A program made the position numbers and the translations under genes. A stretch of 64,000 bases of DNA, from positions 61,324,019 to 61,388,018 of the forward strand of contig CM049306.1 of the NCBI GenBank assembly GCA_026874595.1. Direction: 5' to 3'. The notes under the pieces were generated by a model that saw only the letters and a program-made list of their open reading frames with translations, was not told the origin of the DNA and ran no database searches. Below are positions 1 through 64,000 of this stretch, in pieces; within the stretch, counting starts at the first letter, position 1; each line of letters starts with the position of its first letter. This DNA comes from Sipunculus nudus. Lineage: Eukaryota > Annelida > Sipuncula > Golfingiida > Sipunculidae.

Positions 1-1198
1 CCTGATACGATGAAAAAAAAAACATTGCGGCGGTTGAAAATGAATACGGACCCTCTGCATGGAATTCCGTTGGGTCCGCTTCTGCTACTTAAGAGGTATG
101 CATATTTCTGTTTCTTTCTTCAGGAACAGTTTCCTTGCAACGTACATTTAATAAATCTTTCATGTGTTCCTCACATCAACCTAATCTTTATACGTCCACC
201 GATAGAATCCAGTCAAATATCATCGAAAACCTGAATGTCCCCACGTCTCATTCCGGTTCGCTATGTCAACACCATCGCTGGCGGGGTCATCAAGGTAATC
301 ATACCGGGGTATAAATTTCTTGCCACGAGGACAGAACCACAGAATGAATGTTAAAAACATTGGAACATTGTAACTGATTGCTCCTCTCAGTACTAATATC
401 GGTCCTGAGTTTTCGTACTTGATATTTTCCGATTGAGTTGCCAGTCAGGATGGTGGATATAGGTTGTGTTGTAAGGCTATCTGGTATTGAGCCCGATGCC
501 ACATATTAGGAACTACTTAGTCATGTTTCACAGAGGGGCAATTAAGGTTAACCACCTTTTGTTGGTTCAAGAGGCCCATTCAGTGCTCAACACAGGGCGA
601 GGCTATATAGTTTTTGAAGAAAGAATCCGTAATTTACTTCCGTTTTCCTGTCAGGATTCGTTGTAACTTTTCCATAAATTGGTACATAATGTCCCAGGGT
701 TTTCTATGATGATGTCAGGTCTTTGGAATCTGGAAACCCCTTTGCCCTTTTCCTTGTGTAATTCATGTTAGTATATTAGTATAATTCATTGACACCAGAT
801 GGCAGAAGCAGGTAAAAGGCACAGACCCTTTCCCCACTCTAGTCTATAATATGGTCAAGGGGGGGGGGGGGGGGGGGGGGCAGTGCTACGAGATCACTCA
901 ATATGACAGGGAATTCCCATAACAACAGTTTGTTTTGAAGGTTCATGATCATGATAGGGAGTTTCCCTGTGAATTCTTTCCTCGAAGGGTGGCTGACAGG
1001 TTAATTTTTAAGTTTTATGTATATGCATTATACTTTCCCTCCTCTTATAAATTGTAACTGTAATAATAACATTATGAACATATTGTTAGTATCACTAGCA
1101 GTGGTCAAGGACCGAGTGTTGTTGACTGTTACTATGGCTGCCCTTATACCTTATATATGATATCTTGAAGTAATTTGCAGTTTGAGCTTTATAAAACT
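1..1198. other. Noncoding or unresolved stretch
   Basis: No gene can be called confidently. A plausible internal exon (about 123-292) has a good pyrimidine-rich acceptor and a GTAATC donor, but two frames are open and the product is not recognised. A poly-G run lies near 848-880. Otherwise AT-rich intergenic sequence. Confidence 0.4.
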
Positions 1199-1612
1199 AT
1201 GTACAGTCCAACCTGTCTGAACGACCACCTGTGAAATGCGGGCAACTGGCTATTACGACCACTGGTTATCAGTCCCTTTCGAAATTCTGTTATATTATCT
1301 ATAGATAAAACCTGTGACATACGACCACCTGGCTATTACGGATTACGGGCAGTTTTTCCCGACCGAAGTGATATATTGACCTGCCTAATGCGGGCACCCC
1401 TTGAGCTACTCACTGACCAGCGCATTCCCGGGCGGTTGATCGACCATGCTTGAAATCGCGGTCACTTGCACCGCTGTTTGTTTCACTGGTGGTCGTTTGG
1501 GAGGACCCTGGGCCGAACCTTGGCCCGGAGCCCCTGCTAGGCCACTTGAATGGCTTACACGACCACACATGAAAGGTCTACCGAAGTTGTCTTTGACCTG
1601 AGCCCCCATTGT
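1199..1612. mobile_element. Possible pogo/Tigger-like DNA-transposon fragment
   Basis: The segment opens with ACAGTCCAACCTGTCTGAAC, followed by repeated GACCACCT and GCGGGCA phrases (1220-1400), in a GC-richer patch that stands out from its flanks. The opening resembles terminal repeats of Tigger/pogo-type elements. No matching right-hand terminal repeat was found, so it is probably a fragment. The minus-strand ORF at 1406-1609 has no recognisable domain and is not called as a gene. Confidence 0.3.
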
Positions 1613-2134
1613 TTGTCATTGATCTATTCAGTGTGTCCTGAAAGGCGTTATTACAAAGTGTGGATAATCTGATGTTCCCATGAAGCAAGTGATGTTAGTA
1701 ACCAGTGACGTCAGCAAACAATTTTGAGTCGTTCATATAAAGATTTGTAGCTGACAACGCAGTTTTTTTTTATAACGTCGGGTTTACTGAAAGCGCAAAA
1801 TTATTAAATCTGTTCCCCTAGAGAAATAAGCAGCTGCTCCCTGGCTGTGAACGTAGCCTCCACCGCAAATTTCTGACAGCCATAATCGTTCCAAGATATT
1901 ATTTGAGATTGTTCGAAATTGCCTATGGCCTGAAAATTTGCATTTTCCGTAAGGCCTCCTTAATGGCCCGCTTGTATGCACGGTAGCCAGTCTGCAGTAT
2001 TCAGAAGAAATGCCGTCTAGGGCTATTCCATGAGTTGAAAAGAACAAATGACATGAAGTGTCGTCACTGTAACCGTGGTTACCAATTCGGGTACATGTGT
2101 GCTCCTATTTTTCGCTCATGCGCTCGTAGTTTAT

Positions 2135-4230
2135 GTTTATACATATCAGCTCCTAATCTCATTCTATTTTACATCTTGTTTATACATATCAGCTCCTAAT
2201 CTTATACAATCTTACATCTTGTTTATACATATCAACTCCTAATCTTATACAATCTTGCATCTTGTTTATACATATCAACTCCTAATCTTATTCTATCTTA
2301 CATCTTGTTTATACATATCAGCTCCTAATCTTATTCTATCTTACATCTTGTTTATACATATCAGCTCCTAATCTTGTTCTATCTTACATCTTGTTTATAC
2401 ATATCAGCTCCTAATCTTATTCTATCTTACATCTTGTTTATACATATCAGCTCCTAATCTCATTCTATCTTACATCTTGTTTATACATATCAACTCCTAA
2501 ATCTCATTCTATCTTACATCTTGTTTATACATATCAGCTCCTAATCTCATACTATCTTACATCTTGTTTATACATATCAACTCCTAATCTTATTCTATCT
2601 TACATCTTGGTTATACATATCAGCTCCTAATCTCATTCTATCTTACATCTTGTTTATACATATCAACTCCTAATCTCATTCTATCTTACATCTTGTTTTT
2701 ACATATCAGCTCCTAATCTCATTGTATCTTACATCTTGTTTATACATATCAGCTCCTAATCTCATACTATCTTACATCTTGTTTATACATATCAGCTCCT
2801 AATCTTATTCTATCTTACATCTTGTTTATACATATCAGCTCCTAATCTCATACTATCTTACATCTTGTTTATACATATCAACTCCTAATCTCATTCTATC
2901 TTACATCTTGTTTATACATATCAGCTCCTAATCTTATTCTATCTTACATCTTGTTTATACATATCAGCTCCTAATCTTATTCTATCTTGCATCTTGTTTA
3001 TACATATCAACTCCTAATCTTATTCTATCTTACATCTTGTTTATACATATCAGCTCCTAATCTCATTCTATCTTACATCTTGTTTATACATATCAACTCC
3101 TAAATCTCATTCTATCTTACATCTTGTTTTTACATATCAGCTCCTAATCTCATTCTATCTTACATCTTGTTTATACATATCAGCTCCTAATCTCATTCTA
3201 TCTTACATCTTGTTTATACATATCAGCTCCTTATCTCATTCTATCTTACATCTTGTTTTTACATATCAGCTCCTAATCTCATACCATCTTGCATCTTGTT
3301 TATACATATCAGCTCCTAATCTCATTCTATCTTACATCTTGTTTATACATATCAGCTCCTAATCTTATTCTATCTTACATCTTGTTTATACATATCAGCT
3401 CCTAATCTCATACTATCTTACATCTTGTTTATACATATCAGCTCCTAATCTTATTCTATCTTACATCTTGTTTATACATATCAGCTCCTAATCTCATTCT
3501 ATCTTACATCTTGTTTATACATATCAACTCCTAATCTTATTCTATCTTACATCTTGTTTATACATATCAGCTCCTAATTTATTCTATCTTACATCTTGTT
3601 TATACATATCAACTCCTAATCTTATTCTATCTTACATCTTGCTTATACATATCAGCTCCTAATCTTATTCTATCTTACATCTTGTTTATACATATCAGCT
3701 CCTAATCTTATTCTATCTTACATCTTGTTTATACATATCAGCTCCTAATCTTATTCTATCTTACATCTTGTTTATACATATCAGCTCCTAATCTTATTCT
3801 ATCTTACATCTTGTTTATACATATCAGCTCCTAATCTCATTCTATCTTACATCTTGTTTATACATATCAGCTCCTAATCTCATTCTATCTTACATCTTGT
3901 TTATACATATCAACTCCTAATCTCATTCTATCTTACATCTTGTTTATACATATCAACTCCTAATCTCATTCTATCTTACATCTTGTTTATACATATCAGC
4001 TCCTAATCTCATTCTATCTTACATCTTGTTTATACATATCAGCTCCTAATCTCATTCTATCTTATATCTTGTTTATACATATCAGCTCCTAATCTCATTC
4101 TATCTTACATCTTGTTTATACATATCAACTCCTAATCTCATTCTATCTTAGCTCCTAAGCTCATTCTATCTTACATCTTGTTTATGCATTTCAATTCCTA
4201 ATCTCACACTCTCTTACATCTTGTTTATAT
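2135..4230. repeat. Minisatellite, 43-bp unit, about 48 copies
   Basis: A direct tandem array with a 43-bp period built on TTTATACATATCAGCTCC, then TAATCTCATTCTATC and TTACATCTTG. Units differ at a few positions: CAGCTCC or CAACTCC, and TCTCATTC, TCTTATTC or TCTCATAC. Copies degrade at the right edge (4140-4230). The flanks carry no gene, so this is an intergenic minisatellite. Confidence 0.97.
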
Positions 4231-4867
4231 TTGTTTACATCTTAATAAACATAAACAAGGTGAGATATAAACAGTTTGTACAAACAGTACACCTAAGATT
4301 TCACTTCGTTTATATTTCCGATCTATAATAACATATAAGAAAGAACACACATGTGAAACATCTAGACTAAGTATCATTCTTAACTTTATAATGTTTCATA
4401 TCGTTATCATTCAATAATTCTGTTAAACTGTACGTCAATAAATATAAAAAGAAATATGACCAATGAGTGCAGTAAATTTCTAAGTTAAACGTTCGGGGTG
4501 GTTATTTTCTGTGAGCCGATGATATTTGGCGGATAATGATTGTTTATCTCCCCTTGGAAACGTAGGAAATCTAACTCGGTATATATTAATTACTTGTATC
4601 AATAGGATATCTTTGGTTGATCACATAAATTGACATTACTTTGTAATATAATAGATATTTAAGGACTAATGAATGTTATAAAAGGGAAATGGTTTATAAT
4701 TGGAACAGTGAGCCCGAACAACGAGGCCATTGCGCGAAAACAGGTGGTTCTCGGTGACGAATCATCAATATGGATAGGCGCAGAACGCTATGTGAAAGTT
4801 ATGGATGAATTTAACGGGAATTTTGCAAGACTGTCACAGGTGATGACTTTTAAGTCATCTGAGCTAT

Positions 4868-5952
4868 AGTCCTGGTCCTTTGTCCGTCATCCGGTCGTCC
4901 GTCCGTTAACATGGCACGTTTGGAAACCGTTGGACCTACGAATCCAAAAGTTTGTATATTGTTAATGTCCCCAAAATCTCCTACCATACCCAAAATTGGG
5001 TCACTAGGACTTCGTTCTCTTTGAAATATTAAGGAAAAACCTCCCATTTTCCATAAAAGCCATCGTTACACTTCAGGGCTGCCTAACACTTCAAGGCGAC
5101 CTAATATCAAAACCATTTATCTCTTTTTGATCATATTTAGTATGCATATTCTTTCATACATATTCTATGTACATACCAAAAATTAGGTCAGTATTGCGTA
5201 TTGTTTTGAAGTAATGGACCCAAACAATTCACTTTTTAAAATATCATGAAATATATTAACTCAGCATGAGAATTGGGTTCAAACTTAACTTATATATGGC
5301 TTACCACTAAAGTAAGAACCGTGTCGATTTTGAGGTGCAACGGTCAAGGCCACAGGACCCAATTTTTTAAAAGGATGCGTATGCATTTAAAGTAAAATTT
5401 TTCATCGCAAACCTTCCATCTTCAAGATTCTGCTAACCCGCTAATAGCGGAAGATTCTTTTCGGTTTTGGGATTATAGGGACAAAGGTCAAGATCACAGG
5501 GCTTATTTATTCACAAATTAGTTTATGGATGATAATTCTGCTTTTGTTGGACAGATTGACTTCAAACTTGATTAAATAATGACCCACCACTTAAGTAAAT
5601 TTCATTTTGATTTTCAGGGTCTAGAGACCAAAGTTGACGATCACAGGAGCCACATCTTTAAAAAGATTGTGGATGCCCTGTAAATCAAACATTTCATCCC
5701 GAACTTTCCATCTCTCACACATGGTTTATTTGCCGATAGTGAAGAAATCTGTAGATTTTGAGTTAACCTGGTCAGAGGTCAAGGTCTCTTTTTAAAAGAT
5801 TGTTACAATAATCTAAATGCTGCAAGTTCAAGGATAATAAGTTCTAAGACTTTTTGGTCACAAGGTCACAGGACTGTCATTCTGAAAAATTTCTTTAAAA
5901 ATATCCTTATAGACAAATACAGCTGAGCGTCGAGACCCATGGGTCCCTTGTA
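4868..5952 (-). mobile_element. Dispersed 1.1-kb element, GACGCTCAGC family, copy A1
   Basis: A noncoding element whose minus-strand 5' end reads ACAAGGGACCCATGGGTCTC, followed by GACGCTCAGC. Its other end carries GTTAACGGACGGACGACCGG-like GACGG repeats. The interior is built of degenerate subrepeats with GTCAAGGTCACAGG-like phrases. The same two ends recur at 6194-7260 and 56239-57115, which defines a family. No ORF longer than about 65 codons is seen, so it is probably non-autonomous or a composite repeat. The class is unknown. Confidence 0.7.
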
Positions 5953-6193
5953 ATCTTTTATATCATTTTAATGTTTTAGTATATGTACAGTATCTTGATG
6001 AAACATAAATGCTTATAATATTGTTCTTTATAATAATAAAACAACAACAATATTTGTAGTAATAATAATAATATCAAAAACAACAAATACAACAAAAACA
6101 ACATCAACAACACCGTATAAACTGAACCGCCTTGTTCCCTGCAGACCTGCAGGTGCAGCCGAGGTCGCTTATAAAACCTCTATGTATGATAAT

Positions 6194-7262
6194 ACAAGTG
6201 ACCCGTGGGTCATGACGCTCAGCCGACTGACATGTTGACAATATGTCCTTGCGCAGACAACTAATTAAGATAATGTAGGTGGCATCATTGATCATGCATA
6301 TTAGCTTAAGTTCATCAAGACCCATAAGCACAACAAATCTGATGACAAACCGACCGGCCTTTCATGAGGAATCTGGCAATTTGTGTGTATTTTGCATTAT
6401 TTCTAGGGTGCTCAAACATACCCTTAAACTCTAAGAATATAGTTCACTGTGACCCAATTTCAGGTTTCTGGGGAGAACTTATGAGGAACTCTCAGGATGC
6501 CAAGTAAGAAGATTCTGGGCCCAAAAGTTATGATTTGTGCCCTACTTTGGTATGAAATTTCCAATTATTCTGAGGGGTGCTTATAAGCCCCATAGCTCAG
6601 AAAACATGGGTTACAGAGACCTAAATACACCTTTCCAAGGAGATTTTCATAGACCTCCCTGGATTTTAGGTTAGAAGATACCAGGTCCAATGTTTATGAT
6701 TTGTGCCCTACTTTGGTATCAAATTTTTAATTATGATTTGGGGGGGGGGGGGGGTGCTTATAAGCCCAAAAGCTCAAAGAATATGGGTAACAGAGACCTA
6801 ATTTTAGGTTTCCAAGGAGCACTTTTATGGACCTCTCTGGATGTTAAGTGAGAAGATTCCAGGTTCAGTCTTTACGATTTGGACCCTGTTGACAGATGAT
6901 CGCATCTTTAAATGTCTCTAAAATAGAGAATAAAAATCGTAAAAAATCGAAAAAGTACAGGTGGTGCCATCAGTCTGCAGAAACTGATGGTACTCTCCAT
7001 GATCAATATCAATGCTAGGAATCATGGTGATCAATGCATTAGTTTTTCATATACTTGAGCTTTTGTATCAAATTTTTCATTATTCTGGGGGTACTTCGGA
7101 GCCCCATAGCTTGAAGAATATGGGTAACAGAGACCTTATTCCAGGTTTCCAAGGATATTTTTCATGGACCTCTTTGGATGTAAAGTAAGGAGATTCCAGG
7201 TCCAACGGTTACAATTTGTGCCTTGTTAACGGACAGACGGCCAGACGGCCGGACAGAGAAAG
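6194..7262 (+). mobile_element. Dispersed 1.1-kb element, GACGCTCAGC family, copy A2
   Basis: Starts with ACAAGTGACCCGTGGGTCAT and GACGCTCAGC, and ends with GTTAACGGACAGACGGCCAG and further GACGG repeats. The interior holds four to five degenerate direct repeats of roughly 165-200 bp, each containing a TTTGTGCC(C)TACTTTGGTA phrase, GCTTATAAGCCC, and ATGGGT(A/T)ACAGAGACCT. It contains a poly-G run near 6730-6750. There is no coding sequence. It shares its ends with copies at 4868-5952 and 56239-57115. Confidence 0.75.
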
Positions 7263-7796
7263 TACAATATGTTAGGTTTATTTAGTCCAAGCATTATGAC
7301 TCCTTACGTGAAATTTTGTTCTAGTTATTTAACCACACTGTACCGACTTACAGATGTTCTCATTTACAGGAGTCCGTCTCCGGAATAGCTGCACACGGGA
7401 AATTCATAGTTTTTCTGCCAGTATTGTGGATCGCCGTATTTGTTTTTTTCATAATTAGAATAAAATCAGCAATAATTTTTCTTGTATAACTTACACATTT
7501 TCTTTTTTTTTTTAATTTGTACAACCAAATGAGATCCGAGCGGTAATAAATCAAAGGAAACCAACAGAAACCCTAGTCGTTGGAGATTTCGTTGCAGCCA
7601 AAACCCCCTTTATCAGGAAGGGTTTCTCCAAGTGCGTGTTTAACAAGAAAGAAATGATAGCCGGTACTAATGCACTCTATCACGTGATCATCCATATGCA
7701 CACAAACAAGGCTGCGTCCGGGTAATTTAACCATAATTTCAGTTTATTGTATATCAGTAGTTCAGTACTTTGTATACTTGTGTTTACATTCATACA

Positions 7797-8003
7797 CTGC
7801 ATGCATGGATGTAATTCAAAGTTTTACTATGCACGTTGTGTTGGATGCACATTACATGGACGTGATCCGAATTTTAGTATGACGTTGTGTTGGATGCACG
7901 ACACATGGACGTAATCCAAATATTAGTATGACGTTGTTTTGGATGCACGATACATGGATGTATTCCCCAGTTTTAGTATGACGTTGTGTTGGATGCATGA
8001 TAC
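7797..8003. repeat. Short tandem array, about 3.5 units of 50-60 bp
   Basis: Four degenerate units contain TATGACGTTGTGTTGGATGC, followed by ACGATACATGGA and TGTAATCC. Unit boundaries are seen around 7833, 7885, 7940 and 7985. Noncoding. Confidence 0.85.
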
Positions 8004-9990
8004 GTTTTCCTATATCTTTTTCAAATTATAGAAAAGGTTTAATTCTTGATGCCAATCTTAACAATATTCTCACATTTTACGAGACGGTCAATTGTTTGCT
8101 GTTTTTTATGCCCTAACTGGAATTTAAAAAAAAGGTTATATAACATTGGTAGTTTAGACTTTTCGTGTACATGCCCACATTGTATGATATGACCAGTTAA
8201 TATACCATAATACTGAAGACGCCTGCGCGTATGATGAAATATTATACAAAATTCCAGGGAAGTAAGGCAAAAGGTAATTAATGACAAATAAGTAGATAAT
8301 CTACAACGGAGTTGACCTTTAAATTTTAAATTGTGTGATTTCATCTTTTAATTTAGACAAGAAAAAAACACGGGAGAGCAAAAACGACATGGAGGTTTTA
8401 AAAATAATTTAATTAATATTGAAATATCATAAAAAATTAAAACTTTTTAATATAATAGAACAAACTGGGATAGCCAATACACACGAAATATTTAACAAAG
8501 AAATTTTTCCCAATGTTTCACTTAAATTATCAATCTTTACAAAAGGAGCATTTTTCACTGAGTTGGAAAGAACCCCTTAAATGATCAATCTTCACAAATG
8601 TATCAATGTTTTCGCCGAGTAGAAAAAAAAAAAACACAAGCACTGCATAAATTGATAAAGTGTAAATAAACAATATTTTAATAAAGTCATTAGATCCCTT
8701 ATAGCGTGGAGTATATTTTTTTTTACCAAATATGGACATTTTTAACTTTTGATATTATTCAGGAAGTCTTCAATATTGTAGAAACATACTTTCAGAAGCA
8801 CGACCAAAACAATGATCTGCATACACCCATTTTTACTTTGTATACTGTTGGAAATTTTAACATAATATTTCTTTCATATACATTGTATTAGTAAATGTTT
8901 GGGGGGAGGGGGATATTGAGGCTTCTATTGTTCGATTGGCGATTGCATACATCAATTTATCTTCCTTCGTCTTTGTGGCTTTCTCTATGCATTACTTTCT
9001 TCTCTATCTTTCTCGATTTGTCTCTCTTTAATTTTACGAATTTTTTTTATGATTTATATAAGTAGCTATGATATGTTATATCAAATAAATATGTACTGGC
9101 GGGTCCAGGATTTTGCTATACAGTGGGCACAGCTGCCACATGGATATGATTTTTTATGTACATGTATTTCGTTCAGCATCTCAATTCAAGTGCATGGAAC
9201 GTCGAATGTTTCATACAAAAATAATAAGGCCATTTGTTAAGTCTCCTTTGTGACCTTACAATGGTATTTGTGATAGAAAATCTGCGGTAAATGGGAATAT
9301 AAATTTTAAATAAATTTAAAATCTTAAATTAGTGAATTCAAATTTATTAAACTCAGTATAGCATCTTAATTACCAGCTTAGTTAAATTCAATACATGGCA
9401 TGCATGTAATGACTTTGAGATTCTATATATACAAATGTTATTACATAAACAAACTTTTCTTTCCATAAATATTTAGCGGCCATGGCAATAGATATGAATC
9501 CATGAAACTTTTTAATGGTAAAAACTACTTAGGCGTTAATATAGAAATAACTTTTAATTATATTAAGGCCTAACTTTACATGAAGTTCTCATAATGATCT
9601 AGCAAAGAATGTTTCGTAAATATTAACACCAAACACAATTTAAACAACTTAGTTACTAAATCGCACACACAAGACAAATTTAAACATTTGAACATTTAAA
9701 TACTTATATTATCGAGGCACATATATTATCGAGGCAAAGGGGCAGGGAAAGTTGGGTGTTATGTATAGAATAAAAACAGGGAGATTGGAAAAAAAGAGAA
9801 ACTAAACCCTAAAATGAAATGGAAGCATTTGGGTAAAAAAATTTCCTATATTGCATGACTAAACATATAAAAATTTCTTTGGTTGGTTTCACTCCACTTC
9901 CACCCTTTCAGTATCCTCCTTTATTTTGATACTTTTCCACCACATCCAAATCTATAATTCACTGGGGCTATAGTTTTTAACAAATTTTTT
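8004..9990. other. AT-rich noncoding stretch
   Basis: Very AT-rich intergenic sequence with many homopolymer A/T runs. The short ORFs on both strands carry no recognisable domain, splice context or composition bias, so none is called. The phrase at 9097-9110 (TACTGGCGGGTCCAGGATTT) matches the lead-in seen before poly-G tracts elsewhere in the window. Confidence 0.6.
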
Positions 9991-9996
9991 TTATTT

Positions 9997-10278
9997 TCAT
10001 TCCTTAAACAAAATTTGTGCAATACTTGTGCAGATCCAACAAACTGCAAAAAAGATGCTGAAATTCATCCTCAAACTACCAGGTCTATGGCAGCTGCCCT
10101 TTTCACAACTACCACAGACTTGGTAGTATGACGATGTTGAACCTTTGCACATATTCTTTTCGGCAAACTTTGGTTTTTCATGCAAATAATCCTTCCAACC
10201 CTTACATTCGTCTGTCCATGAACTGTCCGTACAGTGGGTCAGATATTTTCCACAAAGAATATGCCTTTTAAACTTTGC
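9997..10278 (-). CDS. Candidate exon with ShKT-like cysteine-rich domain
   Basis: Read on the minus strand in one frame, about 65 codons from 10278 spell a cysteine-rich, Trp/Tyr-containing extracellular-type module. The key segments are HCTDSSWTDECKGWKDYL, then NMCKGSTSSYYQVCGSC, then a further Cys (spacing C-8-C-18-C-10-C-2-C-4-C). The C-x-D...C-x-x-W...C...C-x(2-3)-C ending recalls the six-cysteine ShKT fold of many invertebrate secreted proteins. The spacing between Cys 2 and Cys 3 is longer than usual, so the assignment is tentative. The frame is closed upstream by a stop near 10299. A possible acceptor AAG lies at 10281-10279, and there is a possible donor (G|GTAGTT) just after CHRP. 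Otherwise the frame runs to a stop at 9997. No partner exons were found. It could be an orphan or decayed exon. Confidence 0.4.
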   Translation of the reverse strand, partial: AKFKRHILCGKYLTHCTDSSWTDECKGWKDYLHEKPKFAEKNMCKGSTSSYYQVCGSCEKGSCHRPGSLRMNFSIFFAVCWICTSIAQILFKE

Positions 10279-10968
10279 CTTGCCGAAATATGTTTAATTG
10301 CCCAAATTACACTAAAATAAAATGGCCGTATTTCCAGAACACTTTGAATTATATTGTATATATAAGTAAACTGACCTCAACATAAGCCTGACATAACGTA
10401 GACATTTATGTACATACAATAGTTACCAACAGTATGGGAGAGGGAGCGTTTCCATTTGGAAAGGTATCGGGTAATGAAGCCGAAGGTCCGACCGTCCATT
10501 GACCAAGGCCGTTTCCACTCATTTGTATTGCGTGGGTCCTTTGAAAAAATGATCGGGGTTACTGTAAGGGAATAAGGAAGGGGGTCAGCTTGAGATAAAA
10601 ATTATTTCTGGAAACATCCATGGTGAATTTTAGATTAAAGGGCTGAATGAAGTAGGCAATATATATCTCTCAAAAGTGATATTTCTTACCGCTGTGGCTT
10701 CCCTTTAGTCACGTGATCACACATTGATCCACACAGCAATCATTAAAAATATATTTATGATGCGCTTAATCTCAATGAGAAATGTGCAAATACTTTTTTT
10801 CTTTAGCAATAAGTTAAATATTTGGGTGATTCTCTCGAAAACACGTTTCGGATCAGGCCTAGCCGTGACAACCCGACTCCGTATGCCATATAAAGTTTCA
10901 GTGGTCCGACACTAATTTCTAGCCCTGATCTGTACACCAGATTATTTTCAGACTCCATAAAAATACGT

Positions 10969-11012
<44 letters not shown>

Positions 11013-11270
11013 ATATATATAACAGTTTCAGCGTTATCAAAAATGGCTTATTTGGATATGAAAACCATTTCCCCCTTTTAACTGACTAATTCCCCGTCCA
11101 AAAAATCATGATAACACGGGGTTTCGTTGGTTATGGTCAGCACTGGTTCATATCTGATGTATAGCAAAGTGACAAACATATAGGGGCTGTTATTGTCATA
11201 TTCATAGTAAGCAAAGATCAAGATATAGAAAAATCGATAAAAATGACACGTTCATTTTCCGGTGTGAATA
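10279..11270. other. Intergenic sequence upstream of gene 1
   Basis: Noncoding and AT-rich. It contains the (TA)n run at 10973-11021. Nothing else is recognised before the promoter of the gene starting at 11528. Confidence 0.6.
10973..11021. repeat. (TA)n microsatellite
   Basis: Near-perfect TA dinucleotide run interrupted once by TTA. Confidence 0.95.
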
Positions 11271-11280
11271 GAAAGAGAAA
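11271..11280 (+). promoter_or_regulatory. IRF/ISRE-like motif upstream of gene 1
   Basis: GAAAGAGAAA matches the interferon-regulatory-factor core GAAANNGAAA exactly. It lies about 177 bp upstream of the gene 1 TATA box. It is a short motif in AT-rich DNA, so the match is only suggestive. Confidence 0.3.
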
Positions 11281-11376
11281 GTATTGTTCTGCTTATACCA
11301 AACAAAGATTTAATTGTTCTATCCGCCAGGCCTAAGATCGAGCTAGGCCAGCTTCATGCACGCTTTGGCTCTCAAC

Positions 11377-11386
11377 GGGATCCCCC
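11377..11386. promoter_or_regulatory. NF-kB/Rel-type site upstream of gene 1
   Basis: GGGATCCCCC fits the kB consensus GGGRNNYYCC at every position. It lies 62 bp upstream of the TATA box, a normal place for a Rel site in an immune promoter. One such match per several kb is expected by chance, so its position matters more than its existence. Confidence 0.35.
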
Positions 11387-11447
11387 TTTAGTAGCACAAA
11401 ACTGCCCGATGCCCATGCAAGGTTTCGCCTTCCTTCTAACCTTTGCT

Positions 11448-11455
11448 TATATAAG
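11448..11455 (+). promoter_or_regulatory. TATA box of gene 1
   Basis: TATATAAG lies 80 bp upstream of the initiator ATG at 11528. The other three family genes have a TATA-like element 71-83 bp before their ATG, so the spacing itself supports the call. Confidence 0.65.
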
Positions 11456-11527
11456 AAATATAATTTCCTTTTTCCTTTCAATTAAACCCTTTAACTGTTG
11501 TTAACGACTGCAGTCACAAAACAAAAA

Positions 11528-11531
11528 ATGT
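11528..11531 (+). CDS. Gene 1 exon 1 (ATG plus one base)
   Basis: ATGT is followed directly by the strong donor GTAAGT. Only the initiator Met and the first base of codon 2 are coded here. The phase 1 donor joins the acceptor at 12005/12006 to give Met-Ser-Arg-Phe. Confidence 0.7.
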
Positions 11532-13919
11532 GTAAGTATTCTTCACATTTATCTTATTATTATTAATTATTATTTATTATTGATTTTTAAAGATATATAT
11601 ATATATACAGCATGGCCTGTTAAGAAAACATTCTGTGTCCTTTCTATTTGGTTTTGTCCGGCCACGCTAGACAATGCAAAAGAGCAAATTTCCTATCAAC
11701 AAGGTAATTTGTTTTGTGTTTAAGGCGGCATTCTAGCAAACAGGAATTTCAATTCATTCTGGTAATACCCCGAAGACTAATCCGTATTTCCTACAGACTT
11801 TTGCAGATTTCGTCCTGAACACAGGAACATTAGACTACCTTGACATTTATCAACAGTTTCAGCAGATTTCTCAGCAAAAACTTGCGAGTAGGAAAATTTG
11901 TCCATTTGTGCAACTTAGATGTGGGAAATTTTCATAATAAATCACACCAGCACACTTGACAATGACATTCTGCATGTCCATACTATTCTGTTTACTTTAT
12001 TACAGCCAGGTTTACTCTGGTTCTTCTCTCTGTCTGCTGTGGTCTCATCAATCTGTCAGCTGTCCATGGACAACGTGAAGACTGCCTCGGGCTTATCGAC
12101 GACATTGATTATGAAGTACAACAATACGTAAGTACTAATCACAATTCAGTAGTTGGGCTTTGTTTAAAGAATACAGCTGATTTTCACCAAAAAATTTTTG
12201 AAATTTCTATATCCGTTTACGAGAGTTAACACTATTTTTGCTAATAAAAAACTTTTCGTAATTTTAAAGATTTATTTATTGAGGACGCGTATATATTGTG
12301 CATCTATATTGAATGAGTATGTATAATATTTGAGCAGGTTGTGATAAGTTGCTTTTTCAGCTTTTTATTGATTAAATTAATTGAATTGACACACTATCCA
12401 AAAGAGTGGATATTAATTAATATTTGTATTTATTTAAATGAATATTTGAAATATAAGGTAAAATATTATCCTTTTCTTTTATCTGCAACATTAAAATAAT
12501 TATTTTTATAAACAAATGATGGAATATTACAGTGTACCATCCACCGGTCAGTTATCACTCTGGAGAATGCCTGCTCTGCTAATCTGACCAAATATCGAGC
12601 ACCTGCAGCAATACAAGAACAAATAATTTACCCCAACACAACAACATTAAAGGTTTGTATAAACCCTGGCAATGTAAAAGGCAGTGCAAAAGAACATGCT
12701 TTGATCTTGAAAATTAAAATTTAGGTAAACAGTTAGTAAACTACTCAGTCTTCTTTTGATTTAACTGAATTAATGAATGTCTGTCATAAATTCTAGCAAA
12801 GAATAGAGGATGACGTGTCCAATTATGATATATTTGTTATAATAATAAGGGGTCACGAAACGTATTATGCCAAAAAGTTATTTCAATAATAATAACTTTT
12901 TAACATGTTTTAAAGATTTCTTTTCACTTGCATAAGTAGAACTTATTAATATTGCGAGTTTGACAATAAAAGCAAAAAAAAAAAGCTCATATATCAAGTG
13001 ACAACTTGATGGCGCTGACAAACTACAGATGACTTGACGGGAATAGTACTTAAAACAATAAAACATAGATACATAAGAAATAGGATATGATGATCTATAA
13101 CTGATTGTATTAGGAATATTTTTCTGATTGTTCGGGTCGGTTGTTATTTCAGGAGGCATGGAGAGTCCTGAACAAACTGAAAACCTATAGTGTCACAGCG
13201 AGTCGTATGTGCTTCCGTCCAGGAAACAAAAGCAAAGATCCGGATATAAACTTCTGCACCACACACGAACTGATTGGTCACTATTTGAATAACATGCAGC
13301 AAATTCTGGTAACGAATGAATTTTTCTCCTAAAACGGTTGCATCATTTAACATTTGCTATTTTGTTATTAGCAGACTGAATTTTTTGGTATGTTAGAATA
13401 TCTGTCAGTCAAAATGTAACATGAGCTGTATATATGTCTCTGTGTTTACCATTTATTAATTTGTTTACTATCAATATAGAAATTTAAAACGTGGTATTTT
13501 TAAACGAAATATGAATTTAAAAATCAGTTTAAAAATTTAGCTAAACGTTTGTTTCTGTCTTTTACTCTGTTTTAATAATCCAAAAAGAACAGTTTTATTC
13601 AAAATAATGTATCGTTATTGACAAGTGCAAATTAAAAAAAATACCTTTAAACGTTTTTCCAAATTTTAATAAATTTCCGGATGAGATTTTAAGCAGATAC
13701 AAGACGTGATTATTACAGCTCTTTCTGACTGTCCTTCAGAACTGTAATTATTTTATTATTATATTTTCACAGTGCTTCAGGCAGGATTTCTATGAAGAAG
13801 AGTCCACAGAACAGCAACTCAGCACTTTTAACATAAGCACTGTATCCCAGCGCGCTACACATTATGTTGTAACCATGCGACAACTTTTAAAGGTCATTCA
13901 CTTAGCCCTAAAGAAGTAG
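11528..13919 (+). CDS. Gene 1: putative secreted helical cytokine, five exons, 182 aa
   Basis: The exons are 11528-11531, 12006-12127, 12533-12652, 13153-13308 and 13773-13919. Introns of 474, 405, 500 and 464 bp all start GT and end AG, with phases 1, 0, 0, 0. The product has a hydrophobic signal peptide (about residues 3-23, core TLVLLSVCCGLINL), then a mature chain of about 159 residues with six Cys (28, 43, 56, 102, 117, 135) and N-glycosylation sequons at 59, 77, 107 and 154. Amphipathic segments follow the exons: DCLGLIDDIDYEVQQY ends exon 2, EAWRVLNKLKTYSV starts exon 4, and RATHYVVTMRQLLKVIHLAL ends the protein. Length, exon count, phase pattern and terminal helix fit class I four-helix cytokines and hormones, which signal through JAK/STAT-coupled receptors in vertebrates. 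No sequence motif specific to one vertebrate family is visible, so cytokine identity is inferred. A TATA box, a kB-like site and an IRF-like site lie upstream, and an ATTAAA polyadenylation signal lies 65 bp after the stop. Confidence 0.8.
12006..12127 (+). CDS. Gene 1 exon 2 (signal peptide, helix A)
   Basis: The acceptor is TTTATTACAG and the donor TAC|GTAAGT. It encodes two bases plus 40 codons: the hydrophobic core of the signal peptide, a likely cleavage after VHG, then one Cys and an acidic helix ending VQQY at the exon edge. Confidence 0.85.
12533..12652 (+). CDS. Gene 1 exon 3
   Basis: The acceptor is AATATTACAG and the donor AAG|GTTTGT. It has 40 codons, phase 0 at both ends. It starts with Cys (CTIHRSVITLENACSANLTK), as exon 3 also does in genes 2 and 3. 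Sequons are NLT and NTT. Confidence 0.82.
13153..13308 (+). CDS. Gene 1 exon 4
   Basis: The acceptor is GTTATTTCAG and the donor CTG|GTAACG. It has 52 codons, phase 0 at both ends. It begins with the helix EAWRVLNKLKTYSVTASRMC, then a polar loop with sequon NKS and a second Cys, then a short helix ending NNMQQIL. Confidence 0.82.
13773..13919 (+). CDS. Gene 1 exon 5 (terminal helix)
   Basis: The acceptor is TATTTTCACAG and the stop TAG is at 13917-13919. It has 48 codons starting with Cys, an acidic linker, sequon NIS, then a long amphipathic helix through the C terminus (VSQRATHYVVTMRQLLKVIH), matching a helix D position. Confidence 0.82.
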   Translation, partial: CFRQDFYEEESTEQQLSTFNISTVSQRATHYVVTMRQLLKVIHLALKK

Positions 13920-13983
13920 AGTGCTTGGCAAAGAAAACGTTACAAAAAAGCAGCATTACGGTGTTATTGACGACTGATTTACA

Positions 13984-13989
13984 ATTAAA
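13984..13989 (+). terminator. Polyadenylation signal of gene 1
   Basis: ATTAAA, the common variant of AATAAA, lies 65 bp after the gene 1 stop and is followed by GT/T-rich sequence. Confidence 0.5.
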
Positions 13990-14189
13990 GTTTACTCAGG
14001 ATATTTTATTATATTTTGTAATATAGAGAAAATCGTTTTAAATATCAGCTCAGTTTAATTATCTATTTCTGTTTTTAACTATTAATTATACAATATAACA
14101 GCGAAATTAGAATCTATAGGATCTCTTCTGTTGTGATATTGTTGAACCTGAGGGAAATGTATGGTTTCATATGTCTGTTTTAATGCGAG

Positions 14190-14762
14190 TTGGTGGAAAC
14201 GACCTCTTGTTTACTTTTCTCTCTGACTTTTTATCGTGTCACTTTCATTCTTTCTTCATTGCGTTATTTTCTTACGTGTTCTCCTTTCTCTTTGGTTTGC
14301 TTTCTATCATTTTTGGCGCTCTTGTTTCCTCGTCGTCTTCTTGTGATATTCTCCTTGGCGTTCTTTCATTTTTTATCACTCCCTGTATTCCTCTCTCTCG
14401 CTGGTTACCCCTTCTTTTAGGCTCTTCTTTATTCCTTCCCGTTATTTCTCTCCCTCTCTCTGGTTTCCGTACTGTCTGGCTTTCTCCTTTCTCTACTGGA
14501 TTTCCTTAGATTCTTTCCCTCTGCCTTGCTGGTTTATCTCTGGCTTCTTCCTTTATCTTTTACTTCCCCTTTTCTGTCTTGATTTACTTTTTCTCTCAGA
14601 CTTCCCTGTTTTTCTCTGAATTCCTTGTTTTTCTGTGAATCTACCTTTTCCTCTTCTTCCGTCTGTCTGAGTGTTCATTGTATCTTCCTCCGTTCAGGCA
14701 TTTTTTTACTTTTCTTTTAACTTTCTCCCTTACTTTCTATGTTGGTTTCTTGTTTTTTTTAG
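14190..14762. repeat. Pyrimidine-rich, strand-asymmetric tract
   Basis: About 570 bp of strongly C/T-biased top strand made of degenerate TTCTCTCTGG/TTCCTTTCTC-like words. The long frames it opens (14171-14509) are Ser/Phe/Leu low-complexity artefacts and are not genes. It starts about 270 bp after the end of gene 1. Confidence 0.75.
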
Positions 14763-15637
14763 CATCTCTCCCCCACATAAAAAAGACGGCCTGTAATTCC
14801 CTGTATATCCCATCAATTGGAAGATGAAAATTATGTATTGCCAGCTTTTCAGAATAAGCGTATAATTACTTTAATAATTCTTCTTATATAATATCGTTCC
14901 TGTTTAATCATTCAGGGAGCTAATGGATCAGGAATAACAGCGGCGTATCCAGAATATGAGGTCGGGGGGGGGGGGGGGGCAGTTAACAGACAAATCTATA
15001 TACCGAATACTGAGTATATATATTCCGATTTTTTGTGCAAAGGTAGCATATGGCATATCAGGGCTTTTCATTTACTAGAACGCATTAATGGTGATGACGT
15101 TGAGGCAAAATTTTAATTTAAAATATCGGCTGGCGTAAATCTATACAGGATTTAAAGGATAGGACAATAACAAAGAGAATGTACAGCCTTTGAAATATCC
15201 ATATTTAAAATAAACAGGCCAAAAAGTGTAACTTCCTTGTTGTCGGTGATATCCAGTGAATGTATTGCATGTTAACAGAAGGATTAAATTAGAATGATTA
15301 ATTTGATAATGGCAAGTATAGAAGAGTCAATTTGATGGGATACTAAAAAAAAAACATGCATACAACTGTCCTTCGGTCGTGCGTTTACTGCATGATAAAA
15401 ATCAAACCATGGCTTATTTTATAATTTCCGGTGTTAATTGCAAGTTTTAATCGTGATCTTGGTGCAATAATGTTTTATGTCAGGTAGCCTGATAATGTCT
15501 ACCCACGATGTGAAAAATGTCTATCTCCTGTAATCTTTAGTAATTAAAAGGAAACCAACACATTTATCTAGATCGAATTTATTTAATATACTGAAATGAA
15601 ATGAAGCAAGGCAAATATTGAAATCTTTGTATTTATA

Positions 15638-15678
<41 letters not shown>

Positions 15679-15792
15679 CTTGGCTTTTATAATCAATCGT
15701 CCTTCATTAGGATGTGAGGGGTCAGATTTTATTACTGGTAATAGTAAATAAAGACAACCAATGGCGATCCAGGAAGCAACACACACACACAT

Positions 15793-15823
<31 letters not shown>

Positions 15824-17400
15824 TTATTTATAAAGCAATGCAAATATAAGAAATGCCTTATTGGTTTTCATGTATAAGGTTTTATTCATAAGGTTACGCC
15901 TCGTGAATTAGACAAGGGTTATGGTTATAAATACAACCACGTGACCGCGTGGCTGACTCAAACATAAATGACCACGTGGTGGTTTTGTTCATTAAGATCC
16001 TCATGTAGTTGAGAACAGGCCTGGTTACCCACGTTATGCTTCAGTACGAGTCCACGTATATCCGGGTACGGTATAGTTATAACTTCTGATCAGGACGTTG
16101 AAAGAGGCTTTAGCATTTAATTATACCATATACAATCTGAAACAGTATACACCAGCAACCGACTATTGGAATTATTGATAAAATGGCGATTTTCTATAGA
16201 CTAATACATATATATATATATATATATGTGTGAATATATATTCTTTCAAATGTCGATACGTCGATATGGTTGCCGATACGCGTTGTATACTGCATTTATC
16301 ATATCGAGGATAAAACAATGACTGCCATTAAATATTGATACAAGCCTAACAATAGCTATAATCTTAAATACTTGTACAGCTATAGCTACATTTTTTTTGT
16401 TATTTTGGCTCAATATTTGCTCAATTTTCAACACTTTTTGATTCGAAGACACAAGAAAATTCTAGAGGCTAACAGTCATGATGATCCAATAGGACAATTG
16501 ATACAAGCGATATCCTGTAATTTCTTATTATGAAATGCGCAGCTGACAGAGTGTTGAGAAAAACGTGAAGAAACCTGAAAATGGAAACTGAAATTATGAT
16601 CTTGAAATCGCTATGTACAAAAGCAAAATTTTATCCCTATACATTTTATCCCTATATGGTGAGGGGGACATGTCCCCCCCCCCCAAAAAAAACCCCCAAG
16701 GCCCATGATTGCTGACGTTCCTCGTTATAGATGAAATCTATACACATATTACATATTGCTGCCATTTAATTATTTTTTTAATTCTGTGATCGTAGCAGGG
16801 CACGTTTCCCTTTATAATCCACCATTTTACCTTTACCTGATTAAGTTTTTGCTCAATTTTTCGAGGTGTTTTTTTATACCGTTCAAAGAAGGCAGGAAAA
16901 TGTTATTGATTCATGGATTGGTATTCCCGGAATAACAACAACTATGTAATTTCATGACATGAAAACAGTCCATGATTTTCCCCGACAAAATACAAAGGAA
17001 CGATGGGAAGGGGGTGGGGTGCAAAGGGCTTGACACAAAATCGGAATTTGAATATTCAGTACTTTTATTGAATAAATACGGTTAAAGAAAAAGGTTTGGA
17101 AAATTCTGCCCACTTATTACGTATCTTAAACTATTTATCAAACGACAAATTGGGCACATCCTTTGAAATTATTACCTATCCATTTCTACATTTCATCAAT
17201 TTCTACCAAGGTATATTAGGACTAGTTTACCCTAAAATATCCATATGCTTTCTTGAAATGACGTTATATATAAAATAAGGATTTCTTTAATCAGTTGTTT
17301 TTATCAACTAATATTTTTTTCTTTGTAGAAATACAGAACATATAGATATTATGTTGTATTATAAGAAAGTAAAAACATGTATTATCAGAGCTTTATTCAG
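14763..17400. other. Noncoding stretch with TA microsatellites
   Basis: No gene is seen. It contains a poly-G run (14964-14980) preceded by GGCGTATCCAGAATATGAGG, TA-rich runs near 15640-15675, 15790-15826 and 16206-16228, and a G5-ACATGT-C5 palindrome at about 16660-16680. Confidence 0.6.
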
Positions 17401-17469
17401 AAAATGGTTTAAAAAGAAAAATCGGGCGAATCGTCAATATGTAATGCGTATCGAATTGAGTGTATCGCA

Positions 17470-17721
17470 ATGCGTATTGTACGTGAATTGGCAGACCGAG
17501 ACCAAGCCCTAGTAAAAGTATATAAGAAAGGAGAAACAGATTTATTACAAGTGCCAATTTACGAGCTGGGGGCTGTTCCCGATATTTTAAAAAGTAATTT
17601 CATATCCTTGAAATATGTATCAGCGCGCGTACATGCTGATAACCAGAGAATGTGTCACCTTTGCCAAGAGCAGATTATTTATCGAATATTTCACGTATTA
17701 ATAGGGTCAATGGGTGCTTAA
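17470..17721 (+). pseudogene. Probable non-LTR retrotransposon C-terminal scrap
   Basis: An 83-codon open frame. Its second half, ADNQRMCHLCQEQ followed by FHVLI, resembles the C-x2-C...H...(C) knuckle at the C terminus of LINE ORF2 proteins, in which the reading around the zinc-binding residues is often R-x-C-x-x-C. The final Cys is not present. The first half is not recognised. A better-preserved version of the same knuckle is seen in the decayed LINE at 57150-58480. Confidence 0.3.
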
Positions 17722-19780
17722 GGCTTGGAGCTCTTTGCGAAACATAAAACCACATGTATGGTGGTAAACCAGGATACATGCGTGGCTATGATAAAATAAT
17801 ATATTGTCTGTATGTTATTATATCCCTATCTGTGATGACCTAGTGGATACGGAAAACAAGACCCTACTCATAAAGTATATATACATGCACACTTACATTT
17901 GTCTGGACGTAATGATTCCTAAAACTGAATTAACACCCAGGTCTCCAAAGTATGTATCAAATCGGTTATCAAATGTACTCATTTCTGTTGTAACTCTTGA
18001 ATATAAAAATAATACTAGGTTATAGACAATACCTAGTCCAAAAAGTACATAATTATCAAAGTGTGCATATAAAGAATTATAGAAACTCTATGTTGTTATA
18101 CCTTGTTTAGGAAGTAACTTGATTTAGAATGTCCTGCTCCAGTTGTTATCAGTCCGTCTCAGTTGTTGAATATCCTCTACAGTTCACCACAAACAACTGA
18201 TCAATAGTTTATGATCATGGACACAGTGGATGGTGTCTCTCATGTTGAGAGTGTTTGGATACTTTGTTCGCGACGGTTTCATATTCATGATATTCGCTAT
18301 ATAAAGATAATCGCGAAAATGAAGGCTTCCTGAATAAAACACCTCATCAACACAGGCGAACGGTCATTTATAATTACCATATTGGCATTGTATGTATGTT
18401 ATTCAAGCGACCATACCTTTACATTCAAAAGAAGAAAGACATATTTATTTTATAATTAATAGCATATATTTTATGTTACCTGTAAATAAAAGTTAGACAT
18501 TATAAATTATATCTGATCTTTTACATTATCTGCCTGCAAAGGACAATGTCCTCGTCAAATTGTTATTTGAGTGCGCATGTTAAATAATCATTGTGCCACT
18601 CGATATACTATATGTGTAGGTCACTGCATGCATGGAGCTTCGCTTAATAATAAAAAAAGTGACAATCGCGAAATATTAGCCTCGATTGCGGATGTTAAAA
18701 CATGCAACCACAGTATTAACAACATGTTTCACTTATATTTTGTGGGCGGGGCTGGCAGAAAAAAAGTAGAAATAACTTGGTATGAAATACAAAAACCAAA
18801 CTTCAAGACATGAGTGAAGGAAGCTAAGAGGGCGCACCCATATCTCACCTAATTAGGTGAAGGATCTTGGCAGCGGCCCCCGTAGCAAGGAAATAGCATA
18901 TATCCTATATACAGTCATACTCTCCAGAAAATACTATTATATGATATATGCAATTGAAGATTCCTTCATATATACTCTTTGTGACAAGTGAAATTCCTTT
19001 AAACACTAAAATAATGATAAAGGGAATTGTTTCCTTTTCTGACGGCTAAACATAAGATCATATTTTGTAATCAGTCTTCACCGTCTCTAGGTAAGTGTGT
19101 CTATTTGTCCGTCAATCTTTCGACAAGGAAGCTCTGATGCGGGGGCTGATATAGAGGAGTGGAATTTCAAGAATGAGTCCGGTATTGTTTGAACCCTTAA
19201 ATATCCGGGTTTATCTAGTATGTATTTAAAAATATTTAGACTAATTATGTGTACATAAAGTGATTTACAAATAATAAGATATGATAAGACATATCAATAG
19301 GCATACTATGTTCTAAGTCCTTCACATATGGTCATTTTATCCACTTATCACCACTAAATTATCATAAAATGAAAAATATAGATTTCCAAACTAAAGCTGA
19401 TGTTACTTGGTATTTAGACGTTTTAAACCCAAATGGCTCAACGTTATCTCGGTTATAGGGATATTCCTTTGTTCGTCATCTCTTCATCCCTCCTCAACCG
19501 TACGACACACAGCACTTGTAACAAAAATCCACAAAAATGTAGTCAGTCTGAGCCTGATATCCATGCGTGATGTGATCGCGTTAAAAATTAGATCACTATA
19601 GCAAATTTTCATCCATCTGCTGAACGAAAAACAAAAGGTTTGAGCACTTCAATAGGGGCTACTCTTACAGGTAAACTAAAAAAACACTCAGGGTCTACTC
19701 ATAGGTGGCAGCATATATTGCCCTACCATTTGATGTGCTTGCTCATCCTGCAGATTTAGCTTTCATTTTAGGTAAAATCC
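17722..19780. other. AT-rich noncoding stretch
   Basis: Intergenic. The small ORFs have no domain, splice context or biased composition. Nothing recognised. Confidence 0.55.
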
Positions 19781-19799
19781 GTGCAAAAAAATTAGTTGC

Positions 19800-20135
19800 T
19801 CATGAATCGCTTTAATTTCCTCCGCCGAGAGGGTATGCGTTTATGAATCCCCCTTCGTGTATGTATTTGTTCACAACATAACTCTCGCAATCATGAAGAA
19901 TCATGAAATTTTCAGGGCACCTCGGGGAAAGGGCCAGTGAAGAATCGATTGGATGTTTTTGTGGGTCCGGATAATGTACCGGATCCAGAACGCTTGCAGG
20001 AATATTCACAAATGTGTAGTCACATATGCACTATTGAATTTAGGAATATGGGCCGAAGAAGTGAATGCAAAATTAATGTGGGGAACTTATGCACCAATGA
20101 ACCTAGGAATATGGGCCAATCAATGTATGAAAAGA
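19800..20135 (+). repeat. Dispersed repeat family B, copy 1
   Basis: Contains GTATTTGTTCACAACATAAC, CTCGCAATCATGA, and twice TTAGGAATATGGGCC. The same phrases in the same order recur at about 29505-29705 (same orientation), and part of them recurs inverted at about 61600-61740. The overlapping 83- and 87-codon frames are inside this repeat and are not called as genes. Confidence 0.7.
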
Positions 20136-20978
20136 CGGGTTATAACCACATTAAGGACCGCCCAATTGGCGGAGGACTGCATTCCTGAGAATGCATATTT
20201 TTTTAGTAACATTTAGTTTGCTTATTCGATTTTTTTTATCAATGAATGCATAAGAATGGTGAGAAATACTTTGTTTGCTCACATGTTTTATTTTATTGTT
20301 TAGCATTCGTGTCATGCATGTATTGATCAGCTTTTGTGATGAATTTTTGAAAATCAGGGAATAAAGCGATTTAAATGCCTTAATATTTCTTCCTTGAAAA
20401 AGAAATCTCTGCATATACGCACAGATGGTTGATTATCCGCATTGACCATGCGGAAATGTGGTTATATCGGTGGCACATAACCCTTACCAGAGTTACAACA
20501 CTTAACATGCGTGTCCGCCTCTCTCCTGAGCTGCTGCCCTCGCAGGTTAAATGCACTGAATGACATGAAATCTGATTCATTACGTCACGCACTCTTTGCC
20601 CAGCATGCACTTATTTAAAGCCGGAGGCAAAGCAGGCTGTCTGTGGGCAGGGCCAGGGGATGGTTTATTATAATGGTCAGCTCTCTGACTCAAACTAACC
20701 ATACTAATAAAAACCCTTAATGACGATACTTCCAAGAAAATAGACTGAAAGTAGTAAGGCATCGAACCAAGAGATGTCTTAAGTTCAATGCGGACAGGCG
20801 ACAGGTGATTTTACGTAACTTTCCTGTATATATTGTAAAAATTCCAACTATATAACTATGAGTTTTTACAGGGCAATTGGGTTTGTTCTGGTTAATAACT
20901 ACACCGTTTTATTTTTCTTTAATTTCAAGGATGCATGTTAAATTCCCCACGAGGCTGCATCCACGCATGTGCACTCTG

Positions 20979-20986
20979 TATAAATA
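20979..20986 (+). promoter_or_regulatory. TATA box of gene 2
   Basis: TATAAATA lies 78 bp upstream of the proposed initiator ATG at 21057. The spacing matches genes 1, 3 and 4. A Rel-like half site (GGGGAATTT on the minus strand, about 20940-20948) lies about 30 bp further upstream. Confidence 0.5.
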
Positions 20987-21056
20987 TGCTCGGGGCCAAC
21001 CCAAAGGGCACACAAATCAAAGGCAAACCTTGCAACATTTGAAGACAAACAGAACC

Positions 21057-21078
21057 ATGCAGCTTTCCATCGCCAAAG
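21057..21078 (+). CDS. Gene 2 exon 1 (candidate)
   Basis: ATG plus six codons plus one base (MQLSIAK, then G|), followed by donor GTTGGT, which is weak because of T at +3. It is chosen because it lies 78 bp after TATAAATA and ends AAAG| like exon 1 of genes 3 and 4. Alternatives are ATGTTCG|GTAATC at 23313, close behind a TATATATA, and ATGTACT|GTATGT at 23748. All three are phase 1 and give a sound signal peptide. Confidence 0.42.
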
Positions 21079-24000
21079 GTTGGTAGTTTTTGTAAATATC
21101 ATAGATGCGATGATATATTTTGCAATGCTGTTCATAGTTACAGCTGATATTCATGGTTTTACAAAATATACGGGAATAATGATCATGATAATATTGGAAA
21201 GATAATATCTATGATCAAACCGTGAATATCGAACTCAGTTTGTATTCTTAAAACTCGTTCTGCAACACGTGGTAACTGGCGATCAAGATCACTTTCGCGA
21301 TCCAGGCAGGAGCATTGAAAATTTAAGGTGTCCTTACGATAGGGACCAAGTTTTCAAGACACCCGATTGTTTGCGTTTCCTTACGTTTCTAGTTTTTTTT
21401 TCTATCAGAGTTGTTTTGCTTTTTCGTTATGTTTTCTTGACTTTTACGTTTGCGATACTGAACGTTTCTGGCGTTGTATTATATTAGGGTTGTTGTGCTA
21501 TTATGTTAACGTTTTCCTGACGTCTGCTCCCGATAGTTTGCGTTTCCTTGTGCTTCTAGGCTTTTTTAACTTGCGATGTTAAGCTCTTTTTGTGCGTTTT
21601 CTTAACGTTTACCTGTGATTGCACGAACTACTTTGAGCAGGTACAAAATCTGTCAACACATCGGTTCCCTGTCCCAAGTGTCACGCATTTTCTGTTTTCT
21701 GTTTAAGTAGGACGTCCACTTAATTTATAATGCAGCCCTCAGTATATGGCTGCCATTCGACAGGACTATATTCACGGATGTAGTTTCAAGGTTTAAGGTT
21801 GCATCCTCGGAAGAAAAAACCTTCCTTAAAAAGCAAACTTTAAACTTGTTTTAAATTCTTTGGGACCCGATAAGATGTATAACACTTTAAACCTAGTGTT
21901 CTTTCTTCTGGTACATGCAAGTATTGATGAAATGCACTGATGAAAAATATTATTTTATATAAAAAAGTTAAACTTGTTTAAAAGTGTGCACATGGAGAAA
22001 GCCACTTTTCGGTTGGCTAATATTAAGGCAGATTGCACTAACTCAAAACAGCTTTTTTTCTTCATCATATTTCTTTCTGTTCAAAATGAAAATGCTATAC
22101 TTTAAAGCAACACATTAGTTTTGGTTTTAATTTGTTCTGTTGATAGTCACAATTTGTTCACTCTTTTGTCTTTAAATGCATAGCTATGGATAGAGGAAAA
22201 TATTAAGGGGCTAGATGCAAAAGCGTATAGTGGGAATTTAAATTATTTGTAAGCGTTACTTATTACGGATTCTCTGTGTGTGCGTGTGTCTGTGTGTGAG
22301 ATAGAGAGATACTCACGTAAGATGTAACGGGGTTTTTTTTTTAGCCGATAAAAATTCTGATCGTATGGGCAAAAACTGTGTATATTTCAAAACTTTATTA
22401 AAATGTGATGTTTGCATCAAACCTGTATCTCATGTGGGAATGCATAATTGTTTATTTGAAATATATCTTAAAAGAGCTATAAAGGAGTTACCGTAATTTT
22501 AAACCGTAATATGGTGTTACTTAATAGTCTATTTCCACAAAACAGAATAACAATGGATAAAAGTTTTACTTTCTGTGCCACATGCAAATTCAATTAATAA
22601 ATAATATTACCTGTTTTTATGGGAAAATATTATTTCCATATAAAATCCCTTGTTCCACGTGATAACAACACTCCCACGACATTTAGTAATCCAAGGTGCG
22701 TTTGTTTACTTTATCAATGAAACATAGCTTGAACTGAGTGTTAAAGCTTTAATAAACAACCACGGAAGATCCGCAGCATACTAACACATAATTAATAAAA
22801 TGTTGGGGTTTTTATCAATTTATAGTCTTGGCCTAAATTGGGTAGCTTGATCACAGAGATGCTCTTTAAAACTTATTCCTCTGTCAGACGGTGTTGAAAT
22901 CCATGCTTATTACTCGAGATAGGGATATATTCTTAATGAAGATCCTAACTTAAAAGGAAGAGGCACAAATTGAGCTTTCAATTAAATTTATTAATTGTGA
23001 AACTTACTTTCGGTAAAACTACGTTTACATTTAGTTTCGATGTTAAGGTATAAAATGCACCCACTGTTAATGTGTTTATACCACGACTACAATTAAACAA
23101 AGCATGTTTATCTCAAAAGGTAAGACAACCGAACAGGGTATGTGATGGTTGACGTCTTTTATTTTCTTAAATTTCTATAGTTCTTCTACTGCTTGTATAC
23201 TATTCTGTGACTTATAACCCCTCAATCAGGGTCGAATTCTATATGGTAAAACTATATATTTTGCTTTATATATACACAGACCCTTGAAAAGCCATTGAAA
23301 CTTAATTTTGAAATGTTCGGTAATCACCTGAGCATTTGAGCAATGGAAGCATATACCAGGAATATCCACATTACAAAGCGACATTTGAACAGGTTTAATG
23401 GTTTTAATGATTTAAATAGCTCCAGTCGTAAAAAAAAGAACAAAGCTTTATACTAAGCGCTTTGTTAATTTTATTCTTACGTAAAATATGTTCCTCTTAT
23501 CCTTAGAATGATTGCCTGACATCCAAGTTACTATAACCTCGACAACATATACATGTACCATTAATATATAGATCTATGTATATTTATTCTGTACAGCCAT
23601 GCATGGTTGTATGATAGATAAAAGTATACTTAAACAGTATAATAACAATCATGACCTATTAAACGTGTTATTGTTGAATGCTTCAGTTGACCCGATTGAT
23701 AAAATTTGATTAGCAAGTGCTTTTAGCGTACCTCGGGGGCCGCGCTGGATGTACTGTATGTTTATTGAGAATTTTTACGTACAGTGTATTTAACCCTTTA
23801 CTGTTTACATTTATTTAAGATTTCCGACAAATTCTGACACTATTTATATTTACACTAACAGCCATATCTTTTCAAGCTTTTTTTGTATCTTTATCAAATT
23901 TTCAACGGTTCCCACTAAGAGGGTTTGCTGAAGATTATTGAAAATCATTGAAACTTAGAAGTAATATGCAAAATTTTTGTCCTGAAAGAATACATATCAT

Positions 24001-27000
24001 GGCATTCTAGTTGCCCATTTAGAGTGCTCTTTAGTGGCTTGTAAACAGTAAAGGGTTAAATGGCAAATTGTATGTAAAGGAGTATGGGCTGACATGCAGT
24101 GGCATGTGAAGTCTCCTTTATAAGTCACGAAAGAAAAGCTTTGCACTCATATGGGTCAAACTTATGCAACTCTTGATGTACGCGTGATCGATGATACATA
24201 TAGGGTACTCCAGATTTTGGCAAGGGGGTAGGGGGGGGGGGGACACCATGACGCGATCCAAGGTGGGTGAAATTTAAAAAAAAATTCCTTAATCTAAAAT
24301 TTTGTTGAATATATATTTGGAGGGGTGTGGGGGGGGGGGGGGGCAATTATCTATATACCGACCTTCCGATCATATGAACAAGAAACTACAATAGAACATT
24401 TCCTTTCCTCGATTTTGTTTTATAGGAGAGTGCTTTGGACTTCTGCGTACTGTTTTTTTTTTCTTCAAGCTGCTGGAGCCATATAGCCTTAAATCCAGCT
24501 ATTCACCTACCCTGTTTGAAAAAGTTCCAATAACGCCTCTCTGAACTTGTTTTTCTGATAGATTACGCAGCAATGTTGACAAACAGAAAAATCATGTAAC
24601 CTAAGGCGGCTGACTGCTTATATGGGGAAGTTGAGAGATCATTACTTGTAAAAACGCCCTTTGCAAAACTTTGGTTCGTCTGACTTGCCAAAGTTTGATC
24701 TTGTTGAATTTGTATGGATTGTTTTAGAAGGTCCCCACACGTTATTAACACGTGAATATAAACAAGCGAACAGTTGGATTAGCGTTTCCTACCAATTTTC
24801 ATGAAAGGGTAAATGATTTATCTTTTGTTGGCAGACGTCAGATTTCGGAATCCTTTAATTGTCTGTCGAATTATTTACCATAACGAATCCAATATATATT
24901 TTAGTATTTCATCATTTTTCAAACAACAGACAGAATTATGATGTGATTGGTTGTTTAAAGTGTGACGTCATAGGGCGTTTTTTGTAATATATTCACAAAT
25001 ATGCCTTGAGTAACACGTGAACCTCATTGGGGATACTCCCAACTGACTGTACTCATTACATATTAGACCGGTTTTCCCACCAGAAGATGGGATTGGCTTC
25101 ATTACATTTTGGGGTTATATCCTACAACTGCCTGTTACTTATTACGATACAATTGATCATGTCTAACCATGTCGAATATGTTCATATAAAGGGATGTATT
25201 AACAAATTCATTTTTTGGTGATTATTTTTTTTTTTTTTTTTTTGGGGGGGGGGGGCAACCTTAAATTATGAGCAAACTATATTAGCAACTAAGATAATCT
25301 ATAAAATATTGTACTTTGAGGTTATTCGACGTATGCAGGAACTGAATGATAGATTCAGGGCTTATCCTCGCCCTCAGCAGTTTAGAAAGTACTAAGTATT
25401 TTATTATGTAATTATGGTTTATTAAACACAAATATTACAAATATCGGGATAATTAATTTGCTCAAAATATTGTCGGGGACATAATATCTCTGCCCCCCCC
25501 CCCCCTTTCTCTGCCCCCTGCTTCCTACACCATTGATATATACCAGGCTTTGATTTTTTCAGTTTCAGCACCACAGCGACTTCATCTGATTTTATTGCTG
25601 ACGTTGAATATTTCACACACCGCCGCAAAGTATGATCCGTGCGAAAATCTGCCCTTACTGTACAAGAAGCTGTATAAACAAGCAAGGCGGGTCTTCAACA
25701 AGACGGTACGGTGTACTGGTATACATCTCACATACCGGTTAATACGTTTACTCTTGTAGTATTCTGTTGTATTATTCAGTGATTAATTTATGGCATATTT
25801 TTTCGTATTATATCAGTGAACTTTATGATAATAGCTGGGAAGTGTATGTTGTTATTCTGTTTTTATTTTCAATCACCTTTCTTTCTTTTTTAAATTAGGA
25901 AAGGAAATATTATATTATATATATATATACGGGTCGCATCCCGTGAAACAGTCTGTTGTGAATTAACAGTGTTGTTTTTCTTCAGAGTTATATATATATA
26001 TATATATATAGCACTTATGATGAATGCCATTACAGTGTCAAGATGTGTTTAACCTCCTTCCTGAACAAGTCACCCCTATCAGGAGGCTCGAGGCATGTGA
26101 GCAGTTCTCCAGGAATTATATCCAACATCATCGGCTCCCCATTCCAGTGGCGCCCTCTTACGAGAACTGCGAGGTGCGGTATAAATCTTTACGGAAACAT
26201 GTTAATATGAACAAGGTTATGCCGGACTATATTGGATTATGTTTATCATTACGGAAAGAAAATATAGGTTTTTAAATAAAGATACTAAGAAAACGATTAA
26301 AAAAGAAACGAAAACTCCCTGAAAGATCATATTGTAACATCAGATTTAATTTGAAGATTGGTATTAATTTGTTTTAAATCAGTTGTTCAGATATTCAAAC
26401 GAGTTGATGAATATTAAGGGAATCATATTAATATTAAAATTAAAATCATACAGATTATAATATTTTTGCTGACCTTAGTTTAAAGAGTGATGCAACAAAA
26501 TACAAATGTTCAGAATATTTTACGGTAATTTAATGCTCTTTTATCAATTTATATACTTCAGGTAGCCCTATCCGAGGTGAGCTGCAAATTCCAGGAATAC
26601 AGCCAAGTGTTCCGTCAGATGGTTGAGGGAGGGGACAGGTCTAAGCGTGATGGTTGCCCCAGCTGTCACCAAGGGTGCTGGTCTCCTTACAGCAAACTGT
26701 ACTGCGAGCTGAAAAACATTACGCTGTTCGACCTCAGACGCATTCTTCTTGTTGTAAGTGTACCTTATAATATAAGTATGAGTCCCTATATTTTATAGGG
26801 GCAAAATGTCACTACTGATTTTCCTCTAAGAGATTAATGTAGATATAGACACATGTAAACCAGAAGAGGACCAGACACAGTTTCTTTTATTTGTGTCGAT
26901 TCTGCAAAATAATGTATCATTCATAATGCTTATCCTGTGAAAGTATTACATACCGCTGCTATACTAATGCGACAGTTATATGATGATTAGAAGATGCTGT

Positions 27001-27352
27001 CTGGGTGGAACTAAGTCAGAATGCTTTATTTTATTAAATGTGTTTTTACCTATTATAGTTAGTGTCTGTTCTTTCACGAATATTTATTACATAAATCAAA
27101 TATCGTGAAGACTTATAAACATGTTTATTGTTACGTCATCTCGTTTCATGATTGAACCTACAGATGCCCATGTGCACGCAGATGCCAGAAACCGTGTGCA
27201 GCTTCAACGCCAGCCAGCCAGCCGACCACAGCCTGATGAACGAGTGTGAACGTCATCAACACGCCCTGGCCGCGGCCTGGTCCATGTTTGAACAAGCCAA
27301 ACTTACTAAAGAGACCATGATCAAGACTTGCTATACTTCACTGAACGGTTAA
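21057..27352 (+). CDS. Gene 2: putative secreted helical cytokine, Cys-rich, about 227 aa
   Basis: The exons are 21057-21078 (less certain), 25563-25705, 26036-26173, 26562-26753 and 27164-27352, with intron phases 1, 0, 0, 0. The introns are 4484, 330, 388 and 410 bp. The predicted chain has a signal peptide with core LHLILLLTLNI and likely cleavage after HTAA, then a helix LPLLYKKLYKQARRVFNKT at the end of exon 2, two middle exons, and a final exon with helix ECERHQHALAAAWSMFEQAK. There are 13 Cys in the mature chain. Five are in exon 4, three of them in the cluster CPSCHQGC. A furin-type site RSKR (about 127-130) precedes this cluster, so proteolytic maturation is possible. Sequons are at about 53, 153 and 180. 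It shares architecture with genes 1 and 3 but little sequence, as is usual for fast-evolving cytokines. The function is inferred. Exons 2-5 are firm. Exon 1 could instead be one of the alternatives at 23313 or 23748. Confidence 0.72.
21360..21625. repeat. Degenerate tandem duplication, 168-bp period
   Basis: GTTTGCGTTTCCTT followed by TTCTAG and a T run occurs at about 21369 and again at about 21537, with similar downstream T/G-rich sequence. It lies in gene 2 intron 1. Confidence 0.6.
22250..23780. other. Gene 2 intron 1, noncoding part
   Basis: AT-rich intronic sequence. It contains a GT-rich run at 22276-22310 and alternative exon 1 candidates at 23313-23319 and 23748-23754. Nothing else is recognised. 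Confidence 0.5.
23789..24060. mobile_element. piggyBac-type MITE in gene 2 intron 1
   Basis: Perfect 21-bp inverted ends lie at 23789-23809 and 24040-24060, containing TTAACCCTTTACTGTTTACA. TTAA target duplications at 23790-23793 and 24056-24059 abut CCC...GGG termini, the signature of piggyBac transposition. The 262-bp interior has no ORF, so it is a non-autonomous MITE. Confidence 0.85.
25563..25705 (+). CDS. Gene 2 exon 2 (signal peptide, helix A)
   Basis: The acceptor is TTGATTTTTTCAG and the donor ACG|GTACGG. It has two bases plus 47 codons. A second in-frame acceptor six bases downstream (TTTCAG|CA) would remove two residues. It encodes the hydrophobic core, the first Cys and a basic amphipathic helix. 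Confidence 0.8.
25926..26000. repeat. Dispersed repeat C flanked by (TA)n, copy 1
   Basis: GGGTCGCATCCCGTGAAA, then GTTGTTTTTCTTCAGAGTTA, bordered by TA runs on both sides. A near-identical copy with the same TA borders is at 37050-37115. Here it lies inside gene 2 intron 2. Confidence 0.75.
26036..26173 (+). CDS. Gene 2 exon 3
   Basis: The acceptor is GCCATTACAG and the donor GAG|GTGCGG. It has 46 codons, phase 0 at both ends, and starts with Cys. It encodes CQDVFNLLPEQVTPIRRLEA, then a Pro-rich loop (RLPIPVAPSY). It has three Cys. Confidence 0.78.
26562..26753 (+). CDS. Gene 2 exon 4
   Basis: The acceptor is TATATACTTCAG and the donor GTT|GTAAGT. It has 64 codons, phase 0 at both ends. 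It encodes the helix VALSEVSCKFQEYSQVFRQM, then the RSKR site, then the Cys cluster CPSCHQGCW, then sequon NIT and the helix LFDLRRILLV. Confidence 0.8.
27164..27352 (+). CDS. Gene 2 exon 5 (terminal helix)
   Basis: The acceptor is TTGAACCTACAG and the stop TAA is at 27350-27352. It has 62 codons with four Cys and sequon NAS. The long Ala-rich amphipathic helix RHQHALAAAWSMFEQAKL lies near the C terminus. GC content is clearly above the flanks. Confidence 0.82.
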   Translation: MPMCTQMPETVCSFNASQPADHSLMNECERHQHALAAAWSMFEQAKLTKETMIKTCYTSLNG

Positions 27353-27624
27353 TTAACGTGAAACAGTAAATTTTTATATACATCTTACGTTACTTTCTTA
27401 TTTATCCATGATTTTAGGCCCAGTGTTCGGTCAGTAACCATAAGGGGGCACTTCTCGTTCAAGTAGGATGAACAAAATCATATGACGAGGATGACATATT
27501 ACAACTGACCCTTCAGGTTTTATAACACACACATAAATAATCTACACTAAGAGCTAGAAATAACACGGAAATCCTAATATGCAGTTTAGGCAGGTTGAGA
27601 ATGTGAGGTTCTGTTGTGTTTTGT

Positions 27625-27700
27625 TTTGAGGCTGTGCCGGGGATCGAACCAAGGATCTTTATCTTCGAGGTCAAAATCCCGAGCCATAAGTCTATTAAAA
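27625..27700 (-). repeat. tRNA-derived sequence (SINE head)
   Basis: On the minus strand the segment reads like the anticodon and T arms of a tRNA, ending CCTTGGTTCGATCCCCGG, a canonical B box (GGTTCGATCC). It is not a complete cloverleaf, so it is a tRNA-derived repeat rather than a functional tRNA. Confidence 0.45.
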
Positions 27701-28220
27701 ATCTACCTGCATGATTTCGTTGTGTTGTTGCCAGTAGAACTGAACTTCTTTTATTGTATTTTAAGACGAATTCATTATACTGTTCATATTAAATAAACTT
27801 TCAAATCGTTTATTTCTAAGAAAATACGTAAGTTCAGCTCTAAAATTGCAGTCCAGTGAAAACCTGCCCACTTGTGAAAATTCTTCAAATGAAAACCCGA
27901 TTTATAAAATGTCTGGTTGATTCTGAGAGCAGATGCTATACCATTTATGCTACACACGAAAAAATTGTTCCGCGGACTCAGGGTACCTATTTTCGCGGAT
28001 TATATATGTTATTTTTTTAAGGATAGGTCCATTGCCTGTTAGTGACACTGTCTATTGAATGAGGTTGATGGTGTCCATACAATAAGGAGATGATGATGCT
28101 TTCTGGATTTCAGGTTCTATATGCACGAGGTTAGGAATTATCCATCATAATTCATTACCTGTCACTAAAGCGAATCCCATAGCTCCTATCGAGATTTCAC
28201 CATTGTAACTTTGAGGCATC

Positions 28221-28286
28221 TGGGCGGGGTTCGAACTTTGGACCCTCAGCTCCGAAGTCTAACGCCTTACAAATTAGGGTACGCCC
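28221..28286 (-). repeat. tRNA-Arg(UCG)-like pseudogene or SINE head
   Basis: On the minus strand, GGGCG and CGCCC form the acceptor ends, CCTAATTTGTAAGG matches the A box/D arm of tRNA-Arg, GACTTCGGA carries a TCG anticodon context, and AAAGTTCGAACCCC is a B box/T arm. The length is 66 bases, several short of an intact tRNA, and the stems have mismatches. Overlapping open frames are ignored. Confidence 0.6.
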
Positions 28287-28559
28287 TACCCCTTATATCG
28301 TTCAGCAAATATTTTATAAAATATTTTTCCTCGAATATTTTTCTAATGTGTGCTCTTGTCACAGCCCCTTCTAACCTAAAGTGTCATGAAAATGGACTGT
28401 GTTGTGCATATGCTCCATGCAGGTCAGGAGATGTGTCCATTTTATTTTGTCTCTATAACTTTTTTTTATTCTTTTTATTTTTTTCAGTCCGTAGATTAAT
28501 AAATATTTTTGTGTGCGGTCTTTGTACTTTATACTTTATGGGTCTGATATGAATTTACA

Positions 28560-29500
28560 ACAACACTGAGTTATATATAGGTTATATGTGAATATGTTTT
28601 TGCTATTAATGCAACCTTATATATTCTTACCTTGAATATCCTAGAAACAAAAATAAAGTGTGGCAACTACGCAAATATATAAATAAAATAGATAGTCAAT
28701 ATATATTTAATGTCAGTTTTGTTAAATGTTGAGTATCATATAGATTTATATTGTTTTAACATATCACTCATCGAAATTAAGCAACTCTTCTTGCTCCAGG
28801 ACCTATCGTAATAGTTCCAAGTTTCCCCACTAGAAGTCGTTACAAGTAATTAAACCTTTTACTCGCATGTGACAGATGGCAAAGCAGACAAGAACTGAAT
28901 CCTGGATCAACATCCAGAACAACAATTGTCCATTGTCAGTCTTAACTAATTTGCACACAAACACAGAACAACTTACACAAATACATTGAAACTTTTCCGT
29001 CCAACAGTGCTGCTGAAGTAATCTTTAAGGCGCCCACATAAGGCGCCTTCCTGTCTCCGAACACAACAACCTTTTTTTTTTAACTGGCCATACAGGAAGG
29101 ACTCTCACGGGTGTAGCAAAGCCATATGCACATATCTGAATAAACATTAAAATATTACTTAAATTAACATGCACATACCTTTATTTATATTATTTTTTTC
29201 TTTTGCGTACTGTATAAAATGCTAAAGTGCAATAGTCTGCAAAATGTATCCTTACTTTTAGTGCAATGAAGATCTGACATATGGTATACAGCATATCTTT
29301 ATCTTTGTATTTACTGATGATCATTCTACCTCAGTGAACACAGAGTCTTATCCGTACCTTATTCGTATTCGTATATTTCATGTTATATAATCAGGAAACG
29401 TTGATTGTACTCCATGTTTAACCAGAATAAAGGTTTGTTACGGCATTGTTTCTTGTTGTGTTTACTTGTTGATTTTAAGTATTTGGCCCTTTTTGCTTCA
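28560..29500. other. AT-rich noncoding stretch
   Basis: No gene or repeat recognised apart from a short palindromic AAGGCGCCCACATAAGGCGCC segment near 29028-29048. Confidence 0.5.
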
Positions 29501-29504
29501 ACCA

Positions 29505-29705
29505 GGAGTGTATGCGCGTTCGTGAGTTTGTGTGTGTTTGTTCACAACCTAAGTCACGCAACCGTGAGTGAAATCTCATGAATCATGGCATTAGAGGAAT
29601 CGATCCTGTTTTGGTGTTGATTATGACATAATAATGGCATTCAGGAATACAGTCATCTTTGCACGAATGAACTTAGGAATATGGGTCGTAAAAGTAAATG
29701 CAAAC
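29505..29705 (+). repeat. Dispersed repeat family B, copy 2
   Basis: GTTTGTTCACAACCTAAGTC, ACGCAACCGTGA, GGAATACAGTC, and CTTAGGAATATGGGTCG follow the same order as copy 1 at 19800-20135. Confidence 0.7.
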
Positions 29706-29811
29706 ACGGTTTTTGGAGCATCCAGCATCCTCTTTTCCAGTCTTTTGGACCGGAAGTCATAAATTAAATTATCCGCTAGTTAGAGTTACTAAAGTGTGTG
29801 TGATTGTCATT

Positions 29812-30709
29812 ATGTCTCCCATCTCATGGGCGGGGGGGGGGGGGGGGGGGAGACATGCAGTGTTTGTCGTTGTCTGTTTCAATTTTTGTGAACGCGATGA
29901 CTTTTGAACAACTAGTCAATTTTTTTTCATGCAATTTGAATTGTTCCTAACAATATCTTGGACGAGTTAAAAAACCGGTGACCTTGACCATCATCTTAAA
30001 GCTAATATAGGCCGAAATATGATTTTTTTTTGCGGGAATCTCATAATTTTTGAAGTATCGGATAGTTTTCCCTCAAATTTAAAACGTAATTGTATGTAAT
30101 CAGGTTCTTCGACGAGTTTGAAAACTGGTGACCTTGTCCTGGATCTTCAAGGTCAAATCAGCCAGGATAGAAATTATTTGTGAACACTATAACATTTGAA
30201 CCATGTGGGAGTCAAATAGCGTTTGGTTTGTCGTCGTCGGTGTCCAGAGTCGTTTGTGTCATTTCTTGAATGCGGTAACTTTTGAACGTCTCGACATTTT
30301 TTTCATGAAATTCGAAATTTGAATTGTTCCTACCCATATCTTGTAGGAGTTAGAAAAACTGGTGACCTTGACCATCATCTTCAGGGTCATATAGGCCGAA
30401 AAACCAAATTCTTTGATGAGTATGGAACCTGATGACCTTGGTGACCTGGATATTAAAGGTAAAATCAACCGGAATAGAAATATATTACACTTTAACTTTT
30501 AACCACTGAGTGTATTGTCATGAAATTTGATATGCAAGATGTTTCTGAAAAAAATTATTGCAAGTGTTCTGGAAACCAGTGATCATGACCTTCATCTTCA
30601 AGGTCAAATCGGCTGGAATGCAAATTTTTTGTGAATACTCTGAATTTTTAGTAGTCCATAATTTTTCAATAATATTTGGGGATGGGAGGCCTATAGGGAT
30701 GGGAGACAT
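29812..30709. mobile_element. 0.9-kb element with 12-bp inverted ends and internal repeats
   Basis: The ends ATGTCTCCCATC (29812-29823) and GATGGGAGACAT (30698-30709) are exact inverted copies. The interior is a series of degenerate repeats of about 150-170 bp, each with GGTGACCTTGACCATCATCTT or a similar phrase, then TCAAGGTCAAAT and GGAATAGAAAT. A poly-G run sits just inside the left end. There is no coding potential. It is a probable non-autonomous element of a common invertebrate type. Confidence 0.65.
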
Positions 30710-31439
30710 GTATCTGTTTTTGTATTACAAAAACAACCTCATTCTAGTTCGATATGAATGATTTAGGATAAGAGGTGGCTGACTGTAAGCAATGCAAAAT
30801 ACAATACACGTGTTGTCTAGAAAAAGCCTGGACCAGCATAACTACATCTTCGAGACATAAAGCGGGGTATATTTTAAGGAAATGTTAGAACTGCAGAAAC
30901 TTCCAATAAAACGTTCCTTTCATCATAAAATGCACCCTGATATATACAGATGTTGAAGCCATGCAAGAAAACCAGGCTCATTAGAGACGGAGGCCTTTTT
31001 TTGTTTTAAGGCTTCAATATTACCAGTCGATCTCAAGTCTGTATATATATAGCTTTTCTAAACAATATAAATATCATGAACGAAGTGTGAATGAAATAAG
31101 ACAGAATATGTGTAATTATTACAGAAATTATATTATATTATATTATATTAAATTATAACTGCATAAATAGGGATCAGTTGCACATTAAAATATACCCTGA
31201 TATAAAAAAATATGATTCAGCGTTTGACTTTTGCGCTGTAAAAAAGCGACTCATTAACAATTGTTTTTTATTCTCTGTTTGCAGCGCCCTAAACAGGTAA
31301 ATTAATTAATCGCAGGGGTGTTCATAACCATGATTAATCATGCATTGTGAAACGTTCCGTTAAAACTATCATGTGATCTGGCCAATGCAGCCGAACGTCC
31401 GGGTTAGACACAATTAAAACCTCATTTATATATTACTCC

Positions 31440-31499
31440 GGTATAGCGTGGGTTCTCCGGTATAGCGTGGGTTTTCTAGAATAGCGTTGGTTCTCCGGT
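31440..31499. repeat. Three short direct repeats before the orphan exon
   Basis: CTCCGGTATAGCGTGGGTT occurs twice in tandem, followed by a diverged third copy (CTAGAATAGCGTTGGTT). The third copy supplies the proposed acceptor AATAG of the exon that begins at 31485. Confidence 0.8.
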
Positions 31500-31612
31500 T
31501 GGTTCTTGCTGTGTATCTACTCTGGGAAATTCCCGTTAACACTGATGCTTCGAACGGCAGAGATGAGTGTTCTGTTGATACATTACGTTATATGTGGCGC
31601 ATAGATAACCTG
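31485..31612 (+). CDS. Orphan exon 2 of a further family member
   Basis: This exon has two bases plus 42 codons, with a phase 1 acceptor (GAATAG|CG) and a phase 0 donor (CTG|GTACGT), exactly as exon 2 of genes 1-4. It encodes a hydrophobic signal core (VLRLVLAVYLLW), then DASNGRDECSVDTLRYMWRI and DNL at the exon edge. NGRDEC with the following helix parallels HGQREDC and its helix in gene 1. No exon 1 or downstream exons could be found on the plus strand before gene 3 begins on the other strand, so it is either a relic or a gene whose other exons I cannot see. Confidence 0.5.
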
Positions 31613-31915
31613 GTACGTACCCCAGGTTCGTCCAACTTGCTTGCCTTGTGTGTGTCCCCGGACCGAGTTAAAATAAAGGATCATATAAATATATATAAAT
31701 TTAATATATATATATATATCCCCTTTGCTAAATGCCTGGGAGTGGTTGTATACACCCCATCCCAACTGTATTGACGGGCCCGGTGTAAGTGTATGTGTGT
31801 GTGAGAGAGAGGGAGGGAGGGAGAGAGAAATTTTTTAAAGGTGTACCTTTAACTGATCATATAAGCTATATTTTCTCTGTATAACTGAAATTTTGAGTCC
31901 AAATGACGGAACGTT

Positions 31916-32493
31916 GTACTGTCACCTTGAGATGTCAAGGAAATAACGTGCAGTTATATCAGTCCCCTTGAAATGTTAGGGATAAAAAGTGCAGTTATAC
32001 CAGTCAACTTGACATGTTAAGGGAATTACGTGCAGTTATACCAGTCACCTTGACATGTCATGGAAATAACGTGCAGTTATACCTGTCACCTTGAGATGTC
32101 AGGGATATAACGTGCAGTTATACCTGTTACCTTGAGATGTCAGGGATATAACGTGCAGTTATACCTGTCACCTTGAGATGTCAGGGATATAACGTGCAGT
32201 TATACCTGTCACCTTGAGATGTCAGGGATATAACGTGCAGTTATACCTGTCACCTTGAGATGTCAGGGATATAACGTGCAGTTATACCTGTCACCTTGAG
32301 ATGTCAGGGATATAACGTGCAGTTATACCTGTCACCTTGAGATGTCAGGGATATAACGTGCAATTATACCTGTCACCTTGAGATGTCAGGGATATAACGT
32401 GCAGTTATACCTGTCACCTTGAGATGTCAGGGATATAACGTGCAGTTATACCTGTCACCTTGAGATGTCAGGGATATAACGTGCAGTTATACC
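31916..32493. repeat. Minisatellite, 41-bp unit, about 14 copies
   Basis: Direct repeats built on GGGATATAACGTGCAGTTAT, then ACCTGTCACCTTGAGATGTCA. The first few copies are diverged and the central nine or so nearly identical. The array ends 425 bp past the 3' end of the gene 3 coding sequence. Confidence 0.97.
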
Positions 32494-32917
32494 TCTCAGT
32501 CCGCCAGTCGTCAACATTCCCATTTATTCATCTATTCATTTCATAACAACCACAATTATGTATCACAAAAACCTGTATATTATATATTGAATAGGTGTAT
32601 GCATTTATTATGTGTCCTACCATTGAACTAGATAATAACTTTACAAATATGCCTATAAAACTGAACACAGATAATGATATTTTTTGTAAAAAGGCCTGGT
32701 CAAATATATACCCTGGGATCTGCTGCTGCCAACGATAACATATAATGTAAAATATCAGACGATAGGACGTCTCATTCTTTGGACAAAATATATGTGGGGA
32801 AAAAATCTTATATAACCACAGTCAAATAAAAGCGTATGAAAAGGTGTAAACGAACATTGATATCACACAGTTATCACATGTTTAGTAGTAAACATAACCG
32901 GTAGGTGTCGCCTTATG

Positions 32918-33094
32918 TCAGTTAGCACCATTTATTCCCTGTAGCCTGTTGATGTAGCAGACAGTGTACACGCTTCTTTTGAATATTTCGGCCTGACGGG
33001 CAAGACGATACAGCATTTGCATGATTATAAAGATTTTTTCAGATCTACTCTTCCTCTGAAACTTCTTCGCAAGTTTTGATCTTCCTTTTTTGGT
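32918..33094 (-). CDS. Gene 3 exon 5 (terminal helix)
   Basis: The acceptor is GTTTCCTTTTTACAG and the stop TGA is at 32920-32918. It has 58 codons: a basic segment (KKGRSKLAKKFQRKSR), then the amphipathic helix EKIFIIMQMLYRLARQAEIF and a Cys-containing C-terminal helix. Confidence 0.82.
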   Translation of the reverse strand, partial: TKKGRSKLAKKFQRKSRSEKIFIIMQMLYRLARQAEIFKRSVYTVCYINRLQGINGAN

Positions 33095-36000
33095 CTGTAA
33101 AAAGGAAACACTACATTTAAGGAACAATTCTGTGATATACAAGGACAAACCCAATCACAAACTACCTAAACCTTTGTTAATGGAACGGAAAGTCTCACAA
33201 AATATATTTTCACAATCCCTCAACGTTCCTAGTTCCATAGAATTTGCAAAGAAATTAAGACTGTTGTTATAACTTTCTTGAACTTTTATACTATAAATGG
33301 TGGTGTATTAAATATGGCTAATTACATGGCAATTACTATGAATTAGAACGAGCACAGTGTTCGTAAAACAGTAAAATTGAATGTTATATAATAGTTAGCA
33401 ATCATTGTAATAACATGGCGCTTTCCTGATTGTCGTTTTCAAGCCAACTTTACTTTAAAAAATAATGAAACGCCTTAAGTTTCCTTTAAGAGAACTGCCG
33501 CCCTAGTGATGTAATCACGAGTCAAAAATATGTTTGTGAATAAATTGAAACCAAATTATTCTTAATATCTCAACGACATAGGGCAGGGCTTAAATATTAG
33601 ATCATTTGTATAGATAAATGTTGCCCAGCCTCATTTGACATATATTGTATTCCGATGACAAAATTATCGGGTTAGTTTTGAAAGTAACCGGAAAATTACA
33701 GCAAGGACTTAACAATGTTGCAAAGAAATCAGAACCACCTATCTCAGACCAGCTGAACTAAGGGTGCTTCCAAGGTGAACCCGGAAACCATGCAAGCGTT
33801 GCCTATGGTAATTGCTCATTCACTACACTTTAACCTTTTGAAATCAGTTCGGCCAAGTCAAAACAATATGCTTGTCAGGTGTTGCACGGCGTGATCGAGG
33901 TCAAATATCCTTAATTAACTCTCTGATTAAACCGGGTGATCGGCATAATGTTGCGCATTTTCTCATATGTTTATTAAATTATAGCAGTTACTAAATTTCT
34001 AGTAAATTTACGGGTAAGTCAAACAGCCTCTCAACCACGGGGCTGTGTTTACATATGTGTAAGGAGCAAGTTTACACTATGTATATTTGTTCGTTTTCCA
34101 TTTGTTTACTCCCGCCAAATTCACCTACCGCCAAATACAACTCGATATTCGCCATCTGTTCGGTGTGGGTTTCTTGACTGTGCTCACCAGGCTACCAAAA
34201 TCATTTTCGTATAAATATGGTTAAAAAGCATTAAATGTGTCCTCAGTGGACCTTTACTGCGAGCATGCGCACTAACCGTAATTATTGTCTGCTGTGTCTA
34301 GTAAAATGAGCTGACATTGCCAATTTGGCAAGTGATGCTAAATACAACGCTGTTGAAGTTGGATTTTTTAATGTTATCAATTGTGATAATACAAAACAAG
34401 TCTTTCTTTTGTTGATGTAGCTGAACAAAATTACTGGAAATCACCGATAGATGTCGCTAGAGAAATAAGAAAGAAAAAAACTCTTTACCAAAATATGCAG
34501 CCTGAACAATTCACCACTATCACCTACCATTAACTCCTGTAGCCCTTGCGTTTTGAGAGATGAATGGTATGATTTGAGTTTCAATATTTACCTTGCGATG
34601 ACCAAGAAGCAGATTTTTCGTCACGCGTTGAATACGATGAGCGTCCGGAATTACTGTCACGTTCCCCCTGTTCTTGGTGGCGTTAATTATCACATTTAGG
34701 TAAAGATGGAAGTTCATGAGATCATTCATTACACACATGGGAGCCTTGATGTAAAAAAATAGAAAAATATTAAAACTTATTGTCTCACAAAAAATGGTAT
34801 GCCGGTTTGGAAAATGATACAAAACTCTATTTTTAATCTGCAGATAAGACTATAATGATGGTTGATATAAACAATACTTAAGATGATACAAAATCAATAA
34901 ATGCCGGAAATTTTATTCTTCAGGAGGACGTAATTCTGATTTCTGACTTTGAAAAATTAAAATATTTTCTTCAGATAATAAAATAAGGTGGATAAATTAG
35001 TTAGTTGTTTTCCAGGGCGATAATATCATATGTCTGATTGCTTATTAGGTTGTTGGTTTGTCTGCTAGCAGGAGCACGTAAAAACAATTAGACCAGTTTA
35101 CCCAATTTCCAGGAAGCTTTATTGAGTCAGGGAAGATTTATTTACATTTTGCTTCTGATCCAGAGAAAACTTGAAGGGGGGGGGGGGGGGGGCGGGGGGG
35201 GTGTCCGGTAGTATTGTTAAGCTGGCGGTGGTATGCGCATCTGAACATCCATATAGTTTCTCATGATTCTGACCCCAGCGACATTAAGTTCAACGTTACC
35301 CTCCACTTTACTAGCTTAAACCAGTTTAACTTCTTCCAGTGATCGATTGCATACATCTGTTACGTTTTAAATCAGCGGCATCTACAAGGCCTTAATAACA
35401 GGAACAGGCACTTTTTCTTTATTCAAGGGTATTTAAAAAATGATAATGAACAGTCACTGTAACAGAAATTCCTTCCTCCTTTTATGGCTATGAAATGACG
35501 AAAATCAATAAAACTTATCAATAAGATATAACGTTAACTTTGAGAAAAAAATATGAATTTTCAAAATCTCTCTTGGAAAGATAAATAGTTTTTTTTATAC
35601 TATTGTGAAAATCTCTGAAGTAATAATACTACAGTATTAGGTAAAATCACTATTGTATTCATCTTTCCGAAACCTAAACTGGTCTGTACAAAATTAAAGA
35701 CGATACTTTGTATGATATTAAACTACTTATTACCCATGTCGTGTTGGCTGTAACGTCTGGTAACTTGAATTCTAGCCTATGACTTTTATTTAAATTGTCG
35801 CACTTTTCAAGACGTGACGCATTAGTAGACGAACTCGGAGGAAGATCCTGGTGGTGTGAATTACACTGCAAAAAATATTTATCATTATATCAGTGTTGAT
35901 TACTGATCAAGTCATGAGCTCAGGTGTTAGATCTATTTGGTAATTACTCATCGTGATGGGATCTTATTGCAATCCTCAAAATGTTATATTTGTGTTTATA

Positions 36001-36948
36001 TATATATAAATGGCCAGCACTGAAATGATAATAAGTGAAACATTTGAAACTCATTTGGGTTGTGAGGTATAATCGGTCTTCATATCAGTCATGATTATCA
36101 AGTGAACGTAATTAAGCGTGAGCATATGCCGTTAATAAGAAATCCCGTGATTTCCCTTTGATATTATCATATAACAATAAGTAGTAACTTACGAAGGATC
36201 TGTACGCCTCCTTTGATAGGTTGTGGAGTTCCCTTGCTTTAGCATAACGGTTACACGGATTGGGACATGCGTCCGTTACGACGAGGATAAGGGCCAAGAG
36301 AAAAACAACTTGGAACAAGAAAATAGAAAAACATTATATTATTCATAATGCACCCTGTAGTAAATATTAAACAAAATTTAATCAAGATTTAAACTAAGCC
36401 AAATTCATGGCAGTACCATACTTTTCCTAAGTTCTTAAGTCTGACTTTGGATACAAAAATAAACAAACAAGGTTATCGTGAATCTATATATATTTCAGAG
36501 ATTATTCTGAAAGGTTTCTATTGAAAAGCGGTGCCCTACAGTTAGAGTTGTGCCGCATATCCTGATATAATATTTCTCCAAAAATCTGCACACACACTAA
36601 AAAAGGGCACCCAGACATTTGAAAACACGTAAAAATATCCAACAATGTTGCTCTTTTTGGCTTTTAAATTTGAACACTATATTTTTCCTTAAAACATAAA
36701 TACTGCAAGTAAATATATCCATTAGAAAGAAAGGTAGGAATCTGTCGAGTAAAATTTTCATAAAATATATAGTATATACCCATCGTCTTGGTTCCCAGAG
36801 GTCAAACAGATAATAAGCATGATATATATAGACAAACATGCTAGTCATGACTAGTCTGATGTATAGTGTTAAACTCAGTTTATATGTTCCTTATGCATTG
36901 GCGGCGAACCCAGATTTTCATAGGGGGGGGGGGGGCAATAGTAGACCA

Positions 36949-37027
<79 letters not shown>

Positions 37028-37177
37028 TTCTAACAACATTCACCTGAGGATCGGGTCGCATCCCGTGAAATAGTCAGTAGTGAATTTATAGTGTTGTTTT
37101 TCTTCAGAGTTATATCGCTCTGGCTTTGTCTGAAGGCTATAGAGCACTCTACACCGGAGGGTAACTCTACCTTCTAC

Positions 37178-37230
<53 letters not shown>

Positions 37231-38119
37231 AAGGGTCGTACCCTCACCCAAATGGCAGGGGGCAGTAAGCAGATTTTAGGGGGAAATCCCCAAAGGGGGA
37301 GGGTGTGGAACATTTTGAAAAACTGTATGTATACTGCAGTCTCCATGCAACATGTTGCATTCTGGTTTATGTTTGCTGTCATTTATTGTTCAATGCTTAC
37401 TAAGTACAACAGAACCTCTTTGAAAAGAGATTGTTATTTGCAATGGATGCATTTTAAGACAGAATATCAACTTTGCAATATCTTTTTTTTTGCACGTCAA
37501 ACCTCAGGCTGCGGCACTGTATATATGGTACTCCAAGTACTGCGGGCGAGAAGCGCCAGAGCGGAGGTAGATAAATATATGTGAGAGTGCTAAAACTCTA
37601 TAATAAAATAGTGGATGTTTTTATACCCGTCATTTTGTTTGGGGGGGGGGGGGGGGGCAGCCTCCTATACCCTTATAATCTCATAATATTACAATAATGT
37701 AGAAGTTACACCTGTAATGTTTGTCTTTACATGTTTCTTATAATTAAACATATTTCCAGTTTTCCATGTATCGACGTAAATACTTCTTTGGGTCCTGATG
37801 TTGTTTATGTATGTTACATATGTTATTAATGTACAGAGAATATTTATATTAGCCGAAGAGGTTACTTTGTAATCTTGTTTACAAACATAATTAAATATGA
37901 TAAAATTAAAATATGAATTAACAGATAATCACAATCTTTCACAGAAAATGACATATGTCATAGTGTGTTATAATATTCATTAAGAATTGGATTTTTGTAT
38001 GTTTCTAGCTGTATTTGTTTGAAACCTTGAGATGCATATATGAGATAAATCTCAGACTGGAGAAAACAAGCAGGTACTTGGTAATGAGCATATCTGTTTT
38101 GATCCTTACCTTTCAGCAT
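32918..38119 (-). CDS. Gene 3: putative LIF/CNTF-like secreted helical cytokine, 195 aa
   Basis: On the minus strand the exons are 38119-38110, 36308-36193, 35865-35734, 34744-34592 and 33094-32918. The introns (1801, 327, 989 and 1497 bp) have phases 1, 0, 0, 0 and donors GTAAGG, GTAAGT, GTAATA and GTAAAT. The signal peptide is about residues 1-17 (MLKVVFLLALILVVTDA). The mature chain of about 178 residues has six Cys (18, 22, 43, 64, 90, 183) and sequons at 33, 57, 68, 83, 107 and 114. Helix A, NRYAKARELHNLSKEAYRSF, ends exactly at the exon 2 border and resembles gene 4 (VKAKELRSITNTLYDEY). This helix-then-aromatic ending at an exon edge recalls helix A of the LIF/CNTF/cardiotrophin group, a family-level comparison from knowledge and not an alignment. 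Exon 5 opens with a strongly basic run containing RKSR (R-x-x-R), then two helical segments. A TATATAAG box lies 71 bp upstream. Receptor and function are unknown. Confidence 0.8.
34592..34744 (-). CDS. Gene 3 exon 4
   Basis: The acceptor is a T-rich tract then ACATCAAG, and the donor AAG|GTAAAT. It has 51 codons, phase 0 at both ends. The helix APMCVMNDLMNFHLYLNVII is followed by sequons NAT and NVT and a second helix AHRIQRVTKNLLLGHRK. Confidence 0.8.
35734..35865 (-). CDS. Gene 3 exon 3
   Basis: The acceptor is ATTTTTTGCAG and the donor TGG|GTAATA. It has 44 codons, phase 0 at both ends, and starts with Cys. It is polar and rich in Ser, Asn and Pro (CNSHHQDLPPSSSTNASRLE), with sequons NAS, NKS and NTT. 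This looks like a glycosylated A-B loop. Confidence 0.8.
36193..36308 (-). CDS. Gene 3 exon 2 (signal peptide, helix A)
   Basis: The acceptor is TTTTCTTGTTCCAAG (AAG rather than CAG) and the donor TTC|GTAAGT. It has two bases plus 38 codons with CPNPC at the mature N terminus, then the helix ending AYRSF. Confidence 0.82.
36895..36937 (+). repeat. GCG-NANCCAG-ATTTT lead-in with poly-G tract
   Basis: GGCGGCGAACCCAGATTTTC, ATA, then about 13 G and CAATAG. The same lead-in and poly-G-CA design occurs at 14941-14982 and, less well, at 24205-24245. It is a dispersed short repeat with G-quadruplex potential. Confidence 0.6.
36951..37025. repeat. (TA)n microsatellite
   Basis: About 37 TA dinucleotides, directly following a poly-G tract and leading into dispersed repeat C. 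It lies in gene 3 intron 1. Confidence 0.95.
37050..37115. repeat. Dispersed repeat C flanked by (TA)n, copy 2
   Basis: GGGTCGCATCCCGTGAAA, a TAGTCAGTAGTGAATT variant, and GTTGTTTTTCTTCAGAGTTA, matching copy 1 at 25926-26000. Confidence 0.75.
37177..37230. repeat. (TA)n microsatellite
   Basis: TA run with single interruptions, following repeat C copy 2. Confidence 0.93.
38110..38119 (-). CDS. Gene 3 exon 1
   Basis: ATGCTGAAAG is followed by donor GTAAGG. It encodes MLK plus one base; the phase 1 join gives MLKVVFLLALIL. Confidence 0.72.
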
Positions 38120-38182
38120 GTTTAATCTGACGTACGGTTGATGTAGGTAAAGTATGAATGCATGGCGGTATCGACATACCGG

Positions 38183-38190
38183 CTTATATA
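38183..38190 (-). promoter_or_regulatory. TATA box of gene 3
   Basis: TATATAAG on the minus strand, in context CTATATAAGCC, 71 bp upstream of the ATG at 38119. The surrounding 38120-38470 is richer in GC than its flanks. Long frames on both strands there are taken as promoter sequence, not genes. Confidence 0.65.
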
Positions 38191-38498
38191 GCAGCCCAGG
38201 CCCCTATGCATGGTTTTGTTATAAATAAAGATGATGGGACTGATCGTTTTGGTTTCCAACATCGATCTGAAGTAATTATGACTCCTAACCATTTCGCCTC
38301 CATCAGCAATCATTGTTTTCATCTTGGGGAAAGTTATATATGAGAGAATATGGGCGCGTCCCTTCGAAACCGCCTCCTCACAAAACGGTGTATTGACCCG
38401 GTCATGGTACTTCTCTACTTCCCTAAAGCGATGTATCCCTTGTGGGCTGTAATACCGGAACATCCCGGGTCTGTTTGTCAGGAGGAAACTAATAATAC

Positions 38499-38501
<3 letters not shown>

Positions 38502-38562
<61 letters not shown>
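38502..38562. repeat. (TA)n microsatellite
   Basis: About 30 TA dinucleotides, upstream of the gene 3 promoter on its strand. Confidence 0.95.
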
Positions 38563-38566
<4 letters not shown>

Positions 38567-40039
38567 TATCCCATCTACCCGCGCGGGTAGCCGGGCCTAA
38601 AACTAGACTCTACTTCCTCAAAACGTGCTAATGCATAAACTATATACTGAAATGTGTTTCTTTTGAAATCACAGCAAGGAAACTCTGTAACGAATGTGTC
38701 TTGTTTAGTAACAGTATTATATTAATCAAAATACAATAATTCAATGTGATGGACATTAGTTCTGCTTATTATAAAAACGATTGCAACGAAGATTGGGTTC
38801 GGAGAATTTCATGCTATCCAGAATGAAATTTTGAATATTAATTTTCAAAATTTTAGAAACTTTTGGTACTTTTTTATATTCAAACACAGAAGACGTTATA
38901 TTTTATAACATGTGACATGTATCATATAACAAATACAAAAATCCTAATTATAGTTTTATTTATATGTATTTAAAGATATTTACAGAATAAAGAGTGTTTC
39001 AAATCTGACCTTTAAGATCAATGTCTTGATGGCACAATGTCTGAATTTTTAGTGCGGGTGGTATTCTTTCCTAAAATGACTTAAATGTGTTCGGCAGTTT
39101 GGTTAGCTGATTTAAAATAACAACTGAAGGAAAGGAATATGGGAGAAGTTAGCTCAAAATGACACATGTGTCAGTGGACTTTCTTGTTCGCTAACTATAA
39201 CACAAAAATACCATATAATTTTGGCTTTTAACCACAACAAACAAGATACTGTACTTGCATATGATCAAGATAAGTGTTTGGGGTTTAACAAGTGTTCTCT
39301 GAGGAAAACAAAGCTCGCCGGTACGGAACATTCGGAAAGAAAGTGGTCAATATGATAAGTTGCAACTGAAAGGAATATGGTGTTTATTTACTTTGAGATA
39401 TAAAAATGTACAAATCAAGGCAAAAGATATTATTAAAATACATGTCCCAACACTTAATATCAGTGAAATATCTTCATTGGTACTGGAACTAGAAGCCTAG
39501 CGAGGTAAGTTCCTTAAACGGCAGTTAAAAGTGTAATAATCAGATAATGAGAATAAAAAATGAAACTGTATTGTGTAGACACGACTTAAACCTAAGCCTA
39601 CTTGGAACCATTAAAAATTTAGTTCATTAAGTGCTTATTACAAGTACAAAAATTAAAGCATGGGATAATTGTTAAGTGCTATGTCAGGGCGTTGTCGCTG
39701 TGTAAAACGTGGTAACTTAAAATATCTTCACCAGTAATGGAGCAATAAACCTAACAATGATCTTTAACCTGGTTTCTTCATAAACGACTTTGGCTAATAA
39801 TCCTGATCTCTGACCATTTGCCTCCAAAGTCATGGGCGATTCCTAATCCTCTAGAATAAATATATGAAACATGAATACAATCAAATACAATAAGATAAGT
39901 GGCTGCTGAATTATTAAGACTTGACACTATAACCTCAGCTGTCTACGGACGACGCAAGGCTGAACCTTTATTCCGGCCAGCAAAAAGTATTGACAATAGA
40001 AACGTAAGATCATGAGATGTTTTATCATGAGAGAATGGT
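38563..40039. other. AT-rich noncoding stretch
   Basis: No domain or convincing exon. A strong donor-like GCGAG|GTAAGT at about 39503 has no open frame leading to it. Confidence 0.5.
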
Positions 40040-40161
40040 TCATGCCCATATTTCACTTGTGTTAATTTTGGAACAAAGTCTCCGACTTGAGTTAGCACAA
40101 ACATCCTGTTTGCCAACTCTGGAGAAAGTGGTTGTCAGGAACATGAAAATCAAAACCTCCA
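40040..40161 (-). pseudogene. Weak exon-2-like signal-peptide segment
   Basis: On the minus strand TTTTGTCTTTCAG is a good acceptor, and the frame after it is phase 1, as in exon 2 of the cytokine-like genes. It encodes EVLIFMFLTTTFSRVGKQDV, then CANSSRRLCSKIN, and a stop. The hydrophobic core plus G-K-Q-D-x-C is like G-Q-R-E-D-C in gene 1. No phase 0 donor is present (the nearest GTGAAA is phase 1), and the plus strand is open here too. It may be a decayed paralogue or chance. Confidence 0.2.
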
Positions 40162-41009
40162 CTGAAAGACAAAATCCTGCAGGTTTTACGGTTGTTCCCC
40201 TTTCATATTCCACCATATTAACATCACCAGACAACTACAATAGGTTGATGTTTTCTTTTTCATTCTGGCTCTTATTCCCAGATGGTTCAACATTATGGTG
40301 ACGGTACGTTTATTTTTGCAGTCTCCTTTAATCTTGCTGGTTGAGTACAGAGTAGTAAGGACTCATCTTCATTGACTTTCGCTATTTATACATGTATACA
40401 TCGACCTCAAAACACGTAATAACTTTCCAGTACTTAAATATATGTCATGTACAACAGTTCGTGTAAAAATGGCATGGTCCGTCTGCAAAGGTGACATTTT
40501 ATTAAAAAGTATTGAAATAATATTATTTTATGTTGTCAAAAAAATTATCATTCTATAGTCAACGGTCATATTGCTAAAACATTTTGAGGGGATTTTACCA
40601 AGATATGCTTAGGAACTATTTTACTGTATCACAACTGTTTCTATAATAAACAATCAAATACTCATTCATGAAATAAATGGACTATTTACAATAACGTATC
40701 AATGTGAATCACTAGAAACAACGAATACCGGAAAAACCTTGCTTGTTACACTCCGCCTAATAATAACTCATATATATACTCGATAATGATACTTACATTT
40801 AATATATATTGACAATGGCACTTACGAAGAAATAGGAAGGTGATAAACGTTCGATTTATGGAAAATCAGAGAGAGGGAAAATAAAGCTCAATTATGGATT
40901 TCCAAAGCGAAAGACTATTTTGTGCAGAAAAAAAAACTTGTTGATGTAGCTCTGAGGTTAATTAGTTCATGCAAATATTTACAAAGTACAGAATATAAAG
41001 AGATAGTAG

Positions 41010-41192
41010 TGCCTTGACATGTTTCAAAACCACTACCTTGCCCGCATAAACCGTGTAATTACGCAGTCTATGGACCAGCAAACCAGTGAATACCATGATA
41101 TACTAGCTAGGTTACACGCCATTCTTAAACTTCCATCGGGAAAACCAGTTAAAAGTGTCGAAAAATTCTTAGAATATGCAATAATACCATGA
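41010..41192 (+). CDS. Small helix-rich ORF or terminal exon, unassigned
   Basis: A 60-codon frame (Met at codon 4, 41019) with clearly protein-like composition: HYLARINRVITQSMDQQTSE, then EYHDILARLHAILKLP, then SVEKFLEYAIIP and a TGA at 41190-41192. Two amphipathic helices are likely. AG at 41008-41009 could act as an acceptor, giving an exon that begins with Cys in phase 0 like other exons in the family, but it lacks a pyrimidine tract. I do not recognise the product. A terminal exon of another cytokine-like gene and a transposon relic are both possible. Confidence 0.35.
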   Translation, partial: CLDMFQNHYLARINRVITQSMDQQTSEYHDILARLHAILKLPSGKPVKSVEKFLEYAIIP

Positions 41193-43895
41193 AGTCCCAC
41201 CCCAGAATAGGAAAATCTGATGAAAAACAAGATAAAAGAATAAAAATATTGATTAACGATTTTTGGCTGAGAGACACGTGTTAATACATAACAGTGCAGA
41301 TGAGGTACAAACATACTTCCGTAAATATCATAGACTTAAACCTTTTCTAATTAACCAGTTAATTATTTCTATACTTAGGCTCTTTGGACCCTCCTTAACT
41401 TTCAGTCCAGGCGGAATAAATATTTCCCTATTTTATTTTGGTCATCTAATTTCTTATGTAACGGTATGCAAAAGCCAAACCATCACTTTATTTATTATGC
41501 ATTATGAAATGTTACCAATTGCATGGAAATTTGCAAAGAAAGTCCTTATAATTCATTGTTTTCATGTGTTTATGGATTTTCCGGAGTTTATTTTTAACTT
41601 TGATCTCCGTAATTCCCTACGACAGAATCATTCATTCACCAATGCATAAAACAATGGTTAAAAGAATTTTCCTCTTTCTCTCTAAAATTCTCAATGTTAC
41701 TTGTATATTTTTCTCAGCTCACAAAATTACGAGTGGGAAATTTCACTCTTAAAATTCCCATAATATTTACAATATATATGAAAAGCTTAATATAAAAATC
41801 CAACTTTGATGTCCAAATCCTGTTTACGAGTATACATGGATGGCTTCATATTAATTAGTGAATTCGTCATTATCTTTGTATTAATTTGTTGACAATCGGA
41901 AATGGTAATATTTGACAAAAATATCGAATGGAATAACAAGTTATTTATAGAAGTACGATCAGGTATGCCGGTTACAGATCTATAAATAACCAGACAATGA
42001 CGATGATAGCAACAACATCAATTATCTTACATTTTTATACTGCAACCACATACAATAGTTACACGTAATTCTTTTACATATTCACTCATGTAAACACAAT
42101 CACAGTGTTTCTTTTTTAAATCAGATAGGGGATAGCCCTAGAGTTGGCATTGAAGAAGCCTTATATTTTGTCAACAACAATCATGATATTTCCCGATGGA
42201 ATAACATCTCTATAAAGCTTAGAGGGTATTAATGGATTTAATAGAACAATATCGTACAAGGGTGTATGTAATTAAGGAAGAAAAATTGTAATTAAAATCA
42301 TTTTAGTCACAGAGACAGAAGCTATCACTGTGGGAATTTGTGTGTGACTGGGTATGTACATACTGCCAACAACGTCCTTATCTGATAAATTGGACGAGCA
42401 AACTAAGGGAACACAAAGACGCTAATTCCTAATAACGCTAATTTGTATTGTTCTCTCAATATATAGCTACGTGGTTGTTTGTGGGGAGGCTTGTAACTAT
42501 CCTCATTGTATCTGTATGAATCATTTCGTCAGCAAATGTTGTACCACTGAGTATATATTCCCCTTTTATACTCAGATTTGAAACGTTGACAGCTGTATTA
42601 TTTGGAAAGCTGTTGTTTAATGTATTAATATTAATTCACAGCATTGTTTTTGGGACAACGCTAGCCCAGTATTGTATTATGGACTTTATCATGAACACAA
42701 TGGCGAGCATATACTTAAAAAGATTGTGCAACATTTTAAAATAGACAAAAAATATACAACATTTAAAATAGATAAATTTATAATCCTCTAAAGGACATAT
42801 TATTGGATTTATACACAGAAATTTTCCTTTGTCACCACTGCTCAGAACTAATGAATATTTTTTTCATGAAAAACTTTTGATCAAAGACGAACAGAGAATT
42901 TGTTTTACGCAAAAAGTTCAAACGAGGATTTTTTTTCTATATACTCTATGCAAATATTGACTCGGAGTATTTAAAGCGCTTCGAACTTTGAGAATGCAGA
43001 ATTTCAGGCAATAATTTTAAGAGATAAAGGTGCTTCATGATACTTCTTAGGAGTTTAGGGGACTTTTCTTGCCTTTTCGGAATTTGTGGGAAAATTGGAA
43101 CAACTTAATATATTTTGTCGGAAGGATAACTAAATCTCTCATGATACAAATCATCTTATATTTACTGTAACGACAAAACTTAAACATGTAACTTTTCAGA
43201 GGGTTCTGCTACATCGGTTGCTGTCGGAATTACCAATTAATAAGCCAGGTTTGTGACATTTGACAATTTTTAGAATTCATTGGAATTTTCGTTGCCATAG
43301 AGGATTTAGGGAAACTAAAGAGAGGTAGCATTCTTAAATAAAATGTCTATATCTATGTATAAGGATTTTTTTCAATACGATATCGAAGGTCGGCTCCCCT
43401 AAGCACACTTCATACAACATTTAACAAGGTACCTAATGTATTTTTTTTTTTTTGCAAAGAAAAAATTTCGAGAAATGACATTATAATGATTATATCATGG
43501 AACAGGTGAACAAAATTGCCTTGAAAAAAAATTACTTTATATTAAGTAATGTGCCATATTACTTTTTAATTACGCGAAATTTCAGCGTAAAAACGTACAT
43601 TTACAAAAAATTACAAGCACTGAGTTGTCGCTGATGTCGTAGACATTTCTCTCGGTGCACAGAGTAGGCCCAGATTGCACAGGCAACATACTGCCATCTA
43701 TCGGTTTTTTATTTTACTAACACTGACTGACTGCCGAATAGATATCAGATCGACGAATTGTGAGCATCATATGTCATAAACCACAGGCGCTTGAATTGCT
43801 ATTAGGGTAGATTTCGGTTAAATTTGTTACTTTCCTGAGTCATTTCCTTATAACTATTACTTATCTGACATTTCACTTAATATTTGAGATAGCCA
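41193..43895. other. AT-rich noncoding stretch
   Basis: The 128-codon plus frame at 41263-41649 is a low-GC Phe/Ile/His-rich frame with no domain and is not called. Nothing else is recognised. Confidence 0.5.
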
Positions 43896-43899
43896 GGCA

Positions 43900-44100
43900 A
43901 GACGCCCCCGTCGTTAGGTCCGACAGCCATGGCATAGCAACCGAGGACGCGCTTTCTGAGTGGTTCACATATCTACCACTACCATATCTTCAAATGGTGA
44001 CACCGCTGACGTAACAATGGTATTGCCAATCACGCATGTACTTCAAATTTAGTCTGAAGCCGATGTGCCATGGCTCTCGGGCCTAACAACGGGGGCTTCT
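43900..44100. mobile_element. MITE with 35-bp terminal inverted repeats
   Basis: The left arm 43900-43934 and right arm 44066-44100 match as inverted copies at 31 of 35 positions (GCCCCCGTCGTTAGG and AGCCATGGCA in the left arm). The whole element is about 200 bp, GC-rich against AT-rich flanks, with no ORF. No clear target-site duplication was found. The superfamily is unknown. Confidence 0.7.
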
Positions 44101-44704
44101 AGACTGGTACCACCAGAGGTCACTGTACCTTAAGTTTTATTATTCCCTGTGGGGTCCCAAATTCTGTTTACCAGTAGGGAGTACACCCCCCCCCCCCCTT
44201 GAGGTGTAACACTCTCATTTACGCTATTTCTTTTCCCATTTATTCTTAATTAATTTTCATTTTTTTATTCCCTAGCAATTAAATTATTTATTCATCGACA
44301 GTTTATTACATTTTAATTCATAAGTTCAGATGTTTTATGAACAGCCCTGTATTTAAAATGGCATCCAAATGATTCTATACTAAGGTAGGGAGTCTCTCCG
44401 TTATTACCCTCGGTGGGTCATAACACCGAGAACTCCCCCCCCCCCTCCCTCCACATCCCAATCGCCTGCATGTGAGTGAGGCAAGACCTTCCCGTTAGCC
44501 AACATGAGCTCATCTTGGGCTGGGTCGACGTGAAAAACTCACGGCTCCTCGGCTAATACTGGAACTGATGACCTTGGACCACAGGAGCCACAGAATTGCA
44601 AAGATTACCATGCGACATATCATTTATATTAACATAAGGATTACATTTAAACGATTATATTGTGCAAGTTATAATCGTATATGCGCATTTTCATTGTATA
44701 TATA
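44101..44704. other. Noncoding flank of the retrotransposon
   Basis: Contains C-rich runs at 44186-44198 and 44437-44446 and repetitive-looking GC-richer sequence. No gene is called. Confidence 0.5.
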
Positions 44705-46028
44705 TGTGACCGTCTCGCTGGATTCGGACAAACCCCCGTATATTTGGTTATTTTTGTACTGTGCTGCCACCTTGTTTAGGAGCCGGTTGTCAGTCGCCAG
44801 TCTACTAATTCTGCCAACCAGCGCCATCTGCTGGGGAGTTTCTGTGAAATGACCTTTTTTTGTGAACGCTCAGCTCGTTGAGACGTCTCCTGCTGTTTTG
44901 CCGCTCTAGAACAAAGGTTTTACGCCGACTTGCGGTAAGAATGACTTTTTCCAGGCGATCTTCGTATTGCAAGCTATTTCCAGTCATTGTTTTGATATGT
45001 CCAATTTGTTGAATGACGGTGTGTCAGCTGGCACCCAGATTCATGATGTTCACAAGTTTGGAACTGCGTAGTTAAACCGCCATTTTGTGATTGGATTGCA
45101 GGCTGCAGAATGTTGCACTTGACGATAGTCGTGTCTCGCCTTAATGACGTCCAGTGGTCCCACTCTTAGAAACCTGCTAACCGCGGTTCGTAATATTTGA
45201 TACAATTCTAATCTTTCATGGTGTATGTATGGGATATGATGAGACGTGACGTCATCAGATATGCTTAAAGGTATATTTCAGCTAGGTCTTGTAGTGTAAT
45301 TAGAACATTTGGTAGATTTATGTCATGATGACCTAGATACTCCTTAATTAGTGATACTCTTAAATGGTCTGGTCATATGTAATATATGGTCTATGAAACA
45401 TAACCTGGTGTACTATATGGTATCATTCCAACAACTCAGTATTGTTTAATACAGATGTGTAAGTATTTAAGACTGTTTTAAGTGTACTTAGTATTGTCTA
45501 TTAATGTATTTTGTTTAGGTGGACTAATTTGGGTATTAGTTCTCATTGTCACTCTTATGTCAAGGTTACATGGGTGTATTTGTTTCGCACATTGTGGATG
45601 GATAGTAATAGTTGAATCTCTATGAGCATTATTGTGAGATAACATATATATATCACATATATTGCAGTATAACCCCATTACCTTGCCACCCATTCTGTTT
45701 GTTTTAAGCTCAACATCTGTACAGTCTAACCCAGTTGTTTGACCTACTTTGTTTATTAGTAGTTATCTTGCCCCAATGAAGTTTTCCTGTACAGTAACAG
45801 AGTTATATGAAGATAACAATAGGATATATCTTGAATTATATGGAATCTGAGGTCACACTACTTTGCTTAAGGATACTACAGTGACTCGGTAAATGTTTTA
45901 TTTCTTTATTATCATATGTTTTTCAGGGTTTCCTGTGCTGTCCTGAGTTTTATGTAACCAATATGACAGAATAAATCTTTGTCAACCTTTGCTGGTTGTC
46001 TGTCTCAGTCCATGGGGATTCGGCCACA
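44705..46028 (+). repeat. 5' LTR
   Basis: 1324 bp, TGTGACCGTCTCGCTGG...CGGCCACA. It contains AATAAATCTTTGTCAACC near its 3' end (polyadenylation signal AATAAA at about 45971). The short minus-strand frame at 44805-44987, repeated in the 3' LTR, has no known domain and is not called. Confidence 0.95.
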
Positions 46029-46033
46029 GTTTC

Positions 46034-46048
46034 TGTCAGAAGTGGGAT
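46034..46048 (+). other. Primer-binding site, tRNA-Leu type
   Basis: TGTCAGAAGTGGGAT begins five bases after the LTR and is complementary to the acceptor and T-stem 3' side of eukaryotic tRNA-Leu (known sequence ending ATCCCACTTCTGACA). The bases before it do not match the complement of CCA, so priming may be imperfect or start inside the tRNA. Confidence 0.65.
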
Positions 46049-46215
46049 AGTCCAGATTACCGGATAGTCCAGATTACCGGATTGTCCAGATAACCTGATT
46101 GTCCAGATTTACCAGATTGTCCAGATTACTGGATGTGTCCAGATTTGCAGATGTTCAGATTAAAGGATGTACAGATTAGTGGATGTCCAGATAACCAGAT
46201 GTCAGGATTGCCATA
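46049..46215 (+). repeat. Short tandem repeats in the retrotransposon leader
   Basis: About ten degenerate units of 15-18 bp (AGTCCAGATTACCGGAT and variants) directly follow the primer-binding site. Confidence 0.85.
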
Positions 46216-47999
46216 TGTGATGGACTTTATCCATGTTTCAACTTAACATGGACTTGCTAAACCTGCTGTGATCAGTATAAATGTATTACGATTGGTGTTA
46301 AACTGGACTGTCATGGTGTCATGGCCAAAAGCAAGCGAGGATAGATGTACACGTGCTGTGAACTCATTTGTGCTGTATAGCTCTCTTATGTCATGAGATT
46401 ATTATTATCAGTAAGATATGACATGCGTCTTGTAGAGTTGGGAACTTACTCTATGTCAGTGTTGGCGACACATAGTACACATCGTTACTAAGATACAAAC
46501 ACATGGCCCAGCACATAACATTAACATTGTTGCAGTGCTTCTGTTTCTGAAAATATTCATGGTTAATGTTTTTCCTATTTTTCTGGTGCATGCAGTTTTT
46601 TAGGTACTGGACTACTGATTCAGCCATAGTGATGCTAGACCAACAGACAAACGGCAATGAAAACATAACCTGTTATTAAGGTTATTAACATAATGACCTA
46701 ATTGAATGTAGAGATATAATACACTAAAGTAATGTAACACAGGTCACATTCTTGGCTAATTGCAACTGATCTGAGCTCACATATATTTATAATTGTTTTT
46801 TAAAGTGGAACCTTGTACCTGCTGTAGGTGATAGTGATACAGAAGTATTACTATGCTGAGTATTATGTATTACATGTGTTGACTTGATGATAAGATGAAG
46901 CTGAACCATCATATTTCTTTGGTTCACTACGGATAGTATGTATTTACCCCCTTGAAGCAGCACTTACTGTATTTAGTGTATTAAATGTAGACTTGTTCCA
47001 ATGTTTATGGTTTAAATGTTTAGGGTATACATAAAATGTATTGCGACACAGTTGTGCAGATACTGTAGAAGAAAGACATCATTGTAAATGATTGCTCCCA
47101 CACTTTTTTTTATTTGAGACGATAAGACCAGTGTATTTGAGTGCATATTGTGAAGATTATCACGTCACGGTGTAAACTACATACTGTAATACTACTTGCA
47201 AGTTTTTGAGTAGGTTGCAGAGGCTGTGTTCATCTGTGTCGAAAGGTAAATTATTTGTTTTTTTATGGCACATTGTGGGCACTTTGGTGGTTTAAGCCTG
47301 TTTAAGACCCTTCAACTTCATTAAAGGGGAACATTGCTGTGTTCTTGGTTTTTAAAGTGACCGCCACAAATTTGATAAAGCCAGTAAGGCAAGGGTCTGA
47401 ACTTATTGATAGGGTTTTGCGATACAGTCTATGAGGTTTTTTTTTTGTATGAATGTTTCTTATTTTGTCAATGAATATTTAATCCATGCATATGGTTTCC
47501 AGACTATGATGTTCACGTTTACTCATACTCATGCCTGCATATTTGAGTGTTTTCATATTGTAACACAAAATGTACTGCTAACACTGGACTGATAGTTTAA
47601 CATAGCTATATATTTAGTGGTGAATTGCCCAGAGTGAACAAAGTGAATCTCAGCAAATTCACCTATCGTTCATCGATACTCTTGTCATGCGCAGCTGATT
47701 GCAGTTTTTTTTTGCATAAAGATCAAGTGCGGGTGTACTCTTCCTTGAGGATGGATAGTTGATTTTTCTCAGTGACTGGTGTGTGAGGTCACATTATATC
47801 CTACTTATCGCAGTCATACGTTTTTATTTTTGTATGACTAGCAGTGATTTCCAGTTTATAATTTATCTTGAGGTTTGACCCTTCATTAGTGTGTTTGCTG
47901 ACACGCATCCAGGTCCTGTGATCCATTGTTCTGTATTGTCGCTGGTACAGGTGAGTGTTTTGATGATCTTGCTTTGATATTGTTGAATCATAATTTAAA
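46216..47999 (+). other. Long untranslated leader of the retrotransposon
   Basis: About 1.8 kb between the leader repeats and gag with no coding frame on the plus strand. A leader this long is unusual; it may carry packaging or internal-entry functions, or be decayed sequence. Confidence 0.6.
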
Positions 48000-49055
48000 A
48001 TGGCTGACTTGGAGAGTCTAAGGAAAAAAGTTGAGGACCTACAACAGAAAGTAGATGAGGAGGGTGCCTCATCCACGCGTGTTATACAGACTCATCAAAG
48101 GTTACGTAGTTTCGATGGCACCTCGGGTGATGTAAATGAGTGGATTCTGGAAGTTGAGAGGGCACTTCGAATACAAGGCTTTAGAGGTAAGACTGCTGTC
48201 GACTTTATTGAAAGTCATTTAGAAGACCCTGCCCGATAGGAAGTGAGGTATGCAGATGAGTCTGATCGTAAAGATCCTAAGCAAGTCTTAAAGATTCTTC
48301 GCGATGCCTTTGGGGAAAAGTTGTCTACCACCCAACTTTTGACAGTATTCCATGCGAGGCACCAGCGAGAGGGAGAATCGCTGCGGGACTTCAGTCACGC
48401 CTTGATGGGACTTTTATCACGAGTCCAACGGGAGGACAGCTCCGCTGTCGCTGACCCTGATAAATTACTTAAGAACTGCTTTGCGGAAAAGGTTAAAGAT
48501 AAATATTTGCGACGTGATCTCAAGAAACTGGTGGAGGATAGGCCAGCCTTGACTTTCAAGGAAGTACGGAATTCGGCTATTCGCTGGACTGAGGAGACTC
48601 CTGGCTATCCAAATGATCATAATACAACATGGTTAGATGAGGATGCAGTGTATACCATTGGTGGTGCTGCAGCTCGCCACTCTCCATGTAGAGGAGGTAC
48701 AGTGACCACTCCTGTTAATACAGAGACTGAGCTGTCAACTTTACGTAAGACTGTCGAGTTACTAGGACAGCAAGTCCAGTCACTAGTTACGCTTCAAGAT
48801 CGGCAGCAGGAACAGATTAAGGCTCAGCAAGAACAAATCAACCAGCAACAGAAGATGATCACAACCTTATTTGATAACTTTTCTCGTCCAAGTACCCCTG
48901 TGCCTAGAACAGAGAATGGCAGAGGCCGTGGTGGATATTACCGAGGTGGACACAGATTTCGACGTGGTGGATATGATTCGCAACCTAATAGGAGAAACGA
49001 GCCCTCTAGTAGTGCAACAAACCAGACAGAACAGGCCCCTGTTTCCCTTAGCAAT
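48000..49055 (+). pseudogene. gag: gag, interrupted by an in-frame stop
   Basis: Starts at ATG 48000 with a coiled-coil-like opening (MADLESLRKKVEDLQQKVDE). A TAG at 48237-48239 interrupts the frame after 79 codons, and the same frame continues at once. The middle is a typical helical Gypsy capsid region, followed by a Gln-rich coiled coil (48750-48860) and an Arg/Gly-rich tract (about 48915-48985, RGRGGYYRGGHRFRRGGYD). No CCHC zinc knuckle is seen, so RNA binding may rest on the RG tract. gag runs into pol without a frame change. The break makes full-length Gag depend on readthrough. Confidence 0.85.
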
Positions 49056-50675
49056 AATCAGATAGACGCTGATCTCACAGTGGAGATATCAAAGATTGCT
49101 GGACCTAGACCAACCATTACTGCTAAGTTTGCAGGTATAGAAGTTGCATGTTTAGTCGATACAGGTTCAGTAGTGACTACCATATCTGAAAGGTTTTTCA
49201 GAGACTGGATTTACAGTGAAGATGGACGGAATGTGTTGGAGCCAATTGAATGGCTCAAAGTCAGAGCGGCCAATGGCTTAGAGGTTCCCTACATTGGGCT
49301 TGCCATCCTTGACGTTGAATTAAATGGGAAGGTATTCCCTGATGTTGGTGTGCTTGTAGTTAGAGATACTCCTCACACTCTGGAGAGTCGGAAACAACTC
49401 CCTGGGCTGATTGGGACGAATGTCCTAAGTAACGTCAAAGACTTTGACAGTCTCATACACTTGGTTGAGGATAATCCAACAGAAGAGAAACCTCTTACTT
49501 TGAACTCGGTGCGCATTGCAGAAGTTCAGGAGATATGTATACCCCCTCAAAGTTTGACTGCTGTGCCAGTCACAGGTCCTCCAAGAAGGATAGTTTCGGT
49601 AGTGGAACCCCTTGAGGACAGACAACATCTTCCTGATGGATTGCAAGTAGCTCCCACAGTTGTCCAGCACCAACCGAGTTGTGTCCAGCTTATGAACTGT
49701 AGTGATGAGGTGATAAGAATTAAACCACGTACATTGATTGGAAGAGCACAAGAAGTGGACTCCATGGACGGTGAACATTTACGTGTAGGCTTATCCCATG
49801 AAGGAATAACTATAGAAAAAGACACCTCTGTAACTGAAAAAGACCACCATTGTGTTGACTCTGTACTCAACAAAATTGACTTTGATAATACGGAAATCTC
49901 GAAGGACAAGGTTACAAGTATGTTCAGGAAATATGAAGAGATCTTCTACAAGGAAGGATCAGAGTTGAGTGCGACCCCTCTGATACAGCATAGAATCGTA
50001 ACAGCTGATGATGAACCGATTGTACAACCATTTCGGCGCCTTTCGCCACATCTATGGCAGGAAGTGAAAGCTCACTTAGAGGAGTTAGTGCGGAAAGGTA
50101 TCATTTGCGAGAGTAATTCTCCATATGCCTCACCGATGGTGGTGGTACGAAAGAAATCAGGAGGTATTCGCCTATGCATTGACTATAGGAAACTGAATCA
50201 GAAAACTAGGAAGGATTCGTTTCCATTACCAAGAGTTGTTGAGTCTCTTGAAACACTTGGGAACTCAAAGGTCTATAGTACTTTAGATCTAGCAACAGCA
50301 TATGCTCAGGTTGAAGTAGCTCCTGAGGATCGTCACAAGACAGCGTTTGTAACACCAGCTGGATTATACGAACACATTAGAATGCCATTTGGGTTAGTCT
50401 CGGCACCAGCTACTTGGCAACGCTTGATGACTATGATATTCAGGGATGATCTCTATTCCTCTCTTCTAGTATACTTGGACGACATAGTAATCTTCTCCAA
50501 GTCTTACGAGGAACATTTGGTCCACTTGGAAAATGTTTTCCAAAAGTTGCAGAAAAATCAGCTCAAACTTTCTCTTGATAAATGTCAGTTCTTCAAGACG
50601 GAAATAAAATACCTGGGATGTGATCTCGGAGCAAGGTATTTGGCCCGATCCAGGCAAACTTGCATGTGTCGCTGA
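49056..50675 (+). pseudogene. pol: pol part 1: protease and reverse transcriptase
   Basis: In the same frame as gag. The aspartic protease has the LVDTGS catalytic motif at about 49152-49169. The reverse transcriptase spans about 50030-50600, with the YASPMVVVRKKSGGIRLCID region, the catalytic Asp of STLDL, the fingers/palm motif MPFGLVSAPATWQ, and YLDD at 50472-50483. Right after the KYLG motif the frame is lost. The next Gypsy motif continues in another frame from about 50620, which points to a small deletion of two bases or an equivalent change. The tail of this frame to 50675 is out of frame. Confidence 0.92.
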
Positions 50676-52224
50676 TTGGCCACGTCCAGACAGCTTAAAA
50701 GCCCTTCGTCAGTTTCTAGGGTTTAGCTCGTTCTACCGGCGGTTCTTAACAGGATTTGCAGCCAAGGTCAAACCATTGAATGACCTTGTTGCTGTTTTAA
50801 TTGCCAAACAGAAGGTCAAGCGGCAGAAAGTGCACATCAGAGAGTGGAGTATTGAGTGCGAGAGGGCATTCCAAGAGGTGAAGCAAGCAATAGTTTCTGC
50901 ACCGGTATTGGCATTTGCTGATTTTTCCTTACCCTTCATTGTTGAGACTGATGCGTCCTTTTCAGGATTAGCTGCTGTATTGAGCCAGGTTCAAGACGGT
51001 AAAAAGAGAGCAGTAGCATATGCTAGTCGCGGACTCCGCCAGCATGAGAGGAATATGAACCGTTACAGTTCGAAAAAGTTAGAACTGCTAGCCCTCAAGT
51101 GGGCAATCACAGAAAAATTTCGAGAATACCTACAATACTCATCTTTCACTGTACTGACGGATAACAATCCTCTTACCAATCTATTGAAGCAGAACAAGCT
51201 AAATGCTGTGGAGCAGCGTTGGGTTAACGATCTCGCAGGTTTTGATTTTGAAATCATCTACCGCCCAGGCAAAAGGAGTGGAAATGTGGATGCACTGTCT
51301 CGTCAGACAGACAGGCCTTGGGACCAGAATTGCGATAGACTAGTTAATGTAGGAGCATGGCCTGAAATCCATGCCATGGAAGCATTATGTGAGGATAACT
51401 TTGAACAGATCTCACATGAGCAAGAGGAAAATCAGGATTGCTCTGTGATGGCACAAACCACACTGATACCAGGTGACTTGCAGTTAGCTATGTGTAGAGA
51501 GGAGATGTCAAACTCTCATCACCTGGAGATGCAGGCTACTGAGGTGAATGTATTGCCCTGTCTCTCAACTGAGAAACTGATGGATTTACAGAGGAAGGAT
51601 CCTGTTATAGGCATTTTCTTGAAGAGCTGGGACAAAGATTGTAAACCACCTTATGTCGAACTAAGAAGGTTAGCATTGGAAGTACAGCTTCTCTTTCGCC
51701 AATGGCATCGACTTGAGACACATGATGGAGTATTATATAGATGTGTGGAGGACCCTAAACTTGGAAAGCTGAGGCAACTAGTATTGCCAGCTGAACTTAG
51801 ACCAGAAGTGCTAGAAGGACTCCATGATAAGAATGGCCACCAGGGTCTTGAGCGGACCACCCAGTTAATTCGAACAAGATGTTATTGGCCCAAAATGTCT
51901 TTTCATATAGCACAATGGTTGGCACAGTGTAAACGTTGTGCTTTGGCTAACCCCGAGCGAGTCAAAACACCTTTGGGTACGATAGTGGCAAGAGAACCTT
52001 TGGACATTATAGCCATAGATTTCACAGTACTAGAGCCAGCTTCAGATGGCCGGGAAAATGTTCTTGTGATAACCGATGTTTTCTCGAAGTGGACGGTGGC
52101 AATACCAACACGAGACCAAAAGGCAACGACCATGGCACGCGTCCTAAGCCGAGAATGGTTTGCACGTTATGGAGTACCTAAACGTATTCATAGTGACAAA
52201 GGTAGATCTTTTGAAGGACTTTGA
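50620..52224 (+). pseudogene. pol: pol part 2: RNase H and truncated integrase
   Basis: Continues the polymerase after the frameshift. The thumb/connection (FLGFSSFYRRF) is followed by RNase H with VETDAS (about 50944-50961), an ELLALKWA motif and LTDNNPL (about 51154-51174). The integrase zinc-binding HHCC segment is at about 51823-51945 (H-x-H, then C-x2-C). The core has its first Asp in IAIDF (about 52009-52023) and its second in IHSDKG (about 52186-52203). The frame then stops at 52224, so the catalytic Glu and C-terminal domain are missing. Only about 200 bp separate this from the 3' LTR, so the end of integrase was deleted. The element cannot supply its own integrase. Confidence 0.92.
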
Positions 52225-52410
52225 TCGTTGAGATACGACAATGAGTGTCAGTGTATAAGTCGTGTTTCGCATTCAAGTAATTTGTTTGTAATATGTCGCC
52301 AAATCGTAGTTTTGTCTTCTCTCTGGATCCTGGTTCTTTCTAGTGAATCCAGCGATCTCATGAGGAAATTATTTTGTCGATTTCTGTCCAGAGGACCGGA
52401 CAGTGATATG

Positions 52411-52421
52411 AGAGGGGTGTG
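52411..52421 (+). other. Polypurine tract
   Basis: AGAGGGGTGTG sits directly before the 3' LTR, the expected place for plus-strand DNA priming. Confidence 0.65.
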
Positions 52422-53744
52422 TGTGACCGTCTCGCTGGATTCGGACAAACCCCCGTATATTTGGTTATTTTTGTACTGTGCTGCCACCTTGTTTAGGAGC
52501 CGGTTGTCAGTCGCCAGTCTACTAATTCTGCCAACCAGCGCCATCTGCTGGGGAGTTTCTGTGAAATGACCCTTTTTTGTGAACGCTCAGCTCGTTGAGA
52601 CGTCTCCTGCTGTTTTGCCGCTCTAGAACAAAGGTTTTACGCCGACTTGCGGTAAGAATGACTTTTTCCAGGCGATCTTCGTATTGCAAGCTATTTCCAG
52701 TCATTGTTTTGATATGTCCAATTTGTTGAATGACGGTGTGTCAGCTGGCACCCAGATTCATGATGTTCACAAGTTTGGAACTGCGTAGTTAAACCGCCAT
52801 TTTGTGATTGGATTGCAGGCTGCAGAATGTTGCACTTGACGATAGTCGTGCCTCGCCTTAATGACGTCCAGTGGTCCCACCCTTAGAAACCTGCTAACCG
52901 CGGTTCGTAATATTTGATACAATTCTAATCTTTCATGGTGTATGTATGGGGTATGATGAGACGTGACGTCATCAGATATGCTTAAAGGTATATTTCAGCT
53001 AGGTCTTGTAGTGTAATTAGAACATTTGGTAGATTTATGTCATGATGACCTAGATACTCCTTAATTAGTGATACTCTTAAATGGTCTGGTCATATGTAAT
53101 ATATGGTCTATGAAACATAACCTGGTGTACTATATGGTATCATTCCAACAACTCAGTATTGTTTAATACAGATGTGTAAGTATTTAAGACTGTTTTAAGT
53201 GTACTTAGTATTGTCTATTAATGTATTTTGTTTAGGTGGACTAATTTGGGATTAGTTCTCATTGTCACTCTTATGTCAAGGTTACATGGGTGTATTTGTT
53301 TCGCACATTGTGGATGGATAGTAATAGTTGAATCTCTATGAGCATTATTGTGAGATAACATATATATATCACATATATTGCAGTATAACCCCATTACCTT
53401 GCCACCCATTCTGTTTGTTTTAAGCTCAACATCTGTACAGTCTAACCCAGTTGTTTGACCTGCTTTGTTTATTAGTAGTTATCTTGCCCCAATGAAGTTT
53501 TCCTGTACAGTAACAGAGTTATATGAAGATAACAATAGGATATATCTTGAATTATATGGAATCTGAGGTCACACTACTTTGCTTAAGGATACTACAGTGA
53601 CTCGGTAAATGTTTTATTTCTTTATTATCATATGTTTATCAGGGTTTCCTGTGCTGTCCTGAGTTTTATGTAACCAATACGACAGAATAAATCTTTGTCA
53701 ACCTTTGCTGGTTGTCTGTCTCAGTCCATGGGGATTCGGCCACA
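52422..53744 (+). repeat. 3' LTR
   Basis: 1323 bp, nearly identical to the 5' LTR (about seven substitutions, one indel). It ends CGGCCACA and is followed by TATATC. Confidence 0.95.
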
Positions 53745-54094
53745 TATATCAACATGTTACAAACGACTGAATGTTTGGACTTTCGAGTTAATAGCCAAAT
53801 GTTGAAGAAATATAAATACTTTAGCCGGCCACACATGAACCCACACTCTACATGAAACAACCCTTGACTACTTTTTGCAAAGACAGTTAAGAGAACAGTA
53901 GTTGAAGAACAGAAAATCCTCATATTTTTTTTTGGTGAATGGTTGCCTAAAAATGTCCTCTTTACTTTGCATATTTAAAAATGTTCTCAGTATGGAAGGG
54001 AGTACCCGTATACCTGTAATTAACCTTTCAAATGAACATGGCTTTAGATTTATTTATAGGCTAAAAAAAAATTACATATGTAGTAACAATATAA

Positions 54095-54140
<46 letters not shown>

Positions 54141-54382
54141 TTAAAGTTATATAATATTGCATATATGTATTGTTTAATACCAATCAACCGCTAACTTGTA
54201 GATTAGCGCCCGCCTGTTCTGGAATTTCTGAATCTGCCACAGTTCACGGTGAAATGACTGTACAAAAAATTAACACATATGAACTGAATTCCACAAAATT
54301 AAAGAATGGAATCGAACTTCTATTTATCGATACATCCGATAGCAAATATATATATAATATATAAACTTTATTTATTTTACAT
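53745..54382. other. Noncoding stretch with TA run
   Basis: No gene is seen. Contains a (TA)n-like tract at 54094-54143. Confidence 0.5.
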
Positions 54383-54565
54383 GTGGCTCAGGTGGTCGTA
54401 GTCAGTACTGTCTATAGGTGGAGGAAACCATCAGCCGTGGACGGGCTACTACAACCCACTCTCATAGCCACGCCAGGGATCGAATCCGGTTCGCCAGCGG
54501 AGAGAGCCGAAGGACTGTCCGTGCAGGCTGATTTTGATATTGATCTTGCTAAGCGTTTGTATTTT
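54383..54565 (-). repeat. tRNA-derived SINE
   Basis: On the minus strand a tRNA-like head ends GGATTCGATCCCTGGCG (B box). A body follows with GTAGCCCGTCC, GGTTTCCTCCACC and GTACTGACTACGACCACC, a design common in invertebrate SINEs. The 71-codon plus frame over it is not a gene. Confidence 0.6.
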
Positions 54566-55506
54566 TTTAACTTGACCCCCAAAAAATCTATTCCTTGAAA
54601 ATTATTCGAGCATTAATTAATATGAACCAATCAATATTTTGAAATCAATTTATTTGATTATCATTTAACTATTTTTAAGATTCAGGGACAATGAACTTGA
54701 AATCAATTAATTACATACTCAAAACAATTGGGAGTGACATTCGCTTAAGTACCGCATAAATTTGTCGGCTAGAAGAAGGAAAATGGCATCATTAAGCACC
54801 GTAATCTATCAAATAAGTTGATTTTGGGTTGAAACCTTTCTTCCTATTTCAACTAAGAGTTCATATTCTGCTTTCATTGTAAAATTTTGCACATAAATAT
54901 GAAATTTTATAATAATCGGAAAATATATCGACCGAAAGGATAATATTAAATAATAATCAAATAGATGATCTCATTATTTGTGATCCTCCTGTATTTACCG
55001 TGTATATTTTCCATGATATAGCTGCCAGCTTTGTGAATGGACGTGTACTTCGTCTTCAAGACGTCAAGGACGGAGGGGTTAAAGAGTATTTAATGTATTC
55101 TTCAGAACTTGTGTATCCTTGTATTATGTTCCTATTTCGTTTTCACTTAGCGGGCATAATAATTGTTATTTGTTCCGGTATGTTACATTAGAATTTAGCA
55201 TAATCCGCCTTTGCAACATCGAAACACTTCCGCGTGCGAGAGCAGTCATGATTAATACAGATTTCATTGACCTCAAGCATACGATGTTTATTGTGCACTT
55301 ATCTTATCACCAGCTGTTGAACGCTTTATGGATCAACCTTTCATTGTTATTCATCTGAAGTAAAAACGCACATGGTCGCATTATAATGAACTAAACATAG
55401 AGCCTAACCCATTATGTTACCTTATTGAAAGCTTTGAACGGGTCAATACAAGAGCAATATTTATCCCTTAGTCCAATTAAAACCTCAAAAGAGAGGAATT
55501 TGTACT

Positions 55507-55544
<38 letters not shown>

Positions 55545-55900
55545 CGGCGAAAAGTTATTCATACCTAGTGTGGCCTTTTAGGCTGCCTCACACATCGCTA
55601 ATGTCACCCTGATGTGTCCCAAAGAAGTCTGCCAAAACGGCGAATCAGAATCGGCGAGGTGCCGGATAATCCACGGAGTATTCACGGAGAAATTTCGGTT
55701 TTTTTTTATATGGACTGATAGTTTAAAATAATCATTAAATCACTTGAAATTTGCAACTTTATTTCTCGTTACATAATTCTTCACTGTTATATGATCGACG
55801 TAATTAATAAACTTAAATTAATAAAAGAAAAAACCCCATTCAATTATATGTTTAACAGTTAACTGTGCAAAACCATGCAGGTGTATAAAATTCCAGTGTA
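54566..55900. other. AT-rich noncoding stretch
   Basis: Contains a (CA)n microsatellite at about 55511-55541. The short plus frame at 55000-55191 has no domain. No gene is called. Confidence 0.5.
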
Positions 55901-55906
55901 TAAAAT

Positions 55907-55966
55907 TCTGGCTGTTAATAGGGCACAAATTGTAACCGTTGGATCTAGAATCATCTATCTGTACAT
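55907..55966 (-). repeat. 60-bp perfect inverted copy of part of element A3
   Basis: TCTGGCTGTTAATAGGGCAC...TCTATCTGTACAT is the exact reverse complement of 56668-56727, about 700 bp away. A perfect 60-bp match in otherwise diverged repeat sequence points to a recent local event. Confidence 0.9.
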
Positions 55967-56238
55967 ATAATAATATAATAAACAAATTATACTTTTACCT
56001 ACATTTATTGATTGATAAAAAAAATCACCATTATTAGTGAACAAATAAAAGTAGAAATACAAATATTCGACTCAATACACACGTAAAGCTAAAGAATTAA
56101 CTTGACAAAAGGATAAAATAAAAAAATGAAAAAAAGTAAATATTGTGATTACAGTTATGAAGTTATTACGTTTATACAGAATACTATACCTTTCTTACCT
56201 CTTTCTGACCGTAACAATAAAGAGAAAACAATAAAGAA

Positions 56239-57115
56239 CAAGTGGCCCATGGGCCATGACGCTCAGCTTTATTCAAAGAACCTTGAACAATGGGTAACAT
56301 GACTCCCACAGTGCTCAAAATCATGCATTTTGCAAATAGACCTTAGATATGGGTTACAGTGGCCTTATTCTACATCCCGCTGCTTATACCTTTTGTGCCC
56401 ATCTGACTTATAGAGTATTAATATCATGTTCTTTCACACGGCTGGCAGAATATAGGTCACAGTGACATTAATTCAGGTTTCCATGAAACTTTTACAGGAA
56501 CCTCCCTGAATCCTAATCAAATTAAAAGTTTCCATGTCCAGCTGAAACCAATTATACAAATCTGTCCTATAGGGTGCTAAAATCATGTTCTTTCACATAT
56601 TTTGCAGAAAATATGTCAGTATGACCTAATTTAATGTTTCCAATGAGATTTGTCTATGACCTCCCGGATGTACAGATAGATGATTCTAGATCCAACGGTT
56701 ACAATTTGTGCCCTATTAACAGCCAGACTGCTTCCTTTGAAGGTCTTAAAATAGAGAAAAATAATGCGTAAAAATCGAAAAAAAATGTAAGTGGCGCCAT
56801 TAGTCAACAGGAACTGATGAAACACTCCATGATCAATATGCATACATTTAATCATGGCGATCAATGCATTAGTTGTTCTGATACTGGAGCATTTGTATCT
56901 AAATAATAATTATTCTGGGGGTAATTACGAGTCCTATAGCTCGGAGGATAAGGGTAACAGAGACCTAATTTCAGGTTTCTAAGGAGATTTTTCATGGATC
57001 TCCCTGGGTGTCAAGTTAGAAGATTCTTGATGCAGTGGTTACAATTTGTGCACTGTTAACGAGCGGACAGACGGACAGGCAGGCAGACAGACGGACGGAC
57101 AAACAGAACAATGGG
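56239..57115 (+). mobile_element. Dispersed element, GACGCTCAGC family, copy A3
   Basis: Begins ACAAGTGGCCCATGGGCCAT with GACGCTCAGC and ends in GTTAACGAGCGGACAGACGG repeats. The interior has TCCAACGGTTACAATTTGTG and ATAAGGGTAACAGAGACCTA phrases in common with copy A2. GAACAATGGGTAAC and TGACTCCCACAGTGCTCAA occur both just inside the left end (56285) and just outside the right end (57106), which suggests nesting or duplication. Confidence 0.75.
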
Positions 57116-57145
57116 TAACCTGACTCCCACAGTGCTCAATTCAGT

Positions 57146-58480
57146 CTAGTATAATAATAAGAAAGCACAGGTAAGAATTACTCCGGATTTGCACACTGAT
57201 GAATTTCCAGTTTGTTCTGGTATACACCAGGTTGATCCCTTGTCACCAACAATATTTAATATATGTCCGAATGAGATGTTACGAATTATCAATTCGCTCA
57301 ACATGGGGATTACTTGTGGCTTTACTAAAAAAAGGATATTACTATTCGCTGACCTTGCTCTAGTGGCACCGACTGCCAGGTATGTAATCCATTTCCCTGA
57401 TTGCACAAAATCGCTTACTCCGTCCAAATTTAATCTAAATTGGTCGAATTTAAAAGTTGTCAAGGAATATAAATATTTAGGGTTTTATCTTTCGTAGCAT
57501 ATGGATTATAAAACTGGAAGTGATGTTTTATTAGACGCTGGTTCAAGAGCACCTTGGAATTTAATTTCAAATTTAAATATTAAAAAAAAGTTTCTTATTA
57601 TTCTTATATTAAACTTTATCACAGTGCCGTAGCACCAGTGCTTGATCATGCTTGCGAGGTATGGGTCACTGTAAATCCCCAACTGTTGAAAAAGTTCAGA
57701 ACAAAGCTATAACTATTTTCTAGGAGTTCATAAATCATGTCCCATTCTAGGTTTAACTGGGGATATGGATTGGGTCCCCGGTTTAGAAAGGCGCCAGATG
57801 AATATACTGATATTTTGGAATATGCTCATAATAATGGACGAAGAAAGGCTTGAAACAATTTTTCAACATGGACCGGGAGTTTAGATATAACAACTGGTCA
57901 GCTTAAGAAGAAGAAATTCTAGATATAGAGAATGTGTCGCATATTATTGCTCAGGGGTTATTGTGTCGCATTGAAACTGTTGAAAAAAACTACGATAATT
58001 CTACGAATCTTAAGTGAAATTAAAGCCAAAACTAAGAACATAGGCATTACTCAGATCTTCATTCTGTACCTAATCTTGCATCATTCACTATTTAACGCGA
58101 GAAAATAGATCCTTAATGGCACAGTTTAGGTGTGGAATCTTCCCATTAGAAATTGAAGCTGGGAGTTTTAAAAGTATTAGAGACGCAAACACAGGTAAAA
58201 TTATAAGATGTAAACCCGTGTAAAGAATATGCACCATGTGTGACAATTCAGTTGAAGATAAAATCCATTTTATACGCTCATGTCCTAAATATTATGAAAT
58301 CAGGGAGGATCTTCACAAATCTATTCTTAAAAGTGAAAGAGTTGTTAGGATTATCTCCTAAAAGTCAATTTATATACCTGCTTCAAAACTGTGTTAAAGA
58401 AGTCAGTGACTTTGTAGCCAAATCATGGGAGATAAGAAAGAACTGTTTGTATGCCTGTACTACCATTTTCGACTAGAGTA
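57146..58480 (+). pseudogene. Decayed non-LTR retrotransposon (LINE) ORF2 remnant
   Basis: Reading across several frames, in order: VCSGIHQVDPLSPTIFNI (reverse transcriptase motif normally GVRQGDPLSP) at about 57210-57260; ILLFADLALVAPTA at about 57338-57379, where the second catalytic Asp of FADD is Leu; EYKYLGFYLS at about 57466-57495; a FLGVH-like and GLTGDMDWVPGLERRQMNIL segment at about 57715-57805; and the C-terminal knuckle CTMCDNSVEDKIHFIRSCPK at about 58231-58291. Stops and frameshifts separate the pieces, so it is dead. The clade cannot be fixed by eye. Confidence 0.85.
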
Positions 58481-59004
58481 CAGGATGTCATTTTAACCCC
58501 TGCGAGGATTGGGTACTATAAGCAGATATTAACTGTATTTCTTTTTGTTTTATTGTACATGACACAAAAAATATTCATGTATTCATTTAAACACATTTAC
58601 ACATGAAACCACTTATTGCTTTTTTTGTTATCACAAGCAATCATATCGTTAAACAATCTGCTAATACACCCACATTCAGTTCCAATGTTATAATTACATT
58701 TAGGCTTTGGTATTCTCCGAGACAATTTTTTTTGGTAAATGGTGAAAATGTCTGAAGGGAAAAAGAAACTAAGACTTTTTTTAGTTAATTCCTGGATGTA
58801 AACAAAATTTCGTAGTGCAGTTGAGGAGTGAATTAGGTTTTCATGCATCATTCAAAATCAGACTCTTGTATTCTTCAGGGGGGATTCACTGGTACAATCG
58901 ATAGCTCATTAAAGAGCGTGTGCAGTTCCTGTTGTAACGGCTTTATTATTCTGAGAGAAATGACTGAGACAGATTTTAAAGCGTTATAAGGCTGTAAATT
59001 CTAT
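58481..59004. other. AT-rich noncoding stretch
   Basis: Nothing recognised. The 84-codon minus frame at 58597-58851 is unsupported. Confidence 0.5.
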
Positions 59005-59890
59005 ATGCAAATCTTCCTCCAGGACATTCTCCTCCTCACCCTCCTCAGCACCTCCTGCATGTCAATCTTCCTCCAGCACTTTGTCCTCCTCAACCTCCTC
59101 AGCACCTCCTGCATGTCAATCTTCCTCCAGCACATTCTCCTCTCCACACCATTCTAAGCACCTTCTGCATGTCAATCTTCCTCCAGAACTTTGTCCTTTT
59201 CACCCTCCTCAGCACCTCCTTTATGTCAATCTTCCTCCAGCAGATTCTCCTCCTCACACTCCTCAGCACCTCCTGCATGTCAATCTTCCTCAAGCACAAT
59301 GTCCTCCTCACACCATTCTAAGCACCTTCTGCATGTCAATCTTCCTCCAGCACTTTGTCCTTTTCACCCTCCTCAGCACCTCCTGCATGTCAATCTTCCT
59401 CCGGCACATTCTCCTCCTAACCCTCCTCTGCACCTCCTGCATGTCAATCTTCCTCCAGCACATTCTCCTCCTCACACCATTCTAAGCACCTTCTGCATGT
59501 CAATCTTCCTCCAGCACTTTGTCCTTTTCACCCTCCTCAGCACCTCCTGCATGTCAATCTTCCTCCGGCACATTCTCCTCCTCATCCTCCTCAGCACCTC
59601 CTGCATGTCAATCTTCCTCCGGCACATTCTCCTCCTCATCCTCCTCAGCACCTCCTGCATGTCAATCTTCCTCCAGCACATTCTCCTCCTAACCCTCCTC
59701 TGCACCTCCTGCATGTCAATCTTCCTCCAGCACATTCTCCTCCTCACACCATTCTAAGCACCTTCTGCATGTCAATCTTCCTCCAGCACTTTGTCCTTTT
59801 CACCCTCCTCAGCACCTCCTGCATGTCAATTCTTTTCCGGAACTTTCTGCTCCTTTCACTCTCTTCAGCACCACCTGCATGTCAATCTTC
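59005..59890. repeat. VNTR, 54-bp unit, about 16 copies, with higher-order pattern
   Basis: Units carry CTCCTGCATGTCAATCTTCC, then TCCAGCACATTCTCCTCCTC and ACCCTCCTCAGCAC. Because 54 is a multiple of three, long frames stay open on both strands (up to 188 codons). These are artefacts: no start context, no unique sequence and no splice signals. Variant units (ACCATTCTAAGCACCTTC with TTTGTCCTTTTCACC) recur at about 59150, 59310, 59480 and 59750, so there is a higher-order repeat. Confidence 0.93.
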
Positions 59891-60780
59891 CATATTACTA
59901 CTGCAATACATGCCTATAGCCTCATCTCAACTTATGATAAAAAGGCGCAGTTAATATACATTATAATTAGTTTATAATATCATAAGACACAGATGGATAT
60001 CTTGACATTAGTTATCTTTATTAAACCTAAGGGAGTATAAAGATTCAAGCGCCTGTTTTGTAATGTAGCCCTTAGTCATGCATAATAACTGTATCGTAAG
60101 TGCTTCTTGCTTACGACATAGGATACGATACGATTTCGCAATTTCCTATCATAACGTCTTATCGTAAATACACAAGATGTGTATCGCATTTTCCCGTACA
60201 TTATACGAATTTCGTTTAAAAGTGGATGGGATAATTACACTAAATACTGATCAGCAACATGGCTGCCCATGAATAAGTAGGTTCTATATATCGCAGTAAA
60301 TTGGCTTTATGCGCTTGGCAGCCGTATTTTTAGAAGGCGACAAAGAAGATTCACCGGACGGGAGACTAGGACATTCTGGGTAGGGCTCGGCTCATGAGGC
60401 GGATTTACGATTGCCAGAACTTTACGAAACGAAGAAATACGATACGATACGAAGAAAGATCTTATGACTTCGTATCGTATTTCAACATGCACGTTCCGAT
60501 TGGCTGCCAATAACCCAGGATTTCGTGTCGTATCCTGCTTCGTATCAGATCGCATCCAGATTTCTTAACGTGTATTAGATATCGTAACCATTTCTTATGG
60601 ATTAGTAGTAATTCGTGGCATTTACTTCGTGCATTGTACCGGTTAATATCCCACTCAGCGCTGCGATTTTCTCCGAAGTACGACATACCACGAGTTATAT
60701 ATAACCTACGATATTTGACAATTCATAGCAGCGGAAAAAAAAAACAGTTTTGAATCGACTCAGAATCGCACGAAACTGAT
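59891..60780. repeat. Region of CGATACGAT/ATCGTATCG inverted repeats
   Basis: ATACGATACGAAG and CTTCGTATCGTAT-like words occur repeatedly in both orientations (for example about 60430-60450 against 60467-60482, and near 60125). This suggests foldback or MITE-like DNA. No gene. Confidence 0.45.
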
Positions 60781-60849
60781 ACGAACTAACAATTCACGAC
60801 TTGCAACGAAGAGCAAAGAAGATAAAAAAAAATATACCACTTCGTAGCG

Positions 60850-61190
60850 CATGGGGGGGGGGGCAATTATTGGAAGTAGAAACACCCTTAATAAGCAGGT
60901 CAAACTGTTCCAGAGACATCGTAGCCGATGGCATTGACGAGTTTTTCTCACGACCACCCACCATTTTTTTGAAGCTACGACAAGTCGGGATGGATCGTGG
61001 TCCAGATCAGCGACCCCTTTCCACACAATATGAAAGGCACGATAAACCTCGGATGATCTACCTCTGAGGCGTTGTAGGCCTGTATGAAAAGAGGAAGCAG
61101 AGACAGCAGAGCCTGCCGTCCAAAACATACGACCCTTCTTTGCCTGCAGTAAATGCTGCAGAGACTGCTATGCCAGAGTGGGACTACTCA
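60850..61190 (-). pseudogene. Possible PIF/Harbinger transposase N-terminal remnant
   Basis: On the minus strand one frame reads KKMVGGREKNSSMPSA, then TMSLEQFDLLIKGVS, resembling the short F-x-x-L-L-x-x-V segment near the start of Harbinger-type transposases. Upstream parts are in other frames with stops. The 122-codon minus frame over the same DNA has no domain. A GC-rich island next to inverted-repeat-rich DNA fits a transposon. Confidence 0.3.
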
Positions 61191-61599
61191 GGTACCTTTT
61201 ACACTGTTCAAAGACTTATTTATCTTTAAAAAAAAATGCTGACAAATTTGCCTGTTTATGCAGATATAACACTTATTTTAATGAACTTAACCAGGAAAGA
61301 TAATAACATTTAAATTGGGTTATTTTGTACTAGTCTTTCATGCTTGGTAGGTATCCATGGTATTCACGATAAGAGGGAGTTCGATGAAATGGATGGCGGT
61401 CAAGTAATACAATTTCAAATTATTTATATCAAGGTTTTCACTGAAGTAATTAATAAATGGATATATGAATAAATAAACAAATAAATATTACTTATATTAC
61501 TTATAAATCTTACTTATACCAATACTACTACTGCAACTATGATAATAACAACAAGAAATCTGCATTCTAATGAATGCAAGCCTCCGCCATGTGGGAGGT

Positions 61600-61740
61600 C
61601 CCTAAATTAGGATGTGCCCCATCACTTGTTAACATTTATTTGTCAGCCCATATTCCCAGTTTCATTCGTGCATAAGTGACTGTATATTTGTGAATAATCC
61701 TTTATGGCGCTATTGAATCCGGATCATGTGCCGGTCGAAC
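61600..61740 (-). repeat. Dispersed repeat family B, copy 3 (inverted)
   Basis: The reverse complement contains ATTCACAAATATACAGTCAC, TTATGCACGAATGAA and GGGAATATGGGCTG, matching copies 1 and 2. Confidence 0.6.
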
Positions 61741-61749
61741 GCATACTCT

Positions 61750-61827
61750 ATAATAATAATAATAATAATGATAATATAATAATAATTATAATAATAATTA
61801 TAATAATAATAATAATAATAATAATTA
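61750..61827. repeat. (AAT)n-type microsatellite
   Basis: Imperfect ATA/ATT trinucleotide run. Confidence 0.9.
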
Positions 61828-63090
61828 TACTATGTAGTATGTAATAATAAACTGAAAAAGTGGGTCGTGAGATTGTCTCTAGTGCCGGTATAATTAGATT
61901 TCCCAATATAGCATAACTAGGTCACGCATAATAATTGGCCGAGTTACATACTGATGTTAACAGGGATCCAGCCAAGATATTTCCGCATTCAGTGCGATAT
62001 GTGCCTTACTGTGCATAAAGTGTCCCGAATGAAGGAGACCTTATGTGTGTAGTAAGTACGATCTGGAAACTGATACTGTAGGTTTTATGAACCTCTGTCT
62101 CGGAGCCAGTACGACCGGTAAATTGTCCTTGATGACCTGAAGGGTAACCACACGTTCTGATTGTGGATGCAGTTCTGTCACCTTGTAATACAGGAAACAT
62201 ATATAGGGGACACAGGAACCCGTGAACTGAAAGCTCTACCGCCTGTTTATAGTACTATGATAGGACATAGAACGTTAATAATTATTATTGTAATAATTAT
62301 TATTATTATATACCTTTTTACTGCAAAAATTATCTTACGTCTTATGATGTATATGGTATATAAGAATACTTTACATATGTATATTTATACTCTATATGTT
62401 ATATTTACACATTATAAACACATTGTATGATATAACGTACCCTATATAATAGCATATTTTAGTAATATAGGGCATGTGAAAGAAATAAAGCTACGTGTCC
62501 TCTTTTTTTCAAATAAAAATTTAATTATTTCCATAAATGTATGAATTTCGGGTAATTAGTATTGTCCCTTTGTGGCCAAATTACAAACATAATACCAGAA
62601 CAAGGGGTCTTAAACGCATTATCTGCACCAAATAAACGCCCCCTACAGCGGGATGATATTATCTGAATATTTCCGGGTGTCAAGTTGAAGGACTCAGCTT
62701 CCCGGATATTATGGGATAGAACATCCTGAAGGAGGGGTCATGAACTACTGGTTTGTTACTGTCAGAGAGTTACTGGTCACTGGGCCGTCATGGATTGAGT
62801 GGAATAGATCCTTCTTCCTTCAATAAGGGCCGATCCTTCCCTTTGTAAAGCCGTAAACCCACATGCCAATCATAAACGTCCATAACTCTCTATGTGTCTG
62901 GCCTCAGTTCCTGGTTATACATCTTCAGCTTGCAGCATCATAATTATCCCCTAGATAATACATCCTTTTACCTAGATATTGTTTAATATTGGTTTTAATT
63001 AAATAAGGAAGGGCAATTTAGGAACCTTTTCTTTTATTCAAAACCAAACCGTAAGTTCTACTCCAAATATCTTACTTTCGAAAATATTTG
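61828..63090. other. Noncoding sequence upstream of gene 4
   Basis: No gene or element recognised. Confidence 0.5.
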
Positions 63091-63094
63091 AAAC

Positions 63095-63102
63095 TATTTA
63101 AG
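63095..63102 (+). promoter_or_regulatory. TATA-like box of gene 4
   Basis: TATTTAAG lies 83 bp upstream of the first ATG (63178), the same spacing as in genes 1-3. Confidence 0.45.
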
Positions 63103-63177
63103 AGGGGCATAATTTGGCTATTGCAGCATTTTATCAACAGATTCTGCATAAGCCTACTGATGCATAAACGCAGATAT

Positions 63178-63187
63178 ATGATGAAAG
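63178..63187 (+). CDS. Gene 4 exon 1
   Basis: Two Met codons, Lys, then one base, ending AAAG| like exon 1 of genes 2 and 3. Confidence 0.5.
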
Positions 63188-63919
63188 GTAGGATAATCAA
63201 ACTTTAAATACAGGCGCAAAAAATAGCATTAATACTGCTATATAGTCATACAGTCTTAATAAACAGCCTGTTGCCATGCTGCAGGGAGAAAGAGGAGGAA
63301 AAATAAAGATAAGTTAAATCATGAAACACCGTCTAATATTACAAATGATTTAACATAGGTAAATGAACACACAATCGTATAATGTACACTTTAACTGTTC
63401 ACATGTAATACTGCAAACTTCCAATGATGAATTATCTCTATGTAGTTTATATGACAAAGTATGCTCCGTGTGCGTGATGGTCGACAAGTATAATTTTCTC
63501 TTAATGTGATTGTAACCACGAACACAATATGATAGTGGTGCATACTTGTATTATTAAACAGTTATTTAGATAAGCCTACCATGAATAATAATCACCATGT
63601 ATACTTTTCATGAAAATATATGGAGAATAATTTAAAAGCAGCAGCATATTTCAGTCATTTTTAACAATTAAAAAAAAATACAGCCACTAGATGGCGCTGG
63701 TTATTAATCTAGGTTTAACGTAGATGTTCGATGGCTTTATAAAATACGCTTTATTTTATAAATGAAAAATATCGAATACTTCTTTCAGAGAATGTGTTCA
63801 TCCTCACTGCCTTGGTGGTGGCGTATTCAGTTCTTGTCAGAGCAAAGCCAGACTTAGGAAAAAGCGTAGTGAAAGCGAAGGAGCTACGGAGTATAACGAA
63901 TACACTATACGATGAATAT
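63178..63919 (+). CDS. Gene 4 (5' part): putative secreted helical cytokine
   Basis: Exon 1 is 63178-63187 (ATGATGAAAG|GTAGGA; MMK plus one base) and exon 2 is 63789-63919 (acceptor TTCTTTCAG, donor TAT|GTGAGT), separated by a 601-bp phase 1 intron. Exon 2 ends in phase 0. Together they encode 47 residues: the signal peptide MMKENVFILTALVVAYSVL with likely cleavage after VRA, then KPDLGKSVVKAKELRSITNT and LYDEY at the exon border. KAKEL...Y matches the KAREL...Y helix of gene 3 in the same place, so these two are the closest pair in the family. There is no Cys in this part. Remaining exons lie beyond the window. The exon 1 donor is weaker than usual. Confidence 0.62.
63789..63919 (+). CDS. 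Gene 4 exon 2 (signal peptide, helix A)
   Basis: Two bases plus 43 codons with strong acceptor and donor. It encodes the hydrophobic core NVFILTALVVAYSVLV and a basic-then-polar helix. Confidence 0.75.
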
Positions 63920-64000
63920 GTGAGTATAAACGGTACAAGAAATACACAGATTCCCGACACATTGTGTATAAGAAGAGCGGTCTTCAAAGCATGTTGATAT

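Follow-up and report, generated by a model that had tools for sequence, protein, structure and literature searches.

Gene models and predicted products

The window, by which we mean the whole 64,000-nucleotide stretch of DNA analysed, holds genes 1, 2 and 3 and the first two exons of gene 4, which continues past its edge; all four genes lie inside 55 kb. Their exons are listed below, with those of gene 4 outside the window given in window numbering.

11528..11531, plus strand: gene 1 exon 1 (ATG T), phase-1 donor
12006..12127, plus strand: gene 1 exon 2, leader core and start of predicted helix A
12533..12652, plus strand: gene 1 exon 3, first residue Cys
13153..13308, plus strand: gene 1 exon 4
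13773..13919, plus strand: gene 1 exon 5 and stop; predicted C-terminal amphipathic helix
21057..21078, plus strand: gene 2 exon 1, phase-1 donor
25563..25705, plus strand: gene 2 exon 2, leader core and predicted helix A
26036..26173, plus strand: gene 2 exon 3, first residue Cys
26562..26753, plus strand: gene 2 exon 4
27164..27352, plus strand: gene 2 exon 5 and stop
38110..38119, minus strand: gene 3 exon 1 (ATGCTGAAAG), phase-1 donor
36193..36308, minus strand: gene 3 exon 2, leader core and predicted helix A, border end RELHNLSKEAYRSF
35734..35865, minus strand: gene 3 exon 3, first residue Cys
34592..34744, minus strand: gene 3 exon 4
32918..33094, minus strand: gene 3 exon 5 and stop, single long predicted helix
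63178..63187, plus strand: gene 4 exon 1 (ATGATGAAAG), phase-1 donor, chosen by eye
63789..63919, plus strand: gene 4 exon 2
64282-64389, plus strand: gene 4 exon 3, outside the window, first residue Cys
64713-64883, plus strand: gene 4 exon 4, outside the window
65594-65743, plus strand: gene 4 exon 5, outside the window

Genes 1 (plus strand), 2 (plus strand) and 3 (minus strand) each comprise five coding exons separated by introns of phases 1-0-0-0, all of which are GT-AG, and encode products of 182, 227 and 195 amino acids, respectively; the models proposed for them in the initial annotation hold. Gene 4 (plus strand) had been modelled only in part, and its predicted exons 3-5 were found beyond the window in the same phases, which gives five exons in the 1-0-0-0 plan and a product of 189 amino acids. 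In all four genes the start codon lies in exon 1 and the hydrophobic core of the leader in exon 2, as was proposed for a signal peptide split near its start, and an N-terminal leader is thus predicted for all four proteins from hydropathy and reading. Further, the cysteine said to open exon 3 is present in genes 1-3 (3/3) and also in gene 4. Both helices described in the same annotation, one at the border of exon 2 and the other terminal and amphipathic, stand as predictions. Folding was applied to single exons only, one reliably and one not: exon 5 of gene 3 gave a mean pLDDT of 89, with helices at residues 7-13 and 17-57 of 58, and exon 4 of gene 2 gave an unreliable mean pLDDT of 51.5, with helices at 3-22, 26-29, 42-51 and 55-62. 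Helical periodicity of the proteins (z 1.8-4.4) was within the range of five of the seven vertebrate cytokines tested, or higher.

Two further candidates for exon 2 were discarded. The orphan exon 2 that had been placed at 31485 is not supported: a 19-bp tandem repeat (31436-31499) runs into its leader, and the one acceptor visible on reading would give it phase 2 where the plan needs phase 1. The other candidate, at +112.8 kb, is without a proper leader on reading.

When the full-length proteins were compared with each other, genes 3 and 4 (z 7.2) and genes 2 and 3 (z 4.5) were similar to a degree that none of 1000 shuffles equalled in either case; gene 1 displayed no significant likeness to the other three at full length. 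Judged by this similarity, genes 2-4 are paralogues, and the membership of gene 1 in the group rests mainly on the exon plan.

Exon plan and promoters in control sequence

Five coding exons with phases 1-0-0-0 are the common plan of long-chain class I cytokine genes; no printed statement of this plan was found in the literature searched. The frequency of the plan in local sequence was determined with a finder for exons 2-5, which demanded a leader, the 1-0-0-0 phases, lengths within limits and a cysteine at exon 3, the limits being tuned so that genes 1-4 pass. The finder returned four models in 264 kb, each at the locus of one of genes 1-4, and none in the same 264 kb reversed; over 304 kb it returned the same four loci and no others. 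Its exons were identical throughout to those listed above for gene 3 only, and differed in exon 5 of gene 1, in exons 2 and 5 of gene 2 (later acceptors) and in exon 4 of gene 4 (later acceptor). With the cysteine demand lifted, genes 1 and 2 received another exon 3 as well, and 1-0-0-0 came first among 81 phase plans over 304 kb with four models, the next plan having three and the other 80 plans together 35.

TATA boxes lie 71-80 bases upstream of the start codon in three of the four genes: TATATAAG begins 80 bases upstream of the ATG in gene 1 and 71 bases upstream in gene 3, and TATAAATA begins 78 bases upstream in gene 2. No TATA[AT]A occurs within 150 bases upstream of exon 1 in gene 4. 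Of 11,366 ATGs taken as background, 732 (6.4%) have TATA[AT]A between positions -90 and -60, compared with three of four here. Immune promoter motifs were scattered.

Comparison with vertebrate cytokines

We compared the 17 residues anchored at the exon 2/3 border with those of growth hormone (GH1) and prolactin (PRL), using shuffles and 19 registers; the GH1 letters used here and below are presumed to be correct. As in GH and PRL, the predicted helix A of gene 3 ends at the exon 2 border, where gene 3 carries a block resembling L-H-x-L-x4-Y-x-x-F. Gene 3 scored 35 against GH1 (p 5e-5) and 33 against PRL (0 of 20,000 shuffles), and gene 4 gave p 4e-4 against each; for all four of these pairs, zero shift was the best of the 19 registers. 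The values for gene 2 were p 0.007 (PRL) and p 0.03 (GH1), and gene 1 gave nothing (p 0.17-0.76). Among 223,705 stop-free local 17-mers, the border block of gene 3 ranked first for GH1 and second for PRL, and that of gene 4 was absent from the best 12 for either.

At full length, gene 4 reached z 4.0 with G-CSF (2 of 5000 shuffles) and z 3.3 with IL-6 (15 of 5000 shuffles), and gene 3 reached just z 1.6-3.6 with the GH/PRL family across three gap settings. With the first gap setting, z exceeded 2 in 9 of 36 long-chain pairs, compared with 2 of 72 reversed and 2 of 36 other pairs; the corresponding counts were 9, 3 and 2 with the second setting and 7, 0 and 1 with the third. Controls reached z 2.3 (cytochrome b562 with gene 3), and the short-chain cytokine IL-4 reached z 2.4 with gene 4. 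The exon 2/3 borders fell in one column in two of the five printed alignments (gene 4 with G-CSF and gene 3 with GH1) and not in those of gene 4 with IL-6, gene 3 with G-CSF and gene 2 with G-CSF. When exon orders were compared with the vertebrate genes, the true order ranked third of 24 for all genes and first of 24 for genes 2-4, and z exceeded 2 in 11 of 80 same-exon pairs compared with 12 of 240 mismatched ones; we regard this test as weak evidence. Taken together, the alignments suggest that the cluster is modestly related in sequence to the long-chain class I cytokines of vertebrates. The IL-6/G-CSF family (PF00489) has the same exon plan, and exon 3 of G-CSF, like that of gene 4, starts with Cys and measures 108 nt.

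Database searches returned no cytokine. The PF00489 profile was silent in the genome, a negative that is weak because all 14 controls were empty too, and Pfam hmmscan of the four proteins gave no cytokine match. PDB sequences yielded no cytokine either to the proteins queried singly (E up to 10) or to a profile of the aligned cluster proteins. Relatives of the proteins of genes 1-3 were absent among 5.8 billion proteins. We judge the failed Pfam, PDB and protein-database searches for relatives uninformative, because human IL-6 as a query goes beyond IL-6 itself and its viral counterpart to no more than G-CSF (E 1.6) and a designed protein (E 1.9), and prolactin stays among its own close kin. 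Profile-profile comparison gave no signal for the cluster and none for the two known pairs tried, and plasmid and RNA family searches gave no match.

Interpretation of the cluster

The initial annotation proposed a lophotrochozoan helical cytokine family that might supply ligands for JAK/STAT signalling. The exon plan, seen in 4/4 genes, and the modest vertebrate kinship speak for such a family; the fold, the ligand role and the lophotrochozoan host are presumptive. Overall, we put at about 60% the probability that the cluster consists of four complete genes for predicted secreted, long-chain class I-type helical cytokines, which would be candidate JAK/STAT ligands and might serve invertebrate cytokine receptors that lack a known partner. 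In such proteins, exon 2 would end helix A, exon 3 would form a cysteine-bridged A-B loop, exon 4 would supply helices B and C and exon 5 helix D, and the four helices would pack as an up-up-down-down bundle. Once secreted, the protein may pair two receptor chains of class I type, either gp130/Domeless/IL6R-like or CRLF3, and this pairing would turn on JAK and STAT in cells of the blood or elsewhere. The cluster presumably expanded through duplication, its proteins diverging fast, as cytokines do.

Partners for such ligands were sought in the genome, where STAT_alpha was found (E 2.9e-13). The IL6R-type receptor domain (PF09240) gave one match, at E 1 and under the cut-off; this match, on C16, was read on both strands and is not credible as a receptor. 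According to a 2026 survey (PMC13203501), IL6R, JAK and STAT co-occur in Mollusca and IL6 is confined to vertebrates, and a shrimp lectin and insect Upd are the invertebrate ligands named there. Unpaired of Drosophila and the IL-like C-type lectin of shrimp, both Domeless ligands, would share with the cluster the proposed role of invertebrate JAK/STAT ligand (PMC13203501). The amphioxus GH-like molecule is likewise a class I-type ligand outside vertebrates (PMC9010856), but it is from a chordate.

It is unlikely, in our estimation, that the genes are a lineage-specific, fast-evolving family of secreted helical proteins (immune effectors, reproductive proteins or others) whose cytokine-like exon plan arose by chance. 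Secreted proteins quite often have a leader split by a phase-1 intron, with phase-0 introns after it, cytokine profiles found no match and the exon-order test is not decisive, all of which such a family would accommodate. It would leave to coincidence the border block common with GH and PRL, the z of 4 between gene 4 and G-CSF and the sizes of exons 3-5, which are near those of GH, IL-6, EPO and G-CSF (exon 2 is shorter).

Assignment to the class II helical cytokines, of IL-10/interferon type, is very improbable. Human IFN-lambda 2/3 resemble the cluster in their tiny exon 1 and in having first a phase-1 intron and then introns of phase 0, but an extra exon added to five conserved ones brings them to six, compared with five here (PMC2654155); and the global z of IFNA2 and IL-10 with the four proteins ranges from -1.1 to 1.7.

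Membership in the growth hormone/prolactin family proper has a marginally poorer standing. Its genes have the five coding exons and 1-0-0-0 phases of the cluster, and the border blocks of genes 3 and 4 resemble those of GH1 and PRL. The GH cysteine framework runs from exon 3 to helix D, with a C-terminal loop in addition. Exon organization, a conserved cysteine framework and receptor binding define the family (PMC9956162); genes 1-4 have its exon organization, and the listed Cys positions of their four proteins lack the GH framework. Further, the matches of prolactin as a query are confined to prolactin itself, placental lactogen and growth hormone, the last at E 1.5e-15, whereas the cluster proteins reach neither hormone in PDB at E up to 10, and the scores of gene 4 are higher against G-CSF and IL-6. 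Finally, it is scarcely credible that the exon chains arose from open frames by chance and are no genes, for although single frames are short and some splice sites score low, the predicted exons of gene 4 were found, the reversed sequence gave no model, TATA boxes are placed alike in three genes and genes 2, 3 and 4 are similar.

Returning to the long-chain class I-type reading, we hold only tentatively, at somewhat short of even odds, that these proteins are true protostome homologues of the GH/PRL/IL-6/G-CSF stock and ligands of gp130/IL6R-like or CRLF3 receptors. No such gene family was found in print in the open-access literature searched. If they are true homologues, class I signalling would have had its ligands, with their five-exon gene, before the protostome-deuterostome split. 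The cluster offers candidate ligands with exact gene models that can be tested at the bench, and, as cytokine genes, they would give this class of helical proteins a far older origin in animal evolution.

Four genes with a shared exon plan

Gene models were built by reading the window, which belongs to a genome of 1.43 Gb in 153 contigs, and by joining exons with a script, giving the following four genes.

Gene 1: five coding exons of 4/122/120/156/147 nt, intron phases 1-0-0-0, 182 amino acids
Gene 2: five coding exons of 22/143/138/192/189 nt, intron phases 1-0-0-0, 227 amino acids
Gene 3: minus strand, five coding exons of 10/116/132/153/177 nt, intron phases 1-0-0-0, 195 amino acids
Gene 4: five coding exons of 10/131/108/171/150 nt, intron phases 1-0-0-0, 189 amino acids, completed beyond the right edge of the window, exon 1 chosen by eye

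Genes 1-3 are complete and lie where the initial annotation had placed them, each with five coding exons and phases 1-0-0-0. Gene 4 had been assigned to the group from its first two exons; exons 3-5 were found past the window edge with the same phases and an exon 3 that starts with Cys, as in genes 1-3 (4/4 genes), and this is a prediction borne out, because the initial annotation had only the first two exons.

A plan finder for exons 2-5, which required a leader within exon 2, intron phases of 1-0-0-0, bounded exon lengths, and Cys opening exon 3, had its limits chosen with genes 1-4 in view. In 264 kb it picked out the loci of genes 1-4 and nothing else (four models), the reversed 264 kb gave none, and 304 kb gave the same four. 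Finder and hand-built exons agreed throughout for gene 3 only, the finder taking another exon 5 in gene 1 and acceptors further downstream for gene 2 exons 2 and 5 and gene 4 exon 4. When Cys was not demanded, the finder also gave genes 1 and 2 another exon 3, and 1-0-0-0 was the richest of 81 phase plans (four models; three for the runner-up and 35 for the other 80 together). Further, TATA[AT]A occurs 60-90 bases 5' of the start codon in three of the four genes, gene 4 being the one without it, compared with 732 of 11,366 ATGs; because the TATA box played no part in model building, this supports the tiny first exons. Overall, we conclude that the four genes are very probably real.

The mature proteins of genes 3 and 4 aligned with z 7.2 (0/1000 shuffles), those of genes 2 and 3 with z 4.5 (0/1000), and those of genes 2 and 4 with z 2.6 (16/1000); judged from their sequences, genes 2-4 are paralogues. 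Gene 1 reached z 1.5 at most against the other three as full-length mature proteins, and z 3.0 (exon 4) and 3.4 (exon 5) when matching exons were compared with gene 4. Gene 1 is linked to genes 2-4 by plan, place, Cys, and the likeness of exons 4 and 5. Used as queries against the genome, genes 2, 3, and 4 each recovered only their own four longer exons and chance matches; since this search did not connect the three genes with one another, distant paralogues elsewhere are possible.

Regarding the surrounding DNA, a recent LTR retrotransposon lies between genes 3 and 4 (44705-53744; LTR pair with 99.4% identity across 1324 bases), with long, gag-pol-like frames at 48240-50675 and 50608-52224 (domains read by eye). 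Tandem arrays occupy 2134-4150 (large; 43-bp unit, ~47 copies), 31919-32498 (41-bp unit, ~14 copies, a little past gene 3 on its 3' side), and 59010-59891 (54-bp unit, ~16 copies; several frames open; not counted as a gene). The lone exon 2 initially claimed near 31485 was dropped. An open frame at 31490-31612 ends in NTDASNGRDECSVDTLRYMWRIDNL, followed by a GTACGT donor; its end is similar to exon 5 of gene 4 (SLRMMWRLRHL, E 2.6), and the frame is possibly a relic.

Comparison with vertebrate class I cytokines

The coding exons of human GH1 measure 10/161/120/165/198 nt, those of IL-6 19/191/114/147/168, those of EPO 13/146/87/180/156, and those of G-CSF 40/164/108/147/156. Compared with these sizes, exons 3-5 of genes 1-4 are of similar length, whereas exon 2 is shorter.

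Two comparisons, one of full length and one anchored at an exon border, yielded a signal. In full-length global alignments, gene 4 gave z 4.0 with G-CSF (2/5000 shuffles) and z 3.3 with IL-6 (15/5000). The alignment with G-CSF, made blind to exons, brought the 2/3 borders into exact register and left offsets of 5 columns at the 3/4 border and ~25 at the 4/5 border; 2/3 borders shared a column in two of the five alignments printed (gene 4-G-CSF and gene 3-GH1). At the first gap setting, z exceeded 2 in 9/36 pairs with long-chain cytokines, 2/72 with reversed partners, and 2/36 with other proteins, the corresponding counts at two further settings being 9, 3, 2 and 7, 0, 1. For scale, the same method gave z 3.7 for CNTF-LIF, 6.7 for IL-6-G-CSF, and -0.9 for GH1-IL-6, and an unrelated control, cytochrome b562, reached 2.3 with gene 3. 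By contrast, exon-by-exon comparison was weak and counts against this signal, the true order ranking third of 24 for all genes and first for genes 2-4.

We also compared the 17 residues that close exon 2 with the corresponding residues of five human cytokines, anchoring each pair at the exon 2/3 border (20 anchored comparisons); the block had been spotted by eye beforehand. For gene 3, the score was 35 against GH1 (p 5e-5) and 33 against prolactin (0/20,000 shuffles), and for gene 4 it was 22 and 19, respectively (p 4e-4 each); in these four comparisons, zero shift was the best of 19 registers. Gene 2 gave p 0.03 (GH1) and 0.007 (prolactin), gene 1 gave no signal, and the best p against IL-6, G-CSF, and EPO was 0.02. 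Among 223,705 stop-free regional 17-mers in six frames, the gene 3 block was the top match to GH1 and the second-best match to prolactin, and that of gene 4 fell outside the best 12 for either.

Two exons were folded singly. Exon 5 of gene 3 is predicted to form a helix over residues 17-57 of 58 (mean pLDDT 89); the helices of gene 2 exon 4 (3-22, 26-29, 42-51, and 55-62) are unreliable at a mean pLDDT of 51.5. Helical hydrophobic periodicity gave z 1.8-4.4 for the four proteins, 2.0-2.9 for GH1, PRL, IL-6, G-CSF, and EPO, -0.02 for CNTF, and 1.2 for LIF.

Genes 1-3 had no relative in any database searched, including a large protein database, gene 4 had none in Pfam or among PDB sequences, a profile search found none, and profile-profile comparison was empty. 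The empty database searches say little, because human IL-6 as a query reaches, beyond IL-6 and viral IL-6, G-CSF only at E 1.6.

Receptor side and interpretation

The genome holds a STAT gene (two STAT_alpha matches on contig G000 C12:15272209-15272991, E 2.9e-13 and 1.3e-5). The sole genome match to an IL6R-type domain, at E 1, proved not credible on reading. In the literature, IL6R, JAK, and STAT are described as co-occurring in Mollusca and IL6 as confined to vertebrates (PMC13203501), CRLF3 is called an orphan receptor (PMC8063046), and the GH/IGF system is said to have been long considered vertebrate-specific until a GH-like molecule was reported in amphioxus (PMC9010856).

We do not claim membership of GH/PRL, because genes 1-4 differ from that family in lacking the cysteine framework named as defining in PMC9956162. 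The best available reading is that the four genes encode class I cytokines, which we consider somewhat probable (roughly 0.6). A protein of this plan, secreted and with four helices, would probably join class I-type receptor chains and activate JAK and STAT.
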